A stretch of 64,000 bases of DNA. It comes from Nocardioides pocheonensis (lineage in GTDB: Bacteria > Actinomycetota > Actinomycetes > Propionibacteriales > Nocardioidaceae). This document shows positions 1 through 64,000 of this stretch, one piece after another. Under the pieces are notes generated by a model, which saw only the letters and a list, made by a program, of their open reading frames with translations, did no database searches and was not told where the DNA came from. Every line of letters begins with the position of its first letter. Within the stretch, counting starts at the first letter, position 1. The stretch spans positions 1-64,000 of the forward strand of contig NZ_RJSF01000040.1 in the NCBI RefSeq assembly GCF_003725535.1. The letters are read 5' to 3'. Both the position numbers and the translations under genes were made by a program.

Positions 1-96
1 GAGCGCGTGGTGGACCGGAAGTTCGACCCGCTGGTCTGGCTCGGCGACAAGATCGGAATCCGGAACAAGGACAACGACGGCCGCACGGAGCTCTGA
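1..96 (+). CDS. C-terminal end of an unidentified protein (5' end outside window)
   Basis: An open frame enters from the left edge and ends at TGA 94-96, giving the last 31 residues, beginning ERVVDRKFDP and ending KDNDGRTEL. I do not recognise the family. The fragment is charged and has no membrane segment. A perfect 13-bp hairpin follows the stop directly, as expected at the end of a transcription unit. The same 31 codons recur in diverged form at 249-344, so the tail was duplicated. Function cannot be inferred from this fragment. Confidence 0.7.
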   Translation, partial: ERVVDRKFDPLVWLGDKIGIRNKDNDGRTEL

Positions 97-131
97 GTCC
101 GGACCCCGCGAGGAACGAGCGGGGTCCGGAC
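97..131 (+). terminator. Perfect hairpin terminator after the left-edge gene
   Basis: GTCCGGACCCCGC (97-109) and GCGGGGTCCGGAC (119-131) are perfect 13-bp inverted arms around a 9-base loop, starting the base after the stop codon. There is no T-tract, which is normal for high-GC actinobacterial intrinsic terminators. Confidence 0.75.
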
Positions 132-137
132 GCGAAG

Positions 138-192
138 AGGTCGAGCGAGCCTGCGGGTGAGCCCGCGAACCCGCAACGGCGGGTCGAGACCT
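138..192. repeat. Possible degenerate member of the window's palindromic repeat family
   Basis: The stretch holds GGTCGAGCGAGCCTG and, near its far end, GGTCGAGACC, words shared with the GGTTGAGG...GAGCCTCGAAACC repeats found elsewhere in the window. Short ends AGGTC and GACCT can pair. It lies between the two copies of the duplicated gene tail. The match is partial. Confidence 0.3.
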
Positions 193-242
193 GAGCCGCG
201 GGCGCCGGGACCAGATCCCCGACGCTGCGCCGATGCATCCCC

Positions 243-344
243 ATGAAGGAGCGCGTGGTCGACCGGAAGTTCGACCCGCTGGTCTGGCTGGGCGACGAGA
301 TCGGGATCCGCAACAAGGACAACGACGGCCGCACGGAGCTCTAG
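243..344 (+). pseudogene. Second, diverged copy of the upstream gene's C-terminus (33-codon ORF)
   Basis: ATG 243 opens 33 codons whose last 31 match codons 1-31 of the left-edge gene. The copies differ at four synonymous third positions, at one Lys-to-Glu change and in the stop codon (TGA versus TAG). No convincing ribosome-binding site precedes it. It could be a relic of a tandem paralogue reduced to its tail, a recombination scar, or a tiny expressed peptide; the predominance of synonymous changes suggests the divergence happened under coding constraint. Its TAG overlaps the stop of the convergent SnoaL-like gene in a shared CTAG. Confidence 0.45.
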
Positions 345-736
345 CTGGCCGCGTCGACACCGATCTGCGTCAGCCGGGTGGCGTACTCGTGCTCGTCGAG
401 ATGTTCGACGAGCTTGCCGTCCCTGACGCGGTGAACGGCCGTGGCGACGACGCCGGTGTCCGGAAGCGAGGCGGGTCCGTGCGCGCGGATGCGGGTGAGC
501 ACGAGATCTCCCTCGGCGACCTGGTCGAGGACCTCGTGTACGCCGGGCGTCCATTGCTGATAGATCTCGAAGAGTCGTTTCAGGCCGGCCCGTCCGGGCG
601 GGAGTCCCGGGAAGGCCGGCGGGTGATGGTCGATGTAGTCCTCGTCGACAAGCTCGTCCAGGGAAGCCAGGTTGCCTGCATCGATCTCCGCGAAGAACCT
701 GCGGATGACGGCCTTGTTCTCGGTCGGTGAGGTCAT
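341..736 (-). CDS. SnoaL-like / NTF2-fold protein (predicted ester cyclase family)
   Basis: About 131 residues. The start at 736 (MTSPTENKAVIRRFF) is preferred over an upstream extension because GGAG sits 8-9 bases before it and SnoaL-like proteins usually begin with such a helix. Typical words are RRFFAEIDAGNL, VDEDYIDHHPP, and a later DLVLTRIRAHG strand with a DGKLVEH turn, as in cone-shaped alpha+beta barrels of the SnoaL/ketosteroid-isomerase type. Members bind small hydrophobic ligands, and some are cyclases or isomerases, others have no known activity. The gene stands alone, convergent with the duplicated tail ORF. Family assignment is firmer than activity. Confidence 0.75.
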   Translation of the reverse strand: MTSPTENKAVIRRFFAEIDAGNLASLDELVDEDYIDHHPPAFPGLPPGRAGLKRLFEIYQQWTPGVHEVLDQVAEGDLVLTRIRAHGPASLPDTGVVATAVHRVRDGKLVEHLDEHEYATRLTQIGVDAAS

Positions 737-938
737 GGTGTGCGCTCCTGGACGATCCTGTTCCCAGCGTGCGAGCCTCACCTTGTGCGGACCTTGTCGT
801 GGACTGCCCCGGGAGGTGATGGCCGCGCGAGAGCTGAGCACCCGCGCTCAGGCGGACCGATGCCGACTCGTCGGCAGGTGATCCCACGAACGAATCACGC
901 ACCTGCAGGCGCGTCGTCGCCCTCTCACGATCGGGTCC

Positions 939-1056
939 TTACCCGAGGTCGCGCTCCTCGGGAGCGGTGACCTCGAGGGCGTGGGACACCTGGCGCGCGA
1001 TCTCGGCTGCTTCGTGCGGTCCGGGCGAAGGAGTCAGTGACGAGGACGATGCGCAT
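939..1056 (-). pseudogene. Possible frameshifted relic of a small gene
   Basis: On the minus strand ATG 1056 starts MRIVLVTDSF, which looks like a Rossmann-type N-terminus. After about 11 codons the frame becomes arginine-rich and implausible, while the +1 frame continues with a plausible helix (GPHEAAEIARQVSHALEV) ending at TAA 939-941. One indel would join the two. I cannot name the parent family. Reading could also be coincidental in this GC-rich gap. The rest of 737-1195 shows nothing I can support besides the mutA promoter. Confidence 0.25.
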
Positions 1057-1182
1057 GCACCGAGAGGCGCGCGGTCGGGTCTCGCGACCATAGCCACGAT
1101 GTCCGTCGCGCGAAGCCCCGCTCACCGGCTCTGAGACATCTCACACACCTGCAGGCCGTTCTACTCTCCCCGGAGAGCCACT

Positions 1183-1195
1183 TATCCTGCACACC
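1183..1195 (+). promoter_or_regulatory. Probable leaderless promoter -10 box of mutA
   Basis: TATCCT at 1183-1188 lies 7 bases before ATG 1196, and no Shine-Dalgarno sequence is present. This TAnnnT plus 6-8 base spacing recurs before many starts in the window. No clear -35 element is visible. Confidence 0.55.
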
Positions 1196-3037
1196 ATGAG
1201 CTCTCCGGCCGACTCGGCGCACCCTGTCGCGCCTCCGCAGGAGCCGACCATCGAGCGGATCGCCCTCGAGTCGGGGCCCGCGCACACCCGCGCGGACTGG
1301 GAGAAGGCGGCCGCCGCAGTGCTGCGCAAGTCCCGCAAGCTCGGCGACGACGACGGCGACGACCGCGTCTGGGACCGGCTCACCCGCACGACCCTCGACG
1401 GGATCGGGGTCACCCCGCTCGGCACGCCGGACGACCTCGCCACCCTGGTCACCGCCGGACGCCCGCAGCGCGCCGGTGAGTGGGACGTCCGCGCGCACCA
1501 CGCCGATCCCGACGCGGCCACGACGAGGTCGGCCCTCCTGACCGACCTCGAGAACGGCGTCACGTCGCTCTGGATCCAGGTGGGCGAGCACGGCATCCCC
1601 GTCTCGGAGCTCCGCGCGGTGCTGGCCGACGTGCTGCTCGACGTGGCCCCGGTCGTCCTCGACGCGCCGGGCGACCAGCTCTCCGCGGCGCAGGCCCTCG
1701 CGTCGCTCGCGAACGGGACGACGCTCGCCGACGGCACCAACCTGGGCTTCGACCCGGTCGGCGCGAGCATCCGGCGCGGCGGCCTCGACGCCGCGGTCAC
1801 CGGCCTCGACAGCTCGACCGTGGCCGCGGCCGGCGCGCTCGCCGCCCAGCTCGGCTGTCGCGCCCTGGTCGTCGACGCGACCGCGGTCCACGACCTGGGT
1901 GCCTCCGACGCCCAGGAGCTCGGTTACGCGATCGCGGTCGGGGCGGCGTACCTCAGGCAGCTGGTCGACGACGGCCGGGACGTCGCCGAGGCGGCCGACC
2001 TGCTCGAGTTCCGGCTCGCCGCCACCGACGAGCAGTTCCCGACGATCGCCAAGCTGCGCGCCGCCCGCCGGCTCTGGACGCGCGTGCTCGAGCTCAGCGG
2101 GGTCGACGACGCCGCGCCGATGCGGCTGCACGCGGTCACCAGCCGGCCGATGATGAGCAAGTACGACCCGTGGGTCAACATGCTGCGCACCTGCGTCGCG
2201 GCCTTCGCCGCGGGCGTCGGCGGCGCCGACGCGGTCACCGTGCTGCCGTTCGACGCGCCCCTCGGGCTGCCCGACGCGTTCAGCCGCCGGATCGCCCGCA
2301 ACACCTCCGCGCTGCTGATCAGCGAGTCGCACGTCGCCCGGGTGACCGACCCGGCCGGCGGCGCCTACGCGGTGGAGAAGCTGACCGACGACGTCGCCGC
2401 CGCGGCGTGGGGCGAGCTGGGTCGGCTCGAGTCCGCGACCTCCGGCGACGGGAGCGGCTCGCTGGCCGGGCTCCCGGGCCTGGCCGCGCGGATCGACGCG
2501 GTCGTGGCCGAGCGCGATCTGCAGATCGCCCGCCGCAAGCGGCCGATCACCGGACTGTCGGAGTTCCCGAACCTCGCCGAGGTGCTCCCCGAGCGCGCGC
2601 CGTACGCCGGCGACGGGTTCGCCGTCCGCCGCTACGGCCACGCCTTCGAGGCGCTGCGCGACGAGCCGGCGCAGACGCCGGTGTTCCTGGCCACGATGGG
2701 GACCGTCGCGGCACACACCGCGCGCGCGACCTTCGCCAGCAACCTGTTCGCCGCGGGCGGCATCGCCGTGGTCAACCCCGGCCGGGCCGACGACGTCGCC
2801 GCGGTCGTGGCCGCCTACAGCGGCCCCGACGGCGGCCAGCCCGTCGTCTGCCTCACCGGCTCCGACGCAGCGTACGCCGCCTGGGGAGCCGACCTGGTCG
2901 CCGCCCTCCGCCAGGCCGGAGCTCGCTGGGTCATCCTGGCCGGCAAGGCACCCGAGGGCGTCGAGGTCGACGACACCTGCGCGATGGGCCTGGACGCGCT
3001 GGACTTCCTGCGCCGGACGAGGGAGCAATTGGCATGA
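1196..3037 (+). CDS. mutA: Methylmalonyl-CoA mutase small (beta) subunit MutA
   Basis: 613 residues, normal for the small subunit of the heterodimeric enzyme, which helps convert methylmalonyl-CoA to succinyl-CoA. It has the methylmalonyl-CoA mutase barrel (words such as [19 protein letters not shown] and [21 protein letters not shown]) and a C-terminal cobalamin-fold region. That region lacks the DxHxxG cobalt-ligand motif, as expected because the small subunit does not bind B12. The start is ATG 1196 behind a leaderless-type -10. Its TGA overlaps the ATG of mutB by 4 bases (ATGA), indicating translational coupling. The large open frame on the opposite strand is a codon-bias shadow. Confidence 0.93.
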
Positions 3038-5205
3038 CCGGGATCCCGGAGTCGTTCGCGGGCCTCCCTCTCTCCGAGGGCCGCCCCGAAGCTCGCACCT
3101 CGACCGCCGACGTGGCAGCCGAACCTTGGGAGTCGCCCGAGGGCATCCCGGTGCTGCCGGTCTACGGCCCCGAGCACCTCGAGGGTCTCGACGCGCTCGA
3201 CACCTTCCCCGGGCTGAGCCCGTTCCTGCGTGGCCCCTATCCCACGATGTACACCACGCAGCCCTGGACGATCCGCCAGTACGCCGGGTTCTCCACCGCC
3301 GAGGAGTCCAACGCGTTCTACCGGCGCAACCTCGCGGCGGGGCAGAAGGGCCTCTCGGTGGCCTTCGACCTGGCCACCCACCGCGGCTACGACTCCGACC
3401 ACCCGCGGGTGCGGGGCGACGTCGGCATGGCGGGCGTCGCGATCGACTCGATCTACGACGCGCGCACGCTCTTCGACGGCATCCCGCTGGACGAGATGTC
3501 CGTGTCGATGACCATGAACGGTGCGGTCCTGCCGGTGCTGGCGCTCTACATCGTCGCGGCCGAGGAGCAGGGGGTGAAGCCGGAACAGCTCGCGGGGACC
3601 ATCCAGAACGACATCCTCAAGGAGTTCATGGTCCGCAACACCTACATCTACCCACCGCAGCCGAGCATGCGGATCATCTCCGACATCTTCGCCTACACCT
3701 CGCAGAAGATGCCGCGCTTCAACTCGATCTCGATCTCCGGCTACCACATGCAGGAGGCCGGGGCGACCAACGACCTCGAGCTGGCCTACACGCTCGCCGA
3801 CGGCGTGGAGTACATCCGCGCGGGCCTCGCTGCCGGCCTGGACATCGACGCGTTCGCGCCGCGGCTGAGCTTCTTCTGGGCGATCGGCATGAACTTCTTC
3901 ATGGAGATCGCCAAGATGCGCGCGGCCCGGGCGCTCTGGGCCCGCCTGGTCGCACAGTTCGACCCGAAGAACGAGAAGTCGCTCTCGCTGCGCACCCACA
4001 GCCAGACGTCGGGCTGGTCGCTGACCGCCCAGGACGTCTTCAACAACGTGCAGCGCACCTGCATCGAGGCGATGGCCGCGACCCAGGGCCACACCCAGTC
4101 GCTGCACACCAACGCCCTCGACGAGGCGATCGCGCTGCCGACCGACTTCTCCGCCCGCATCGCCCGCAACACCCAGCTGCTGCTGCAGCAGGAGTCCGGC
4201 ACGACGGGGACGATCGACCCGTGGGCCGGCTCGTACTACGTCGAGCGGCTCACCCACGACCTCGCGAACCGCGCCTGGGCGCACATCCAGGAGGCCGAGG
4301 CGGCCGGCGGCATGGCGAAGGCGATCGAGCAGGGCATCCCGAAGATGCGCATCGAGGAGGCCGCCGCGCGCACGCAGGCCAGGATCGACTCCGGCGCGCA
4401 GAAGGTGATCGGCGTCAACACCTTCCGGCTCGCCGACGAGGACCCGCTCGAGGTCCTGCGGGTCGACAACAACGAGGTCTACAAGCAGCAGATCGCCAAG
4501 CTCGAGCGGCTGCGCGCCGAGCGCGACCAGGCCGAGGTCGACCGCACGCTCGCCGCGCTCACGGATTCCGCGGCCCGGGGCGCTACGAGCGGCTCGCTCG
4601 AGGGCAACCTGCTCTCGCTCGCCGTCGACGCCGCCCGCGCGAAGGCCACCGTCGGGGAGATCTCCGAGGCGCTGGAGAAGGTCTACGGCCGCCACCAGGC
4701 CGTGATCCGTACGATCTCGGGTGTGTACAAGCGCGAGGCCGGCAGCGACGACACGGTGCAGAAGGTGCTCGCCGCGACCGCGGAGTTCGCCGAGGACGAG
4801 GGTCGTCGCCCGCGCATCCTCGTGGCGAAGATGGGCCAGGACGGCCACGACCGCGGCCAGAAGGTGATCGTCAGCGCCTTCGCCGACCTCGGCTTCGACG
4901 TCGACGTGGGCCCGCTGTTCAGCACGCCGGACGAGGTCGCGCAGCAGGCGGTCGACGCCGACGTGCACGTGGTCGGGGTCAACTCCCTCGCGGCAGGGCA
5001 CCTCACGCTGGTGCCGGCGCTCAAGCAGGCGCTCGCGGACCTCGGTCGCGACGACATCATGATCGTGGTCGGCGGCGTCATCCCGCCCGACGACGTACCG
5101 ACGCTGCTGGAGATGGGCGCGGCCGCGGTGTTCCCGCCGGGCACGGTCATCGCCGAGTCGGCCCTGGACCTGCTCGAGAAGCTGTCCGCGCGTCTTGGCC
5201 ACTGA
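3034..5205 (+). CDS. mutB: Methylmalonyl-CoA mutase large (alpha) subunit MutB
   Basis: 723 residues. This is the catalytic, adenosylcobalamin-binding subunit. The N-terminal two-thirds is the substrate barrel ([55 protein letters not shown]). The C-terminal B12 domain carries MGQDGHDRG with the lower-axial ligand His at about residue 605, followed by the GGVIPPDD and FPPGT loops. The ATG overlaps the mutA stop and the gene is followed 8 bases later by meaB, so mutA-mutB-meaB read as one operon. Together with the acyl-CoA carboxylase genes further right it completes propionyl-CoA assimilation except for the epimerase, which is not in this window. Confidence 0.98.
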
Positions 5206-5212
5206 GGCGAGC

Positions 5213-5248
5213 GGTGGTTGAGGTGCGAGCGCAGCGAGCCTCGAAGCC
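5213..5248 (+). repeat. Palindromic repeat copy carrying the meaB start codon
   Basis: GGTGGTTGAGG at 5213 through CCTCGAAGCC ending at 5248 is almost identical to the copy at 14286-14322 (one base insertion and one substitution). Both candidate GTG starts of meaB (5214 and 5223) lie inside it, so the repeat encodes the first dozen residues (VVEVRAQRASK). Confidence 0.8.
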
Positions 5249-6239
5249 TCTCGATCTCGACGCGCTGGTCGCCGGCATCCGGGACGGACGACGCAGTGAG
5301 ATCAGCCGGGCGATCACGCTCGTGGAGAGCTCGCGCCCTGACCACCGGGTCGCGGCACGTGAGCTCCTCGGCCGGCTGCACGAGCCGGCGACCGGCGCCA
5401 GGGCGAACCGGGTGGGCATCTCGGGCGTGCCCGGCGTCGGGAAGTCGACGTTCATCGAGGCGCTCGGCACCTGGCTCACCGGCTCGGGTCACCGGGTCGG
5501 GGTCCTCGCCGTCGATCCGTCCAGCGTGCGCACCGGCGGCTCCGTCCTCGGCGACAAGACCAGGATGGCCCGGCTCTCGGCCGATCCCGACGCCTACATC
5601 CGGCCCTCGCCCTCGGCCGGCACGCTGGGCGGCGTCGCGCGCGCCACGACCCAGGCGATGACGGTGCTCGAGGCGGCCGGGTACGACGTCGTGCTCGTCG
5701 AGACCGTCGGGGTCGGCCAGTCCGAGGTGACCGTCGCGGGGATGGTGGACACCTTCCTCTTCCTGACGCTCGCCCGCACCGGCGACCAGCTCCAGGGCAT
5801 CAAGAAGGGCATCCTCGAGATCGCCGACGTGATCGCGGTGAACAAGGCCGACGGCGACCGCGAGACCGAGGCGCGCTCCGCGGCGAAGGAGCTCTCCGGC
5901 GCGTTGCGGCTGGTGTACTCCGGCGGCGACAGCTGGGTGCCGCCGGTGCTCACCTGCTCCGCGCTGGAGAACCACGACATCGACCGGGTCTGGCAGCGGG
6001 TGCTCGAGCACCGCGCCTTCCTCGGCGAGGAGGGGCTGTCCCGCAAGCGCGCCGAGCAGCAGCTGGAGTTCACGTGGGCGCTGGTGCGCGACGAGCTCGC
6101 CGAACGGCTCCGGCGCTCGCCGGGGGTCGCGGCGATCCGCGACCAGATCCGTCGCGAGGTGCTCTCCGGGGAGCTCGCCGCGTCGGTGGCCGCCGACCGG
6201 CTGCTGGCCGCCTACGACGAGGACCGTCACGGAACCTGA
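5214..6239 (+). CDS. meaB: MeaB-type GTPase, methylmalonyl-CoA mutase chaperone
   Basis: 341 residues with GTG 5214 as start; GAGG sits about 6 bases upstream, overlapping the mutB stop region. The G3E-type GTPase core shows the P-loop GVPGVGKST at residues 71-79, a Walker-B region VVLVETVGVGQSE, and the base-recognition word NKADG. MeaB gates cofactor loading and protects the mutase from inactivation, using GTP hydrolysis. The first 11 or so residues are encoded by a dispersed repeat and are not part of the conserved family; the conserved part begins near LDALVAGIRDG. No ATG lies between the repeat and the conserved core. Confidence 0.92.
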   Translation: MVEVRAQRASKPLDLDALVAGIRDGRRSEISRAITLVESSRPDHRVAARELLGRLHEPATGARANRVGISGVPGVGKSTFIEALGTWLTGSGHRVGVLAVDPSSVRTGGSVLGDKTRMARLSADPDAYIRPSPSAGTLGGVARATTQAMTVLEAAGYDVVLVETVGVGQSEVTVAGMVDTFLFLTLARTGDQLQGIKKGILEIADVIAVNKADGDRETEARSAAKELSGALRLVYSGGDSWVPPVLTCSALENHDIDRVWQRVLEHRAFLGEEGLSRKRAEQQLEFTWALVRDELAERLRRSPGVAAIRDQIRREVLSGELAASVAADRLLAAYDEDRHGT

Positions 6240-6266
6240 CCGGCCCGCTCCGGTCTCCGGGGCGGG

Positions 6267-6280
6267 TAACCTTGACGCTT
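6267..6280 (+). promoter_or_regulatory. Probable leaderless promoter of the M20 amidohydrolase
   Basis: TAACCT at 6267-6272 lies 8 bases before GTG 6281 with no Shine-Dalgarno sequence between them, in the 41-base gap after meaB. Confidence 0.5.
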
Positions 6281-7498
6281 GTGTCCGCTGACTCCTCGTC
6301 GATCCCGACCCTGGTCGAGCGCACCAACGCGTGCGTCGACGAGCTGACCGACGAGCTGGTGGACCTCCGCAGGGACCTCCACGCCCACCCCGAGCTGTCC
6401 TGGCACGAGGAGCGCACGACCGGTCTGGTGGCCAAGCGCCTCGGCGAGGCCGGCCTCGCGACCCGGCCGCTGGGAGGCACCGGGCTGCTCGTCGACATCG
6501 GCGAGAACCCCGGTCCGGTGATCGGCCTGCGGGCCGACCTGGACGCCCTGCCGGTCGAGGACCTCACGCCGGACCCGTGGCGAAGCACGATCGACGGCGT
6601 CGCGCACGCGTGCGGGCACGACGTGCACACCGCAGGCCTGGTCGGTGCCGGCCTGGCGCTCCAGGCGGTCGCCGCCGACCTCCCGGGCCGGGTGCGGCTG
6701 ATCTTCCAGCCCGCCGAGGAGATCATGCCCGGCGGTGCGCTGATGTCGATCAGGTCCGGCGCGCTGGAAGGCGTCAGCCGGATCTTCGGGCTGCACTGCG
6801 ACCCGGGCATCGACGTCGGTCACCTGGGCCTGCGCGAGGGCCCGCTCACCGGGGCGGCGGACTCGCTCGACGTGCGGCTCACCGGCAAGGGCGGGCACAC
6901 CTCGCGACCGCACCTCACCGAGGACCTCACCTTCGCCCTCGGCAAGCTGGTCACCGAGCTCCCGGCCGTGCTGTCCCGTCGTCTCGACCCCCGCGCCGGC
7001 GTCAGCGTGGTCTGGGGCCTGGTCCGCGCCGGGTCGGCGATGAACGTGATCCCCGCGATCGGCCGCGCCGCCGGCACCGTGCGCATGCTCGACGCGGTCG
7101 CGTGGGCCGACGCCGAGCACCTCGTCCGCGAGACGGTGGGCCAGATCGTCGAGCCGTACGGCGTGACGCCGGAGGTCATCTACGTCCGCGGCGTCCCGCC
7201 GGTGATCAACGACCACGCCTCGACCGTCCTCCTGGGGCGCGCGATCGAGGCGGTGGTCGGCGAGGACGGCCACCTGTCGACGACGCAGAGCCTCGGCGGC
7301 GAGGACTTCGCCTGGTTCCTCGAGCACGTCCCCGGTGCGATGGCTCGGCTCGGGACGCGCACACCGGGCGGGCCGACGTACGACCTGCACCAGGGTGACC
7401 TGCGCGTCGACGAGCGCGCGGCGCCGATCGCCGCCGGCGTGCTCGCCGCGGCGGCCGTCCAGGCATTGGCGCACGCGAGGGGAAATCCTCCTGCGTGA
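6281..7498 (+). CDS. M20D-family metallo-amidohydrolase (AmiB1/hippurate-hydrolase type)
   Basis: 405 residues from GTG 6281; upstream codons in the same frame are not conserved-looking and a -10 box sits just before the GTG. The family hydrolyses N-acyl amino acids or related amides with two metals. Visible metal-site words are HACGHDVH (Cys about 111, His about 113), PAEE near 144-147 and LHCDPG, followed by a dimerisation domain with GKGGHTSRPH. From memory, mycobacteria carry amiA1/amiB1 near deoD and pmmB, in keeping with the salvage genes here. There is no signal peptide, so it acts in the cytoplasm. The substrate is unknown. Confidence 0.85.
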   Translation: MSADSSSIPTLVERTNACVDELTDELVDLRRDLHAHPELSWHEERTTGLVAKRLGEAGLATRPLGGTGLLVDIGENPGPVIGLRADLDALPVEDLTPDPWRSTIDGVAHACGHDVHTAGLVGAGLALQAVAADLPGRVRLIFQPAEEIMPGGALMSIRSGALEGVSRIFGLHCDPGIDVGHLGLREGPLTGAADSLDVRLTGKGGHTSRPHLTEDLTFALGKLVTELPAVLSRRLDPRAGVSVVWGLVRAGSAMNVIPAIGRAAGTVRMLDAVAWADAEHLVRETVGQIVEPYGVTPEVIYVRGVPPVINDHASTVLLGRAIEAVVGEDGHLSTTQSLGGEDFAWFLEHVPGAMARLGTRTPGGPTYDLHQGDLRVDERAAPIAAGVLAAAAVQALAHARGNPPA

Positions 7499-7641
7499 GT
7501 GGGCTGGACCCCTTGGTCACGACCTGCTAACGAACGCGCGAACGGACCTTTTCCTCTACTCGCGGGACCAACGCCCCGACTAGGGTGCCGGGTGATCGGC
7601 GCCGTGTCCTACGGTGCGTTCCCAACACCCAGGAGGGCATC

Positions 7642-8721
7642 TTGCGTCGCTTGAGCAAGATCTCTGTCGTGGCCGTCGTCGCGTTGATCGCGCTGACCGG
7701 TTGCGGCAACAAGACGGACAACAAGAACGACAAGACGGGCAGCACCGCGAACGCCGACGTCTGCAAGACCGCCAAGGGCAACGGCCCGAAGGTCGGCCTG
7801 GCGTACGACGTGGGTGGTCGCGGCGACCAGTCCTTCAACGACTCCGCCTACGCCGGTCTGAAGAAGGCCGTGGGCGACCTCAAGGCCACGTGCGTCGAGG
7901 GCGAGGCGACCGACGGCGAGGCCGAGTCGGCGCGCGAGAGCCGGCTCAAGGACATGGCCGACGCCGGCATGAACCCGATCATCGGGGTCGGCTTCGCCTA
8001 CAGCGACGCGGTCAACGCAGTGGCGCCGAACTACCCCGACATCAGCTTCGGCGTGATCGACGGGTTCGACCCCGACCAGACGGCCAACAAGAACGTCGCC
8101 TACCTCGGCTTCGCCGAGAACGAGGGCTCCTACCTCGTCGGTGTCGCGGCCGCGCTGAAGTCGAAGGCCGGACACATCGGCTTCGTCGGTGGCGTCCACA
8201 ACGACCTCATCAAGAAGTTCGAGGCCGGCTACGTCGCCGGTGCGAAGGCCACCAAGCCGGACATCAAGGTCGACGTGAAGTACATCCAGGAGAGCGACCT
8301 CAAGGGATTCGGTGACCCGGCCGGTGGCCAGGAGGCTGCCACGGCCGAGTTCGACAACGGGGCCGACGTCGTCTACCACGCCTCGGGTGCGTCGGGTTCC
8401 GGCGTCTTCGATGCCGCGGTCTCGGCCGGCGACGGCAAGTGGGCGATCGGTGTCGACTCCGACCAGTACCTCACGGCGTCCGACGCCCAGAAGCCGCACA
8501 TCCTGACCTCGATGCTCAAGCGCGTCGACGTCGCGACCTACGACATGATCAAGTCGGTCGCCGACGGCTCGCCGCTCACGAGCTACCAGACCTACGACCT
8601 GAAGAAGGACGGGGTCGGCTACGCCAAGTCGGGTGGGTTCGTCGACGACATCGCCTCGAAGATCGACGAGGCGGCGACGAAGATCAAGTCCGGCGAGATC
8701 AAGGTTCCGGACAAGCCCTGA
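7642..8721 (+). CDS. BMP/PnrA-family nucleoside-binding lipoprotein
   Basis: 359 residues beginning at TTG 7642, chosen because AGGAGG lies at 7631-7636, 5 bases before it, and because it opens a clean lipoprotein signal: basic RRLSK, a hydrophobic stretch and lipobox LTGC with the lipidated Cys at 21. The mature protein shows the Bmp fold words VGLAYDVGGRGDQSFND, YAGLKKAV and a late GVDSDQYL region that contacts the ligand. Members bind purine or other nucleosides for import. It heads the transporter operon, and a strong hairpin separates it from the ATPase gene, which should favour higher levels of the binding protein. Confidence 0.92.
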   Translation: MRRLSKISVVAVVALIALTGCGNKTDNKNDKTGSTANADVCKTAKGNGPKVGLAYDVGGRGDQSFNDSAYAGLKKAVGDLKATCVEGEATDGEAESARESRLKDMADAGMNPIIGVGFAYSDAVNAVAPNYPDISFGVIDGFDPDQTANKNVAYLGFAENEGSYLVGVAAALKSKAGHIGFVGGVHNDLIKKFEAGYVAGAKATKPDIKVDVKYIQESDLKGFGDPAGGQEAATAEFDNGADVVYHASGASGSGVFDAAVSAGDGKWAIGVDSDQYLTASDAQKPHILTSMLKRVDVATYDMIKSVADGSPLTSYQTYDLKKDGVGYAKSGGFVDDIASKIDEAATKIKSGEIKVPDKP

Positions 8722-8763
8722 CCAGGCCGTTCGGCACCAGAGCAACACTCACCGCGAGGTGAG

Positions 8764-8808
8764 ACCCGGGCCCGGACCCAGACGGTAGCGTTTGGATCCG
8801 GGCCCGGT
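8764..8808 (+). terminator. Intercistronic hairpin between binding protein and ABC ATPase
   Basis: ACCCGGGCCCGGA (8764-8776) pairs with TCCGGGCCCGGT (8797-8808), 12 paired bases with a 20-base loop. Its place between the binding-protein gene and the next cistron suggests partial termination or 3'-end stabilisation of the first message. Confidence 0.6.
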
Positions 8809-8831
8809 CCGGTCCGCACGAAGGAGGATCT

Positions 8832-10387
<1,556 letters not shown>

Positions 10388-10391
<4 letters not shown>

Positions 10392-11479
10392 ACACCTCCA
10401 AGATCCTCCGGAGCGTGGTGCAGGCCCTGCTCGCACCCCTGATCGCCGTGGTCGTCTCGATGGCCGTGACCAGCATCGTGGTGGTCGTGGCAGGCGCTTC
10501 GGTCGGCGACTTCTGGGACGTCATCTTCAAGGTGCCCAGCCATCGCAACCTGGTGAACATCACCAACCAGAGCGCCTTGATCTTCCTTGCCGCGCTCGCT
10601 GCGGCGATCGGCTTCCGGATGAACCTCTTCAACATCGGCATCGAGGGGCAGTACACCCTCGCGGCCTACACCGCCGCCCTGGTGGCGGGACAGGCGTGGT
10701 TCCCCGGCAAGGTCAACATCCTGGTCGCGCTGCTCGTGGCGATGGCCGTCGGTGCCGCCTGGGCCGGCATCGCCGGCGTGCTGAAGGTGACCCGGGGTGT
10801 CAGCGAGGTCATCTCCACGATCATGCTGAACGCGATCGCCGGCACCGTCGTGGGCTATCTGCTGTCCAACCACGGCCAGCAGTACGGCCAGGGGCGGCGT
10901 ACGACGCCGATCCCGGAGAGCAGCCAGCTCGCCGGGTGGACCCCGTGGAAGGAGAGCGACGGTGCGATCTGGACGCTCGTGATCCTCGCAGTCCTCGCCG
11001 GCGTGACGATCTCCTTCCTGATCAACCGCACCCGCTTCGGGTTCGACCTCCGGGCGACCGGCACCAACGAGGACGCCGCCGTCGTCTCCGGCGTCGAGGT
11101 GAAGAAGATGGTCGTGATCTCGATGCTGATCTCCGGTGCGATCGCAGGCCTGATCTGGATGCCCGCGCTGTTCGGTGGCGCGGACTACTACGGCCCCCCG
11201 TTCCAGCGGACCCTCGGCTTCACCGGCATCGCGGTCGCGCTGCTGGGCCGTAACCGACCGCTGGGCATCTTCTTCGGCGCAGTGCTGTTCGCGTGGCTCA
11301 GCGAGCAGGCCAACCCCCTCGCCCTGGTCGCGGACATCTCGCCCTCGATCGTGCAGATCACCCAGGGTGTGGTCGTGCTCGCGGTCGTGGTGGCCTACGA
11401 GGTCGTCCGTCGGTGGACCGCGGCGTACGAGCAACGTGAGCTCAAGGCGGCTCTCGACAGGGAAGCGGTGTCGGCATGA
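10388..11479 (+). CDS. Nucleoside ABC importer permease 1
   Basis: 363 residues from GTG 10388, overlapping the ATPase stop as GTGA. It has eight to ten hydrophobic segments and the BPD_transp_2 words GFRMNLFNIGIEGQY and SEVISTIMLNAIA, which match the YufP/NupB type of nucleoside permeases. It forms the membrane channel with the second permease. The last bases overlap the second permease start by 4. No sign of truncation. Confidence 0.92.
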
Positions 11480-12747
11480 CCACCACAGTCGCGGCTCCGG
11501 CACCCGCACCGGACCGGGAGGCCAACCACACCGGGTCCAAGGCGCGTACCTATTTCCTGATCGGGCTCGCGGTGCTCTTCTCGCTCGCCGCCGTGCGGGT
11601 GATCACCGGCGTTCACGAGGTCGATTCGCAGGGCAGCCTGCGGGCCGCCATCGTCGCCACCTGCCCGATCCTGCTGGCCGCGCTCGGCGGCCTGTGGAGC
11701 GAGCGCTCCGGCGTCGTGAACATCGGCCTCGAGGGCCAGATGCTCCTGGGCACGTGGGGTGGCGCGTTCTTCACCTACTACTACGGACCCTGGGTGGGCC
11801 TCCTCGGCGCGATCGGCTTCGGCGTGCTCGGCGGTCTGCTGCACGGTCTGGCGACCGTGACGTTCGGCGTCGACCACATCGTCTCCGGTGTTGCGCTCAA
11901 CCTGATCGCCGTGGGGCTGACGACGTTCCTGGCGGAGGCGTTCTTCGCCGACCTGGACTCCCAGTTCGGCCACGGTGGAGCCCAGCAGCTCACCGGTCTG
12001 CAGAAACCGACGGTGATCACGATCCCTGGTGTGTCCGACGCCGCGACCTCGCTGGCGGACAAGCACTGGTTCGCGATCTCCGACGTGGCGGCGCTGGTGG
12101 CGGCAGTCACCAACCGGATCTCCGTGGTGACGATCCTGGTCTTCGTGCTCGTCTTCGCGACCGGCTGGATCCTCTGGCGCACCCGCTTCGGGCTGCGACT
12201 GCGCTCGTGCGGGGAGAACCCGGAGGCGGCCGAGAGCCTCGGTATCAACGTCATCCGGCACAAGTACGCCGCGGTGCTGGTCTCCGGCGGACTCGCCGGC
12301 CTGGGCGGCGGCTACCTCGCGCTGGTCTCGTCCCCGGGCTTCCACACCAACCAGTCCAACGGCCGCGGCTACATCGGTCTGGCCGCGATGATCTTCGGCA
12401 ACTGGCGTCCGGGCGGCGCACTGATCGGCTCCGGGTTGTTCGGCTACACCGACAGCCTGCGGCTGCGCGATCCGGCGACGATCCACGCGATGTTGCTCTT
12501 CGTCGGCTTCTGGCTGCTGCTGTTCGCCGCGTGGCGGATCTACAAGGCCAGGCGCACCCAGGGCATCGTGCTCGGAGTGTTCGGGCTGCTCTTCCTGCTG
12601 TGGTTCGCCGTCACCGACGAGGTGCCGCGCGACTTCACCAGCATGACGCCGTACGTCACGACCCTGCTCGTGCTCGCGTTCGCCTCGCAGCGACTGCGCA
12701 TGCCGAAGGCCGACGGCAAGATCTACCGCAAGGGCACGGTGGACTGA
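11476..12747 (+). CDS. Nucleoside ABC importer permease 2
   Basis: 423 residues from ATG 11476 (ATGA overlap with permease 1). Typical words are ERSGVVNIGLEGQML, GVDHIVSGVALNLIAVG and GRGYIGLAAMIFGNWRPGGA, as in the YufQ/NupC partner. It has a longer C-terminal part than the first permease, with extra hydrophobic segments near residues 350-410. With the lipoprotein and the ATPase it makes a complete importer, and cdd follows 4 bases later, so uptake and breakdown of nucleosides are co-expressed. Confidence 0.92.
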   Translation: MTTTVAAPAPAPDREANHTGSKARTYFLIGLAVLFSLAAVRVITGVHEVDSQGSLRAAIVATCPILLAALGGLWSERSGVVNIGLEGQMLLGTWGGAFFTYYYGPWVGLLGAIGFGVLGGLLHGLATVTFGVDHIVSGVALNLIAVGLTTFLAEAFFADLDSQFGHGGAQQLTGLQKPTVITIPGVSDAATSLADKHWFAISDVAALVAAVTNRISVVTILVFVLVFATGWILWRTRFGLRLRSCGENPEAAESLGINVIRHKYAAVLVSGGLAGLGGGYLALVSSPGFHTNQSNGRGYIGLAAMIFGNWRPGGALIGSGLFGYTDSLRLRDPATIHAMLLFVGFWLLLFAAWRIYKARRTQGIVLGVFGLLFLLWFAVTDEVPRDFTSMTPYVTTLLVLAFASQRLRMPKADGKIYRKGTVD

Positions 12748-12751
12748 CGTC

Positions 12752-13150
12752 GTGGCGGGCAACGACGACGCCGACTGGGACGCCCTCGTCGAGGCCGCCC
12801 GCGAGGCGATGCGGCACGCCTACGCGCCGTACTCCGACTTCCCGGTCGGCGCGGCTGCCCGGGTCGACGACGGCCGGGTCGTGGTCGGCTGCAACGTGGA
12901 GAACGCCGCGTACGGCGTCGCCCTCTGCGCCGAGTGCGGGCTGGTCTCGCAGCTCCACATCACCGGTGGCGGCCGGCTCACGCACTTCGCCTGCGTCAAC
13001 GGTCGCGGTGACCTGATCATGCCGTGCGGCCGCTGCCGCCAGCTGCTCTGGGAGAACGGTGGCGCCGACCTGCTCGTGCTCACCGGCGCCGGCGTACGAC
13101 GGATGGACGAGGTGCTGCCGGATGCGTTCGGTCCCGACGACCTCGCTTGA
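12752..13150 (+). CDS. cdd: Cytidine deaminase
   Basis: 132 residues from GTG 12752. The zinc site is complete: CAE at 59-61 (ligand Cys 59 and catalytic Glu 61) and PCGRC with Cys 92 and Cys 95. The word NVENAAYG binds ribose. Deaminates cytidine and deoxycytidine to uridine and deoxyuridine. It is a small homotetrameric-type enzyme of normal length. It follows the importer after 4 bases and its last 29 bases overlap the start of the P450 gene in another frame, so all are probably one transcript. Confidence 0.95.
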   Translation: MAGNDDADWDALVEAAREAMRHAYAPYSDFPVGAAARVDDGRVVVGCNVENAAYGVALCAECGLVSQLHITGGGRLTHFACVNGRGDLIMPCGRCRQLLWENGGADLLVLTGAGVRRMDEVLPDAFGPDDLA

Positions 13151-14294
13151 CCTGACGTCGCCCGACGTCGTCGCCGACCCGTACCCCTTCTTCGACGTCG
13201 AGCGGGCCGAGCACCCGGTGGCGTGGCACGAGGGGATGGGCCTGCACCTGGTCTTCGACCACGCGACCGTGAGCGCGATCCAGCGCGACCGGCGGTTCGG
13301 CCGGCTCTGGCGGGACAAGGAACCGGCGAGCTATCTCGAGCCGTTCAACCTGCTGCACCGCAACCAGATGATGGAGAACGAGCCGCCCGAGCACACGCGG
13401 TTGCGCCGCCCGGTCGCCGCGGCCTTCGCCCGGGGGCACGTCGAGCGGCTCCGGCCGCGGGTGCGCGCCCTGGCGGCCACACTGCTCGCCGAGGTGGACC
13501 CCACCGGGTTCGACGTGATCGCCGACTACGCCGAGCCGCTGCCGGTGCTGGTCATCGCCGAGCTCCTCGGCGTCCCGAAGTCGTACGCCGACTCGCTGCG
13601 GGCCTGGTCCCAGGCGATCGTGCGGATGTACGAGCCGGCGCCGGCACAGGCGGTCGTCGACGCCGCCGTCACCGCCGCCCGTGACTTCGCCGCGCTGGTC
13701 CGGGAGCTCGTTGCGGCGCGTCGCGCCCACCCGGCCGACGACCTGATCACCGACCTGGTCGCGACCGAGCTCACCGAGGACGAGGTCGTCGCCGCGGTCG
13801 TGCTGCTGCTCAACGCGGGCCACGAGGCGTCGGTGAACGTCTTCGGCAACGGCCTGGTGGCGATGCTGCGACGAGGGCTCGTGCCCGCCGAGGAGGTCGC
13901 GCTCACCGTGGAGGAGATGCTCCGGTTCGACTCCGCGCTGCAGCTCTTCGAGCGCACGGCCACCGAGGACGTCGAGATCGGGCCGGAGGGGCACCGGGTG
14001 CTCGTGGAGCGGGGCCGGAAGGTCGCCGTGCTGCTGGGCTCGGCGAACCGCGACCCGGCGGTCTTCGAGGAGCCAGGGGAGTTCCGCGTCGACCGGAGCC
14101 CGAACAACCACGTCGCGTTCGGGGTCGGCGTGCACTTCTGCCTGGGCGCACCCCTGGCCCGGATGGAGCTGAACGAGTCGCTCGCCCACCTGTTCTCGGC
14201 GTACCCGCACCTCGCCCTGTCCGGAGAGCCCGAGAGCCGGGGCACGTTCGTGCTCCGCGGCTACCGCCGTGTGCCGGTCTCGGCCGGTGGTTGA
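13122..14294 (+). CDS. Cytochrome P450 with an EryF-like I-helix
   Basis: 390 residues from ATG 13122, a start inside cdd that begins a normal bacterial P450 N-terminus (DLTSPDVVADPYPFFD). The haem-binding loop FGVGVHFCLGAP places the thiolate Cys at about 340, and ExxR is E265-R268. The I-helix reads AGHEAS at 232-237. The usual Thr is Ala, followed by Ser, as in P450eryF, where a substrate hydroxyl replaces the missing Thr. The gene sits between cdd and deoA. Its TGA lies within a dispersed palindromic repeat. The redox partner is not in the window and the substrate is unknown. Confidence 0.93.
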   Translation: MRSVPTTSLDLTSPDVVADPYPFFDVERAEHPVAWHEGMGLHLVFDHATVSAIQRDRRFGRLWRDKEPASYLEPFNLLHRNQMMENEPPEHTRLRRPVAAAFARGHVERLRPRVRALAATLLAEVDPTGFDVIADYAEPLPVLVIAELLGVPKSYADSLRAWSQAIVRMYEPAPAQAVVDAAVTAARDFAALVRELVAARRAHPADDLITDLVATELTEDEVVAAVVLLLNAGHEASVNVFGNGLVAMLRRGLVPAEEVALTVEEMLRFDSALQLFERTATEDVEIGPEGHRVLVERGRKVAVLLGSANRDPAVFEEPGEFRVDRSPNNHVAFGVGVHFCLGAPLARMELNESLAHLFSAYPHLALSGEPESRGTFVLRGYRRVPVSAGG

Positions 14295-14322
14295 GGTGCG
14301 AGCGTCAGCGAGCCTCGAAACC
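14286..14322 (+). repeat. Palindromic repeat supplying the P450 stop codon
   Basis: GGTGGTTGAGG at 14286 to CCTCGAAACC ending at 14322. The TGA within GGTTGAGG is the stop of the P450 gene, whose last residues (AGG) are repeat-encoded. The ends can pair (GGTTGAGG with CCTCGAAACC). Confidence 0.8.
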
Positions 14323-14342
14323 TCACGACGAGAGGAACGACC

Positions 14343-15628
<1,286 letters not shown>

Positions 15629-15632
<4 letters not shown>

Positions 15633-15721
15633 GTGGGGTCATACCGCCCCTCGAGTAGGGGGAAACGGGCCTCGCCCAGGGCAGTTTCACCCCACTCGAA
15701 GGGCGGTTTCCCCCAACTCGA
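15629..15721. repeat. Inverted pair of 40-base units, each with two GAGT-GGG-AAAC submotifs
   Basis: The left half holds TTGAGTGGGGTCATACCG and CTCGAGTAGGGGGAAACG. Read on the minus strand, the right half holds TCGAGTTGGGGGAAACCG and TCGAGTGGGGTGAAACTG. It therefore contains four copies of one submotif in two inverted pairs. It fills the gap between convergent deoA and the MaoC gene and could fold into a large hairpin that ends both transcripts. Confidence 0.7.
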
Positions 15722-15724
15722 CGG

Positions 15725-16177
15725 TCAGGGGAGCAGGAGGACGACGGTCTCCGCGACGCAGGCCGGCTTGTCCTGGCCCTCGATCTCGATGACGTAGCGC
15801 AGGGTGAGCTGCTTGCCGGCCGGCAGGTCGGTGACCTCGCCGACGGTGACCTTCGCGCGGACCCGCGACCCGACCAGGACGGGGTTGGGGAAGCGGACCT
15901 TGTTCACGCCGTAGTTGAGCTTGGCGCCCGGGGTCTCGAGGCCGAAGACCTGCGAGCCGAGCCACGGGACCAGCGAGAGGGTGAGGTAGCCGTGGGCGAT
16001 GGTGCCGCCGAACGGCCCGGCCTTCGCCTTCTCCTCGTCGACGTGGATCCACTGGTGGTCACCGGTCGCGTCGGCGAACTGGTTCACCCGTTCCTGGGTG
16101 ATCTCGACCCAGTCCGTGGTGCCGATCTCCTCACCGGCCGCGGCCTCGATCTCCTCGAAGGTGGTGAACACGCGCAT
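15725..16177 (-). CDS. MaoC-family (R)-specific enoyl-CoA hydratase
   Basis: 150 residues from ATG 16177, preceded on its strand by AGGAG; longer upstream reading in frame looks non-coding. It is a single hot-dog domain with the hydratase-2 motif: [14 protein letters not shown] near residues 32-45, with catalytic Asp and His, then [12 protein letters not shown]. It hydrates trans-2-enoyl-CoA to the (R)-3-hydroxy form or performs a related dehydration. It is not functionally tied to the neighbouring nucleoside genes; it is divergent from ada. Confidence 0.9.
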
Positions 16178-16235
16178 CGACGACACTCCTGGCTGGCACG
16201 GCACCGCCGGTCGACCGGGGTGCTTGGATGACTGC

Positions 16236-17327
16236 ATGGCAGAACTTACCCGTGAGCTGATCCGGCGGGCTCCGAAGGTCCTGCTCCACGACCATCTCGA
16301 CGGCGGCCTGCGGCCGCAGACGATCGTGGAGCTGGCCGCCGAGGCCGGCCACCAGCTGCCGGCCGGCGAACCGGAGGCACTGGGCCGGTGGTTCACGGAG
16401 TCCGCCGACTCGGGCTCGCTCGAGCGCTACCTGGAGACCTTCGACCACACCGTCGCGGTCATGCAGACGGCGGACAACCTGGCCCGCGTGGCGCGGGAGT
16501 GCGTCGAGGACCTCGCCGCCGACGGCGTCGTGTACGCCGAGGTCCGCTACGCCCCCGAGCAGCACCTCGAGGGCGGGCTGACCCTCGAGGAGGTGGTGGC
16601 CGCGGTCCAGCGCGGCTTCGACGAGGGGCAGGCCGCCACCGGTGGCGCGATCGCGGTCCGCCAGCTGCTGACCGCGATGCGGCACAGGGCGAACTCGCGC
16701 GAGGTCGCCGAGCTCATGGTCGCCCATCGCGACGAGGGCGTGGTCGGCTTCGACATCGCGGGCGCGGAGGCCGGCTACCCGCCGACCCGGCACCTCGACG
16801 CGTTCGAGTACCTCCAGCGCGAGAACGCCCACTTCACGATCCACGCCGGCGAGGCGTTCGGCCTGCCGTCGATCTGGGAGGCGATCCAGTGGTGCGGCGC
16901 CGACCGGCTCGGCCACGGCGTCCGGATCGTCGACGACATCACGGTGGACGCGCCGCCGGGCTCAGGGGAGGCGGCCGCGCCCAGGCTGGGCCGGTTGGCG
17001 GCGTACGTGCGCGACAAGCGGATCCCGCTCGAGCTGTGCCCCCACTCCAACGTGCAGACCGGCGCCGCGGCCTCCATCGCCGAGCACCCGATCGGCCTGC
17101 TCACCGACCTGCGGTTCCGGGTCACCGTCAACACCGACAACCGGCTGATGAGCGGCACGTCGATGACCCAGGAGATGGCCGCGCTGGTCGAGGCGTTCGG
17201 CTACGACCTCGACGACCTGCAGTGGTTCACCGTGAACGCGATGAAGTCCGCCTTCGTGCACTTCGACGAGCGCCTGCGGATCATCAACGAGGTCATCAAG
17301 CCCGGGTACGCCGCGCTGCGGGGCTGA
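16236..17327 (+). CDS. add: Adenosine deaminase
   Basis: 363 residues from ATG 16236. Zinc ligands are HDH (His 18 and 20) and His 203 in HAGE (with catalytic Glu 206), and Asp about 301 in [11 protein letters not shown]. It deaminates adenosine and deoxyadenosine to inosine forms, which purine nucleoside phosphorylase (34045-34854) can then cleave. A weak -10-like TTGGAT lies 6 bases before the start and no Shine-Dalgarno sequence is seen. The gene for a lipoprotein begins 1 base after its stop. Confidence 0.95.
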
Positions 17328-17328
17328 C

Positions 17329-18318
17329 GTGCTCACCCGCGTGCTGGCGGCGGTCGCCGTCGCGGCCTTGCTCGGCGGGTGCGGCGGCACCGGTTCGTCA
17401 GGCTCGTCCCAGCCCTCAGCGGCGACGAGCCCGACGACCACTGGTCCTCCGACCAGCGCGCCGAGCTCCGGCCCGGCGACCGTCGCGACCCCGGGCACGC
17501 CCGCAGCCACACCAACCGGCGAGACCGGCCCGGTCCCGATCGACAAGCTCCTGGTCGTCGTGGTCGAGAACCACGGGCTCGACGCGATGCGCCGGGAGAT
17601 GCCGTACACCGCAGGCCTCGGTGAGCGGTACGGCTACGCGACCGGCTACCGCGCCACGTCCCACCCCTCGCTGCCGAACTACCTGGCGATGTCGGGTGGC
17701 TCGACCTTCGGCGTGACCGACGACCACGATCCCTCCGCGCACCCCCTGGCGGCCCAGTCGGTCTTCGGCCAGGCGCTGGCCGCGCACCGCACCGCCACCG
17801 TGTACGCCGAGGACATGCCGGGACCCTGCTTCACGACCAGCGCCGGCCGGTACGCCGTCCGCCACAACCCCTGGACCTACTACGTCCGCGAGCGTGCGGC
17901 CTGCCGCCGGCACGACCTGCCGATGACCGGGCTGTCCGCCGACGTCCGTGCGGGGCGGCTGCCGAACGCCGGAATGGTCGTGCCGAACACCTGCAGCGAC
18001 GCCCACGACTGTCCGGCGGCCACCGCCGACGCCTGGCTGCGCACCGTCCTCGGCGAGGTGATGGCCGGGCCGGACTTCACCTCGGGCCGGCTGCTCGTCG
18101 TGGTCACGGCGGACGAGGACGACCACGACCAGGGGAACTTCGTGCTCACCACGCTGGTGAACCCGCAGCTGCACCACGTCGTCGTCAGCTCACCCCTCGA
18201 CCACTACTCCCTCGCGCGCCTGTACGCCGAGGTGCTCGGCGTACCGCCCCTGCAACAGGCGCGGTCGGCGCCCTCGATCGTCAGCGCGTTCGGCCTGGTC
18301 GTCGGACCAGGGCACTGA
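17329..18318 (+). CDS. Lipoprotein of the phosphoesterase (PF04185-like) family
   Basis: 329 residues from GTG 17329. The signal ends in lipobox LGGC with Cys 18, followed by a Ser/Thr/Pro-rich linker (about residues 20-65) and a catalytic domain. Domain words are VVVVENHGLDAM, SHPSLPNYLAMSGGS (candidate nucleophile Ser/Thr) and VTADEDDHDQGN, which resemble acid phosphatases and phospholipase C-type phosphoesterases with an alkaline-phosphatase core. It acts outside the membrane and might release nucleosides from nucleotides, which would fit next to salvage genes, but that is inference. Its 3' end overlaps the convergent kinase gene by 38 bases. Confidence 0.82.
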   Translation: MLTRVLAAVAVAALLGGCGGTGSSGSSQPSAATSPTTTGPPTSAPSSGPATVATPGTPAATPTGETGPVPIDKLLVVVVENHGLDAMRREMPYTAGLGERYGYATGYRATSHPSLPNYLAMSGGSTFGVTDDHDPSAHPLAAQSVFGQALAAHRTATVYAEDMPGPCFTTSAGRYAVRHNPWTYYVRERAACRRHDLPMTGLSADVRAGRLPNAGMVVPNTCSDAHDCPAATADAWLRTVLGEVMAGPDFTSGRLLVVVTADEDDHDQGNFVLTTLVNPQLHHVVVSSPLDHYSLARLYAEVLGVPPLQQARSAPSIVSAFGLVVGPGH

Positions 18319-18895
18319 TCTCCTCGTACGCCGCCTCCGGGTGCATCGCCCGGCATCCGAGCGCCTCCGCGTGGGCGACCACCCGGCGTTGCTCCTTGAG
18401 CAGGTGCAGGCCCCGGCGGACCAGCACGCCGGGTGGCTTGCGGTGCTCGCGCAGGTCACGGCTCAGCCGGCGGACGAACGTCACCACCGGGTGCTGGGTC
18501 AGGCAGATCGCGGCGGCCAGCAGCCCCGCCTGCTCACACGCCGCAACGACCTCCTGGGCGAAGATCCCCTCCGCCACGAAGTGTCCGGCACCGCCGAGGT
18601 CGAGGACGCGGTGTCCGGTGCGCCGGCTCGTCGCGATGTCGTAGGTCGGCACCTTCGCCGCGTCCCGGGCGCAGAGGCGCTCGATGGTCTCCACCGCCTG
18701 GGCGTGGTGCCACGAGGCGGGGGAGTCCCAGTCGACGATCGGGGCGCCGCCGCCGAGGTCGAGGCACGGCAGCGTCGGGTCGTCGCTGTCCTTGTAGAAG
18801 TCGTCGAGGTTCAGCACCGGAAGGTCAAGCCGTCCGGAGAGGTGCGACTTGCCCGACCCGGACGGACCGGCGAGGACGATCACCTGAGCGGGCAC
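18281..18895 (-). CDS. Uridine-kinase-like P-loop protein
   Basis: About 204 residues from GTG 18895 (VPAQVIVLAGPSGSGKS); a longer in-frame start at 18970 is possible but adds unconserved arginine-rich sequence. The Walker A GPSGSGKS is at residues 10-17. The word LDDFYKDSDDPTLP matches the Asp-Phe-Tyr nucleoside-site region of uridine kinases, and RRLSRDLREHRKPP is a lid-like arginine cluster. It probably phosphorylates a nucleoside or small sugar alcohol. Context with the importer, cdd and add supports nucleoside use. The exact substrate is not certain. Confidence 0.78.
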   Translation of the reverse strand: MPAQVIVLAGPSGSGKSHLSGRLDLPVLNLDDFYKDSDDPTLPCLDLGGGAPIVDWDSPASWHHAQAVETIERLCARDAAKVPTYDIATSRRTGHRVLDLGGAGHFVAEGIFAQEVVAACEQAGLLAAAICLTQHPVVTFVRRLSRDLREHRKPPGVLVRRGLHLLKEQRRVVAHAEALGCRAMHPEAAYEEISALVRRPGRTR

Positions 18896-19095
18896 CGGGA
18901 CATTCTGCCCGAACGGCCGACGTCGACACGGATGGCGGATGACCGCCAAAGAGCCTCGGTCCGCTGACACGCGGCGTTCCGGGGGCCGAAACTGTGCTCG
19001 ACCGGCGCCGCCGGTGCTCGGGGGAGCCCACGGCGCCGGTCGATCACGTCGCGTTCGGCGACATCTCCCGCGATGGATTGGGCACAGACACCGAC

Positions 19096-19869
19096 ATGGA
19101 CCCCTCCCAGGTTCCCGTCCTCGGTGTACCCGAGCCGCCGGAGGTCGCAGACCTGCGGCGGCTGTCGGCCGACATCGTGCGGCTGCTGGCCGAGCGGGCC
19201 TCCGATCGGCACCGCGGGCTGCGGCCGATCGTCGGGTCCGCCGCGATCGCCCAGGAGCTGACCCGGTTGGAGCCCATGGCCGCCAAGTCCATCCGCGTGC
19301 TGCAGCCGCAGTACGGCTACGACCCGGAGGACCCCGGCGTACCGCTCACCCGGCTCGCCTGCAGTCGCGGGGTCGAGTTCGAGTTGATCACCCGGCCCGC
19401 CACCGTCGCGACGCACCCGCTGTTGTCCTCGATCTTCCCCGGCACGCTGCTCGGCCCCTGCTTCCTGCGCGCGGTGGTCATCGACGAGAGCGCGGCGCTC
19501 GTCGGTGGCGTCGACGACGCGGACGGCAACCGGGTGACCTGGTTCACCGAGGCATCCGCGCTGGTCGAGGCCGTCACCGATCTGTGGCTGGCGACGGTGC
19601 CGCAGTGCGAGCCGATCCTGGGCCCGGGCGAGAAGCCGCCGTTGACCGAGCGCCAGCTCGACGTGGCCGGACTGATCTGCCTGGGCGAGAAGGACGACGC
19701 GATCGCGCGCGCGGTCTCGGTGTCGTTGCGCACTGCCGAGCGGGAGGTGGCCGCGGTGCTCGCCGCACTCGACGCGCGCAGCCGGGCCGAGGCGGTGCTG
19801 ATGATGCGGGGTCGCCGGATCAACAGCGCCGAGGCGGTCCGCGGGCCGAGCCGCCGACGGGGGCGCTGA
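19096..19869 (+). CDS. LuxR/TrmB-like regulator with C-terminal helix-turn-helix
   Basis: About 257 residues from ATG 19096; upstream starts exist and no Shine-Dalgarno sequence decides. The N-terminal two-thirds has a PLD-like/TrmB-C-type sensing region (AKSIRVLQPQYGYDP, GTLLGPCFLRAVVIDESAALVGG). The C-terminus from about residue 183 (LTERQLDVAGLICLGEKDDAIARAVSV) is a LuxR-type helix-turn-helix with the usual LTxRQ entry. The strand and position opposite the deoC-aldehyde dehydrogenase cluster make that cluster a candidate target, but no operator was found. The 200-base gap upstream (18896-19095) holds no other gene I can support. Confidence 0.72.
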   Translation: MDPSQVPVLGVPEPPEVADLRRLSADIVRLLAERASDRHRGLRPIVGSAAIAQELTRLEPMAAKSIRVLQPQYGYDPEDPGVPLTRLACSRGVEFELITRPATVATHPLLSSIFPGTLLGPCFLRAVVIDESAALVGGVDDADGNRVTWFTEASALVEAVTDLWLATVPQCEPILGPGEKPPLTERQLDVAGLICLGEKDDAIARAVSVSLRTAEREVAAVLAALDARSRAEAVLMMRGRRINSAEAVRGPSRRRGR

Positions 19870-19872
19870 GCC

Positions 19873-20733
19873 TCAGATCCCCATCGGATGCCAGACCGTC
19901 TTGGTCTCCAGGAAGGTCGTCATCCGGTCGAGGGCCGGGGCGGCGAGCAGGTCCTCCACGCCGGGGCGGCGCACGCGCTTGAGGTTGTCGGCGGCCGCCT
20001 CCTCCAGCGAGCGGGCGAGGTCCGGGTCGGCGACGCCGGTCAGGTCGAGGCCGTTGACGTCCATGTGCGAGGCCAGCCACGGCGCGATCTCGGCGACCGA
20101 GCCGGTGAGGACGTTGACCACGCCACCGGGCAGGTCGCTGGTGGCCATCACCTCGCCGAGCGTGATCGCGGTGAGCGGGTGCGGCTCGCTGGCGATGACC
20201 ACGCAGGTGTTGCCGGTCGTGATCACCGGCGCCACCACGCTGACCAGCCCGAGCAGGGGACCGCTCGGCGCGACGATCGCGACCACGCCGGTGGGCTCGG
20301 GTGCGGAGTGGTTGAAGTACGGGCCGGCGACCGCGTTGGCGCTGCCGGTCACCTGCGCGATCTTGTCCGCCCAGCCGGCGTACCAGACCAGACGGTCGAC
20401 GGCGGCGTCGACGTAGGTGCGCGCCTTCGCAGCGTTCAGCCCCTCCGCGGCGCGCAGCTCGGCCTCGAACTGGTCGCGGCGCCCCTCGAGGACCTCGGCG
20501 ATCCGGTAGACCACCTGCCCGCGGTTGTACGCCGTGCGGCCGGACCAGCCGCCGAACGCCGCCCGGGCTGCCAGGACGGCGTCGCGAGCGTCCTTGCGCG
20601 AGGCCTGGGATGCGTTGGCCAGGAACGTCCCCTTGGCGTCGTTGACGACGTAGGACCGGCCGGACTCCGAGCGCGGGAACTGCCCGCCGATGTAGAGCTT
20701 GTAGGTCTTCTTGACGTCGAGTCGCGTGCTCAT
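19873..20733 (-). CDS. Truncated aldehyde dehydrogenase-like protein lacking the catalytic Cys
   Basis: 286 residues from ATG 20733, overlapping the stop of the full-length aldehyde dehydrogenase gene by 3-4 bases (ATGA). It matches the N-terminal half of the family (YKLYIGGQFPRSESGR, VVAIVAPSGPLLG, GNTCVVIASEPHPLTA), then ends with VWHPMGI before the position of the catalytic Cys. The NAD-site Glu of the active site region (LELGGK) is also absent. It therefore cannot be an ordinary dehydrogenase. It may be a partner or structural subunit of the preceding enzyme, as in two-protein ALDH16-like arrangements next to deoC. Confidence 0.8.
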   Translation of the reverse strand: MSTRLDVKKTYKLYIGGQFPRSESGRSYVVNDAKGTFLANASQASRKDARDAVLAARAAFGGWSGRTAYNRGQVVYRIAEVLEGRRDQFEAELRAAEGLNAAKARTYVDAAVDRLVWYAGWADKIAQVTGSANAVAGPYFNHSAPEPTGVVAIVAPSGPLLGLVSVVAPVITTGNTCVVIASEPHPLTAITLGEVMATSDLPGGVVNVLTGSVAEIAPWLASHMDVNGLDLTGVADPDLARSLEEAAADNLKRVRRPGVEDLLAAPALDRMTTFLETKTVWHPMGI

Positions 20734-22163
20734 CGCAGGTAGGCCTCCAGCCCGTGGCGGCCGCCCTCGCGGCCGTAGCCCGACTCCTTGTAGCCACCGA
20801 ACGGGCTGGCCGGGTCGAACTTGTTGAACGTGTTGGACCACACCACGCCGGCCCGCAACTGCGAGGCCGTCCACAGGATCCGCGAGCCCTTGTCGCTCCA
20901 GACGCCCGCGGACAGGCCGAACGGCGTGTTGTTCGCCTTCTCGACGGCCTCCTTGGGCGTGCGGAAGGTGATCACGCTGAGCACCGGGCCGAAGATCTCC
21001 TCGCGGGCGATCCGGTGGGCCTGCGTGACGCCTGTGAAGATCGTGGGCGCGAACCAGTAGCCGGTGCTGGGGAGCTCGCACTCGACCGACCAGCGGCCCG
21101 CGCCGTCGGCCTCGCCGATCTCGGAGAGCTCACGGATCTTGGCCAGCTGCTCGGCAGAGTTGATCGCGCCGACGTCGGTGTTCTTGTCCAGCGGGTCGCC
21201 GACGCGCAAGGTGCTCATCCGGCGCTTGAGGCGGGTGAGCACGTCGTCGGCGACCGACTCCTGCACCAGCAGGCGGGAGCCGGCGCAGCAGACGTGGCCC
21301 TGGTTGAAGAAGATGCCGTTGACGATGCCCTCGACGGCCTGGTCGACCGGCGCGTCGTCGAACACGATGTTCGCGCCCTTGCCGCCGAGCTCGAGGGTGA
21401 CCTTCTTGCGGCTCCCGGCCACCGTGCGGGCGATCGCCTTGCCCACCTCGGTCGACCCGGTGAACGCGACCTTGTCGACGTCGGGGTGGCCGACCACCGC
21501 GCGCCCGGTCTCGCCGGCACCCGTCACGATGTTGACCACGCCGGGCGGCAGGTCGGCCTGCTGGCAGACCTCCGCGAACAGCAGCGCGGTCAGCGGTGTG
21601 GTCTCGGCCGGCTTGAGGACCACCGTGTTGCCGCAGGCGAGGGCCGGCGCGATCTTCCAGGCCAGCATCAGCAGCGGGAAGTTCCACGGGATCACCTGCC
21701 CGGCGACGCCGAGCGGCTGCGGCGCCGGGCCCAGGCCGGCGTACTCCAGCTTGTCGGCCCAGCCGGCGTAGTAGAAGAAGTGCGCAGCCGCCAGCGGTAC
21801 GTCGACGTCGCGGGACTCCTTGATCGGCTTGCCGTTGTCGATCGACTCCAGCACGGCGAACTCGCGGGCCCGCTCCTGGAGGATCCGCGCGATCCGGAAG
21901 AGGTACTTGCCCCGCTCGGCGCCGGACATCTTCGACCAGACCCGGGTGTAGGCGCGCCGGGCGGCCTTGACCGCCGCGTCGACGTCGGCCTCGTCGGCCT
22001 CCGCGATCTCGGCGAGCACCTCCTCGGTGCTCGGGCTGACCGTCTTGAACGACCGGCCGTTGCCGTCGACGAACTCGCCGTTCACGAACAGCCCGTAGGA
22101 CGGCTTGATGTCGACGACGGTGCGCGCCTCGGGGGCGGGGGAGTACTCGAACTCAAAGGGCAT
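20730..22163 (-). CDS. NAD(P)-dependent aldehyde dehydrogenase
   Basis: 477 residues from ATG 22163. All key features are visible: PWNFPLLMLAWKIAPALA with the catalytic Asn, VLKPAETTPL with the NAD-binding Lys, FTGSTEVGK, the base Glu in LELGGKG, and nucleophile Cys about 292 in NQGHVCCAGS. The C-terminal FGGYKESGYGRE is typical. Lying 5 bases downstream of deoC, it probably oxidises the acetaldehyde released by deoxyribose-phosphate aldolase. The following truncated paralogue is translationally coupled to it. Confidence 0.92.
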   Translation of the reverse strand: MPFEFEYSPAPEARTVVDIKPSYGLFVNGEFVDGNGRSFKTVSPSTEEVLAEIAEADEADVDAAVKAARRAYTRVWSKMSGAERGKYLFRIARILQERAREFAVLESIDNGKPIKESRDVDVPLAAAHFFYYAGWADKLEYAGLGPAPQPLGVAGQVIPWNFPLLMLAWKIAPALACGNTVVLKPAETTPLTALLFAEVCQQADLPPGVVNIVTGAGETGRAVVGHPDVDKVAFTGSTEVGKAIARTVAGSRKKVTLELGGKGANIVFDDAPVDQAVEGIVNGIFFNQGHVCCAGSRLLVQESVADDVLTRLKRRMSTLRVGDPLDKNTDVGAINSAEQLAKIRELSEIGEADGAGRWSVECELPSTGYWFAPTIFTGVTQAHRIAREEIFGPVLSVITFRTPKEAVEKANNTPFGLSAGVWSDKGSRILWTASQLRAGVVWSNTFNKFDPASPFGGYKESGYGREGGRHGLEAYLR

Positions 22164-22168
22164 CGGGA

Positions 22169-23173
22169 TCAGTCCAACGTGAAGTAGTCGGGGCCGGAGT
22201 AGCGGCCGGTCTGCATCTTGGTGCGCTGCATGAGGAGGTCGTTGAGCAACGTCGACGCGCCGAACCGGAACCAGTCGGGGTCCAGCCAGTCGCTGCCCAC
22301 GACCTCGTTGACCATCACGAGGTGCTTGATCGCGTCCTTGCTGGTGCGGATGCCGCCGGCCGGCTTGACCCCCACCTGCTGACCGGTGGTGTCGCGGAAG
22401 TCGCGCACCGCCTCCAGCATCACGAGGATCACCGGCAGGGTCGCCGCCGGCTGGATCTTGCCCGTGGACGTCTTGATGAAGTGGCCGCCGGCGAGCATGC
22501 CGAGCCAGCTGGCCCGACGCACGTTGTCGTAGGTCTGCAGCTCGCCGGTCTCCAGGATCACCTTGAGGTGGGCGCTGCTGCCGTCGGCGCGGACGCACGC
22601 CTCGCGGACCGCGACGATCTCCTCGTAGACCTGCAGGTAGCGCCCGGAGAGGAACGCCCCCCGGTCGATCACCATGTCGATCTCGTCGGCGCCGGCCTCG
22701 ACGGCGTCCCGGGTGTCGGTGAGCTTCACGTCCAGCGGCGCACGGCCGCTCGGGAAGGCCGTCGCCACGGCCGCGACGTGCACTCGTCCGGCGGTCGAGC
22801 CTGCCGAGACCCCGAGGGCCTCGCGCGCGACGCCGACCATGTCGCCGTACACGCACACCGCGGCGGTCGACGGGCAGGACGGGTCGGCCGGGTCCGGTCG
22901 CATCGCCTTGGCCGCCAGCGCGCGGACCTTGCCAGGGGTGTCCATGCCCTCGAGGGTGGTCAGGTCGACCATCCTGATCGCGAGGTCGATGGCCTGTCTC
23001 TTGGACTCGGTCTTGATCGACCGGGTGCCGAGCGAGGCCGCGCGTTGCTCGGCGCCGACCTGGTCGACGCCGGGCAGGCCGTGGAGGAAGCGTCGGAGTG
23101 CCGCGTCGCTGGCGGTCTCCTGCGCGAACGTCGTCGCACCGGGTGAGGGCGCCGTTGCCTTCAAGGTGGTCAC
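22169..23173 (-). CDS. deoC: Deoxyribose-phosphate aldolase (long form)
   Basis: 334 residues, longer than the roughly 250 of E. coli DeoC and closer to the eukaryote-like long class. It cleaves 2-deoxyribose-5-phosphate to glyceraldehyde-3-phosphate and acetaldehyde. The Schiff-base Lys is at about 234 in HFIKTSTGK; a second active Lys lies in VKPAGGIR and the proton-relay Asp in ADEIDMVID. The start is GTG 23173, 7 bases after a TAGACT -10 box. Residues GVSAGSTAGR between GDMVGVAREAL and VHVAAVATAFP are encoded by a copy of the dispersed repeat and look like an insertion. Confidence 0.94.
   Translation of the reverse strand: MTTLKATAPSPGATTFAQETASDAALRRFLHGLPGVDQVGAEQRAASLGTRSIKTESKRQAIDLAIRMVDLTTLEGMDTPGKVRALAAKAMRPDPADPSCPSTAAVCVYGDMVGVAREALGVSAGSTAGRVHVAAVATAFPSGRAPLDVKLTDTRDAVEAGADEIDMVIDRGAFLSGRYLQVYEEIVAVREACVRADGSSAHLKVILETGELQTYDNVRRASWLGMLAGGHFIKTSTGKIQPAATLPVILVMLEAVRDFRDTTGQQVGVKPAGGIRTSKDAIKHLVMVNEVVGSDWLDPDWFRFGASTLLNDLLMQRTKMQTGRYSGPDYFTLD
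22792..22811 (+). repeat. Dispersed repeat inside deoC
   Basis: CGGTCGAGCCTGCCGAGACC matches the short form of the repeat seen at 55975-55994. On the deoC strand it reads GVSAGST in frame. Confidence 0.75.
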
Positions 23174-23197
23174 CCTCGCCAGTCTAGGCTGAGCGAC
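23174..23197. promoter_or_regulatory. Overlapping, symmetric divergent promoter for deoC and the PH-like gene
   Basis: AGTCTAGGCT at 23181-23190 carries TAGACT on the minus strand (23186-23181) and TAGGCT on the plus strand (23185-23190), sharing two bases. Each lies exactly 7 bases before a GTG start (23173 minus, 23198 plus). Both genes should be leaderless, and the polymerases would compete for the same DNA. Confidence 0.65.
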
Positions 23198-23851
23198 GTG
23201 ATGGCGAGGGCCGCGGAGGCGGATGGTGCCGGTACGGGCGACGAACGCTCGTTCCGGCCGACCTCGGGCACCGCGCTGGGCTGGACCGGCGTGGTGCTGG
23301 CCGCGGCGTCGGTCGTCGACGTGCTCGTCGACGGCCACGGGCTCGGGGGCGTGCGGTTCGGGCTCGGCGCGGCCATCTTCGGGCTGCTCGTCTGGTGCTT
23401 CATGCTCCGGCCCCGGCTGGTGATCAGGTCGGCCGACCTCGAGCTGCGCAACCCGTTCCTCTCCTGGCACGTGCCGCTGGTGACGGTGCGGCGGGTCGCG
23501 GTGCGGGCGGTCACCCGGGTCTGGACCGACGACCGGCGCTTCGACGGCGTGGCCGTGGGCCGGCCGGCGCGGTCGCTGCGACACGCCCGTCCGTCGACCC
23601 GCGACACGATCGGCCTGCCCGGGCTCGGCGGGTCCCGGATCTCGACACCGGTCGAGGCGACCCGCCCGCAGAAGGGTCAGCTGGACCCGGACATGACCGC
23701 CGACTTCGTCGTCGAGCAGATCCTGTTCGCCGCCGACCAGGCGCGCGAGCGCTCCCAACCCTCCGGTACGCCGACCCGCAGCTGGGCCTGGCCCGAGCTG
23801 GGACTCCTGCTGGTCCTCGTCGTCGGCCTGGTGGTCAGCCTGCTGCTCTGA
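23198..23851 (+). CDS. Membrane protein with PH-like (Bac_PH_6-type) domain
   Basis: 217 residues from GTG 23198 (MMARAAEADG if translated as Met). Two N-terminal hydrophobic segments (about residues 27-45 and 53-68) precede a PH-like domain (LRPRLVIRSADLELRNPFLSWHVPLVTVRRVAV), and a final hydrophobic helix ends the protein (LGLLLVLVVGLVVSLLL). Similar small actinobacterial membrane proteins have no known reaction. It shares a promoter with deoC. Its last 17 bases overlap the convergent reductase gene. Confidence 0.72.
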   Translation: MMARAAEADGAGTGDERSFRPTSGTALGWTGVVLAAASVVDVLVDGHGLGGVRFGLGAAIFGLLVWCFMLRPRLVIRSADLELRNPFLSWHVPLVTVRRVAVRAVTRVWTDDRRFDGVAVGRPARSLRHARPSTRDTIGLPGLGGSRISTPVEATRPQKGQLDPDMTADFVVEQILFAADQARERSQPSGTPTRSWAWPELGLLLVLVVGLVVSLLL

Positions 23852-25520
23852 GGCCGGGCTCGACCCGGGTGCGGCCGTGGGTCCGCGCCGTCGCCCGGAC
23901 GCCCGCCTGCCAGGTGCGGTGGCCACCGTCGAGGTTGGCCACGTCGAAGCCGTGCTGGGCGAGCAGCCGGGCGGCCGTGTGGGCGCGCAGGCCGACGCCG
24001 CAGTGCACGATGACCGGGCCGGGCGGGATCTCGTCGAGCCGGTCGCGCAGCGTGTCGAGCTCGACCAGGACGCTGCCCGGGATCGGGGCGGCGGCGTGCT
24101 CGGCGGGTGTGCGCACGTCGAGCAGCACGGCGCCCGCCGCCATCCGGTCGGCGAGCTCGTGCCACTGGACGGTGCGGGTCACCCCGTCGGCCAGGTTCTC
24201 CGCGAGGTAGCCGAGCATGTTGACCGGGTCCTTCGCCGACCCGAACTGCGGTGCATAGGCGAGCTCGAGTCCGGCGAGCTCGCTGGCCGTGAGGCCGCCG
24301 GCCATCGCGGTGCTGATCACGTCGATCCGCTTGTCCACCCCGTCGGTGCCGACCCCCTGTGCGCCGAGGATCGCGTCGGTCACCGGGTCCACGAGCAGCT
24401 TGAGCGCCATCTGCTCCGCGCCGGGGTAGTAGCCGGCGTGCGCGTTGGGGTGCACGTGGATCGCGCGGTACGGCCTCCCCGCGGCCCGCAGCCGCTTCTC
24501 GTTCCACCCGGTGGTGGCGACCTGGAGCCCGAAGACGCCGACGATCGCGGTGCCGTTCACGTCGCGCAGGCGCGCCGGCCGCCCGCAGATCAGGTCGGCG
24601 ACCATCCGGCCCTGCAGGTTGGCGGTGTTCGCGAGCGGCACCAGCACCGCCTCGTGGGTGAGTCCGTCGCGCTTCTCGACCGCGTCGCCGACGGCCCAGA
24701 TCGCCGGGTCGCTGGTGCGCAGGGTGGGGTCGACCGCGATGCCGCCGGCCGGGCCGATCTCGAGGCCGGCGGCCTCTGCGAGGGCGGTCTCGGGGCGTAC
24801 GCCGACCGCGGCGACGACGAGCTCGGCGGGTGCCGTGCTGCCGTCGGACAGCGTGACGGTGTCGGCACCGATCTCGGCCACGCTCACGCCGAGGCGGAGG
24901 TGGACGCCGTGCTCGCGGAGCCGGTCGTGGACCGGCGTGACCATCTCGGGGTCGAGGGGCGCCATGACCTGGTCCGTGGCCTCGACGACGGTCACCCGCA
25001 GGCCGCGGCGGACGAGGTTCTCGGCGAGCTCGATCCCGATGAACCCGCCTCCGATCACCGTTGCGCTGCGTGCGCCGGCGGTCGCGGCGACCAGCGCGTC
25101 GGTGTCCTCGATGTCCCGCAGGGTCAGGGCGCGTCCGATGCCCGGGATCGGCGGGCGCACCGGGCGGGCGCCGGGGGAGAGCACCAGCGCGTCGTACGGG
25201 TGCTCCCGCTCGGTGCCGGTGGTGAGGTCGCGGGAGACCACGACGCGGCGCTCACGGTCGATCCGCACGGCCTCGTGGGAGACCCGCACGTCGAGGTCGA
25301 AGCGCTCACGCAGCGACGCGGGAGTCTGCAGCAGCAGGGCTTCGCGGTCCTCGATCACGCCGCCCACGTGGTAGGGCAGGCCGCAGTTGGCGAACGACAC
25401 GTGGCCGCTGCGCTCGAGCACCGTGATCCGGGCGTGCTCGTCGAGGCGGCGGAGACGGGTGGCGGCGGACATGCCGCCGGCCACGCCTCCGATGATCACG
25501 ACTTCGCGGGGCTTTGTCAT
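23835..25520 (-). CDS. CoA-disulfide/persulfide reductase fused to a rhodanese domain
   Basis: 561 residues from ATG 25520. An FAD/NAD(P)H pyridine nucleotide-disulfide reductase (GGVAGGMSAATRLRR near residue 12, active Cys 46 in FANCGLPYH, GGGFIGIELAENL, AVGDAVE) is followed by a rhodanese domain from about 460 with Cys about 507 in VHCGVGLRAHTA. CoADR-rhodanese fusions reduce CoA or thiol persulfides. The promoter TATAGT lies 7 bases before the start and overlaps a CsoR/CstR-like palindrome. That operator class fits sulfide or persulfide sensing. Its 3' end overlaps the PH-like gene by 17 bases. Confidence 0.93.
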   Translation of the reverse strand: MTKPREVVIIGGVAGGMSAATRLRRLDEHARITVLERSGHVSFANCGLPYHVGGVIEDREALLLQTPASLRERFDLDVRVSHEAVRIDRERRVVVSRDLTTGTEREHPYDALVLSPGARPVRPPIPGIGRALTLRDIEDTDALVAATAGARSATVIGGGFIGIELAENLVRRGLRVTVVEATDQVMAPLDPEMVTPVHDRLREHGVHLRLGVSVAEIGADTVTLSDGSTAPAELVVAAVGVRPETALAEAAGLEIGPAGGIAVDPTLRTSDPAIWAVGDAVEKRDGLTHEAVLVPLANTANLQGRMVADLICGRPARLRDVNGTAIVGVFGLQVATTGWNEKRLRAAGRPYRAIHVHPNAHAGYYPGAEQMALKLLVDPVTDAILGAQGVGTDGVDKRIDVISTAMAGGLTASELAGLELAYAPQFGSAKDPVNMLGYLAENLADGVTRTVQWHELADRMAAGAVLLDVRTPAEHAAAPIPGSVLVELDTLRDRLDEIPPGPVIVHCGVGLRAHTAARLLAQHGFDVANLDGGHRTWQAGVRATARTHGRTRVEPGLRAAG

Positions 25521-25527
25521 GTCGGCT

Positions 25528-25546
25528 ACTATACCCCCAGGGGTAT
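25528..25546 (-). promoter_or_regulatory. Leaderless promoter with CsoR/CstR-like operator
   Basis: ATACCCCCAGGGGTAT (25531-25546) has perfect 7-bp arms (ATACCCC and GGGGTAT) around two bases. It overlaps the -10 box TATAGT on the minus strand (25533-25528), 7 bases before the reductase start. Such TACCCC/GGGGTA palindromes are bound by CsoR-family repressors. No csoR-type gene is in the window. Confidence 0.7.
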
Positions 25547-25573
25547 CCAAGCAACCAATCGAGAGGACCCGAG

Positions 25574-25747
25574 ATGTGTCACGCGAAGCGGTGCCGGAGC
25601 TGCGGCAAGGTCACCTGGGCGGGCTGTGGGCAGCACGTCGACCAGGTGATGCGCAACGTCCCCAGGGCTGACCGGTGCGCCGGTCATGAGGACGAGCCGC
25701 GGGAGCCGAGCCGGCTCATGGCATGGGTTCGGCGCGACCGATCATGA
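25574..25747 (+). CDS. Small conserved CxxC protein (MCHAKRCRSCGKVTWAGCG type)
   Basis: 57 residues from ATG 25574 behind GAGAGGACC. It has CRSCGK and WAGCGQHVDQVM, a pattern I recognise from small uncharacterised proteins of actinobacteria and fungi; four to five Cys suggest a metal or redox site. It is divergent from the persulfide reductase, with a 53-base gap that includes the CsoR-like operator, so both may respond to the same signal. The last 32 bases overlap the convergent methyltransferase gene. Function unknown. Confidence 0.65.
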   Translation: MCHAKRCRSCGKVTWAGCGQHVDQVMRNVPRADRCAGHEDEPREPSRLMAWVRRDRS

Positions 25748-26357
25748 ACCAACCCCACGGTCGCGCGAACGCGGGACCGGGCAGGTAGAACGACTCGAGG
25801 TCGGAGAGGTTGAAGCCGGCGTCCTCGACGAGGGCGGGGATGTCGCGGTCGAGGTGGCAGCCGCCGGCGATCTTCTTCCAGCGTGGCGTGATCCGGTGCT
25901 GCCGGGCCGCGACCTCGGCGTCCGGCGCGAGCCCGTGCTCGAGGAAGTGCACCGAGCCGCCGGGGCGCAGCACACGGCGCATCTCGTGCAGCGCGGCCTG
26001 CAGGTCCGGGATCGTGCACAGCGTGTACGCCGAGACGACCGCGTCCACGCTCGCGTCGGGCAGCGCCAGCACCGCCCCGTCGAGGCCGATCCGCTCGACC
26101 GGTCGGCCGAACCGCTCGATCCGCCGCCGAGCACGGCGCCAGGCGACGTCGGACGGCTCGACGGCGTACACGCGGCGTACCGAGCGGGGGTAGTGCAGCA
26201 GGTTGGTGCCGTTGGCGAAGCCGACCTCGAGCACGTCGCCGGACACGTCGCCGAGCGCCTGTTCGCGCCAGCGCCCCGTGGACCGGTCCGAGCACGACAC
26301 GGCGGTGAGGAACGGCAGCACCCGCTCGTTGTACAGACGGGCGAGCGCGCCGCTCAC
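25716..26357 (-). CDS. Class I SAM-dependent methyltransferase
   Basis: 213 residues from GTG 26357, overlapping the stop of the phosphohexomutase gene by 4 bases (GTGA). The SAM motif I is VLEVGFANGTNLLHYP (about residues 42-57), followed by an acidic residue in YAVEPSD, then GAVLALPDASVDAVVSAYTLCTI and MRRVLRPGGSVHFLEHG. This is the Methyltransf_11 pattern. No substrate is evident. Coupling to the hexomutase gene is probably organisational. Confidence 0.88.
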   Translation of the reverse strand: MSGALARLYNERVLPFLTAVSCSDRSTGRWREQALGDVSGDVLEVGFANGTNLLHYPRSVRRVYAVEPSDVAWRRARRRIERFGRPVERIGLDGAVLALPDASVDAVVSAYTLCTIPDLQAALHEMRRVLRPGGSVHFLEHGLAPDAEVAARQHRITPRWKKIAGGCHLDRDIPALVEDAGFNLSDLESFYLPGPAFARPWGWFMIGRAEPMP

Positions 26358-28051
26358 AGGCCGGCCGCCTTCTGCACGTCGGCGCGGATGGCGTCGAGAC
26401 GACCGGCCGCGGAGATGCGGGCGGCGTCCACCCCGCCCGTGTCATCGGTCCCTGAGCCTGCGCTCCCGGTCCCTGAGCCTGCCGAAGGGGCGACCGGAAC
26501 CACGACCTCCAGGTAGCACTTGATCTTCGGCTCGGTGCCCGACGGCCGCACGATCACCCGGCCGCCGTCGGCGAGCACGTACCGCAGGCCGTCGGTGGGC
26601 GGCAGGTCGGCGCTGCCGGTCGCCAGGTCATCGACGCGCTCGACCGCGAGGCCACCCAGCACCGTCGGGGGCGCCTCCCTGAGGCGAGCCATCGTGGCCG
26701 GGATCTCCGCGAGGTCGGCGAACCGGACGCTCAGCTGGTCGGTGGCGTACAGGCCGTGCGCGCGCGCGACGTCGTCGAGCACGTCGCGCAGCGTGCGGCC
26801 CTGCGCCTTGACCTGCGCCGCGAGCTGGAGCACCAGCAGGATCGCCGAGACGCCGTCCTTGTCCTTCACGTGCTCGGGGTCGACGCAGTAGCCCAGCGCC
26901 TCCTCGTAGCCGAAGGCCAGCCCGGGCACGCGACTGATCCACTTGAACCCGGTGAGCGTCTCCTGGTGCGGCTGCCCCGCGGCGGCCGCCATCGCGCCGA
27001 GCAGGCTGGAGGAGACGATCGACTGCGCGTAGACGCCCTGCTTGCCCCGGCTGAGCAGGTGGTGGGCGAGCAGGGCTCCCACCTCGTCGCCGCGCAGCAT
27101 CTGCCAGCCGTGAGGGCCGGGGAGTCCGACGGCACAGCGGTCGGCGTCGGGGTCGTTGGCGACCACGATGTCGGCGTCCACCTCGGCCGCGAGCGCGAGC
27201 GCCAGGTCCATCGCCCCCGGCTCCTCCGGGTTGGGGAAGCTGACCGTGGGGAAGTCCGGGTCGGGCGCGGCCTGGGCCGCCGGCTCGTGCGGCGCGGCGA
27301 ACCCGGCGAGCTCGAGCACCCGCTGCACGGTGGAGCCGCCGACGCCGTGCATCGGGGTGTACACGATCCGCAGGTCGGCGTACGCCGCCCGGTCGCCGTC
27401 GGCGACCAGGGCCGCGACGGCCTGCTCGTAGCGCTCGAGGACGCCCTCGTCGAGCACCTCGACCAGGCCCTCGTCCGTCGACCGCGGGAGGTCGGCCAGC
27501 GCGCCGACCGCGGCGATCCGGGAGGCGATCTCGGCGTCCGCGGGCGGCACGATCTGGCTGCCGTCGCCGAGGTAGACCTTGTAGCCGTTGTCCTGCGGCG
27601 GGTTGTGGCTGGCGGTGACCATGACACCGGCGATGCAGCCCAGGTCGCGGATCGCGAACGCCAGCAGCGGCGTCGGCAGCGGCCCTGGCATCAGCAGGGC
27701 GCGGATGCCGGCGCCGGCCATCACCTCGGCGGTGTCCCGGGCGAACACGTCGGAGTTGTGCCGGGCGTCGTACCCGATCACGATCGCGGCGCCCGGCGTC
27801 GCGGCACCGGTGTCGCGCAGGTACGCCGCCAGCCCGGCCGCGGCTCGCTGCACCACCACCCGGTTCATCCGCTGCGGACCCGCACCCAGGGCGCCGCGCA
27901 GGCCGGCGGTGCCGAACTCGAGAGTGCCGTCGAACCGGTCCTCCAGCTCGGAGAGGTCGTGGGCCGCGATCAGGCCTTCCAGCTCCGCGCGGGTCGCCGG
28001 GTCGGGATCCTCGGACGCCCAGGCCCGGGCGCGGTCCAGCACGTCGCTCAT
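26354..28051 (-). CDS. pmmB: Phosphomannomutase/phosphoglucomutase (PmmB type)
   Basis: 565 residues from ATG 28051, 7 bases after a TAGCGT box. This alpha-D-phosphohexomutase has the phosphoserine loop TASHNPPQDNGYKVY, the metal loop DPDADRCAVG, the sugar loop GYEEALGYCVD and the phosphate loop RPSGTEPKIKCYLE. It interconverts 1- and 6-phosphorylated hexoses or pentoses; in this position next to nucleoside genes a phosphopentomutase role is also possible. Between EVVVPVA and DDTGGVDAAR lies a Ser/Gly-rich insert (PSAGSGTGSAGSGT) encoded by two tandem repeat fragments at 26445-26482. Confidence 0.9.
   Translation of the reverse strand: MSDVLDRARAWASEDPDPATRAELEGLIAAHDLSELEDRFDGTLEFGTAGLRGALGAGPQRMNRVVVQRAAAGLAAYLRDTGAATPGAAIVIGYDARHNSDVFARDTAEVMAGAGIRALLMPGPLPTPLLAFAIRDLGCIAGVMVTASHNPPQDNGYKVYLGDGSQIVPPADAEIASRIAAVGALADLPRSTDEGLVEVLDEGVLERYEQAVAALVADGDRAAYADLRIVYTPMHGVGGSTVQRVLELAGFAAPHEPAAQAAPDPDFPTVSFPNPEEPGAMDLALALAAEVDADIVVANDPDADRCAVGLPGPHGWQMLRGDEVGALLAHHLLSRGKQGVYAQSIVSSSLLGAMAAAAGQPHQETLTGFKWISRVPGLAFGYEEALGYCVDPEHVKDKDGVSAILLVLQLAAQVKAQGRTLRDVLDDVARAHGLYATDQLSVRFADLAEIPATMARLREAPPTVLGGLAVERVDDLATGSADLPPTDGLRYVLADGGRVIVRPSGTEPKIKCYLEVVVPVAPSAGSGTGSAGSGTDDTGGVDAARISAAGRLDAIRADVQKAAGL
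26445..26482 (+). repeat. Two tandem repeat fragments inside pmmB
   Basis: GGTCCCTGAGCCTGCGCTCC and GGTCCCTGAGCCTGCCGAAG follow each other. They encode the Ser/Gly-rich insert near the C-terminus on the pmmB strand. They match the short dispersed repeat in a variant form. Confidence 0.7.
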
Positions 28052-28100
28052 GGGGCCAACGCTATGCCACCGGTCTCGTGCCACCCGCCATGATGGGCCC

Positions 28101-28991
28101 ATGGACATCGGCATCCACTACTCCCGCTTCCCGGTCGCTCCCGGCTCGACGCGCGCGGCGACGCTGGCGGAGACCGCCCGCATCGCCGACCAGGGCGGCG
28201 CTGCGCTGTTCACCCTGATGGACCACTACTTCCAGATGGAGCCCTACGGAGGTCCGCCGGAGCCGATGCTGGAGGGCTACACCGGTCTCGGCTTCCTCGC
28301 GGGCATCACGGAGAGCGTCCGCCTGAGCCTGCTGGTCACCGGTGTCACCTACCGGCACCCCGGGCTGCTCGCGAAGATCGTCACCACGCTCGACGTGCTG
28401 TCGGAGGGCCGGGCCCAGCTCGGGATCGGTGCGGCGTGGTACGAGCGGGAGCACCTCGGCCTCGGCGTCCCGTACCCGTCGACCAGCGAGCGGTTCGAGC
28501 GCCTCGAGGAGACCCTGCAGATCTGCGGACAGATGTGGAGCGGCGACGACGGAGCATTCGAGGGTGACCACTTCACGCTCGCCGAGACCGTCTGCGTGCC
28601 GCCGCCGCTGCAGACCTCCGGGCACCTCGGTGGCCCTCCGGTGATGATCGGCGGCAACGGTGAGCGCAAGACCCTGCGCATGGTCGCCCAGTACGCCGAC
28701 GCGACGAACCTGTTCGGAGCCGACGGAGCCGAGATCGGCCACAAGCTCGACGTGCTGCGCCGGCACTGCGACGACGTCGACCGCGACTACGACTCGATCC
28801 GGAGGACCGCGATGGCGCGCATCGACCCGGTCGCGGACACCGACTCGTTCCTCGCCGTGATGGGTGAGTTCGCCGCGCAGGGCATCGAGCTCGTCACGAT
28901 CCAGCCGCCGGCACACCCGCCGGCTCCGGACCCCGTCGCCTGGGTGACCGAGTTCTTCGACACGGTCGCTCCGGCGGTCCGCGACCTGTGA
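28101..28991 (+). CDS. LLM-class (F420-dependent) oxidoreductase
   Basis: 296 residues from ATG 28101, 6 bases after CATGAT. This is a luciferase-like barrel: MDIGIHYSRFP start, ALFTLMDHYFQME, LVTGVTYRHPGLLAKIVTTLDVLSEGRAQLGIGAAWYE and PPVMIGGNGERKTLRMVAQYAD are the standard words, and the GxGxGW-type cofactor loop is GIGAAWYE. In actinobacteria this subgroup normally uses F420. Substrate unknown. The stop overlaps the next gene start by 4 bases. Confidence 0.9.
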   Translation: MDIGIHYSRFPVAPGSTRAATLAETARIADQGGAALFTLMDHYFQMEPYGGPPEPMLEGYTGLGFLAGITESVRLSLLVTGVTYRHPGLLAKIVTTLDVLSEGRAQLGIGAAWYEREHLGLGVPYPSTSERFERLEETLQICGQMWSGDDGAFEGDHFTLAETVCVPPPLQTSGHLGGPPVMIGGNGERKTLRMVAQYADATNLFGADGAEIGHKLDVLRRHCDDVDRDYDSIRRTAMARIDPVADTDSFLAVMGEFAAQGIELVTIQPPAHPPAPDPVAWVTEFFDTVAPAVRDL

Positions 28992-29434
28992 GGGCGTCCG
29001 ACTACCTCTTCACCGACTCGTGGGTGATCCCTGCTCCGCGGGACGCGGTGTGCGAGGTGCTGCTGGACCTCGAGCACTACGTGGACTGGTGGCCGCAGGT
29101 GCGCGCGGTCGCCAGCGTCGGACCCGACGACGCGCTGGTCGTCTGCCGGTCGCGGCTCCCGTACGACCTCGAGCTGCACCTGCACGCCGAGACCCGCGGC
29201 CCCGACGAGCTCCGCGTCGCCATCGACGGGCCGATCCGCGGGTTCGCCTCGTGGCGGTTGACCCCGGTGGCGGGAGGCACCCGGCTCGACTTCGAGCAGC
29301 GGGTCGAGGCGGTGGCACGCCTGTTCCGGTGGGCGTCGTACGTCGCGAAGCCGGTGCTCGCGGCCAACCACGCCTGGATGATGCGCGGCGCGGAGCAGGG
29401 GCTGGAGGCCAGGCTCAGCCGAGCGCGGCGATGA
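28988..29434 (+). CDS. SRPBCC/START-like domain protein
   Basis: 148 residues from GTG 28988, coupled to the oxidoreductase by a GTGA overlap. The polyketide cyclase/dehydrase-like fold is recognised from [29 protein letters not shown] and from [23 protein letters not shown]. Such proteins bind hydrophobic ligands in a helix-grip cavity. Coupling suggests it serves the same pathway as the F420-type enzyme. The 3' end overlaps the convergent thiol peroxidase gene by 20 bases. Confidence 0.8.
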
Positions 29435-29909
29435 CCGCGTCGTAGTCCGGCTCGTGGGCGATGTCGTCGACGAGCTGGGTGTGCACGACGGTGCCGTCAC
29501 GGTCGACCACGACGACCGCGCGGGCGAGCAGGCCCTCGAAGGCGGAGTCGGTGAGCCGCACCCCGTAGTCCTCGCCGAACGACGACCGGAACGCGGAGCC
29601 GACGGTCACGCGCTCCAGTCCCTCGGCCGCGCAGAACCCGCCCAGCGCGAAGGGCAGGTCCATCGACACGTTGAGCACCGTGGTGTCGGGGAGGCCGGCG
29701 GCGAGCTCGTTGAACCGGCGCAGGCCGGCCTGGCAGACACCCGTGCCGACGCTCGGGAAGATGCTCACCACGACGCGCCCGGCGAGGTCCGCGAGCGAGA
29801 GCTCACGCAGGTCAGCGCCGACGAGCGTGAACGCAGGCGCCGGCCGGCCGACCGGCGGGAGCTCGCCGCTGGTGTGCGCAGGGGTGCCGTCGAGGGCGGT
29901 GGTCGCCAC
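29415..29909 (-). CDS. tpx: Thiol peroxidase (Tpx-type peroxiredoxin)
   Basis: 164 residues from GTG 29909 behind GAGAGGACC. The peroxiredoxin fold shows [17 protein letters not shown], whose Cys is the peroxidatic residue; the Thr three positions before it is kept, although the usual DTPVC reads GTGVC. The resolving Cys is in [11 protein letters not shown]. It reduces hydroperoxides with thioredoxin. It lies downstream of the OsmC-type gene on the same strand, so two thiol peroxidases are adjacent. Confidence 0.9.
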
Positions 29910-29981
29910 GAAGGTCCTCTCGGAGGTGGGTCGCCGCCGGGCCGGTCAGGTGACCGGCCCGGCGCCGCGGACGGCAGTGGT

Positions 29982-30401
29982 TCAGGAGAGCTTGGCGTCC
30001 AGGGTGATCTCGACGGACAGCGCCTGGGAGACCGGGCAGTTGGCCTTGGCGTCGGCGGCGAGCTCCTGGAACTTCGCCTCGTCGATGCCGGGCACGGTGC
30101 CCACGACGGTGATCGCCGACTTCGTGATGCCGGTGCCGGGCACGAACGTGACCACCGCGGAGACCTCGAGGCGCTCGGCGGGGGTGTCGTTCTTGGCGAG
30201 CATGTTCGAGAACGCCATCGAGTAGCACGCCGAATGGGCACCCGCGATGAGCTCCTCCGGGCTGGTCTTGCCGTTCGCCTCCTCCGCACGCGACGGCCAC
30301 GAGACCGGGTAGGTGCCGATCCCCGAGGAGTCGAAGGTGGTCTCGCCCGAGCCCTCGAAGAGGGTGCCGGTCCAGACGGTGGTTGCCTTGCGGTCAGTCA
30401 T
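29982..30401 (-). CDS. OsmC/Ohr-family peroxiredoxin
   Basis: 139 residues from ATG 30401, with GGAG 7-8 bases before it. The two redox Cys are in HSACYSMAFS (about residue 59) and NCPVSQALS (about 121), as in OsmC. The opening TVWTGTLFEGSGETTF is typical. It detoxifies organic hydroperoxides using lipoyl or thiol reductants. It is followed 72 bases later by tpx on the same strand. Confidence 0.9.
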   Translation of the reverse strand: MTDRKATTVWTGTLFEGSGETTFDSSGIGTYPVSWPSRAEEANGKTSPEELIAGAHSACYSMAFSNMLAKNDTPAERLEVSAVVTFVPGTGITKSAITVVGTVPGIDEAKFQELAADAKANCPVSQALSVEITLDAKLS

Positions 30402-30463
30402 GTGAACTCCAGGTTCGCCAGAAGTGGGGGGTCAGGGGGAGCTTCGCCAGCCTAGCCAAGGGC

Positions 30464-31141
30464 TCAGGCCAGGTGCCTGAGTGCCTCCCGGCGCGAGAGC
30501 GCGCTGAGGTCGTGGCCCGCGACAAACGCACGGACCCACGCCGGATGGTGGCGGGCGGCGTCGCGCAGCGCCCACCCGATCGCCTTGCGGACGAAGAACT
30601 CCGGGTCGGCGAGGTTGGCCTCGATCACCTCGGCGAGCAGGTCGAGGTCCACCTGGTCGCGCCGCCTCAGCTGCCCGAGGATCGCCAGCCGACGCAGCCA
30701 CATCGAGGGCTCGCGGCTCCACGTGCGGAGCACGGGTGCGATCTCCTGCGGGTGGGCCACCGCGAGGTCACCGATCCGGTGCGCGACCTCGTCGACGTGG
30801 TCCCACCACGCGCCGGTCACGGCCATGTGCCGGTGCAGGTCGAGCAGGTCGAGCCGGCCGTAGGACCAGCGCAGCGCGAGCAGCTCCTGCGCGGCGTAGC
30901 GCTCCTCCCGGAATTCGGCCTCGTCCCACAGCTCGCGCACCTCGGCGGCGCGGGTCTCCGCGTCGGCCGGGTGTGCGGCCGCGACGGCGCGGACGATGCG
31001 GCGCACCTCGGGCCGGCGTACGCCGAGGAAGGGGAGGTTGCCGGTCTCCGCCGACCTCATGTACGCCGCCATCGCGCCGGCGCGCTCCGGGTCGGCCGCA
31101 GCACGCAGTCGGCCTCGCACCTCCGCTGCGAGCGCGCTCAC
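30464..31141 (-). CDS. AlkD-like DNA alkylation repair protein
   Basis: 225 residues from GTG 31141. It is helical with HEAT-like repeats: MRSAETGNLPFLGVRRPEVRRI, RYAAQELLAL, WWDHVDEVAHRIGDL, MWLRRLAILGQL and FVRKAIGWALRDAARHHP. The Trp and Asp in WWDHVDE correspond to residues AlkD-type glycosylases use to approach alkylated bases. Its start lies 13 bases after the enoyl-CoA hydratase stop, so the two may be cotranscribed without a functional link. Assignment as the AlkD superfamily is solid; activity is inferred. Confidence 0.87.
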   Translation of the reverse strand: MSALAAEVRGRLRAAADPERAGAMAAYMRSAETGNLPFLGVRRPEVRRIVRAVAAAHPADAETRAAEVRELWDEAEFREERYAAQELLALRWSYGRLDLLDLHRHMAVTGAWWDHVDEVAHRIGDLAVAHPQEIAPVLRTWSREPSMWLRRLAILGQLRRRDQVDLDLLAEVIEANLADPEFFVRKAIGWALRDAARHHPAWVRAFVAGHDLSALSRREALRHLA

Positions 31142-31154
31142 GACTCGGCCCGGA

Positions 31155-31952
31155 TCAGGGGAGGACGCGGGGTCCGAACACCGGCGAGACCTTCTTGAAC
31201 GCCGCCTCGCGTGCGGCCTTCGTGTTCGCCAGGGTGAGCAGCACCAGCTGCTCGGCCCGCTCGCGGGCGAAGGTCGCCCGCGGCGACGAGGTCCACGTGC
31301 GGTTGAAGAGCCGCTTGGCGGCGGCCACGGAGTCCGGCGAGCGCTCGGCGATCTCGCGGGCCAGGCCGAACGCCGCTGCGACCGGGTCGGCAGCGAGCTC
31401 GGTGACCAGGCCGAGGTCGGCGGCCTCCTTGCCGCTCAGCATCTGCGCGGTCATCGTCAGCCGCTTGGCGGTGTCGATGCCGACCAGCTCCGCGAGGCTG
31501 CGGATGCCCGTCATGTCGGGGATCAGGCCCCAGCGCACCTCGAGGACCGACCACTCGGAGTCCGGGGTCGCCACCCGGAAGTCGGCGGCCAGGGCGATCT
31601 GGAGGCCGCCGCCGTAGCAGTGGCCGTCGACCGCGGCGATCACCGGCACGGGCAGCCGCCGCCACGCCCAGCACGCCTCCTGGAAGGTGTTGGTGCCGCG
31701 CCAGGGCGCCGGCACGAACGCCTTCACGATCCCGACGGGGCTCCTCAGGGCCGAGCCGAAGTCCAGGCCGGCGCAGAAGGAGTCGCCCTCGCCGCTGAGC
31801 ACCACGGCCCGCAGCGTGCGGTCGCGCCGCAGCTCGCGGGCGGTGGCGACCAGCTCGTCCAGTGACTGCAGGGTGAGCGCGTTGAGCTTGTCCGGCCGGG
31901 TGAGGCGGACGTGGGCGATGCCGTCGACGGTCTCGTGGGCTACGTACTCCAT
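31155..31952 (-). CDS. Enoyl-CoA hydratase/isomerase (crotonase family)
   Basis: 265 residues from ATG 31952, 6 bases after TAACCT (minus strand). Crotonase words: RLTRPDKLNALT, SFCAGLDFGSAL (first oxyanion-hole region), DGHCYGGGLQIALAAD (second), and GLIPDMTGIRSLAELVG. The position usually holding the second catalytic Glu reads Asp-Met in PDMTG, so hydratase activity should not be assumed; isomerase or other crotonase chemistry is possible. Start codon and spacing indicate a leaderless message. Confidence 0.87.
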   Translation of the reverse strand: MEYVAHETVDGIAHVRLTRPDKLNALTLQSLDELVATARELRRDRTLRAVVLSGEGDSFCAGLDFGSALRSPVGIVKAFVPAPWRGTNTFQEACWAWRRLPVPVIAAVDGHCYGGGLQIALAADFRVATPDSEWSVLEVRWGLIPDMTGIRSLAELVGIDTAKRLTMTAQMLSGKEAADLGLVTELAADPVAAAFGLAREIAERSPDSVAAAKRLFNRTWTSSPRATFARERAEQLVLLTLANTKAAREAAFKKVSPVFGPRVLP

Positions 31953-31964
31953 GGCCCAAGGTTA

Positions 31965-32002
31965 CTCGTGGGTAGGCCCGCGTGCGCGGGCCCACCCACG
32001 AG
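31965..32002 (-). terminator. Strong hairpin after the aldo/keto reductase gene
   Basis: CTCGTGGGTAGGCCCGCG (31965-31982) and CGCGGGCCCACCCACGAG (31985-32002) are 18-base arms with one mismatch and a 2-base loop. It begins 7 bases past the reductase stop and abuts the -10 region of the next gene on the same strand. Confidence 0.8.
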
Positions 32003-32008
32003 CCGGTC

Positions 32009-33022
<1,014 letters not shown>

Positions 33023-33029
33023 GCCGGCG

Positions 33030-33060
33030 AGTCTTGTCCTTCGAGCGCGCTCGAAGTCAA
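33030..33060 (-). promoter_or_regulatory. MerR-type promoter/operator of the aldo/keto reductase
   Basis: On the minus strand TTGACT (33060-33055) and AAGACT (33035-33030) are separated by 19 bases. An 18-base perfect palindrome CTTCGAGCGCGCTCGAAG (33039-33056) fills most of the spacer. The long spacer is the hallmark of MerR-activated promoters. Confidence 0.85.
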
Positions 33061-33066
33061 CCGGGA

Positions 33067-33441
33067 TCAGCCGGCGCTGCCGACCTTGCCCTCGTAGATG
33101 CCGATCTTGTGGTCGATCGCCCGCAGGTGGCCGGTGATCTGCGCCAGCTGCTCCTCGACCCGCCTGCGGTGCGCGAGCAGCAGCGCGAGCCGCTCGGCCT
33201 CGTTGCCGTCTCCCGCGCGGACCAGGGCGGCATAGCGGCGTACGTCGCGGATCGGCATGCCGGTGGCGCGAAGTCGCGTGATCATCTGGATCCAGGTGAG
33301 GTCCTGGTCGGTGTAGCGCCGGTGTCCGGAGCCGGCTCGCTCGACGGACCCGAGCATCAGTCCGTCGCGCTCGTAGTAGCGCAGCGTGTGGGCGGTCAGG
33401 CCGGTTCGCTCGGCCGCCTGGGCGATGGTGAGGGCCGTCAT
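33067..33441 (-). CDS. MerR-family transcriptional regulator
   Basis: 124 residues from ATG 33441, preferred over an upstream start because a -10 box ends 6 bases before it. The winged helix reads [26 protein letters not shown], followed by the wing [14 protein letters not shown] and a coiled-coil dimerisation helix. There is no Cys in the protein, so it does not sense metal through thiols; an organic or carbonyl ligand is more likely, in keeping with the reductase it precedes. Its own promoter carries the same operator, implying autoregulation. Confidence 0.93.
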
Positions 33442-33447
33442 CGGGTC

Positions 33448-33478
33448 AGTGTCCTGCTTCGAGGGCACTCGAAGTCAA
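33448..33478 (-). promoter_or_regulatory. MerR-type promoter/operator of merR itself
   Basis: On the minus strand TTGACT (33478-33473) and GACACT (33453-33448) have a 19-base spacer containing CTTCGAGTGCCCTCGAAG (7-bp arms). It duplicates the layout at 33030-33060. Confidence 0.82.
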
Positions 33479-33573
33479 GCGGCCCGGGTGTGGCCCTGCG
33501 TATCAGCGCTGTGCCCGGTGGCTCTGAAGGGGTGCACCCGTCCCAGCACGTCCGCACCGAAAGGGCCCCTCCC

Positions 33574-34014
33574 ATGGTGAACCGCTCGATGACCTCCGGC
33601 GACCCCGTCCCGCGCGGTGACCTCCGCGCCCAGCTCCGCCGGCTCGGCAGCGTGCCCGGCCTCTCCGATGCACCGGTCGCGACCCTGCGCGCGATGCTGG
33701 AGGCCGGCCACGTCGTCGGCATCCGACCGCACTGGGCACTGCTGGCCGAGGGCACGCCGGCCGACAAGGCCTACGTGGTGCTCGACGGCCAGGTCGACGT
33801 GCGCCGACGCGGCGAGGTCCTCGGCCGCTGCCGCCCGGGGGAGTTCCTCGGCGAGCTCGGCATCGTGCGCCGCCGGCTCCGGTCGGCCACCGTCGTGACC
33901 GCGAGCGCCGTCACCGCCCTGCACCTGGACCGGGCGGCGTTCGAGCGGCTGCACGAGCAGGACGCGTACTTCCGCGCCCTGGTCGGCGAGGCGATGCTGC
34001 GCAAGACCGCCTGA
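33574..34014 (+). CDS. Stand-alone cyclic-nucleotide-binding domain protein
   Basis: 146 residues from ATG 33574 (a second ATG at 33589 is possible). It contains a single cNMP-binding beta-roll: VGIRPHWALLAEGTPADKAYVVLDGQVDV, then the phosphate-binding cassette FLGELGIVRRRLRSATV with the Glu and the Arg that contact the cyclic phosphate. There is no helix-turn-helix or enzyme domain. It may be a cAMP-responsive partner protein. A class III nucleotide cyclase is encoded at 53169-54185. The preceding 130-base gap contains the merR promoter and nothing else I can support. Confidence 0.82.
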   Translation: MVNRSMTSGDPVPRGDLRAQLRRLGSVPGLSDAPVATLRAMLEAGHVVGIRPHWALLAEGTPADKAYVVLDGQVDVRRRGEVLGRCRPGEFLGELGIVRRRLRSATVVTASAVTALHLDRAAFERLHEQDAYFRALVGEAMLRKTA

Positions 34015-34044
34015 GGTCGTCGTACGCCGGATCAGACACCCGGA

Positions 34045-34854
34045 TCAGATTCCGGGCACGATCGCCCCCAGCAGCGACCCCATCCGGGTCGCCGCCGCGT
34101 TGCCCGCCGCGAGCACCTCCTCGTGGTTCAGCGGCTCGCCGGTGATGCCCGCCGCGAGGTTGGTGACCAGGGAGATGCCGAGCACCTCCATGCCCGCCTC
34201 GCGCGCCGCGATCGCCTCGAGCGTGGTGCTCATGCCGACCAGGTGACCACCGATGGCCCGCACCATGCCGATCTCGGCCGGCGTCTCGTAGTGGGGGCCG
34301 CGCAGCTGGACGTAGACCCCCTCGTCGAGGTCCGGCTCGACCTCGCGGCACAGCGCCCGCAGCCGCGGACTGTAGAGGTCGGTGAGGTCCACGAAGTGCG
34401 CGCCCTCGATCGGGGAGGTCGCGGTCAGGTTGATGTGGTCGCTGATCAGCACCGGCGTGCCCGGCTGCCAGGTCTCCTTGAGACCGCCGCACCCGTTGGT
34501 GAGCACGATCGTGCGGCAGCCCGCGGCCGCGGCGGTCCGTACGCCGTGCACGACCGCCCGCACGCCCAGGCCCTCGTAGAAGTGGGTGCGGCCGAGGAAG
34601 ACCAGCAGCTGCTTGTCGCCGGTGCGCACCGAGCGGATCCGGCCGGAGTGGCCGGCGACCGCCGGTGGCGCGAACCCGGGGAGGTCGGTGGTGGCGATGT
34701 CGGCGGTCACCTCGCCGAGAGCGTCGACGGCGGGCAGCCAGCCCGAGCCCATCACCAGGGCGACGTCGTGGCGCGCGACGCCGGTCAGGTCGGCGAGCAC
34801 GCGGGCTGCGTCGGCGGCTGCCTGTGCGGGCGATCCAGCAGAGGAGTCAGTCAC
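34045..34854 (-). CDS. deoD: Purine nucleoside phosphorylase
   Basis: 269 residues from GTG 34854, trimeric class I type. Markers are [13 protein letters not shown] (phosphate loop), GRTHFYEG with the substrate His, [22 protein letters not shown] with the base-site Glu, [31 protein letters not shown]. It phosphorolyses inosine and guanosine, the next step after adenosine deaminase. It is separated from the other salvage genes by about 15 kb but belongs to the same network. The symbol follows mycobacterial use. Confidence 0.94.
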
Positions 34855-34895
34855 GGGCCGACTCTCTCACGAGCGACTCCGCCCCAGCTCTCGAC

Positions 34896-35351
34896 TCAGC
34901 CGCCGAAGGTGCTGCGGCACGGCCGCTGCCGCAGCGCTGCGACGTAGTCGCTAGGGGCGTCCGCGGCGTCCGCCGCGTCGGCGAGCACGCCGAGGTAGGT
35001 CGCCGACGGCAGGCCGCCCTCGAACGCGTCCAGCACGTAGATCCACGCGACCGACTCCTCGGTCATCGTCGACACCCGCACCCGCGTCTTGCGGTAGAGC
35101 CCGGTGTCGGCCGACTCCCAGCCGTCCAGCACCGCGAAGTCCTCCTCGGTCACGTCGTAGAGCGCGACGAAGACCTGCTCGAACGGGTCCTGCACGACGG
35201 TCGCCAGGGCACCGTCCCAGCCGTGGTCCTCACCGCCGAAGGTGAGCCGCCAGCCCTGCAGCCATCCCGTGCCCCGCAACGGCGAGTGCGGACACCGCTC
35301 GCCCATCCTGGCCGGGTCCAGGTTGGCGCCGTAGGCGGCGTACAAGGTCAC
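34896..35351 (-). CDS. Gamma-glutamylcyclotransferase-like (AIG2/GGCT) protein
   Basis: 151 residues from GTG 35351, chosen because TACCCT lies 6 bases before it and because VTLYAAYGANLDPARM is the normal family start (YGxNL loop). The word DGWESADTGLYRKTRV and the central AIG2 barrel strands support the family. Such enzymes release 5-oxoproline from gamma-glutamyl amines. It is divergent from lpdA with a 50-base gap, the same pairing I recall from mycobacteria (next to Rv3303c). Confidence 0.82.
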   Translation of the reverse strand: MTLYAAYGANLDPARMGERCPHSPLRGTGWLQGWRLTFGGEDHGWDGALATVVQDPFEQVFVALYDVTEEDFAVLDGWESADTGLYRKTRVRVSTMTEESVAWIYVLDAFEGGLPSATYLGVLADAADAADAPSDYVAALRQRPCRSTFGG

Positions 35352-35401
35352 CGGAAAAGGGTAGGGCACGGCGCGTCCCAGCCGTGCGACACAATGACGC
35401 G

Positions 35402-36820
35402 GTGACTCACGTGGCGATCATCGGAGGCGGCCCCGGCGGATACGAGTCGGCCCACGTGGCGGCCCAGCTCGGCGCAGAGGTGACCGTGGTCGACTCCGAC
35501 GGGCTCGGCGGATCAGCGGTGCTGACCGACTGCGTGCCGAGCAAGACCCTGATCGCCACCAGCGAGCTGATGACCGAGCTGTCCACCGCCCACGAGCTGG
35601 GCATCGGGTTCTCCGACGAGGAGGGCGACCCGGCCTCGAAGGTGCGGGTCGACCTGGCTCGCGTCAACCAGCGGGTGCTGCGGCTCGCCGGCGAGCAGTC
35701 CCGCGACATCGGCCGCCGCCTCGAGCGCGACGGGGTGCAGGTCGTCGTCGGTCGCGGCCGGCTCGACGCGACGGCCGAGGGTGGCCGCGGCGCCCACCAC
35801 CGGGTGCTCGTCGACCTGCCGGACGGCGGCACGCGGGCGATCGACGCCGATGCGGTGCTGGTCGCCACCGGAGCCTCGCCGCGCACGCTGCCGACGGCGC
35901 AGCCCGACGGCGAGCGGATCCTCACCTGGGAGCAGGTCTACGACCTCACCGAGGTGCCGTCGCGGATGATCGTGGTCGGGTCGGGCGTCACCGGCGCGGA
36001 GTTCGCCAGCGCCTACATGGCCCTCGGCATCGACGTGGTGCTGGTGTCCTCCCGCGACCGGGTGCTTCCGGGCGAGGACCCCGACGCCGCCGAGGTGCTC
36101 CAGCAGGTGCTCACCCGCCGGGGCATGACGGTGCTCTCCAGGTCGCGCATGGAGTCCGTGACGCGCGTCGGCGACGAGGTGACCGTGCGGCTCACCGACG
36201 GCCGGTCGGTGACCGGCTCGCACTGCCTGCTCGCCCTGGGGTCGATCCCCAACACCGCCGGCATCGGGCTCGAGGAGGCCGGCGTGATCCTCGACGACGC
36301 CGGCTTCGTCAAGGTCGACCGGGTCTCCCGCACCAGCGCCCGGGGCGTGTACGCCGCCGGCGACTGCACCGGCATCCTCATGCTCGCCTCCGTCGCGGCG
36401 ATGCAGGGCCGGATCGCGATGTGGCACTTCCTCGGCGACGCGGTCGCCCCGCTGGACCTGAAGAAGGTGTCCTCGAACGTCTTCACCGCCCCGGAGATCG
36501 CCACGGTCGGCTGGTCCCAGCAGGCCGTCGACAACGGGGAGATCGAGGCCGAGGTCGTCCGGCTGGAGCTCTCGGGCAACGCGCGGGCGAAGATGCAGGG
36601 CGTGCGTGACGGCTTCGTGAAGCTGTTCTGCCGTCCCGGCACCGGGATCATCGTCGGGGGAGTGGTGGTGGGCCCCCGCGCGAGCGAGCTGATCCACCCG
36701 GTCTCCGTCGCGGTCGCGGAGTCGCTGACCGCCGACCAGCTGGCCCAGGCGTTCACGGTCTACCCGTCGAACAGCGGCTCGATCGCGGAGGCCGCGCGCC
36801 GGCTGCACCACCCCCGCTGA
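35402..36820 (+). CDS. lpdA: LpdA-type NAD(P)H:quinone reductase (disulfide-reductase fold)
   Basis: 472 residues from GTG 35402, 6 bases after CACAAT. It has the FAD site GGGPGGYESAHVAAQLGA, NAD site VVGSGVTGAEFASAY and VYAAGDCTG. The place of the redox-active disulfide reads GGSAVLTDCVPSKT: the first Cys is replaced by Ser/Ala. That loss is known for mycobacterial LpdA, which reduces quinones and not lipoamide. Annotating it as lipoamide dehydrogenase would be wrong. Three short CCGCTGAC repeats around its stop (36814-36844) look incidental. Confidence 0.92.
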   Translation: MTHVAIIGGGPGGYESAHVAAQLGAEVTVVDSDGLGGSAVLTDCVPSKTLIATSELMTELSTAHELGIGFSDEEGDPASKVRVDLARVNQRVLRLAGEQSRDIGRRLERDGVQVVVGRGRLDATAEGGRGAHHRVLVDLPDGGTRAIDADAVLVATGASPRTLPTAQPDGERILTWEQVYDLTEVPSRMIVVGSGVTGAEFASAYMALGIDVVLVSSRDRVLPGEDPDAAEVLQQVLTRRGMTVLSRSRMESVTRVGDEVTVRLTDGRSVTGSHCLLALGSIPNTAGIGLEEAGVILDDAGFVKVDRVSRTSARGVYAAGDCTGILMLASVAAMQGRIAMWHFLGDAVAPLDLKKVSSNVFTAPEIATVGWSQQAVDNGEIEAEVVRLELSGNARAKMQGVRDGFVKLFCRPGTGIIVGGVVVGPRASELIHPVSVAVAESLTADQLAQAFTVYPSNSGSIAEAARRLHHPR

Positions 36821-36947
36821 CGCCCCGCTGACCCCGCCGCTGACAGCCGCGTAGTTCCCGCGGTGTGCTTCGTTCACCAGCGCTCATGTTGACGTGCCGT
36901 GCATGATGGATGCTTCACTCCACACCCACCAGACCCAGGGATCACGC

Positions 36948-38159
36948 ATGCACACTCGGACCCGACGGACCCTGATCGCGCTCGTGAGCAGCGCCGCCCT
37001 GCTGCTCACCGCGGCGCCCGCGCACGCCGCGCCGACGGCGGACGGACCGATCGCGATCTCGCCCGGCACCCCCATCCCCGTGACCGGCAACGGCTACGGC
37101 CACGGCCACGGCATGTCCCAGTGGGGCGCCAAGGGTGCGGCGACGGCGGGGCTGAGCGCCCAGCAGATCGTGGCGTTCTACTACCCGGGCACGACGCCGT
37201 CGACGCTGAGCACCAGCATCAAGGTGCTGATCACCGCCGACGCCGACAACAACCTCACGGTCTACAACGAGCGAGGGCTCCGGGTCCGCGACCTGGGCAA
37301 CGGCCGCACCTTCAAGCTGCACACGAAGCACACCCCGCGGGTCTGGCGGCTGCTGCAGAAGAACGGCCACACCAAGGTCTTCTACAAGACCTCGCGCTGG
37401 CACCTCTACAAGACCGCCGGTCGTCGGTCGCTCGCCGGTGACGGCGAGTTCCGTGCACCGGGCGGCACGACCCTGAAGCTCAAGAGCGGCCCCCGGCGGT
37501 ACCGCGGCGCCCTCCGGTTCACCAACACCGACACGGTCAACGTGCTCAACCTCGAGAAGTACCTCCGCGGCGTGGTGCCTGCCGAGATGCCCTCGACCTG
37601 GCCCGCCGCCGCACTCCAGGCCCAGGCGATCGCCGCCCGCACGTACGCCGCCCGCGCCCGCGCCGACCGGGTCGACAGCTACTACCAGATCTGCGACACC
37701 ACGGCCTGCCAGGTCTACGGCGGGGTCGCTTCCGAGAAGGACACCACCAACGCCGCCGTGGCAGCCACGGCCGGCCAGGTGCTGGTCGCGCCGGACAGCA
37801 CGTACGCGTTCACCCAGTTCGCGTCGAGCAACGGCGGCTGGAGCTCTGCCGGTAGCCAGCCGTACCTGGTCGCCCAGGCGGACTCGTACGACGCCGCCGC
37901 GAGCCCGTACCACCACTGGACCGTGGCCGCCGACCCGGCGAAGCTCCAGGCCGCCTACCCGCAGATCGGCACGCTGCAGAGCGTGCAGATCACGCAGCGC
38001 GAGGGTGGTCGTCCCTTCGACGGCGGCGGCTGGGTGCAAACCGTGCACCTTGCCGGGATGAACGGCGCGACGCCGACGGCCCTGGACATCAGCGGCGACG
38101 ACTTCCGCCGCGTCTACGGGCTGCGCTCGGCGTACTTCACCTTCGACACCGTCGCGTAG
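36948..38159 (+). CDS. Secreted SpoIID/LytB-domain protein
   Basis: 403 residues from ATG 36948, which opens a clean signal peptide (basic MHTRTRR, hydrophobic core, cleavage after AHA at about 27). The mature protein carries the SpoIID domain: GYGHGHGMSQWGAKGAA, YLRGVVPAEMPSTWPAAALQAQAIAARTYA with the catalytic Glu, and CQVYGG. SpoIID proteins are peptidoglycan lytic transglycosylases acting on denuded glycan; in non-sporulating actinobacteria they are presumed wall-remodelling enzymes. A perfect palindrome follows its stop. Confidence 0.9.
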   Translation: MHTRTRRTLIALVSSAALLLTAAPAHAAPTADGPIAISPGTPIPVTGNGYGHGHGMSQWGAKGAATAGLSAQQIVAFYYPGTTPSTLSTSIKVLITADADNNLTVYNERGLRVRDLGNGRTFKLHTKHTPRVWRLLQKNGHTKVFYKTSRWHLYKTAGRRSLAGDGEFRAPGGTTLKLKSGPRRYRGALRFTNTDTVNVLNLEKYLRGVVPAEMPSTWPAAALQAQAIAARTYAARARADRVDSYYQICDTTACQVYGGVASEKDTTNAAVAATAGQVLVAPDSTYAFTQFASSNGGWSSAGSQPYLVAQADSYDAAASPYHHWTVAADPAKLQAAYPQIGTLQSVQITQREGGRPFDGGGWVQTVHLAGMNGATPTALDISGDDFRRVYGLRSAYFTFDTVA

Positions 38160-38171
38160 CGGCAGGCTCGT

Positions 38172-38192
38172 GCCCGCACCTAGGGTGCGGGC
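38172..38192. terminator. Perfect palindrome that ends spoIID and holds the -10 of the next gene
   Basis: GCCCGCACC-TAG-GGTGCGGGC has perfect 9-bp arms. TAGGGT (38181-38186) within it lies 6 bases before ATG 38193, and the palindrome ends at the base before that ATG. It may act as both terminator and operator/promoter. Confidence 0.65.
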
Positions 38193-38993
38193 ATGAGCCT
38201 GCCGCCGCCCGGTCCCGATCGCTGCGCCGTCGTCACCGGCGCGTCCTCCGGGATCGGAAGCGAGCTCGCCCGCGAGCTCGGCGCGCGCGGTCACCAGGTC
38301 GTGCTCGTGGCGCGCAGCGAGGACAAGCTCGCGACGCTCGCCGCCGAGCTCGGCGAGCGCGCGCACGTGCTGCCCGCCGACCTGGCCGACCGCGAGGCCC
38401 GTGCCGGGCTGCTCGAGCGGGTGACCGCCCTCGGGCTCGTGCCCGACGTGCTGGTCAACAACGCCGGCCTCTCGACGCTCGGACCCGTGCACCGCAGCGA
38501 CCCGGCCGCCGAGATCAACCTGCTCGAGGTCGACGTGGTCGCCGTCGCCGACCTCTGCAGCCGCTTCCTGCCCGGCATGGTCGAGCGCGGCAGGGGAGCG
38601 GTGCTCAACGTCGCCTCGACGGCAGCCTTCCAGCCGCTCCCCGGCCAGGCGGCGTACGGCGGTGCGAAGGCGTTCGTGCTGTCGTACTCCCACAGCCTGT
38701 CCGGCGAGCTCGCCGGCACCGGCGTCAGCGTCACCGTGCTGTGCCCGGGCCCGGTGGAGACCGGCTTCAACGCGGTCGCGGGCTTCGACGACGAGGAGGC
38801 GCACGACGCGCTGCCGTCGATCATGTGGGTGTCCGCCGCCGAGGTCGCGAGGGCGGCCGTGGCGGGCATGGACCGTGGCCGCGTCGTGGTCATCCCCGGC
38901 GTGGCCAACCGGGCCGGCGCGGCGCTCGCCAGGTTCGCCCCGAAGCGGCTGCTCGTCCCGCTGCTCGCGCGCAACCACCCGGGCCTGCGCTAG
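38193..38993 (+). CDS. Short-chain dehydrogenase/reductase
   Basis: 266 residues from ATG 38193. Classical SDR: TGASSGIG cofactor loop near residue 13, NNAG in VNNAGLSTLG, catalytic Ser in NVASTAAFQPL and YGGAK as the YxxxK variant (Tyr and Lys conserved), then PGPVETGF. It probably oxidises or reduces an unidentified alcohol/ketone. Its TAG shares a CTAG with the stop of the convergent MpaB-like gene, a 4-base overlap. Confidence 0.92.
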   Translation: MSLPPPGPDRCAVVTGASSGIGSELARELGARGHQVVLVARSEDKLATLAAELGERAHVLPADLADREARAGLLERVTALGLVPDVLVNNAGLSTLGPVHRSDPAAEINLLEVDVVAVADLCSRFLPGMVERGRGAVLNVASTAAFQPLPGQAAYGGAKAFVLSYSHSLSGELAGTGVSVTVLCPGPVETGFNAVAGFDDEEAHDALPSIMWVSAAEVARAAVAGMDRGRVVVIPGVANRAGAALARFAPKRLLVPLLARNHPGLR

Positions 38994-40237
38994 CCCGTGC
39001 CCTGCCGATCGGGGAGGGGAGCGATCGGGGGACGGTGGCCGGCGTACTGGAAGCGCTCCATACGCGCGAGAGCACGCTCGGCCCGCCGATCGAGGACCCG
39101 GCGTCCGCGCGGCAGCCGCCCGACGAGGTGCGTCCAGAACACGTTGGCTGGGATCCGCAGCGCCGGGTACCACGGCGGCCGGATCGGCTGGCCCACGTCG
39201 CGCATGCCGTGGCCGAGGTTCAGGAAGGACGCCATGGAGAGCGCACGCTCGCGCTCGTAGGTCCGTCGCCACCGGGACACCCCCGGGGCGTGGTCGTGCA
39301 TCCGGATCAGCCCCTCGCCGAGCAGGCGACTGCTCTCCTCGGGTGCGGAGAACCCGGCGACGATGTTGCCGAGGATCCGCCGCCCGGTCCGCTCGGTGCG
39401 GGGGAGCCAGCGCTCCTCGACCCCCATCAGCCACCCGACGTAGGACCACAGGTGCATGATCGCGGCCGCGTCGTCCTCGGGGATCCGGATGCCCAGCGCC
39501 CGGGCCTGGAGCAGGTAGCTCGTGCTGAACGCCCCGAGCGTGCCGGCCTGGTCGTGCTGGTTGATCGGCGTGCCACGGAACTCCCAGTCCCAGTCGGGAT
39601 CGTGCTCGAGCTGGTGGTTCACGAAGGCGTGCATCACCCGGACGTGCACGCTGAGCTGCCAGCCCTGCCCGGTGCGGGCCATCCCGCCCGGTGCCGTCAC
39701 CGCGAGCCACCACTGGCCGGTCTCGCCGATCCGCTTCAGCGTGTCCTCGGCGATCCGGGCGGTGCGCACCAACGGCTGCAGCGCCCCGCCGCTGCGGTAG
39801 CCGCCGAGCAGCGAGCCGAACGCCAGGATGTCGAACCCGTCCTTGCCGATCCGGCGCGCGGCCGCGCCACCGCGCTCGAGCAGCGCGTCGTCGACCCAGG
39901 CCGGTCGCTCCTCGAGGGGCGCGAAGAAGGACCGCAGCGCCTCGGGAGCGTCCGGTACGGCGTCGACGCCGCCGGCCAGGGCCGCGCGCACCTGCGGCAT
40001 GGTCACCTCGTGCCGCTCGCGGACCGCGCGCACGAGCTCCGCAGCGTGCTCGTCGCGCTGGAGGAGCGCGGCCTGCAGCGCCGCCAGCTCGTCGCCCCGC
40101 ATGCGTGCGCCCGGGCCGGCCAGGGCGAGCACCGGCCGCGCGAACCGCTCGGACCAGCGTGGTGCCGACCCGTACCGCGTGGGCACCGCTCTCGTGGCCG
40201 TGGAGCCGTGAGTGGTGGTCGAGCCTGCGGAAACCAT
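38990..40237 (-). CDS. MpaB/Lcp-family (DUF2236) oxygenase
   Basis: 415 residues from ATG 40237, 6 bases after a TACGGT box on its strand. It matches the haem-dependent MpaB/latex-clearing-protein domain: FDILAFGSLLGGYRSGG, HVRVMHAFVNHQL (conserved Arg and His) and INQHDQAGTLGAFS. Lcp proteins cleave polyisoprene double bonds, and other family members have unknown substrates. There is no Sec or Tat signal, so rubber degradation outside the cell is unlikely. Residues MVSAGSTTTHG come from a dispersed repeat. A divergent TetR gene probably controls it. Confidence 0.85.
   Translation of the reverse strand: MVSAGSTTTHGSTATRAVPTRYGSAPRWSERFARPVLALAGPGARMRGDELAALQAALLQRDEHAAELVRAVRERHEVTMPQVRAALAGGVDAVPDAPEALRSFFAPLEERPAWVDDALLERGGAAARRIGKDGFDILAFGSLLGGYRSGGALQPLVRTARIAEDTLKRIGETGQWWLAVTAPGGMARTGQGWQLSVHVRVMHAFVNHQLEHDPDWDWEFRGTPINQHDQAGTLGAFSTSYLLQARALGIRIPEDDAAAIMHLWSYVGWLMGVEERWLPRTERTGRRILGNIVAGFSAPEESSRLLGEGLIRMHDHAPGVSRWRRTYERERALSMASFLNLGHGMRDVGQPIRPPWYPALRIPANVFWTHLVGRLPRGRRVLDRRAERALARMERFQYAGHRPPIAPLPDRQGTG
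40214..40235 (+). repeat. Dispersed repeat at the MpaB-like gene start
   Basis: GGTGGTCGAGCCTGCGGAAACC reads, on the gene strand, into the N-terminal VSAGSTT right after the ATG. Confidence 0.75.
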
Positions 40238-40243
40238 GTGCCC

Positions 40244-40265
40244 ACCGTAAGATGAGCAAATGCTC
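40244..40265 (-). promoter_or_regulatory. Promoter and candidate TetR operator for the MpaB-like gene
   Basis: TACGGT (minus strand 40249-40244) is the -10 box. GAGCAAATGCTC (40254-40265), a perfect 5-bp-arm palindrome, lies directly upstream between the two divergent genes. TetR operators are often in this position. Confidence 0.6.
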
Positions 40266-40297
40266 GACTTCTACTCGCGTTTGCGGTCACGCACGTC

Positions 40298-40906
40298 GTG
40301 ACCGGATCCCGCCGCCGCAGGCCGGTGCAGGACCGGTCTCGGCAGATGGTCGAGCGCATCCTCGACGCGGCCACTCACGTTCTGGCGAGCCAGGGTTACT
40401 CGGCAATGAGCACGAACCGGGTCGCGGAGGCGGCCGGGGTGAGCGTCGGCTCGTTGTACCGCTACTTCGCCGACAAGCAGGAGATCTTCGAGACCCTGCG
40501 TCTGCGCGCCAGCGAGTCGATCCTGCACGACCTGACCACGGCGATCGCGGCGGCGGCCGGCCAGTCTCCGCGCGCCGGCGTACGCGCGGTGATCGCGGCC
40601 CTGGTGGCCGCGCTCGAGGAGCACGGCCCCGTGGTGCGGGCCCTGGTGAACGAGGTGCCGATGGGCACCCAGTCCAACGTGCTGCCCGAGATCGAGCGCG
40701 GGTTGGCGACCTTCACGCGGATCTACGTCGCCCAGCAGCTGCCGGACCTGCCGGCCGCCGAGGTGGACGCCCGGATCTACCTGGCGATGGGCGTGACGCT
40801 GAACAGCTGCCTGCGGATCGCCCTGGAGAAGCCCCCCGAGCTGGACGCCGACCACCTCGTCGACCTCGTGGTCGACATGCTGGTGATGGGCCTCAGCCCG
40901 CGGTGA
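40298..40906 (+). CDS. TetR-family transcriptional regulator
   Basis: 202 residues from GTG 40298. The helix-turn-helix is RILDAATHVLASQGYSAMSTNRVAEAAGVSVGSLYRYFADKQEI, a standard TetR N-terminus, with a helical ligand domain behind it. It is divergent from the MpaB/Lcp-like oxygenase with a palindrome between them. From memory, TetR regulators (LcpR type) control some lcp genes in actinobacteria. Downstream lies an inverted pair of dispersed repeats that probably ends the transcript. Confidence 0.93.
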   Translation: MTGSRRRRPVQDRSRQMVERILDAATHVLASQGYSAMSTNRVAEAAGVSVGSLYRYFADKQEIFETLRLRASESILHDLTTAIAAAAGQSPRAGVRAVIAALVAALEEHGPVVRALVNEVPMGTQSNVLPEIERGLATFTRIYVAQQLPDLPAAEVDARIYLAMGVTLNSCLRIALEKPPELDADHLVDLVVDMLVMGLSPR

Positions 40907-40924
40907 GTGACGCTGGAACTCAGT

Positions 40925-41000
40925 GGTTTCGAGGCTCGCAAGCTCGCACCTCAACCACCGGTGGTTGAGGTGCCGAGCCCCTGGGCGAGGCCTCGAAACC
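40925..41000. repeat. Head-to-head inverted pair of palindromic repeats
   Basis: Copy one (40925-40959) runs GGTTTCGAGGCTCGC...CTCAACCACC and copy two (40960-41000) runs GGTGGTTGAGG...CCTCGAAACC in the opposite direction. They meet in the perfect 20-base palindrome CTCAACCACCGGTGGTTGAG. The unit fills the gap between convergent tetR and accA and is a probable bidirectional terminator. Confidence 0.85.
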
Positions 41001-41024
41001 CCGTACGCTCAGGCGCGTCCTCGA

Positions 41025-42812
41025 TCAGTCCTTGATCTCGCAGAGCACCTGGCCCTGCGTGACCGTCGCGCCGACCTCGGCGGAGAGACCGGAGACAGTG
41101 CCGGCCTTGTGCGCCTTGAGCGGCTGCTCCATCTTCATCGCCTCGATCACGACGACGACGTCGCCCTCGGCCACCACAGCGCCCTCGTCGACCGCGATCT
41201 TCACGATCGTGCCCTGCATCGGGCTGGTCACGGAGTCACCGGATGCGGCGGCGCCGGCCTTCTTGCCCGCCGCGCGCTTCGGCTTCCTGGCTCCGCCCGG
41301 GGCCGCGGCGGCGATGCCGCCCAGGCCGGCCGGGAGCACCACCTCGAGTCGGCGGCCGCCGACCTCCACGGTCACGCGCTGGCGCTCGCCGGGCTCCTCG
41401 CTCTCGGCGATGTCGCCGCCGTAGGGCTGGATCTGGTTGTCGAAGTCGGTCTCGATCCAGGTCGTGTAGACCGAGAAGGTGCCCTCGCCGGACGGGGTCG
41501 AGGCGCCGACGTACGCCGGGTCGTTGATCACCGCCTGGTGGAACGGGATCACCGTGGGCATGCCGTCGACCTCGAACTCCGCGAGGGCGCGCCGCGAGCG
41601 CTCGAGCGCCTGGGTGCGGTCCCGGCCGGTCACGATCAGCTTGGCGATCAGCGAGTCGAACGCCCCGGGGATCGTCTGACCCTTCTCGTAGCCGCCGTCG
41701 AGCCGGATGCCGGGGCCCTGGGGTGGGTTCCACTCGGTGAGGGTGCCGGGAGCCGGCATGAAGTTGCGGCCGCCGTCCTCGGCGTTGATCCGGAACTCGA
41801 TCGAGTGGCCGCGGATCTCCGGGTCGTCGTAGCCGAGCTCCTCGCCCGCCGCGATCCGGAACATCTCGCGCACCAGGTCGATGCCGGTGACCTCCTCGGA
41901 GACGCAGTGCTCGACCTGGAGGCGGGTGTTGACCTCGAGGAAGGAGATCGTGCCGTCCTTGGCGACGAGGAACTCGCAGGTGCCCGCGCCGACGTAACCG
42001 GCCTCCTTGAGGATCGCCTTCGACGACTCGTAGAGCCGCTTGAGCTGCTCGTCGCTCAGGAACGGGGCCGGGGCCTCCTCGACCAGCTTCTGGTGGCGGC
42101 GCTGCAGCGAGCAGTCACGGGTGGAGACCACGACGACGTTGCCGTGCCGGTCGGCCAGGCACTGGGTCTCGACGTGCCGGGGCTGGTCCAGGAACTTCTC
42201 GACCAGGCACTCGCCGCGGCCGAAGGCGCCGACGGCCTCGCGCACCGCCGACTCGTAGAGCTCGGGGATCTCCTCGAGGGTGCGCGCGACCTTGAGGCCG
42301 CGACCGCCGCCGCCGAAGACCGCCTTGATCGCGACCGGGAGCCCGTTGTCCTTCGCGAAGGCGACCACCTCGTCGGCGTCCTTGACCGGGTCCTTGAGGC
42401 CGGGAGCGAGGGGCGCGCCGGCGGCCAGCGCGATCTGCTTGGCCTTGGCCTTGTCGCCGAGCGCGTCGATCGCCGCGGGCGGCGGCCCGATCCACACCAG
42501 CCCGGCGTCGATCACCGCCTGCGCGAACTGGGCGTTCTCGGCGAGGAAGCCGTAGCCCGGGTGCACCGAGTCGGCGCCGCTCCGCATCGCGACCGCGATG
42601 ATCTTCTCGATGTCGAGGTAGGAGTCCGCCGGGGTCGAGCCCTCGAGCGAGTAGGCCTCGTCGGCCAACCGGACGAAGATCGCGTCGCGGTCGGGCTCGG
42701 CGTACACGGCCACGCTGCCGATGCCGGCGTCCTTGCACGCACGGACCACCCGCACGGCGATCTCGCCCCGATTGGCGACCAGGACCTTCTGCAGCGGCTT
42801 GATGTCGGGCAC
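41025..42812 (-). CDS. accA3: Acyl-CoA carboxylase alpha chain (biotin carboxylase + biotin carrier)
   Basis: 595 residues from GTG 42812, with GAGGAG about 8 bases before it. The N-terminal biotin carboxylase begins [18 protein letters not shown], with the ATP-grasp glycine loop GGGGRGLK and the metal/bicarbonate region [10 protein letters not shown]. After a Lys/Ala-rich linker near 505-520, the carrier domain has EAMKMEQP with the biotinylated Lys at about 560. This AccA3-type chain pairs with AccD/AccE (encoded at 49884-51800) to carboxylate acetyl- or propionyl-CoA. A TAGACT -10-like box lies at 42849-42844. Confidence 0.95.
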
Positions 42813-42910
42813 GCGAACTCCTCGATGTCAGTGATCCGTCCGGAGTCTATTGCGCTCCCGCGGACGACCCCCTCCGGGTCTCAGGTGACGTCGCTCGCAC
42901 GCCGGGAAGT

Positions 42911-42954
42911 GTTCAACCCGCGCACCGCGACCGGTCGTTCCGGGTTCACCGCGA
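42911..42954 (+). promoter_or_regulatory. Possible PHO box upstream of the secreted phosphoesterase
   Basis: GTTCAACCCGC (42911-42921) and GTTCACCGCGA (42944-42954) match the 11-base direct-repeat unit of actinobacterial PhoP sites, at a spacing of exactly three units. The two units between them match poorly. Confidence 0.4.
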
Positions 42955-42996
42955 CCCACCAGCCTCGGACCACGCCCTCGTCACCCTGGAGTCGTC

Positions 42997-44019
42997 ATGC
43001 GCCTGTCCCGTGCCCTCGTCCCCGCTGCCGTGCTCGGCACCGCCCTCCTCGGAGCTGCCGTGCACGCCGGTGCCGCGTCCGCCGAGCCGGACGGCCGCAG
43101 CCGCTACACGTTCGGCGTGATCGGGGACGTGCCGTACGGCGCCGACCAGATCGCCGCCTTCCCGCGCTGGATCCAGCAGATCAACGCCGATCCCGACGTC
43201 CGTTCGGTCGTCCACCTCGGCGACATCAAGAACGGGTCGAGCGTCTGCAGCGACTCCTACTTCGACCTGATCCGCAGCGACTTCGACACCTTCGAGGACC
43301 CGCTGGTCTACACGCCGGGCGACAACGAGTGGACCGACTGCCACCGCGCCAACAACGGCGCGTACAACCCGCTCGAGCGGCTGGACCGCGTCCGCGACGT
43401 GTTCTTCGACCGGCCGGGCCGGTCGCTCGGCCGGCACCCGCTCGCGCTCGAGGCACAGGCGGGATTCCCCGAGAACGTCGTCTACCACCGCGCCGAGGTG
43501 ACCTTCGCGGCCGTGAACGTGCCGGGCAGCGACAACGGCCTGCAGCCGTGGACCGGCCTGGGCTACTCCGCCCCGACGCCCGAGCAGTCCGCAGCGGTCG
43601 CCGACCGGACCGCCGCCGACATCGCGCTCGTGCACCGGGCCTTCGCCGAGGCGAGGGATCGCGGCGACCGCGGCGTGGTGATCATGCAGCAGGCCGACAT
43701 GTTCGACCCGACGTACGTGCCGACGTGGGGCGACATCGGGGCGTTCCAGCCGTGGGTGCAGGCGATCATCGACGAGTCGTCGCACTTCGACGGTCCGGTG
43801 TACCTCCTCGACGGCGACAGCCACGTCTACAACGCGGACAAGCCGCTGGCGTCCGGCTCGCCCTGGCTCACGACGTACGGCGTCCACGGTGCGGCGGACA
43901 ACCTGACCCGGGTCACGGTCGACGGGTCGTCGAACAACAAGGACTGGCTCAAGATGACCGTGAACAAGCCGGGAGCCGCCTCGTTGCTGACCTGGACGCG
44001 GGTGCCGTACAGCGGCTGA
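42997..44019 (+). CDS. Secreted calcineurin-like metallophosphoesterase
   Basis: 340 residues from ATG 42997. The Sec signal is MRLSRALVPAAVLG... with cleavage near ASA at 29. The metal-binding words are GVIGDVPYG, VHLGDIKNG, YTPGDNEWTDCH and late LDGDSHVYN, matching the D-x-H/GD/GNH pattern of the superfamily with variations. Substrate not evident; a phosphodiester outside the cell is likely. A possible PHO box lies 43-86 bases upstream, which would fit phosphate scavenging. Confidence 0.83.
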   Translation: MRLSRALVPAAVLGTALLGAAVHAGAASAEPDGRSRYTFGVIGDVPYGADQIAAFPRWIQQINADPDVRSVVHLGDIKNGSSVCSDSYFDLIRSDFDTFEDPLVYTPGDNEWTDCHRANNGAYNPLERLDRVRDVFFDRPGRSLGRHPLALEAQAGFPENVVYHRAEVTFAAVNVPGSDNGLQPWTGLGYSAPTPEQSAAVADRTAADIALVHRAFAEARDRGDRGVVIMQQADMFDPTYVPTWGDIGAFQPWVQAIIDESSHFDGPVYLLDGDSHVYNADKPLASGSPWLTTYGVHGAADNLTRVTVDGSSNNKDWLKMTVNKPGAASLLTWTRVPYSG

Positions 44020-44038
44020 GCGCAGCGACGATCTCACG

Positions 44039-44069
44039 GGTTAACAATCGTTAACCGGTGGCCTACGAT
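44039..44069 (+). promoter_or_regulatory. Promoter and palindromic operator of the acyl-CoA dehydrogenase gene
   Basis: GGTTAACAATCGTTAACC (44039-44056) has 7-bp perfect arms and is AT-rich for this genome. It covers the -35 position; the -10 TACGAT (44064-44069) lies 6 bases before ATG 44076. A TetR- or FadR-type repressor site for fatty-acid genes is the natural reading. Confidence 0.65.
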
Positions 44070-44075
44070 GCCTGC

Positions 44076-46315
<2,240 letters not shown>

Positions 46316-46349
46316 CGGGGCACGGGCCGGGGCTCGCGTCGGCGGCGAG

Positions 46350-46871
46350 GTGAGCCGGGGCCTTCGCCACCTCTCGGGTGAGGTCGCGCGCTTCTCCGCC
46401 GTGAACGTCGGCGCGACCGTCGTGGCCGTCTTCCTGTTCAACGCCCTCGTGCACGGGCTGACCGGCTGGTTCGACGGCCCGCTGAACGACCACGCGATCA
46501 CGGCGTACCTGCTGGCCAACAGCGTCGGCATGTTCGTCAGCTACTTCGGCAGCCGCCACTACGCCTTCCGGCACCGGCACGCCGCCGGGCCCGGCGGCGG
46601 CCTGCCCCGGTACGTGGCGATCAACCTCGCGTCGTTCGTCATCCCGGTCACCTGCCTGTGGGTGACCCGCCACCTGCTGCACTGGGACTCGATCTACGCC
46701 GACAACGTCTCCGGCAACGTCGTGGGCGCGCTGCTCGGCAACGCCTTCAGGTTCTGGGCGTTCCGGCGGTTCGTCTTCCACACCGTGCGGGTGGCGCCGC
46801 TGTCGTTCTGGGACTCGCTCGAGGGCAAGCACCTGGTGCCCGAGGAGGACCTCTCGGAGGTCGACCCGTAG
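46350..46871 (+). CDS. GtrA-family membrane protein
   Basis: 173 residues from GTG 46350. Four hydrophobic helices are visible (about residues 12-30, 46-63, 84-104, 118-136), and the words FSAVNVGAT, SYFGSRHYAFRH and NAFRFWAFRRFVF are typical of GtrA. These proteins are linked to transfer or flipping of lipid-linked sugars for surface polysaccharide. Its place inside the dTDP-rhamnose genes fits. It is convergent with rmlC, 4 bases apart. Confidence 0.88.
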   Translation: MSRGLRHLSGEVARFSAVNVGATVVAVFLFNALVHGLTGWFDGPLNDHAITAYLLANSVGMFVSYFGSRHYAFRHRHAAGPGGGLPRYVAINLASFVIPVTCLWVTRHLLHWDSIYADNVSGNVVGALLGNAFRFWAFRRFVFHTVRVAPLSFWDSLEGKHLVPEEDLSEVDP

Positions 46872-46875
46872 GTCG

Positions 46876-47499
46876 TCAGCGGTCGGCGCGCAGCGAGTCC
46901 AGGAAGTCCTGGACCTCGTCGTACGTCGGCAGCACGCCGCTCTCGGCGACCTCGGCCAGGGTCGGGGCCTGCGCGTCCTTCGGGGAGAGGCTCGGCGTCA
47001 GCGGCCGGCCGTCGCGTCCCTCGGTCGGCCAAGCGACCGCGATGGCCGGGTCGAGCGGGTGCACGCCGTGCTCGCGCCCCGGCGCGTAGGGCGCCGAGCA
47101 CAGGTAGTTCACGACCGTGTCGTCGGCCAGCGCCATGAAGGCGTGCCCGAGCCCCTCGCCGATGTAGAGTGCCTTGCGGTCGACGTCATCGAGCACCACG
47201 GCGTCCCACTGTCCGTACGTCGGCGAGCCGAGCCGGATGTCCACGACGACGTCGAGGATCGCCCCCGACGGGCAGGTGACGTACTTGGCCTGGCTCGGCG
47301 GCAGCTGGGCGAAGTGGATGCCCCGGACCGTGCCGGCCGAGGACACCGAGCAGTTCGCCTGCGCGATCGTGAACGGGTGCCCCGCGGCTTCGGCGAAGCG
47401 GTCGGAGCGGAACCACTCGAGGAACACACCGCGGTCGTCGCGGTGCTGCTGCGGGGTGACCGAGAACGCACCCGGGATCTTCGTCTCTTCGATCAGCAC
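46876..47499 (-). CDS. rmlC: dTDP-4-dehydrorhamnose 3,5-epimerase
   Basis: 207 residues from GTG 47499, 6 bases after TAGGGT on its strand. Cupin: DDRGVFLEWFR, the catalytic His in GTVRGIHFAQLPP, YVTCPSGAILDVVVDIR and LGHAFMALADDTVVNYL. The C-terminal tail of about 30 residues (PTYDEVQDFLDSLRA) is typical of longer actinobacterial forms. Third step to dTDP-rhamnose. Divergent from rmlD with a 41-base gap. Confidence 0.95.
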   Translation of the reverse strand: MLIEETKIPGAFSVTPQQHRDDRGVFLEWFRSDRFAEAAGHPFTIAQANCSVSSAGTVRGIHFAQLPPSQAKYVTCPSGAILDVVVDIRLGSPTYGQWDAVVLDDVDRKALYIGEGLGHAFMALADDTVVNYLCSAPYAPGREHGVHPLDPAIAVAWPTEGRDGRPLTPSLSPKDAQAPTLAEVAESGVLPTYDEVQDFLDSLRADR

Positions 47500-47540
47500 G
47501 TCGGAACCCTACCGGGAGCCCGACCGCTAGCCTTGCGCGC

Positions 47541-48395
47541 ATGCGATGGCTGGTCACGGGCGCGAAGGGCATGCTGGGCACGGACGCGGTCGCGTTGTTC
47601 GCCGACCACGGGCACGACGTCGTCGGCGTCGACCTCGGCGACCTCGAGCTCACCGACGGCGACGCGGTGAAGGCGGCGCTGGCCGACGTCGACGTGGTCC
47701 TCAACTGCGCGGCCTGGACGGCCGTCGACGACGCGGAGACGCAGGAGGAGGCGGCCCTGCTGGTCAACGGCACCATCCCCGGTGTGCTCGCCGAGGCCGC
47801 GGCCGCGACCGGCACGCGGCTCGTGCACATCAGCACCGACTACGTCTTCGCCGGTGACGCGACCTCGCCGTACGCCGAGGACGCCCCGACGGCGCCGCGC
47901 TCGGCGTACGGGCGCACGAAGGAGGCCGGCGAGCGCGCGGTGCGCAGCGCGCTGCCCGACGACCACCTGATCGTCCGCACGGCCTGGCTGTACGGGGCCC
48001 ACGGCGCGTGCTTCCCGAAGACCATCGCGCGGGTGGCCGGCGAGCGCGGCAGCATCTCGGTGGTCGACGACCAGGTCGGGCAGCCGACCTGGACCCGCGA
48101 CGTCGCCGACCTCGTCCTGCGCCTGGCCGGGGCCGGCGCCCCGGCGGGCACCTACCACGCCACCTCGAGCGGTGAGACCAGCTGGTTCGGCTTCGCCCAG
48201 CGCGTCGTCGAGGCGGCCGGGCTCGACCCCGCGATCGTCGAGCCGACGGACTCCGCGGCGTTCACGCGGCCCGCGCCGCGTCCGGCGTACTCCGTGCTCG
48301 GGCACGACGCGCTGGAGCCCCTCGGGATCGCCCCGATCGGGGACTGGGAGGAGCGCTGGGCGCAGGCGTCAGGAGAGGTACTCGGTCTTTCCTGA
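47541..48395 (+). CDS. rmlD: dTDP-4-dehydrorhamnose reductase
   Basis: 284 residues from ATG 47541, 7 bases after TAGCCT. Words: [37 protein letters not shown], and YGRTKEAGE as the YxxxK. It reduces the keto sugar to dTDP-L-rhamnose. The 3' end overlaps convergent rmlA by 27 bases. Confidence 0.95.
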
Positions 48396-49253
48396 GGCCA
48401 GCAGGTCGAGCAGGTAGGTGCCGTAGCCGGACTTGACCAGGCCCTCGGCCCGTTCGCGCAGCTCGTCGTCGCTCAGGAACCCCTGCCGCCACGCGACCTC
48501 CTCGGGCGACCCGATCTTGAGGCCCTGGCGCTTCTCGACGGTGCGGATGAAGTTGCCCGCGTCGAGCAGCGAGTCGAACGTGCCGGTGTCGAGCCAGGCG
48601 GTGCCGCGCTCGAGCACCTCGACCCGCAGCCGGCCCTGGTCGAGGTAGGCCTGGTTGAGGTCGGTGATCTCGTACTCGCCGCGCGCCGAAGGCTTGAGCT
48701 CGCGGGCCAGCTCGATCACGTCGTTGTCGTAGAAGTACAGGCCGGGCACGGCGTAGTGGCTGCGCGGGTCGGCCGGCTTCTCCTCCAGCGAGATCGCGGT
48801 GCCGGACTGGTCGAACTCCACGACGCCGTACGCCTGCGGGTCGGCGACCCAGTAGGCGAAGACCCGGGCGCCCTCGATGTCGCTGAGCCGGCCCAGGGTG
48901 CGGCCGAACCCGTGGCCGTAGAAGATGTTGTCGCCAAGGACCAGCGCCGACGGCTGGTCGCCGATGAAGTCCGCGCCGATCGTGAACGCCTGGGCGAGCC
49001 CGTCGGGGGAGGGCTGCTGGGCGTAGCTGATCGAGATGCCGAACGCGCTGCCGTCGCCGAGCAGCCGCTCGAAGCCCTCGGCCTCGTGCGGCGTCGTGAT
49101 CACCAGCACGTCGCGGATGCCGGCCAGCATCAGCGTCGACAGCGGGTAGTAGATCATCGGCTTGTCGTAGACCGGCACCAGCTGCTTGCTGATGCCCATG
49201 GTGATCGGGTGCAGTCGCGAGCCGGTGCCTCCGGCCAGGATGATTCCTCGCAT
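48369..49253 (-). CDS. rmlA: Glucose-1-phosphate thymidylyltransferase
   Basis: 294 residues from ATG 49253. It has the nucleotidyltransferase signature [14 protein letters not shown] at residue 4, [47 protein letters not shown] and [12 protein letters not shown]. It makes dTDP-glucose, the first step of the pathway. CAGACT, close to a -10 box, lies 7 bases before its start. Maf is 5 bases upstream on the same strand. Confidence 0.96.
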
Positions 49254-49258
49254 GAGCG

Positions 49259-49876
49259 TCAGTCTGCCGCAGCCGGCGCGGTGGCCCAGAACTCGTGCCA
49301 GACGAAGCCCAGCTCGTCGAACATCAGCCGCAGCAGCGGCACGCTGATCCCGACGACGTTGTGGGGGTCGCCGCTGACGCCCGAGACGTACGCCGACCCG
49401 AGCCCGTCGATGGTGAACGCCCCGGCGACCTGGAGCGGCTCGCCGGAGGCGACGTAGGCCTCGATCTCCTCGTCGCTGAGCATGGCGAACCGGACCTGGG
49501 TGGCGGCGCTGCGGCCCAGCCAGACCTCCCGGTGCGTGTCGATCACGCAGTGCCCGGTGTGCAGGACACCGGACCGGCCGCGCATCCGCTGCCAGCGTGC
49601 GATCGCGTCGGCCTCGTCGACGGGCTTCCCGAGCATCTCACCGTCGAGCTCGAGCACGGAGTCGCAGCCGATCACGAGCGCCCGGGGCAGGGTCGCCGCG
49701 ACGGCGACGGCCTTGAGCTGCGCGAGCTTGAGCGCGAGCTCGGCGACGTTGTCGGCCTCGACGTCGTCCTCGTCGACACCGCTGACGATCACCTCGGGCC
49801 GCAGCCCGGCGGCCTGCAGGGTCTTGAGCCTCGCCGGTGAGGCGGAGGCGAGCACGAGGCGTGTCGGCGGGGGCAC
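49259..49876 (-). CDS. maf: Maf-family nucleotide pyrophosphatase
   Basis: 205 residues from GTG 49876. Maf markers: [14 protein letters not shown] near the N-terminus, [18 protein letters not shown] with the catalytic Asp, [20 protein letters not shown] and [15 protein letters not shown]. The family hydrolyses non-canonical nucleoside triphosphates. It lies 7 bases after the carboxylase epsilon gene, the same order (accD, accE, maf) as in mycobacteria. Confidence 0.93.
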
Positions 49877-49883
49877 GGGCGTC

Positions 49884-50102
49884 CTAGCGCGGGAGCGCGC
49901 TGGCGCGCCAGGCGCCCGGACCGGGTCGGAGCGCCGCGCGGGTGCGGCGCTGGCGCGCCGCCCAGAGGGAGCGGGGCTTGGGCGGGGGCGGGGTCGTCTG
50001 GAGAGAGGACAGCACTGCGACGATCGCGGCGATCTCCTCGGGGGTGGCGTCTGGGTTGATGATCTCCAGCTTGGGTGCCGGGATCGCCGACCGGTCAGTC
50101 AT
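49884..50102 (-). CDS. accE: Acyl-CoA carboxylase epsilon subunit
   Basis: 72 residues from ATG 50102. The signature of the small actinobacterial epsilon chain is clear: LEIINPDATPEEIAAIVAVLSSL, then a Pro/Arg-rich tail ending in a W-rich segment (RSLWAARQRR). Epsilon subunits stimulate AccA3-AccD complexes, especially propionyl-CoA carboxylase. It lies between accD and maf, and a strong hairpin precedes it. Confidence 0.88.
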   Translation of the reverse strand: MTDRSAIPAPKLEIINPDATPEEIAAIVAVLSSLQTTPPPPKPRSLWAARQRRTRAALRPGPGAWRASALPR

Positions 50103-50148
50103 GCGCTCCTCCGCTTCGCTCCTCCGCGCATGGCGGACCGCTCGGCTC

Positions 50149-50193
50149 CATCCCCCTGCTCGGGGGGGCTCCGGCCCCCGTCACAGGGGGATG
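50149..50193 (-). terminator. Hairpin at the accD stop, before accE
   Basis: CATCCCCCTG (50149-50158) pairs with CAGGGGGATG (50184-50193), and an inner GGGGG/CCCCC adds to the stem. One arm is in the last codons of accD. It is a probable attenuator that lowers accE-maf expression relative to accD. Confidence 0.55.
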
Positions 50194-51800
50194 TTCCCGT
50201 GCTTCTTGGGCGGCAGCGTCTCGCGCTTGGTGGCCAGCAGCCGCAGCGCCCGGACGACCTCCACCCGCGTCTCGCGCGGAGGGATCACCGCGTCGATGTA
50301 GCCGCGCTCCGCGGCGACGTACGGGTTGGCGAGGGTGTCCTCGTACTCCTGGATCAGCTCGGCACGGCGGGCCTCGACGTCGCCGCCCTCCTTCTCCACC
50401 GCCTTGAGCGTCTTGCGGTGCACGATGTTGGCCGCGCCCTGGGCTCCCATCACGGCGATCTGCGCGGTCGGCCAGGCCAGGTTGATGTCGGCCCCGAGGT
50501 GCTTGGACCCCATGACGTCGTAGGCGCCGCCGTACGCCTTGCGGGTGATCACCGTGACCAGCGGGACGGTCGCCTCGGCGTAGGCGTAGATCAGCTTCGC
50601 GCCGCGCCGGATGATGCCGTTCCACTCCTGGTCGGTGCCGGGCAGGAAGCCGGGGACGTCGACGAAGGTGAGCACCGGGATGTTGAACGAGTCGCAGGTG
50701 CGCACGAAGCGGGCGGCCTTCTCCGAGGCGTCGATGTCCAGCGTGCCGGCGAACTGCATCGGCTGGTTGGCCACGACGCCGACGGACCTACCCTCCACGC
50801 GGCCGAAGCCGATGATGATGTTCGGCGCGAACAGCGGCATCACCTCGAGGAACTCCTGGTCGTCCAGGACCGCCTCGATCACCGTGTGCATGTCGTAGGG
50901 CTGGTTCGGGGAGTCCGGGATCAGCGTGTCCAGCGCCGTGTCGAGGTCGCCAACCTCGAGATCGGCGACCTCGTCGAAGGTCGGCGGGTCGTCGAGGTTG
51001 TTCTGCGGCAGGTAGGACAGCAGCGCCTTGACGTAGTCCAGCGCGTCGTCCTCGTCGGCGCCCATGTAGTGGGCGTTGCCCGACTTGGTGTTGTGCGTGC
51101 GCGCGCCGCCGAGCTCCTCCATGCTGACGTCCTCGCCGGTGACCGTCTTGATCACGTCGGGACCGGTGATGAACATGTTGGAGGTGCCGTCGACCATGAT
51201 CGTGAAGTCGGTGACCGCGGGGGAGTAGACGTGGCCGCCGGCGCAGGAGCCCATGATCAGGCTGATCTGCGGGATCACGCCCGAGGCGTGCACGTTGCGG
51301 CGGAAGATCTCGCCGTACAGGCCGAGGCTGACCACGCCCTCCTGGATGCGAGCGCCGGCACCCTCGTTGATGCCGATGATCGGGCACCCGGTCTTCATCG
51401 CGAGGTCCATCACCTTGGTGATCTTCTCGCCGTAGACCTCACCGAGGGAGCCGCCGAAGATCGTGAAGTCCTGCGAGAACACGCACGCCTGGCGGCCCTC
51501 GATGGTGCCGTAGCCGGTGATCACGCCGTCGCCGTACGGACGGTTCTTCTGCAGGCCGAACGCCGTCGACCGGTGCCGGGCCAGCTCGTCCAGCTCGACG
51601 AACGAGCCCTCGTCGAACAGCTTCTCGATGCGCTCGCGCGCCGTCATCTTGCCCTTGGCGTGCTGCTTCTCGACCGCCTTGTCCGAAGCGGCGTGCACCG
51701 CCTCGTCGACGCGACGCTCGAGGTCCTCGAGCTTGCCGGCGGTCGTGTGGATGTCGATGTCGGTCGGGACGTCTGTGCCCTCGCCGGGTTGTGCGCTCAC
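50181..51800 (-). CDS. accD5: Acyl-CoA (propionyl-CoA) carboxylase beta chain
   Basis: 539 residues from GTG 51800. Carboxyltransferase chain of the AccD5/PccB group: [28 protein letters not shown]-type region ([16 protein letters not shown]), [13 protein letters not shown] with the oxyanion glycines, [16 protein letters not shown], and the C-terminal [10 protein letters not shown] and [15 protein letters not shown]. It transfers carboxyl from biotin to acyl-CoA. Neighbours accE, maf and birA give the mycobacterial accD5 order, so propionyl-CoA is the preferred substrate guess, feeding MutAB. Confidence 0.94.
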
Positions 51801-51871
51801 GCTGTCGACTCCTGCTCGGTGCTGGGTCCGGGGACTGGCTCCTGCGTTGTTCCTGCGTCAATCTAGTGCCT

Positions 51872-52654
51872 GTGCCGGACACCGAATCCTCGTGGTCACC
51901 TCTCGAACCCGATCAGCTGTCCGCAGCAGCCGGGCCCGCCTGGACCGTGACCCTGCTGCCCACGGCCGAGTCGACCAACGCCGCGGCCCCGCCCGTCGCC
52001 GGGTCGATCCTGGTCGCCGACCACCAGACCGCCGGCCGGGGCCGGCTCGACCGGCGCTGGGAGACGCCCCCGGGCACGGCGCTGACCTTCTCGGCGGTGG
52101 TCGACCCGGAGCTGGCCGACCAGGACTGGCCGCTGCTGCCGCTGGCCACGGCCCTCGCCGTCGCCGAAGGCGTACGCCGGGCCGCCGACGTCGACCCGCG
52201 GCTGAAGTGGCCCAACGACCTGCTCCTCCCCGGTGATCCCGACGACGGCAAGCTGGCCGGCATCCTGCTGGAGCGGGTCGCCAACCCCGAGGACTCCGAC
52301 CGTCCGCTCGCCGTGATCGGGATCGGGATCAACGTCGGCATGACCCGTGAGCAGCTGCCCGTGCCGACCGCGACGTCGCTGGCCATCGCGGGCGCGCACG
52401 TGGACCGCACCCAGGTCTTCCACGAGGTGGTCGCCGCCCTCACGCGCGTGCTGGACCGGCTCTCCGACGACCCGGCCTCGGTGCTCGAGCAGTACCGCGG
52501 CGCCTGCACCACGCTCGGTCGGCACGTCGAGGTGCACCTCCCGGACGGCACCGTCCTCACCGGTCTGGCCGAGGACGTCGACCGGCACGGCCGACTCGTC
52601 GTCGACGGCAAGCCGGTCGGCGCCGGAGACGTCGTCCACGTGCGTCCGACGTGA
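51872..52654 (+). CDS. birA: Biotin-[acetyl-CoA carboxylase] ligase
   Basis: About 260 residues from GTG 51872, 7 bases after CAATCT; GTG 51866 is an alternative. Catalytic words: TESTNAAA, ADHQTAGRGRLDRRW (the GRGR biotinyl-AMP loop), LKWPNDLLLP with the active Lys, GKLAGILLE and GIGINVG. There is no N-terminal helix-turn-helix, so it is the monofunctional type. It biotinylates the AccA3-type chain encoded at 41025-42812 and is divergent from accD5. Confidence 0.94.
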   Translation: MPDTESSWSPLEPDQLSAAAGPAWTVTLLPTAESTNAAAPPVAGSILVADHQTAGRGRLDRRWETPPGTALTFSAVVDPELADQDWPLLPLATALAVAEGVRRAADVDPRLKWPNDLLLPGDPDDGKLAGILLERVANPEDSDRPLAVIGIGINVGMTREQLPVPTATSLAIAGAHVDRTQVFHEVVAALTRVLDRLSDDPASVLEQYRGACTTLGRHVEVHLPDGTVLTGLAEDVDRHGRLVVDGKPVGAGDVVHVRPT

Positions 52655-52666
52655 CATGATCCACAC

Positions 52667-53182
52667 GTGGCGATCAATCCCAAGCTGCTGAACGAGGGCG
52701 AGAGCGTCGTCTGGTCGACCCGGACGCACGTGAAGGCGCTCTTCGTCCCTGCTCTCGTGCTGATCCTCGCCGCCGGCATCGGCGGCTACCTCTCCAGCCT
52801 CCCCGAGAGCCACCAGAACGTCTGGCTGACCATCATCTGGGTGATCGCCGGGCTGGTGGTCCTCGTCTACGCCGTGTGGCCGTTCCTGAAGTGGTGGACC
52901 ACGACCTACACCGTCACCAACCGCCGGCTGACGACCCACAGCGGCGTGCTCAACCGCACCGGTCACGACATCCCGCTCGCCCGGATCAGCGACGTCTCCT
53001 ACGAGAAGGACCTCCTCGACCGGGTCTTCGGCTGCGGCACGCTGGTGATCTCCGACGCCAGCGAGCAGGGCCGGGTCGCGCTCCAGGACATCCCGCGCGT
53101 GGAGCAGCTCCAGCTGAAGCTCTCCGACCTGCTCTTCCACGGCAGCCAGCCCACGAGCTCGGCCACCGATGACGGGACCTGA
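52667..53182 (+). CDS. Membrane protein with bacterial PH domain (bPH_2)
   Basis: 171 residues from GTG 52667, 6 bases after CATGAT. Two transmembrane segments (about residues 26-45 and 53-72) are followed by a PH domain: TTTYTVTNRRLTTHSGVLNRTGHDIPLARISDVSYEKDLLDRVFGCGTLVI, the YdbS/bPH_2 consensus. The function is unknown. The nucleotide cyclase gene starts inside its last 14 bases, so the two are coupled and may act together at the membrane. Confidence 0.88.
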   Translation: MAINPKLLNEGESVVWSTRTHVKALFVPALVLILAAGIGGYLSSLPESHQNVWLTIIWVIAGLVVLVYAVWPFLKWWTTTYTVTNRRLTTHSGVLNRTGHDIPLARISDVSYEKDLLDRVFGCGTLVISDASEQGRVALQDIPRVEQLQLKLSDLLFHGSQPTSSATDDGT

Positions 53183-54185
53183 CCCGACCGAGGTTCCCGA
53201 GCCGGGTGGCCCGACCGGAGCCGACCTCGAGCGCGCCATCCTCGGGGAGACGCCGACGCTGAGCGGCAGCGACATCGCCGCGGCGGCCGGCGTGTCCCTG
53301 GCGGACGCCCGCCGGCTGTGGCGGGCCCTCGGGTTCCCCGACGCGGCGAACCAGAACGCGTTCACCACCGCCGACCGCGACGCCCTCATCCTGGTCGCCG
53401 AGGCGGTCGCGGAGACCGGCATCGACTTCGAGACCATGCTCCGCCTGACCCGCGCGGTCGGGCAGACCGTCGCGAGGCTCGCCGACTGGGAGGTCGCCAC
53501 GATCTCGTCGGCCGTCGACGAGTTCGCCGCCCGCGACGGCGCCTCCGCGGACATGATGAAGGCGACCGTGCGCCTGGTCGAGGAGCTGAGCGCCCGCTTC
53601 GACCGGCTGCTGGTGTACTCCTGGCGCCGGCACCTCGCGGCGGCGATCGGCCGGATCGAGGCGTTCGCGGCGACCGACGACGAGACGGTCACGGAGGCGA
53701 CCGTCGGGTTCGCCGACCTGGTCGCGTTCACGGCGCTGAGCAACGAGCTCGGCGAGGACGAGCTCGGCGACCTGGTGGAGATCTTCGAGACCCGGTGCTC
53801 CGACGTGATCGCCGACCACAACGGTCGCGTGATCAAGACGCTCGGCGACTCGGTGCTGTTCCTCGAGCTGGACCCCGTCCAGGCGATCGACATCGCGCTC
53901 GACATCATCGCGGTCGTCGGGCGCGACGAGCGGCTGCCCGACGTACGCCTCGGGCTGGCGACGGGCCCGGTGGTGCTGCGCATGGGCGACGTGTACGGAC
54001 CCCCGGTCAACCTGGCGGCGCGCTTCACCGCGGTCGCCCGCCGCAACCGGGTGATCATCGACGAGCGCACGGCCGAGCTGCTCCCGGTGGTCGACTTCGA
54101 GACCCGCAAGCTGCCGGCCCGCCCCCTGCGCGGCTTCGGCGACGTGGAGCCGGTCACGGTCCGCCGCACGCGCCCTCGTCACTGA
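53169..54185 (+). CDS. Class III adenylate/guanylate cyclase with N-terminal regulatory domain
   Basis: 338 residues from ATG 53169, overlapping the PH-domain gene. The N-terminal half (about 1-165) resembles the pH-sensing/autoinhibitory domain of Rv1264-type cyclases (LERAILGETPTLSGSDIAAAAGVS, FTTADRDALILVAEAV). The catalytic domain has metal Asp 183 (FADLVAFT) and Asp 227 (TLGDS), adenine-selecting Lys 224 and the VNLAARF transition-state Asn and Arg. All catalytic residues are present, so it should make cAMP. A dispersed repeat follows the stop. Confidence 0.92.
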   Translation: MTGPDPTEVPEPGGPTGADLERAILGETPTLSGSDIAAAAGVSLADARRLWRALGFPDAANQNAFTTADRDALILVAEAVAETGIDFETMLRLTRAVGQTVARLADWEVATISSAVDEFAARDGASADMMKATVRLVEELSARFDRLLVYSWRRHLAAAIGRIEAFAATDDETVTEATVGFADLVAFTALSNELGEDELGDLVEIFETRCSDVIADHNGRVIKTLGDSVLFLELDPVQAIDIALDIIAVVGRDERLPDVRLGLATGPVVLRMGDVYGPPVNLAARFTAVARRNRVIIDERTAELLPVVDFETRKLPARPLRGFGDVEPVTVRRTRPRH

Positions 54186-54207
54186 GGTTTCGGCAGGCTC
54201 AACCACC
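54186..54207. repeat. Dispersed repeat filling the gap between cyclase and mug
   Basis: GGTTTCGGCAGGCTCAACCA followed by CC begins the base after the cyclase stop and ends two bases before the convergent mug stop. It makes up nearly the whole 24-base gap. Confidence 0.8.
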
Positions 54208-54209
54208 GG

Positions 54210-54776
54210 CTAGACCACTCCGGCCGCCTCCGCCGCCGCCCGGTACGCCGTCGCGAGCGTCGCCACGGTGTCGTGGGCGTTGAGACCGGACGGGTTCGGC
54301 ACCACCCAGAGCTCGGAGTGCCCGAGCGGGTCCGGCTGCCGGCCGACCGTGGCCTTCCGTGCACCGAACGCCGCCCGGTACGCCGTGATCCCGGCAACAG
54401 CGACCACGGCGGGACGCCACGCCTCGACGCGCTCGACCAGCCGCGCGCCACCGTCGCGCAGCTCGGCGGTCGACAGCTCGTCCGCACGCGCGCTGGCCCG
54501 CGCGACCAGGTTCGTGATCCCCAGCCCCCGCCCCACGAAGTACGCGCGGTCCGCGTCGGTCATGCCGGCGGCCGGGTCGATCGGCCGCTCGATGATCCCG
54601 GCGGCGAGCAGGGCGGGGTAGAACCGGTTCGCCGGGTGCGCGAAGTGGGTCTGCACCGCGGCGGTCCAGAGACCGGGGTTGATGCCGACGAAGAGCAGCC
54701 GCACACCGTCGCCGACGAGGTCGGGCACGACCGCGCCACGGAAGGCGTCGAGCTCGGCACGGGTGAAGCGGGGCAC
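54210..54776 (-). CDS. mug: Mismatch-specific uracil/thymine DNA glycosylase
   Basis: 188 residues from GTG 54776, 7 bases after TACGCT. It has the glycosylase motifs GINPGLW (catalytic loop with Asn) and VPNPSGLNAH (minor-groove wedge). It removes U or T and lesions from mispairs with G. An upstream extension to 54947 is open but lacks family resemblance and crosses the promoter. It is divergent from purK with 37 bases between starts, each with its own -10 box. Confidence 0.92.
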   Translation of the reverse strand: MPRFTRAELDAFRGAVVPDLVGDGVRLLFVGINPGLWTAAVQTHFAHPANRFYPALLAAGIIERPIDPAAGMTDADRAYFVGRGLGITNLVARASARADELSTAELRDGGARLVERVEAWRPAVVAVAGITAYRAAFGARKATVGRQPDPLGHSELWVVPNPSGLNAHDTVATLATAYRAAAEAAGVV

Positions 54777-54813
54777 GGAGGACAGCGTAGGGATCGCCGG
54801 ATAGGGTCCACCC

Positions 54814-55965
54814 GTGCCACTCGCGCCCACCGTCGCCGTGATCGGGGGCGGCCAGCTCGCCCGGATGATGGCCGAGCCCGCTGCCGCCCTGGGCATCCCG
54901 CTGCGGCTCCTCGCCGAGGCTCCCGGTGTCTCGGCCGCGCAGGTCATCGCCGACCACGAGGTCGGCGACTACACCGACCTCACCACGCTGCGGCTGGTGA
55001 CCGACGGCTGCGCCGCGGTGACGTTCGACCATGAGCACGTGCCGACCGAGCACCTGCACGCCCTCGAGGCCGACGGCATCGCCGTGCGCCCCGGGCCCGA
55101 GGCGCTGGTACACGCCCAGGACAAGGGCGTGATGCGTGCGGCCCTCGCCGACCTCGGCATTCCGTGCCCGCGCAACGCCATCGTCGAGACCCCGGCCGAG
55201 GTCGACGACTTCGGCTACCCGTGCGTGCTCAAGACCACGCGCGGCGGGTACGACGGCAAGGGCGTCTGGTTCGTGACCTCCGAGGAGGACGCGGTCGACG
55301 TCTTCGCGCAGACCGCCGACACCGGCGTGCGCATCCTGGCCGAGGAGCTCGTGGACTTCCGTCGCGAGCTGTCCGCACTGGTGGCGCGCTCGCCCTCCGG
55401 GCAGGTCGCGGCTTGGCCGGTGGTGGCCTCCGAGCAGCGCGACGGCATCTGCCGCGAGGTGATCGCCCCCGCTCCGGACCTCGACCCCGACCTCGCCGTC
55501 CAGGCGCAGCAGATCGCGATGACCGTCGCGGGCGAGCTCGGCGTGGTCGGCGTGCTCGCCGTCGAGCTCTTCGAGACCACCGACGGCCGCGTGCTGGTCA
55601 ACGAGCTCGCGATGCGCCCGCACAACACCGGGCACTGGACGCAGGACGGGTCGGTCACCTCCCAGTTCGAGAACCACCTGCGTGCCGTGCTCGACCTGCC
55701 GCTCGGTGCGCCGGACGCCCGCGCGCCGTGGACGGTGATGGTGAACATCCTGGCGGGGGAGGGCGCCGGGCGCCTGTACGACGGCTACCCGCACGCGCTC
55801 GCCCGTGACCCGCGGATCCGGGTGCACCTCTACGGCAAGGGCCTGCGTCCGGGCCGCAAGGTGGGGCACGTCAACGCGTACGGCGACGACCTCGACGACT
55901 GCCTCGAGCGGGCCCGTCATGCGGCAGCATGGTTCGCGGGCGAACTGGGAGATGAGAGCGAATGA
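54814..55965 (+). CDS. purK: N5-carboxyaminoimidazole ribonucleotide synthase
   Basis: 383 residues from GTG 54814, 6 bases after TAGGGT. ATP-grasp: [79 protein letters not shown]. Makes N5-CAIR in purine synthesis. The stop overlaps purE by 4 bases. Confidence 0.96.
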
Positions 55966-56519
55966 CGGACCCGATGGTCGAGCCTGCCGAAACCCCTGCC
56001 GACACCCGGCCGCGTGTCGGCATCGTGATGGGCTCTGACTCCGACTGGCCGGTGATGAAGGCCGCCGCGGAGGCACTCGAGGAGTTCGACATCGCCTTCG
56101 AGGCCGACGTCGTCTCGGCGCACCGGATGCCCGAGGAGATGATCGGCTACGGCAAGGAGGCCGCCGGCCGCGGTCTTCAGGTGATCATCGCCGGAGCCGG
56201 GGGAGCGGCGCACCTGCCGGGCATGCTGGCCTCGGTGACGCCGCTGCCGGTGATCGGCGTACCGGTGCCGCTGAAGTACCTCGACGGGATGGACTCCCTG
56301 CTCTCGATCGTGCAGATGCCGGCCGGCGTGCCGGTGGCGGCCGTCGCCGTCGGCAACGCCCGCAACGCCGGCCTGCTCGCGGTCCGCATCCTCGCCGCGA
56401 CCGACCCCGGGCTGCAGGACAGGATGACGGCCTTCCAGGCGGCCTTGCGCGACACCGCCCACGAGAAGGGCAAGGCCGTCCGCGAGCAGGCCGCCGGACC
56501 CCGGAAGCTCGGGTTCTGA
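55962..56519 (+). CDS. purE: N5-CAIR mutase
   Basis: 185 residues from ATG 55962, coupled to purK. Class I Pur[35 protein letters not shown] with the catalytic His, [14 protein letters not shown]. The first 22 residues ([18 protein letters not shown]) are an extension before the usual start; VEPAETP comes from a dispersed repeat at 55975-55994. It rearranges N5-CAIR to CAIR. Confidence 0.96.
55975..55994 (+). repeat. Dispersed repeat within the purE 5' end
   Basis: TGGTCGAGCCTGCCGAAACC, the cleanest short-form copy in the window, is read in frame as VEPAET in the PurE N-terminus. Confidence 0.8.
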
Positions 56520-56523
56520 GGGC

Positions 56524-56769
56524 TCAGACCTGGTCGGTGGCGGCGAGGCGGTCCGTGTCCGCCATGTAGCTCAGCGCGTCGGTGAGGCTCTGCAGCGAGC
56601 GCATGGCGGCCAGTGCGAACGGCGACTCCCCGGTCGTGTCGTGCAGCGAGGCGGGCACCACGCCGAGACCGGAGACGTCGTGCGTCCCGTCGGCGAGCTC
56701 CGCCCGCGCGGTCACGTCGGAGCCGTCGTCGGCCAGCGTGATCGACACGTGCCAGGTCTGGGTGTTCAT
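56524..56769 (-). CDS. Small dsRBD-fold protein (DUF1876-like)
   Basis: 81 residues from ATG 56769. WHVSITLADDGSDVTARAELADGTHDVSGLG followed by a helix LAAMRSLQSLTDALSYMAD matches the layout of small actinobacterial DUF1876-type proteins: an antiparallel sheet and a C-terminal helix. It has no known reaction. It lies alone between purE and the aldolase gene on the opposite strand. The family match is from memory and moderate. Confidence 0.6.
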   Translation of the reverse strand: MNTQTWHVSITLADDGSDVTARAELADGTHDVSGLGVVPASLHDTTGESPFALAAMRSLQSLTDALSYMADTDRLAATDQV

Positions 56770-56936
56770 CAGTGTGTCCCCCTCGAGACGTCAGTCGTGC
56801 AACCCATCCAAGGAAACCGTGCCGGCACGGCGGTCTGCAGAGCCGAACGGCAGCGATCCGGAGGACCTATGGGACTACGAGCGTGGGACCGATGGACGGA
56901 GTGTTGAGGTGGTGGAGCGATACCAGGGAGGTCATC

Positions 56937-57863
56937 ATGAGCACCCGCGTCGACGAGATCCTGTCGTGGTACCCGACGGCGGACCCACGCACGATCGGCA
57001 ACCTGCGCCGCATGCTGGTGCACGGGCGCACCGGCGGCACCGGGAAGCTCGTGGTGCTGCCCGTGGACCAGGGCTTCGAGCACGGACCCGGGCGCAGCTT
57101 CGCGGCCAACCCGGCCGGCTACGACCCGCGGTACCACGCTCAGCTCGCGGTCGACGCCGGGTGCAGTGCGCACGCGCTGCCCCTGGGCGCGTGCGAGCTG
57201 GTCGCGCCCCGGTACGCCGCCGAGCTGCCCCTGATCCTCAAGTGCAACAGCTCCGACTCGCTGTACGTCGGCACGGATCCGGAGCCGGCGGTGACCGCGA
57301 GCGTCGAGGACGCCGTCCGGCTCGGCTGTGTCGCGGTGGGCTTCACGATCTACCCGGGCTCGTCAGGACGGAACCGGATGTACGAGCAGCTCCGCTCGCT
57401 CGCCCGGGACGCGGACGCCGCCGGGCTGGTGCTCGTGGTGTGGTCCTACCCGCGCGGGAGCGGCATCTCCAAGGACGGCCAGACCGCCGTGGACGTGGTG
57501 GCGTACGCCGCCCACCTGGCCGCCCAGCTCGGAGCGCACGTGATCAAGGTGAAGCCGCCGACCGAGCACATCGAGAGCGACCAGGCCCGGGCGGCGCTCG
57601 ACAAGGCCGGCGTACCCCTCGGCACGCTCGCTGACCGGGTGCGTCACGTCGTGCAGTCCGCGTTCGACGGGCACCGGGTCGTGATCTTCTCCGGTGGTGC
57701 GGCGAAGGAGACCGCCGCAGTGCTGGAGGAGAACCGGCAGACCGCGCTCGGCGGCGGCTTCGGCACGATCATGGGCCGCAACTCGTTCCAGCGCCCGCAC
57801 GACGAGGCCGTGCAGCTGCTCCACGACGTGATGGACATCCACGTCGGCACGTCGCCGAGCTAG
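56937..57863 (+). CDS. Class I fructose-bisphosphate aldolase (DhnA/FbaB type)
   Basis: 308 residues from ATG 56937, with GGGAGG 7 bases before it; upstream ATG-like starts lack that site. It has the DhnA barrel words VLPVDQGFEHGPGRSF, LPLILKCNSSDSLY, LVVWSYPRGSGI and HVIKVKPPTEHI, where Lys 204 or 206 is the Schiff-base candidate, and RVVIFSGGAAKE near the C-terminal phosphate site. It probably cleaves fructose-1,6-bisphosphate or a related ketose. Its TAG shares a CTAG with the convergent arfB stop. Confidence 0.87.
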   Translation: MSTRVDEILSWYPTADPRTIGNLRRMLVHGRTGGTGKLVVLPVDQGFEHGPGRSFAANPAGYDPRYHAQLAVDAGCSAHALPLGACELVAPRYAAELPLILKCNSSDSLYVGTDPEPAVTASVEDAVRLGCVAVGFTIYPGSSGRNRMYEQLRSLARDADAAGLVLVVWSYPRGSGISKDGQTAVDVVAYAAHLAAQLGAHVIKVKPPTEHIESDQARAALDKAGVPLGTLADRVRHVVQSAFDGHRVVIFSGGAAKETAAVLEENRQTALGGGFGTIMGRNSFQRPHDEAVQLLHDVMDIHVGTSPS

Positions 57864-58330
57864 CTGTCGCGCACCCGGCCCCGCAGCGCCTTGAGCTGAC
57901 CGCGGCGCACCTTGCTGTCGACCCGGCGCCGCTTCGCGCCGCGGCTCGGCTTGGTGGGCACCCGGGTGGCGGGCGGCGGGGCCAGGGCCTCGCGCACGCG
58001 GTCGGCGAGCCGCGTCCGTGCCGCGACCCGGTTGCGGTGCTGGGATCGGTGCTCGGACGCCGTGACCACCACGAGCGGTCCCAACCGGTCGAGGGCGCGG
58101 CTGCGCTGCTGGTCGCTGAACGCCACCGACGACGCGACGTCGAAGCGGAGCTCCACCTTGCTGTCGGTGGTGTTGACCGACTGGCCGCCCGGTCCGGAGG
58201 ACCGGGAGAACTGCTCGACCAGCTCGTGGGCGGGGATCACGAGTCCTCGCGGCAGGCCCGGACCGGAGGTGACGTGCAGGTCGCCGCCGGGCTCACCGTG
58301 CCGTGCGGTCCGCTCGACGGGTCGACTCAT
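57860..58330 (-). CDS. arfB: Alternative ribosome-rescue factor ArfB (peptidyl-tRNA hydrolase)
   Basis: 156 residues from ATG 58330, overlapping the CoA-binding gene stop (ATGA). The release-factor catalytic loop is present: [18 protein letters not shown] with GGQ at 48-50. The basic C-terminal tail ([22 protein letters not shown]) is the part that enters the empty mRNA channel of stalled ribosomes. It frees ribosomes on non-stop messages. Typical length is 140-150 residues. Confidence 0.94.
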
Positions 58331-58782
58331 GCGGCGCGCTTGCGCCACTCGATGAGGGGACAGGTGTCCATCACCATCGGGACGCCGGCCTCCCAGGTGC
58401 GGGCAAAGGCGTCCTCGTCGACGACACCGAGCTGGAACCACACGCCCTTCGCGCCGATCGCCACCGCCTCGTCCGCGAACGGGCCGGCCGCCTCGGAGCG
58501 GCGGAACACGTCGACCACATCGACCGGGAACGGCACCTCGGAGAGGCTCCGGTAGCCCTGCTGGCCGAGCACGGTCGGAGCGCCGGGCTCGTCGAAGACC
58601 GGGTGGATCGGCACGATCCGCTTGCCGGCCCGCTGCAGCGCCGCCGCGATCTGGTACGCCGTACGGCTCGGGTCTCCGGACAGCCCCACGATCGCCCACG
58701 TCTGGAGGTCGTCGAGCATCGTGTCCACGACCGCGCGGTCCTGCCAGCTTCTCGAGATGTCCATGTCCTTGCCCGTACCCAT
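58327..58782 (-). CDS. CoA-binding (YccU-type) protein
   Basis: 151 residues from ATG 58782; ATG 58764 is an alternative. Rossmann-like CoA-binding domain: [51 protein letters not shown] and [15 protein letters not shown]. The family binds CoA; its role is not established. It is coupled to arfB, and 99 bases separate it from the divergent acyl-CoA dehydrogenase. Confidence 0.86.
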
Positions 58783-58881
58783 GACGGGTCAACGGACACC
58801 GCGCAGGAGCCATTCCCGGGAGACGTATCTCACGGCCCGAAGCCGGTTAGGGGGCGTTCACTCGATCGTAGGATCACCGGC

Positions 58882-60054
58882 ATGGCCGACGAGTACCCGC
58901 TGTACGCCCTGTCCGAGGAGCACCGCGAGATCCGCAAGGTCGTGCGCGAGCTGGCCGAGGAGAAGATCGCCCCGTTCGCGACCGAGGTCGACGAGGAGGC
59001 TCGCTACCCGCAGGAGGCAGCGGACGCCCTGCTGGCGGCCGACTTCCACGCCCCGCACGTGCCTGAGCAGTACGGCGGCGCCGGTGCCGACGCGCTCGCC
59101 ACCGTGATCGTGATCGAGGAGATCGCGCGTGTGTGCGTGTCGTCCAGCCTGATCCCCGCGGTGAACAAGCTCGGCTCGCTGCCCGTGCAGATCGCCGGGT
59201 CGGAAGAGCTCAAGGCGACGTACCTGACCAAGCTCGCGAAGGGCGAGGGCGGCTTCTCCTACTGCCTCTCCGAGCCCGAGGCGGGCTCCGACGCGGGCGG
59301 CATGTCCACCCGCGCGGTCCGCGACGGTGACCACTGGGTCCTCAACGGCGTGAAGCGCTGGATCACCAACGCGGGCGAGTCGGAGTACTACACCGTGATC
59401 GCGGTGAGCGACCCCGAGCTGCGCACCCGCGGGATGTCGGCGTTCGTGGTGGAGAAGTCCGACGCGGGCGTCTCCTTCGGTGCGAAGGAGAAGAAGCTCG
59501 GCATCAAGGGCAGTCCGACGCGCGAGGTGTACTTCGACAACGTGCGGATCCCCGCCGACCGGATGATCGGCGCGGAGGGCACCGGCTTCGAGACGGCGAT
59601 GCGCACGCTGGACCACACTCGCGTGACGATCGCCGCCCAGGCCGTGGGCGTCGCCCAGGGTGCCCTGGACTACGCGCTGTCCTACGCCCTGGAGCGCAAG
59701 CAGTTCGGCAAGCCGATCGCGGACTTCCAGGGCCTGCAGTTCATGCTCGCCGACATGGGCATGAAGGTCGAGGCGGCCCGGCAGATGACGTACGCCGCCG
59801 CCGGCCGCTCCGAGCGCGGCGACTCCGACCTGACCTTCTTCGGCGCGGCGGCGAAGTGCTTCGCCTCCGACGTGGCGATGGAGGTCACCACGAACGCGGT
59901 GCAGGTGCTCGGTGGCTACGGCTACACCCGTGACTACCCGGTCGAGCGGATGATGCGCGACGCCAAGATCACCCAGATCTACGAGGGCACCAACCAGGTG
60001 CAGCGGATCGTGATGGCGCGCCAGCTGCTCGCCGGGATCCAGTCCGAGCTCTGA
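58882..60054 (+). CDS. Acyl-CoA dehydrogenase (FadE25-like)
   Basis: 390 residues from ATG 58882, 7 bases after TAGGAT. All acyl-CoA dehydrogenase words are present: [59 protein letters not shown], and [34 protein letters not shown] with the catalytic Glu in YEGT. Introduces the first double bond in fatty-acid oxidation. From memory, mycobacterial fadE25 lies next to purE, as here within 2.4 kb. Downstream genes run the other way. Confidence 0.95.
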
Positions 60055-60070
60055 GTCGACCGCTGAGCGG

Positions 60071-60634
60071 TCAGGCGGGCGCGGCGCTGCTGGTGGCGGC
60101 CTCGGCGTGCCCGAACCGCGGAGCCCAGGGTGCGTCGTCGAGGCCGATCCGGTTGATCGCCCGGCCGGTCGCCGCTGCCAGCGCCTCCAGGGCAGCGACC
60201 TCGTCGGCCGTCGGCGTGCGCGGCGTCGTCCAGTAGGCGCCGATCGCAGCCACGGGCTCCGGCGTGCCGGCCGGGGCCATCGCCAGGCTGCGCACGAACG
60301 TCGGGCGGTATGCCTCGAGCGGGATGCGCGAGTCGTCCTCGATCTCCGGCACCACGGCCGTGGTGCCGTGGAGCATCGCCCAGCCGCTGATGCACGAGGT
60401 CATCGGGAACCGCTGGCCCTTCCACAGCGGCGCGATCGCGTCCTCGTCGGCGTAGAAGCACTGGTCGACGTCGCGCAGCACGAACGTGGCGCCCATCGCG
60501 CCGGTGAGCCCGCGCGCGGCCGTGCGGACGATGCGGCCGACCTCGCTCAGGTCGTCGGCCTGCTCCAGTGCCTCGAGGATCCGCGGGGGGACGGGGTTCT
60601 CCTCCACGCCTCCATGGTCGCAAACGGAAGGCAT
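60071..60634 (-). CDS. GAF-domain sensor-like protein
   Basis: 187 residues from ATG 60634, 4 bases after the nitroreductase stop; GTG 60607 is an alternative. A single GAF domain runs from about 20 to 165: LSEVGRIVRTAARGLTGAMGATFVLRDVDQCFY, WKGQRFPMTSCISGWAMLHG, and PVAAIGAYWTTPRTPTADEVAALEALA. This form is common before histidine-kinase or ANTAR modules, but none follows, so it is a stand-alone domain. It probably binds a small ligand, chromophore or haem. The operon with an Acg-type nitroreductase and a DosR-like site suggests a stress or low-oxygen role. Confidence 0.85.
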   Translation of the reverse strand: MPSVCDHGGVEENPVPPRILEALEQADDLSEVGRIVRTAARGLTGAMGATFVLRDVDQCFYADEDAIAPLWKGQRFPMTSCISGWAMLHGTTAVVPEIEDDSRIPLEAYRPTFVRSLAMAPAGTPEPVAAIGAYWTTPRTPTADEVAALEALAAATGRAINRIGLDDAPWAPRFGHAEAATSSAAPA

Positions 60635-60638
60635 CCGG

Positions 60639-61709
60639 TCACGCTGGTCTGGACAACCCACGAAGCAGCTCGTCGACGGGGCGGCGAGGCGAGCGCGGCA
60701 GGTCACCGCGGCCGATCTCCTGCCAGCCGACCCGGGCCAGGATCTGCGGCACGCGCGACGGCGCCGGGAGCAGGCGCTCGAGGGCGAGGCGGGTGCGTTC
60801 GACCTCGACGGCCTGGCTCAGCGGCACGACCGACAGGCCGTGGCCGGTCGCCAGCAGCCAGAGTGCGCTCAGCGACGCCCCCGCGTGGAGCCAGGAGAGC
60901 GGGCCGTCGTCCGGGGTGCTCACGACGAGCAGACCGTCCGTCCCGCGCACCACGCTCTCGGTGGTGTCGGCGATCAGGCTGGAGTCGAAGCGGGTCGGGC
61001 GCTCTCCGCGGGCCCCGTCGAACCGTGGCACGGTGGCGGACGGTACGCCGTCGGCGACGTCGTGGTCGATCCAGGCCTCGGTCTCGTCCGAGATCCGCGG
61101 GTCGCCCTGCTGGCGTCGCCGGGCCTCCTCGAGCAGGTCCTCGATCTCCACCCGCAGTGCGCGGTCGGTGACGGCCAGGACGGACGCGCCCCACCTCCGC
61201 CCCTCCTCGGCCAGGTGGGCGACGCTCTCGTCGGGGACGGGCCAGGACGTGAACCGGCGGCGATCGGTGTGCCGCTGACCGAGCATGGTGAGCCGCGCCA
61301 GGGCCTCGACGCTCGGGTGGTGGGGCACCAGGTCGATGCGGGCCATCAGGTCGGAGTCGGCGCCCTTCGGCAGGTACTCGATCTGGGCGCGCGCCCCGAC
61401 CGCCTCGGCCGCGACCGCGGTGTGGTGCAGGGCGGCGCCGCAGCTGATCACGAGGTTGCGGCCGAGCGGGTCGGAGACCGGGAGGCCGCGCTCGCGGTCG
61501 GCCCACAGCTCGAGCGACGTACCGCTCACCTGCCACCACCACGGCTGGGTGTTGTGCACGCTCGGCGCGAGCCGGGCGAGCTCGACGATCCGCCGGAACT
61601 GCGCGGGTCCGAGCTCGCGTGCGGGTCGCAGGCCGGTCGCGGCCGCCTGGCCGTCGGCGATCGTGTCCCCGATCGCGCCCTCGGTCGTCCGGTCGATGTC
61701 GCTGTTCAT
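60639..61709 (-). CDS. Acg-type nitroreductase-family protein
   Basis: 356 residues from ATG 61709 behind AGGGA. The FMN-fold pattern of the DosR-regulated Acg family is clear: ARLAPSVHNTQPWWWQV near residue 45, then DPLGRNLVISCGAALHHTAVAAEA, and GQRHTDRRRF. Acg proteins are duplicated nitroreductase folds that bind FMN but have lost some activity. Upstream on the same strand lies a near-palindrome that resembles a DosR/DevR box. GAF follows after 4 bases. Confidence 0.9.
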   Translation of the reverse strand: MNSDIDRTTEGAIGDTIADGQAAATGLRPARELGPAQFRRIVELARLAPSVHNTQPWWWQVSGTSLELWADRERGLPVSDPLGRNLVISCGAALHHTAVAAEAVGARAQIEYLPKGADSDLMARIDLVPHHPSVEALARLTMLGQRHTDRRRFTSWPVPDESVAHLAEEGRRWGASVLAVTDRALRVEIEDLLEEARRRQQGDPRISDETEAWIDHDVADGVPSATVPRFDGARGERPTRFDSSLIADTTESVVRGTDGLLVVSTPDDGPLSWLHAGASLSALWLLATGHGLSVVPLSQAVEVERTRLALERLLPAPSRVPQILARVGWQEIGRGDLPRSPRRPVDELLRGLSRPA

Positions 61710-61760
61710 GTCGCATCCCTCCCGTCAGGATGCGCCCAGAATCGACGACCGGCGTCCTGC

Positions 61761-61781
61761 GGGACAGGGCCGTTGGTCCCC
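61761..61781 (-). promoter_or_regulatory. DosR/DevR-like box upstream of the nitroreductase-GAF operon
   Basis: On the minus strand GGGACCAACGGCCC (61780-61767), preceded by TTTGG, matches the GGGAC-NNN-GGCCC/GTCCC shape of dormancy-regulator sites. Its centre is about 65 bases before the start. A half-site GGGACCAAGAGC lies further upstream at about 61837-61848. Confidence 0.55.
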
Positions 61782-61805
61782 AAAGAGGGCCCGCGAGAGC
61801 GAGCA

Positions 61806-61835
61806 GGTTGGCCCGCCCCCCGAGACGGGCCAACC
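61806..61835 (-). terminator. Hairpin after the CHAT gene
   Basis: GGTTGGCCCG (61806-61815) and CGGGCCAACC (61826-61835) are perfect 10-bp arms with a 10-base loop. The gene that ends at 61984 on the minus strand is about 150 bases away. The remaining part of 61710-61983 holds no open frame I can support. Confidence 0.55.
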
Positions 61836-61983
61836 AGCTCTTGGTCCCCCAGAACTGCAGTTCCGAGTGCCAAGAGCCGAGATGCTCGCGCCTGATACGT
61901 CGCGGGCGACATTTCTTCAGACGCAGACGGGCGGCGTCCGGTTGCGTCTCGGCGGGACTTTTCTTCAGTGGTGGACGCGCTGG

Positions 61984-64000
61984 TCACCAACCCGCGCCGA
62001 AGCAGAGGAACGGTACGACGCCGTCGGACTCCGCGACGACCTCGGCCAGCGCGTCGGCCGGCGCCGAGCCGGCAGCCACGAGGCGATGCCAGTGCGCGAG
62101 CGCCTCGCAGGCCACGTCGTCGGCGACGAGCGCGGGGGAGGACAGCACCGTGCGGGCGCCTGCGTGCAGCCACGCCGCGGTCATGCCGACCGACTCCTCA
62201 CCGCGGAGCACGGAGACCTGGCCGAGCTCGCACGCCGACAGCACCACGACCGACGGCGTCTGCGACAGCAGGTCGATGTCGTGGCCGAACCACGGGCCGT
62301 CGGCCAGCTCGACCGCGGAGAACAGGGGGTGGTCACCGGCGTGCACGCCGTGCCCGGCGAGGTGGAGGACGTCGACGCGGGCAGCGACCTCGGCGACCTT
62401 CGCGGAGTTCGCGTCGTCGCCGTTGAGCACGTCGGTCGAGGGCCACTCGGCTGCGGCCCGATCGACCTCCTCGCAGGCCCGCTCGACCCGCGGGCCGGCG
62501 ACGAGCCCGATCCGCTCGAGGGTCGGCTCCCCCCTCTCGCGCAGCTCGAGCCAGCGGGTGGCCGACGTCGGGACCGTGAGCGGGCGCCCCTTCAGGCCCG
62601 GCAGCAGCGTCCAGGGCGTGCCGGCGAGCAGGGCAGAGGGGGTGAGCACGAGCCGTCGGTCGCCGACGAGGTCGAGCAGGGGAGTGACCAGCTCGTCCGC
62701 CACGGCGGCCAGGTCCTCGTCGAGTGACGCGCGCACGGTCTCGCCGAACGACCCACCTGGGTTGTGCGCCGCGAAGTCCAGGTCGGCGGCGATCCGGTCG
62801 AGCTGGTCGCGCACGAGAGTGGCGCCGTCGAGCGGCACGACGTGCGCCTGGTCGCCGGTCACCACGAGAGCCGTCACGGCATCGCCGACCACGACGTGGG
62901 CGACCAGCGCTGCGTGGTCCTTCTCCAGCCGGACCTGCAGGACGTCCAGGGTGGCCGGCTCACCGACCGAGCCCTGCGCGGCGTACCAGCTCTTCGAGCG
63001 GATCCGTTCCCGCAGCGCGCGTGCCTTCGCCGTCTCGCCGGGGTCGAGCAGCCGCAGCGCGGTGAGGTCGGAGGCGAGCTGCGGGTCCGGCGGGGGTCGC
63101 AGGGTCGTCACCTTGGACGCCAGCGCACGCGCGCGCTCGGACCACTCGAAGACCACCTCGGGCCGGCCGTCCTCCAGGGCCGCCCGGAGCCCCAGCCGGG
63201 CCAGGTGCTGGCCGTGCCCGACGCTGGAGGACTGCAGGTCCAGCGACCCGAAGGTGGCTTGCCAGGAGTGCAGTTCCTGAAGCCCCTGTCGGGCTTCGTC
63301 TCGCGTCTCCTGGTTGTCTCCACGGGCGGCTGCGAGCTCGGCCTGGATCTCGCGCGCGAGGAGCTGGGTGGTGATCGGTGAGTCAGCGGTGACCCGGATG
63401 CGAGCCAGCCGCTCGGTCGCGTCCTGCAGCTGCCCACGACGGACCAGCACGCGAGCGGCGTGGAGCGCGAGTCGCTCGGCCTCGAGTCGGTGCCCGCCCT
63501 GGCGCAACGCACTGACGAGCTCGTCTGCGGTTGCCAGAAGCGCCGCGGATCGCGAGCCCCCTTCGATCGTGGCGATCAGGGCGATCGCGTCAGCGCGAAG
63601 CGCCCAGGGCTCACTGCCGTGCTTGCGGAACCGGCGAGCCGCGCTCCGCGCCACCGTCCGTGCACGGCGCGGGTCCTCTGCGAGCAGCGTGCGGGCGAGC
63701 ACGAACTCGCACTCTGCTTGGTAGCGGCGCACTCTCTCGCTTCCATAGGCCGCAGCCGCATCCTCGAGGGCATCGATCGCCTCGCGAGTCCGGCCGGACG
63801 CGACGAGAACCTCTGCGCGGTCCTGCTGGACGATGGCCCGGCTCACCGGCGAGAGACGGGCAAGCACCTCGCTGGCTGCGTCCATGTTCTGGATCGCTGC
63901 GACCAGGTCATTTCGGAGAAGGTGGCTGTACCCCAGGTTGAAGACGGCCTTGGCGCGGACCTCCAAGTCGTCAGTCAGGTCGAAGTTGGCGACAGCGGCC
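61984..64000 (-). CDS. TPR-CHAT protein, caspase-like peptidase (5' end outside window)
   Basis: The frame is open to the right edge of the window, so at least 672 codons are present and the N-terminus is missing. The first part is helical with TPR-like repeats (KAVFNLGYSHLLRNDLVAAIQNMD, EAIDALEDAAAAYGSERV). The C-terminal 220 residues form a CHAT domain: HLAGHGVH with the catalytic His (codon 62350-62352) and LSACELGQ with the catalytic Cys (codon 62230-62232), 40 residues apart as usual. It ends in LCFGAGW. Bacterial CHAT proteins include cell-death and defence proteases, but no effector partner is within the window. Confidence 0.88.
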   Translation of the reverse strand, partial: AAVANFDLTDDLEVRAKAVFNLGYSHLLRNDLVAAIQNMDAASEVLARLSPVSRAIVQQDRAEVLVASGRTREAIDALEDAAAAYGSERVRRYQAECEFVLARTLLAEDPRRARTVARSAARRFRKHGSEPWALRADAIALIATIEGGSRSAALLATADELVSALRQGGHRLEAERLALHAARVLVRRGQLQDATERLARIRVTADSPITTQLLAREIQAELAAARGDNQETRDEARQGLQELHSWQATFGSLDLQSSSVGHGQHLARLGLRAALEDGRPEVVFEWSERARALASKVTTLRPPPDPQLASDLTALRLLDPGETAKARALRERIRSKSWYAAQGSVGEPATLDVLQVRLEKDHAALVAHVVVGDAVTALVVTGDQAHVVPLDGATLVRDQLDRIAADLDFAAHNPGGSFGETVRASLDEDLAAVADELVTPLLDLVGDRRLVLTPSALLAGTPWTLLPGLKGRPLTVPTSATRWLELRERGEPTLERIGLVAGPRVERACEEVDRAAAEWPSTDVLNGDDANSAKVAEVAARVDVLHLAGHGVHAGDHPLFSAVELADGPWFGHDIDLLSQTPSVVVLSACELGQVSVLRGEESVGMTAAWLHAGARTVLSSPALVADDVACEALAHWHRLVAAGSAPADALAEVVAESDGVVPFLCFGAGW

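Follow-up and report, generated by a model that had tools for sequence, protein, structure and literature searches.

Tagged hairpin repeats in Nocardioides pocheonensis and a small GIY-YIG nuclease gene as their likely partner

The window analysed here comprises 64,000 nt of Nocardioides pocheonensis (assembly GCF_003725535.1, contig NZ_RJSF01000040.1, positions 1-64,000, forward strand). It contains a dispersed family of quasi-palindromic repeats, with copies confirmed at or near positions 5213, 14286, 22792, 40214, 40925, 40960, 44614, 54186 and 55975; 5-6 matches were found in the window versus 0.0-0.1 by chance. The elements and the genes they touch are as follows.

5213..5248, plus strand: long-form element; MeaB (5214-6239) probably starts at its GTG (5214)
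14286..14322, plus strand: long-form element; a P450 gene (13059-14294) takes its TGA stop codon (14292-14294) from it, and a pyrimidine nucleoside phosphorylase gene follows
22793..22811, plus strand: short form with a GGTC/GACC stem, within the minus-strand DeoC gene; reading GVSAGST
26447..26489, plus strand: partial and full CCCT/AGGG variant, within the minus-strand phosphoglucomutase gene
40217..40235, plus strand: short form, immediately past the initiation codon of the MPAB_Lcp_cat gene (38990-40237, minus strand); reading MVSAGSTTT
40925..40956, minus strand: long-form element, first member of an inverted pair
40963..41000, plus strand: long-form variant, second member of this pair; the tags face each other, between convergent reading frames
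44615..44633, minus strand: short form, within a variable-length linker of an acyl-CoA dehydrogenase gene; reading GVSASSTT
54186..54204, minus strand: short form, between the convergent adenylate cyclase-like (end 54185) and UDG-like (54210-54947) genes
55976..55994, plus strand: short form, within the N-terminal portion of PurE; reading VEPAET

The copy near 26445 is a different stem variant, in which CCCTGAGCCTGC occurs twice in tandem and only the second unit (26471-26489) forms the full hairpin. A further match at 32570, with three mismatches, resembles ordinary coding sequence and was dropped. The first-pass annotation had described the repeats as captured by genes, and the window copies do supply in-frame peptides, start codons and stop codons.

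Nine window sites were aligned with syntenic relatives (2-6 per site), and at each of them the element is absent from at least one relative. Within genes, the insert in DeoC (18 nt net, in frame) is missing from 5/5 aligned relatives, that in phosphoglucomutase (39 nt, in frame) from 2/2, and the elements in MPAB_Lcp_cat and PurE from 3/3 and 6/6, respectively. The acyl-CoA dehydrogenase element is likewise lacking in 5/5 relatives, the gene being merely 3 nt longer than in two of them. The 5213 element is absent from genomes G075, G060, G053 and G071, while G087 has its own copy at this place; the 14286 element is absent from G060, G053 and G087, and G075 carries its own variant. The region of the 40925/40963 pair is absent altogether in G053 and G087 and has a different sequence in G060 and G075. 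At 54186, G100 is without the element, G087 and G060 have other intergenic sequence, and G075 has an inverted pair of its own. No target-site duplications were resolved at these sites, where the nearest relatives are about 82% identical or less, or at the Sphingobium sites described below, where the alignments are imperfect.

Each repeat unit is a hairpin: an unpaired 5' tag precedes an outer stem that covaries, followed inward by tandem G.A mismatches and a loop that is short or long. The closing part, GGTT-GA-G...C-GA-AACC, is common to the long and short forms, which differ in the apical loop; this is either short (CYTGY) or long, with a G-C pair following the tandem G.A mismatches. The tag is a set of conserved 5' bases that is weaker or absent on the 3' side, and reads GGT in G000, GCT in G053 and approximately TC plus A or G in other phyla. 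In 464 kb of the own genome, partly picked for containing copies, the full 4-bp stem is present in 29 of 46 cores, as against 0-1 permuted cores. Among 49 cores from other phyla whose stems are unlike the one searched for, 27 have a pairing stem, where shuffling gives 4.7 on average and 13 at most. Folding with nearest-neighbour DNA parameters left the G.A core unpaired; the symmetry of the sequence, together with what is generally known of DNA structure, suggests G.A pairing in the stem core. Neighbouring copies within 200 nt are inverted in 26 of 32 pairs. Rfam gave no match at the repeats, its one weak window hit (25321-25489) lying away from them, and a literature search with the motif letters found no relevant paper.

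Genome-wide, the short form occurs in 164 exact copies versus none for the reversed-pattern control. This confirms the family as real and places its copy number far above the random level that had been named as grounds for doubting it. Copy number is very patchy among congeners, ranging from 0 to 146, and the hairpin core is present across many phyla, so the family reaches beyond the Actinobacteria. Two recurring peptide words had also been reported. For one of them, the 464 kb hold six in-frame short copies assigned to gene interiors, and all six read VSAGST or VSASST; the other, VEPAET, occurs in coding context in PurE only and in 0/23 other genomes of the genus. With the PurE peptide absent from 23/23 congeners, the other ground for doubt named beforehand, orthologues from distant genera with the same peptides, is not borne out either.

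Profile searches over whole genomes point to a gene for a small GIY-YIG nuclease as the likely partner of the window repeats. Of 109 small GIY-YIG entries tested, 70 are flanked by inverted elements (genomes 40/69, family sample 22/27, plasmid set 8/13). In the controls, flanking was found for 20 of 10,000 random windows and in 0/345 and 4/150 of the others, and none of 17 large GIY-YIG genes is flanked. The own genome has a sole small GIY-YIG gene, which lies beyond the window at 43988-44266 of contig C39, with identical long-form copies on either side. The flanking copies are often inverted with their tags outward, and of the 20 genes that have exact cores nearby, 13 are preceded by a plus copy and followed by a minus copy. 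The candidate partner protein, a relative of UPF0213, consists of one GIY-YIG domain and has about 95-110 aa; the own-genome protein scores 57.1 bits against PF01541 (Pfam cut-off 22.6). Residues Y5, Y15, R25 and E64, which by analogy with I-TevI would be catalytic, are invariant in 12 clade-A proteins. At selected element loci, regular-expression searches for nearby GIY-YIG or DUF559 proteins yielded nothing useful.

The type of nuclease goes together with the type of hairpin. Clade-A nucleases are accompanied by the G.A-type hairpin in 39 cases and by the CGTC type in none, whereas for clade B, whose genes are flanked by CGTC-tagged elements, the counts are 2 and 9 (Fisher 2e-8, uncorrected for kinship and with ambiguous and unclassified rows excluded). 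Genomes with a clade-A gene hold 365 of the 404 exact GGTT copies of the family sample. Speaking against the partnership, 8 of its 25 carriers are without such a gene, which is found in 28 of the 75 non-carriers (p about 0.01); likewise, elements are dense in G000 and G070 but not in the gene-bearing G021, G019 and G075. Entire units are also present or absent at two sites. In Sphingobium, the arrangement REP, nuclease, REP is found in TomTYG46 and TomMM15, and the sister strain TomTYG74 has one collapsed REP at the site; in Azospirillum, A. lipoferum only has a unit between sufB and sufC.

Could the repeats have been spread by something else? In their tags, internal stem mismatch and inverted dimers, they are built like REPs mobilised by a RAYT (the REPIN type), and the first-pass annotation had proposed a search for such a partner. 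A Y1 HUH transposase would then have spread the elements and later been lost. The Y1_Tnp family (PF01797) does occur in 12 of 30 multi-phylum genomes, but is absent from the five repeat-richest of these, from all 25 repeat carriers among the 100 genomes of the family sample and from all five carriers of the phylum sample. We therefore reject a RAYT or Y1 enzyme as the mover and consider its earlier activity very unlikely. Least probable in our view is that the host itself selected the sequences as signals (terminators, mRNA-stability hairpins or DNA-uptake sequences, for example) and that recombination, not transposition, spread them. Such a role would suit the copies that lie where genes converge (54186 and the 40925/40963 pair); the preservation of pairing while the stem letters vary, the patchy distribution and the in-frame copies within unrelated genes speak against it.

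Alternatively, the GIY-YIG genes may be passengers, with the REPs moved by another agent and inserting beside, or being useful near, small nuclease genes. Several observations fit this: 39 of the 109 small GIY-YIG entries are unflanked, and in several genomes rich in repeats there is no small GIY-YIG gene. In G114, G405, G417 and G425 (15-103 core copies each), the GIY-YIG hit is of UvrC size only, and the small hits in G408 are all divergent. Repeat clusters in the own genome also bracket DUF222/HNH (13E12-like) genes, which are implausible as movers. DUF222 is found in 98 of 100 family genomes regardless of repeat number; we therefore rejected these genes as the mover and read them as a sink for repeats. 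The stereotyped layout, the unflanked large GIY-YIG genes, the correspondence of hairpin type with nuclease clade and the presence or absence of entire units at two sites argue against a passenger role, which we regard as unlikely.

We thus consider it probable that the window repeats are non-autonomous REP-like hairpins whose autonomous partner is a small GIY-YIG endonuclease, spreading by a nicking-based process. The data establish the association and the presence or absence of units between genomes; from these we infer mobilisation by the nuclease, and envisage the following steps. The tagged hairpin would extrude in single-stranded DNA at replication or repair, and the nuclease would recognise the mismatched stem and tag and nick at the hairpin foot. 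Capture or copying of the freed or primed strand at a second gap or break may follow. The same process could spread REP-flanked genes, gene-less doublets and single REPs, although the nuclease alone would need host functions for complete transposition. Within genes, only those insertions that do no harm through their frame or peptide would persist, which may account for VSAGST and VEPAET.

Taken more broadly, and with somewhat less assurance, we favour the existence of an unnamed class of prokaryotic mobile elements, consisting of a small GIY-YIG gene bracketed by tagged hairpins. A large part of bacterial REPs would be its gene-less derivatives, including the widespread GAG-CYTGY-CGA repeats, CGTC REPs and Neisseria dRS3, and extending to Rickettsia palindromic elements. 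The clade of the nuclease and the type of hairpin would coevolve, and mobilisation would occur in trans via nicked, extruded single strands. If true, this would be a compact mobile element that relies on GIY-YIG chemistry in place of HUH or DDE, and it would go some way towards explaining the repeated addition of short peptides to conserved bacterial proteins. A cognate nuclease would also provide a directly testable mechanism for CGTC-type REPs, reported to be without a dedicated transposase in the accessible part of a 2013 survey (Di Nocera et al., PMC3733652). That part contains no occurrence of GIY, no nuclease partner and no Actinobacteria; in the accessible parts of two other papers, neither "palindrom" nor "inverted repeat" (PMC1564403) nor Actinobacteria (PMC6006769) is mentioned. 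Among the matches listed from the accessible open-access literature, no paper linked GIY-YIG nucleases to REP-like repeats, as judged by titles, term counts and the opening of abstracts.

Several known systems resemble the window elements. CGTC REPs, as described in the accessible text of PMC3733652, share the short tagged hairpin, a loop of about 5 nt, the predominance of inverted dimers, intragenic units and the lack of RAYT association. They differ in their CGTC (or TGTC, CCTC) tag, which the window elements replace with a GGT or GCT-like one, and in an 8-9 bp stem starting with AT, where the own genome shows tandem G.A mismatches after an outer stem of GGTT; the window family also has a long-loop form. 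GTAG REPs and REPINs, as presented in part in PMC3733652, are tagged hairpins in inverted doublets with a RAYT gene bracketed by element copies; here, the partner is a GIY-YIG nuclease and not a HUH Y1 transposase, and the GTAG tag is lacking. The comparison with Rickettsia palindromic elements made in the first-pass annotation gains from that text, which equates RPE-6 and RPE-4 with CGTC-type REPs and Neisseria dRS3 with CGTC-1. By its description, RPE-4 and RPE-6 insert in frame into coding sequences, as the window elements do, and differ in host group. The dRS3 case is similar in that inverted elements of the ATTCCCGC...GCGGGAAT type lie on both sides of a small GIY-YIG gene in N. gonorrhoeae, but has a perfect stem, a CGTC tag and a nuclease of the other clade. 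Finally, free-standing GIY-YIG homing endonucleases and UPF0213 proteins, of which the solved 1zg2 and 1ywl are both labelled hypothetical, likewise consist of one small GIY-YIG domain encoded by a stand-alone gene, whereas the gene considered here is bracketed by hairpins that are also found as many gene-less copies.

The window holds four long-form and six short-form or stem-variant copies of the repeat, and a partial unit precedes one of them. The first-pass annotation had described a dispersed palindromic repeat captured by genes, and its copy number proved to be above chance, with 164 short forms in the 4.92-Mb genome vs 0 matches to the reversed pattern. We sampled 464 kb of this genome: the window itself, the 180 kb that directly follow it, and 11 regions, 220 kb in all, picked for holding copies. 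This sample contains 46 GAG-CYTGY-CGA cores. In 29 of them the 4-bp outer stem is fully complementary (permuted cores, 0-1): GGTT/AACC in 24, GGTC/GACC in two, and CCCT/AGGG, TCCT/AGGA and GATT/AATC in one each. In the long form, GGTT-GA-G...C-GA-AACC is retained and a longer apical part takes the place of the 5-nt loop. At orthologous single sites on Sphingobium chromids (loci L238, L242, L245-L248), short and long apical parts are exchanged between strains, and a doublet can have its two stems swapped.

Much of the window is syntenic with five related genomes, whose nucleotide identity to it ranges from about 67% to 89% and mostly lies near 80%; a sixth relative is represented by a short contig spanning the window's last part. 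At all nine aligned window sites, the element is absent from at least one relative. In syntenic alignments, it is a net addition of 18 nt in DeoC and an addition of 39 nt in phosphoglucomutase. It is likewise an addition in the PurE gene, where the insert was found in 0 of 23 other genomes of the genus, and in the MPAB_Lcp_cat gene (Pfam name), directly after the start codon. In an acyl-CoA dehydrogenase, the element lies within a variable-length linker that exceeds the linker of two relatives by just 3 nt. When 50 elements of the 464 kb were classified by codon bias, seven were intragenic and in frame, and all six short ones among these read VSAGST or VSASST. Features of the window are:

1-94 and 249-342: 94-nt direct repeat, 95% identical
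5213: element that gives a likely start codon
14286: element that gives a stop codon
25321-25489: weak Rfam match to V_AS7, under the gathering score

At locus L073, around 7278, a short element reads VSAGST in frame inside a protein that we take to be GatB-like. In this genome, members of a DUF222/HNH (13E12-like) gene family, and contig ends related to them, have short and long elements packed beside and inside the genes; these regions are loci L034-L040 and the first parts of contigs C1, C2, C3, C5, C23, C34 and C36. Across 100 family genomes, DUF222 number and repeat number do not correspond.

The association of tagged hairpins with a small GIY-YIG nuclease is well supported. PF01541 matches, UvrC-like ones included, occur in all 31 genomes searched; many are small stand-alone genes, and elements lie on either side in GIY-YIG neighbourhoods. 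Exact-core elements lie near 20 such genes; 13 of these are preceded by a plus copy and followed by a minus copy, the upstream core starting 29-78 nt ahead of the start codon in 11 of them. Some genes end inside an element, and their C-terminus therefore reads PSTSSG or PSTGSG. A motif-independent test found inverted repeats around 40 of 69 small GIY-YIG entries, compared with 0/345 random windows of the same loci and 0/17 large GIY-YIG genes. A profile of clade A, one of two groups of these nucleases, gave 63 matches in 45 of the 100 family genomes; flanking repeats reached threshold at 25 of 30 loci taken (control 4/150), and at 22 of 27 after removal of three duplicates and with slightly changed windows. 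Two protein queries against plasmid records returned 6 and 32 matches, and eight of the 13 loci examined (3 + 10) were flanked. All sets together give 70 flanked entries out of 109, one broken gene (L317) entering this total as two; wider random-window controls gave 13/4000, 2/2000 and 5/4000.

The window's genome has three GIY-YIG matches, of which one is small and lies on contig C39, 195 nt off the contig end. One long form (+) precedes this gene and two (-) follow it, with an identical 34-nt sequence on each side, which ties the window's repeats to a small GIY-YIG nuclease. Among solved structures, those most closely related to the nuclease are two uncharacterised UPF0213 proteins, 1zg2 and 1ywl. 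At locus L252 of another genome, 20 near-identical elements form tandem arrays with a period of about 31-36 nt, five on one side of a GIY-YIG gene and 15 on the other.

Whole units of hairpin, gene and hairpin also vary in presence. In Sphingobium TomTYG46 and TomMM15, fnrL is separated from a response regulator gene by a CGTCAC...gene...GTGACG unit; the matching site of TomTYG74 has a single collapsed CGTCAC...GTGACG hairpin and no gene. Judged by coverage, the region is complete in seven Sphingobium records, and four related records (TomTYG64, 72, 74 and 65) match it at 75-80% in two pieces. Azospirillum lipoferum carries a unit between sufB and sufC that is absent from the region compared in A. 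ramasamyi and A. oryzae, where the alignment is rough; the other nine Azospirillum records listed show matches of 59-62% in two pieces.

The GGTT short form occurs in 25 of 100 family genomes (1 to 146 copies per carrier) and in 5 of 296 phylum genomes. With other stems, the core is much more widespread. An exact scan for TCCTGAGCYTGTCGAAGGA found at least 113 stretches, and hosts among the 80 matches listed include Alpha-, Beta-, Gamma- and Deltaproteobacteria, Bacteroidota, Chloroflexi, Nitrospirota, Acidobacteria, Planctomycetes, Verrucomicrobia, Patescibacteria and others. In the 80 loci there are 146 cores, and 123 of them have a stem of at least 4 bp (permuted cores, 0). Since the TCCT/AGGA stem of 96 cores is the searched one, mostly by construction, the 49 distinct cores with other stems provide the fair covariation test: 27 are complementary, vs a mean of 4.7 and a maximum of 13 in 2000 partner shuffles. 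Neighbours within 200 nt are inverted in 26 of 32 pairs (+- 17, -+ 9, ++ 5, -- 1). The 5' tag bases are conserved in each element set, those on the 3' side weakly or not at all. TGAGCYTGYCGAA is present in 2 to 250 copies per genome (reversed-pattern controls, 0 to 3) and in at least 10 copies in 28 of 30 multi-phylum genomes, which are not a random sample because 26 came via the TCCTGAGCYTGTCGAAGGA scan; 10 of the 30 carry the sibling core TGAACTTGTTTCA.

Hairpin type follows nuclease clade, by expressions set post hoc from the data and with kinship uncorrected. The 45 flanked clade-A entries (KGWSRAKKEALI) have G.A-type hairpins in 39 cases (four ambiguous, two unclassified, CGTC alone 0), and the 19 of clade B (KNWRRAWKINLI..NP.W.DL) have CGTC in nine (three ambiguous, two G.A, five unclassified); six more flanked entries fall outside both. 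Clade-B flanks include CGTCATGCTGAACTTGTTTCAGCATCCA, CGTCATTCCCGCGCAGGCGGGAATCCA in Aeromonas caviae, and the ATTCCCGC...GCGGGAAT elements that surround the Neisseria gonorrhoeae gene.

A RAYT or other transposase-like partner had been suggested at first pass, and no RAYT was found in family and phylum carriers of the GGTT short form: Y1_Tnp (PF01797) occurs in two of the 100 family genomes, neither of which has the repeat, and in 91 of 296 phylum genomes, with 0 of 25 family and 0 of 5 phylum carriers among them. It is present in 12 of the 30 multi-phylum genomes, the five richest in TGAGCYTGYCGAA not included. Against a nuclease partner stand the 39 unflanked entries of 109, and four genomes (G114, G405, G417, G425) with 15 to 103 core copies in which the PF01541 search gave a UvrC-sized match only. 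In the family, the clade-A gene is missing from 8 of 25 carriers and present in 28 of 75 non-carriers (Fisher p about 0.01; a few of the genes scored as present are interrupted by internal stops). Closing-motif elements reach about 12 per 100 kb in G070 and the window's genome and 0 to 3 in genomes lacking the clade-A gene, yet are not dense in G021, G019 and G075, which have it. Genome G408, whose small GIY-YIG genes are all divergent, and the variable acyl-CoA dehydrogenase linker slightly widen this counter-evidence. That the nuclease mobilises the hairpins is the best inference; acting alone, it would require host repair or replication for completed transposition. We consider the overall explanation, hairpins with a GIY-YIG partner that would mobilise them, probable.

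Taken together, the window's repeats behave like REPs. They do not pass the defining tests of GTAG/RAYT REPs and lack the CGTC tag of CGTC REPs, and are therefore assigned to neither class. Instead, we place them in a wider set of tagged hairpins associated with GIY-YIG genes; CGTC REPs look like a further branch of this set.
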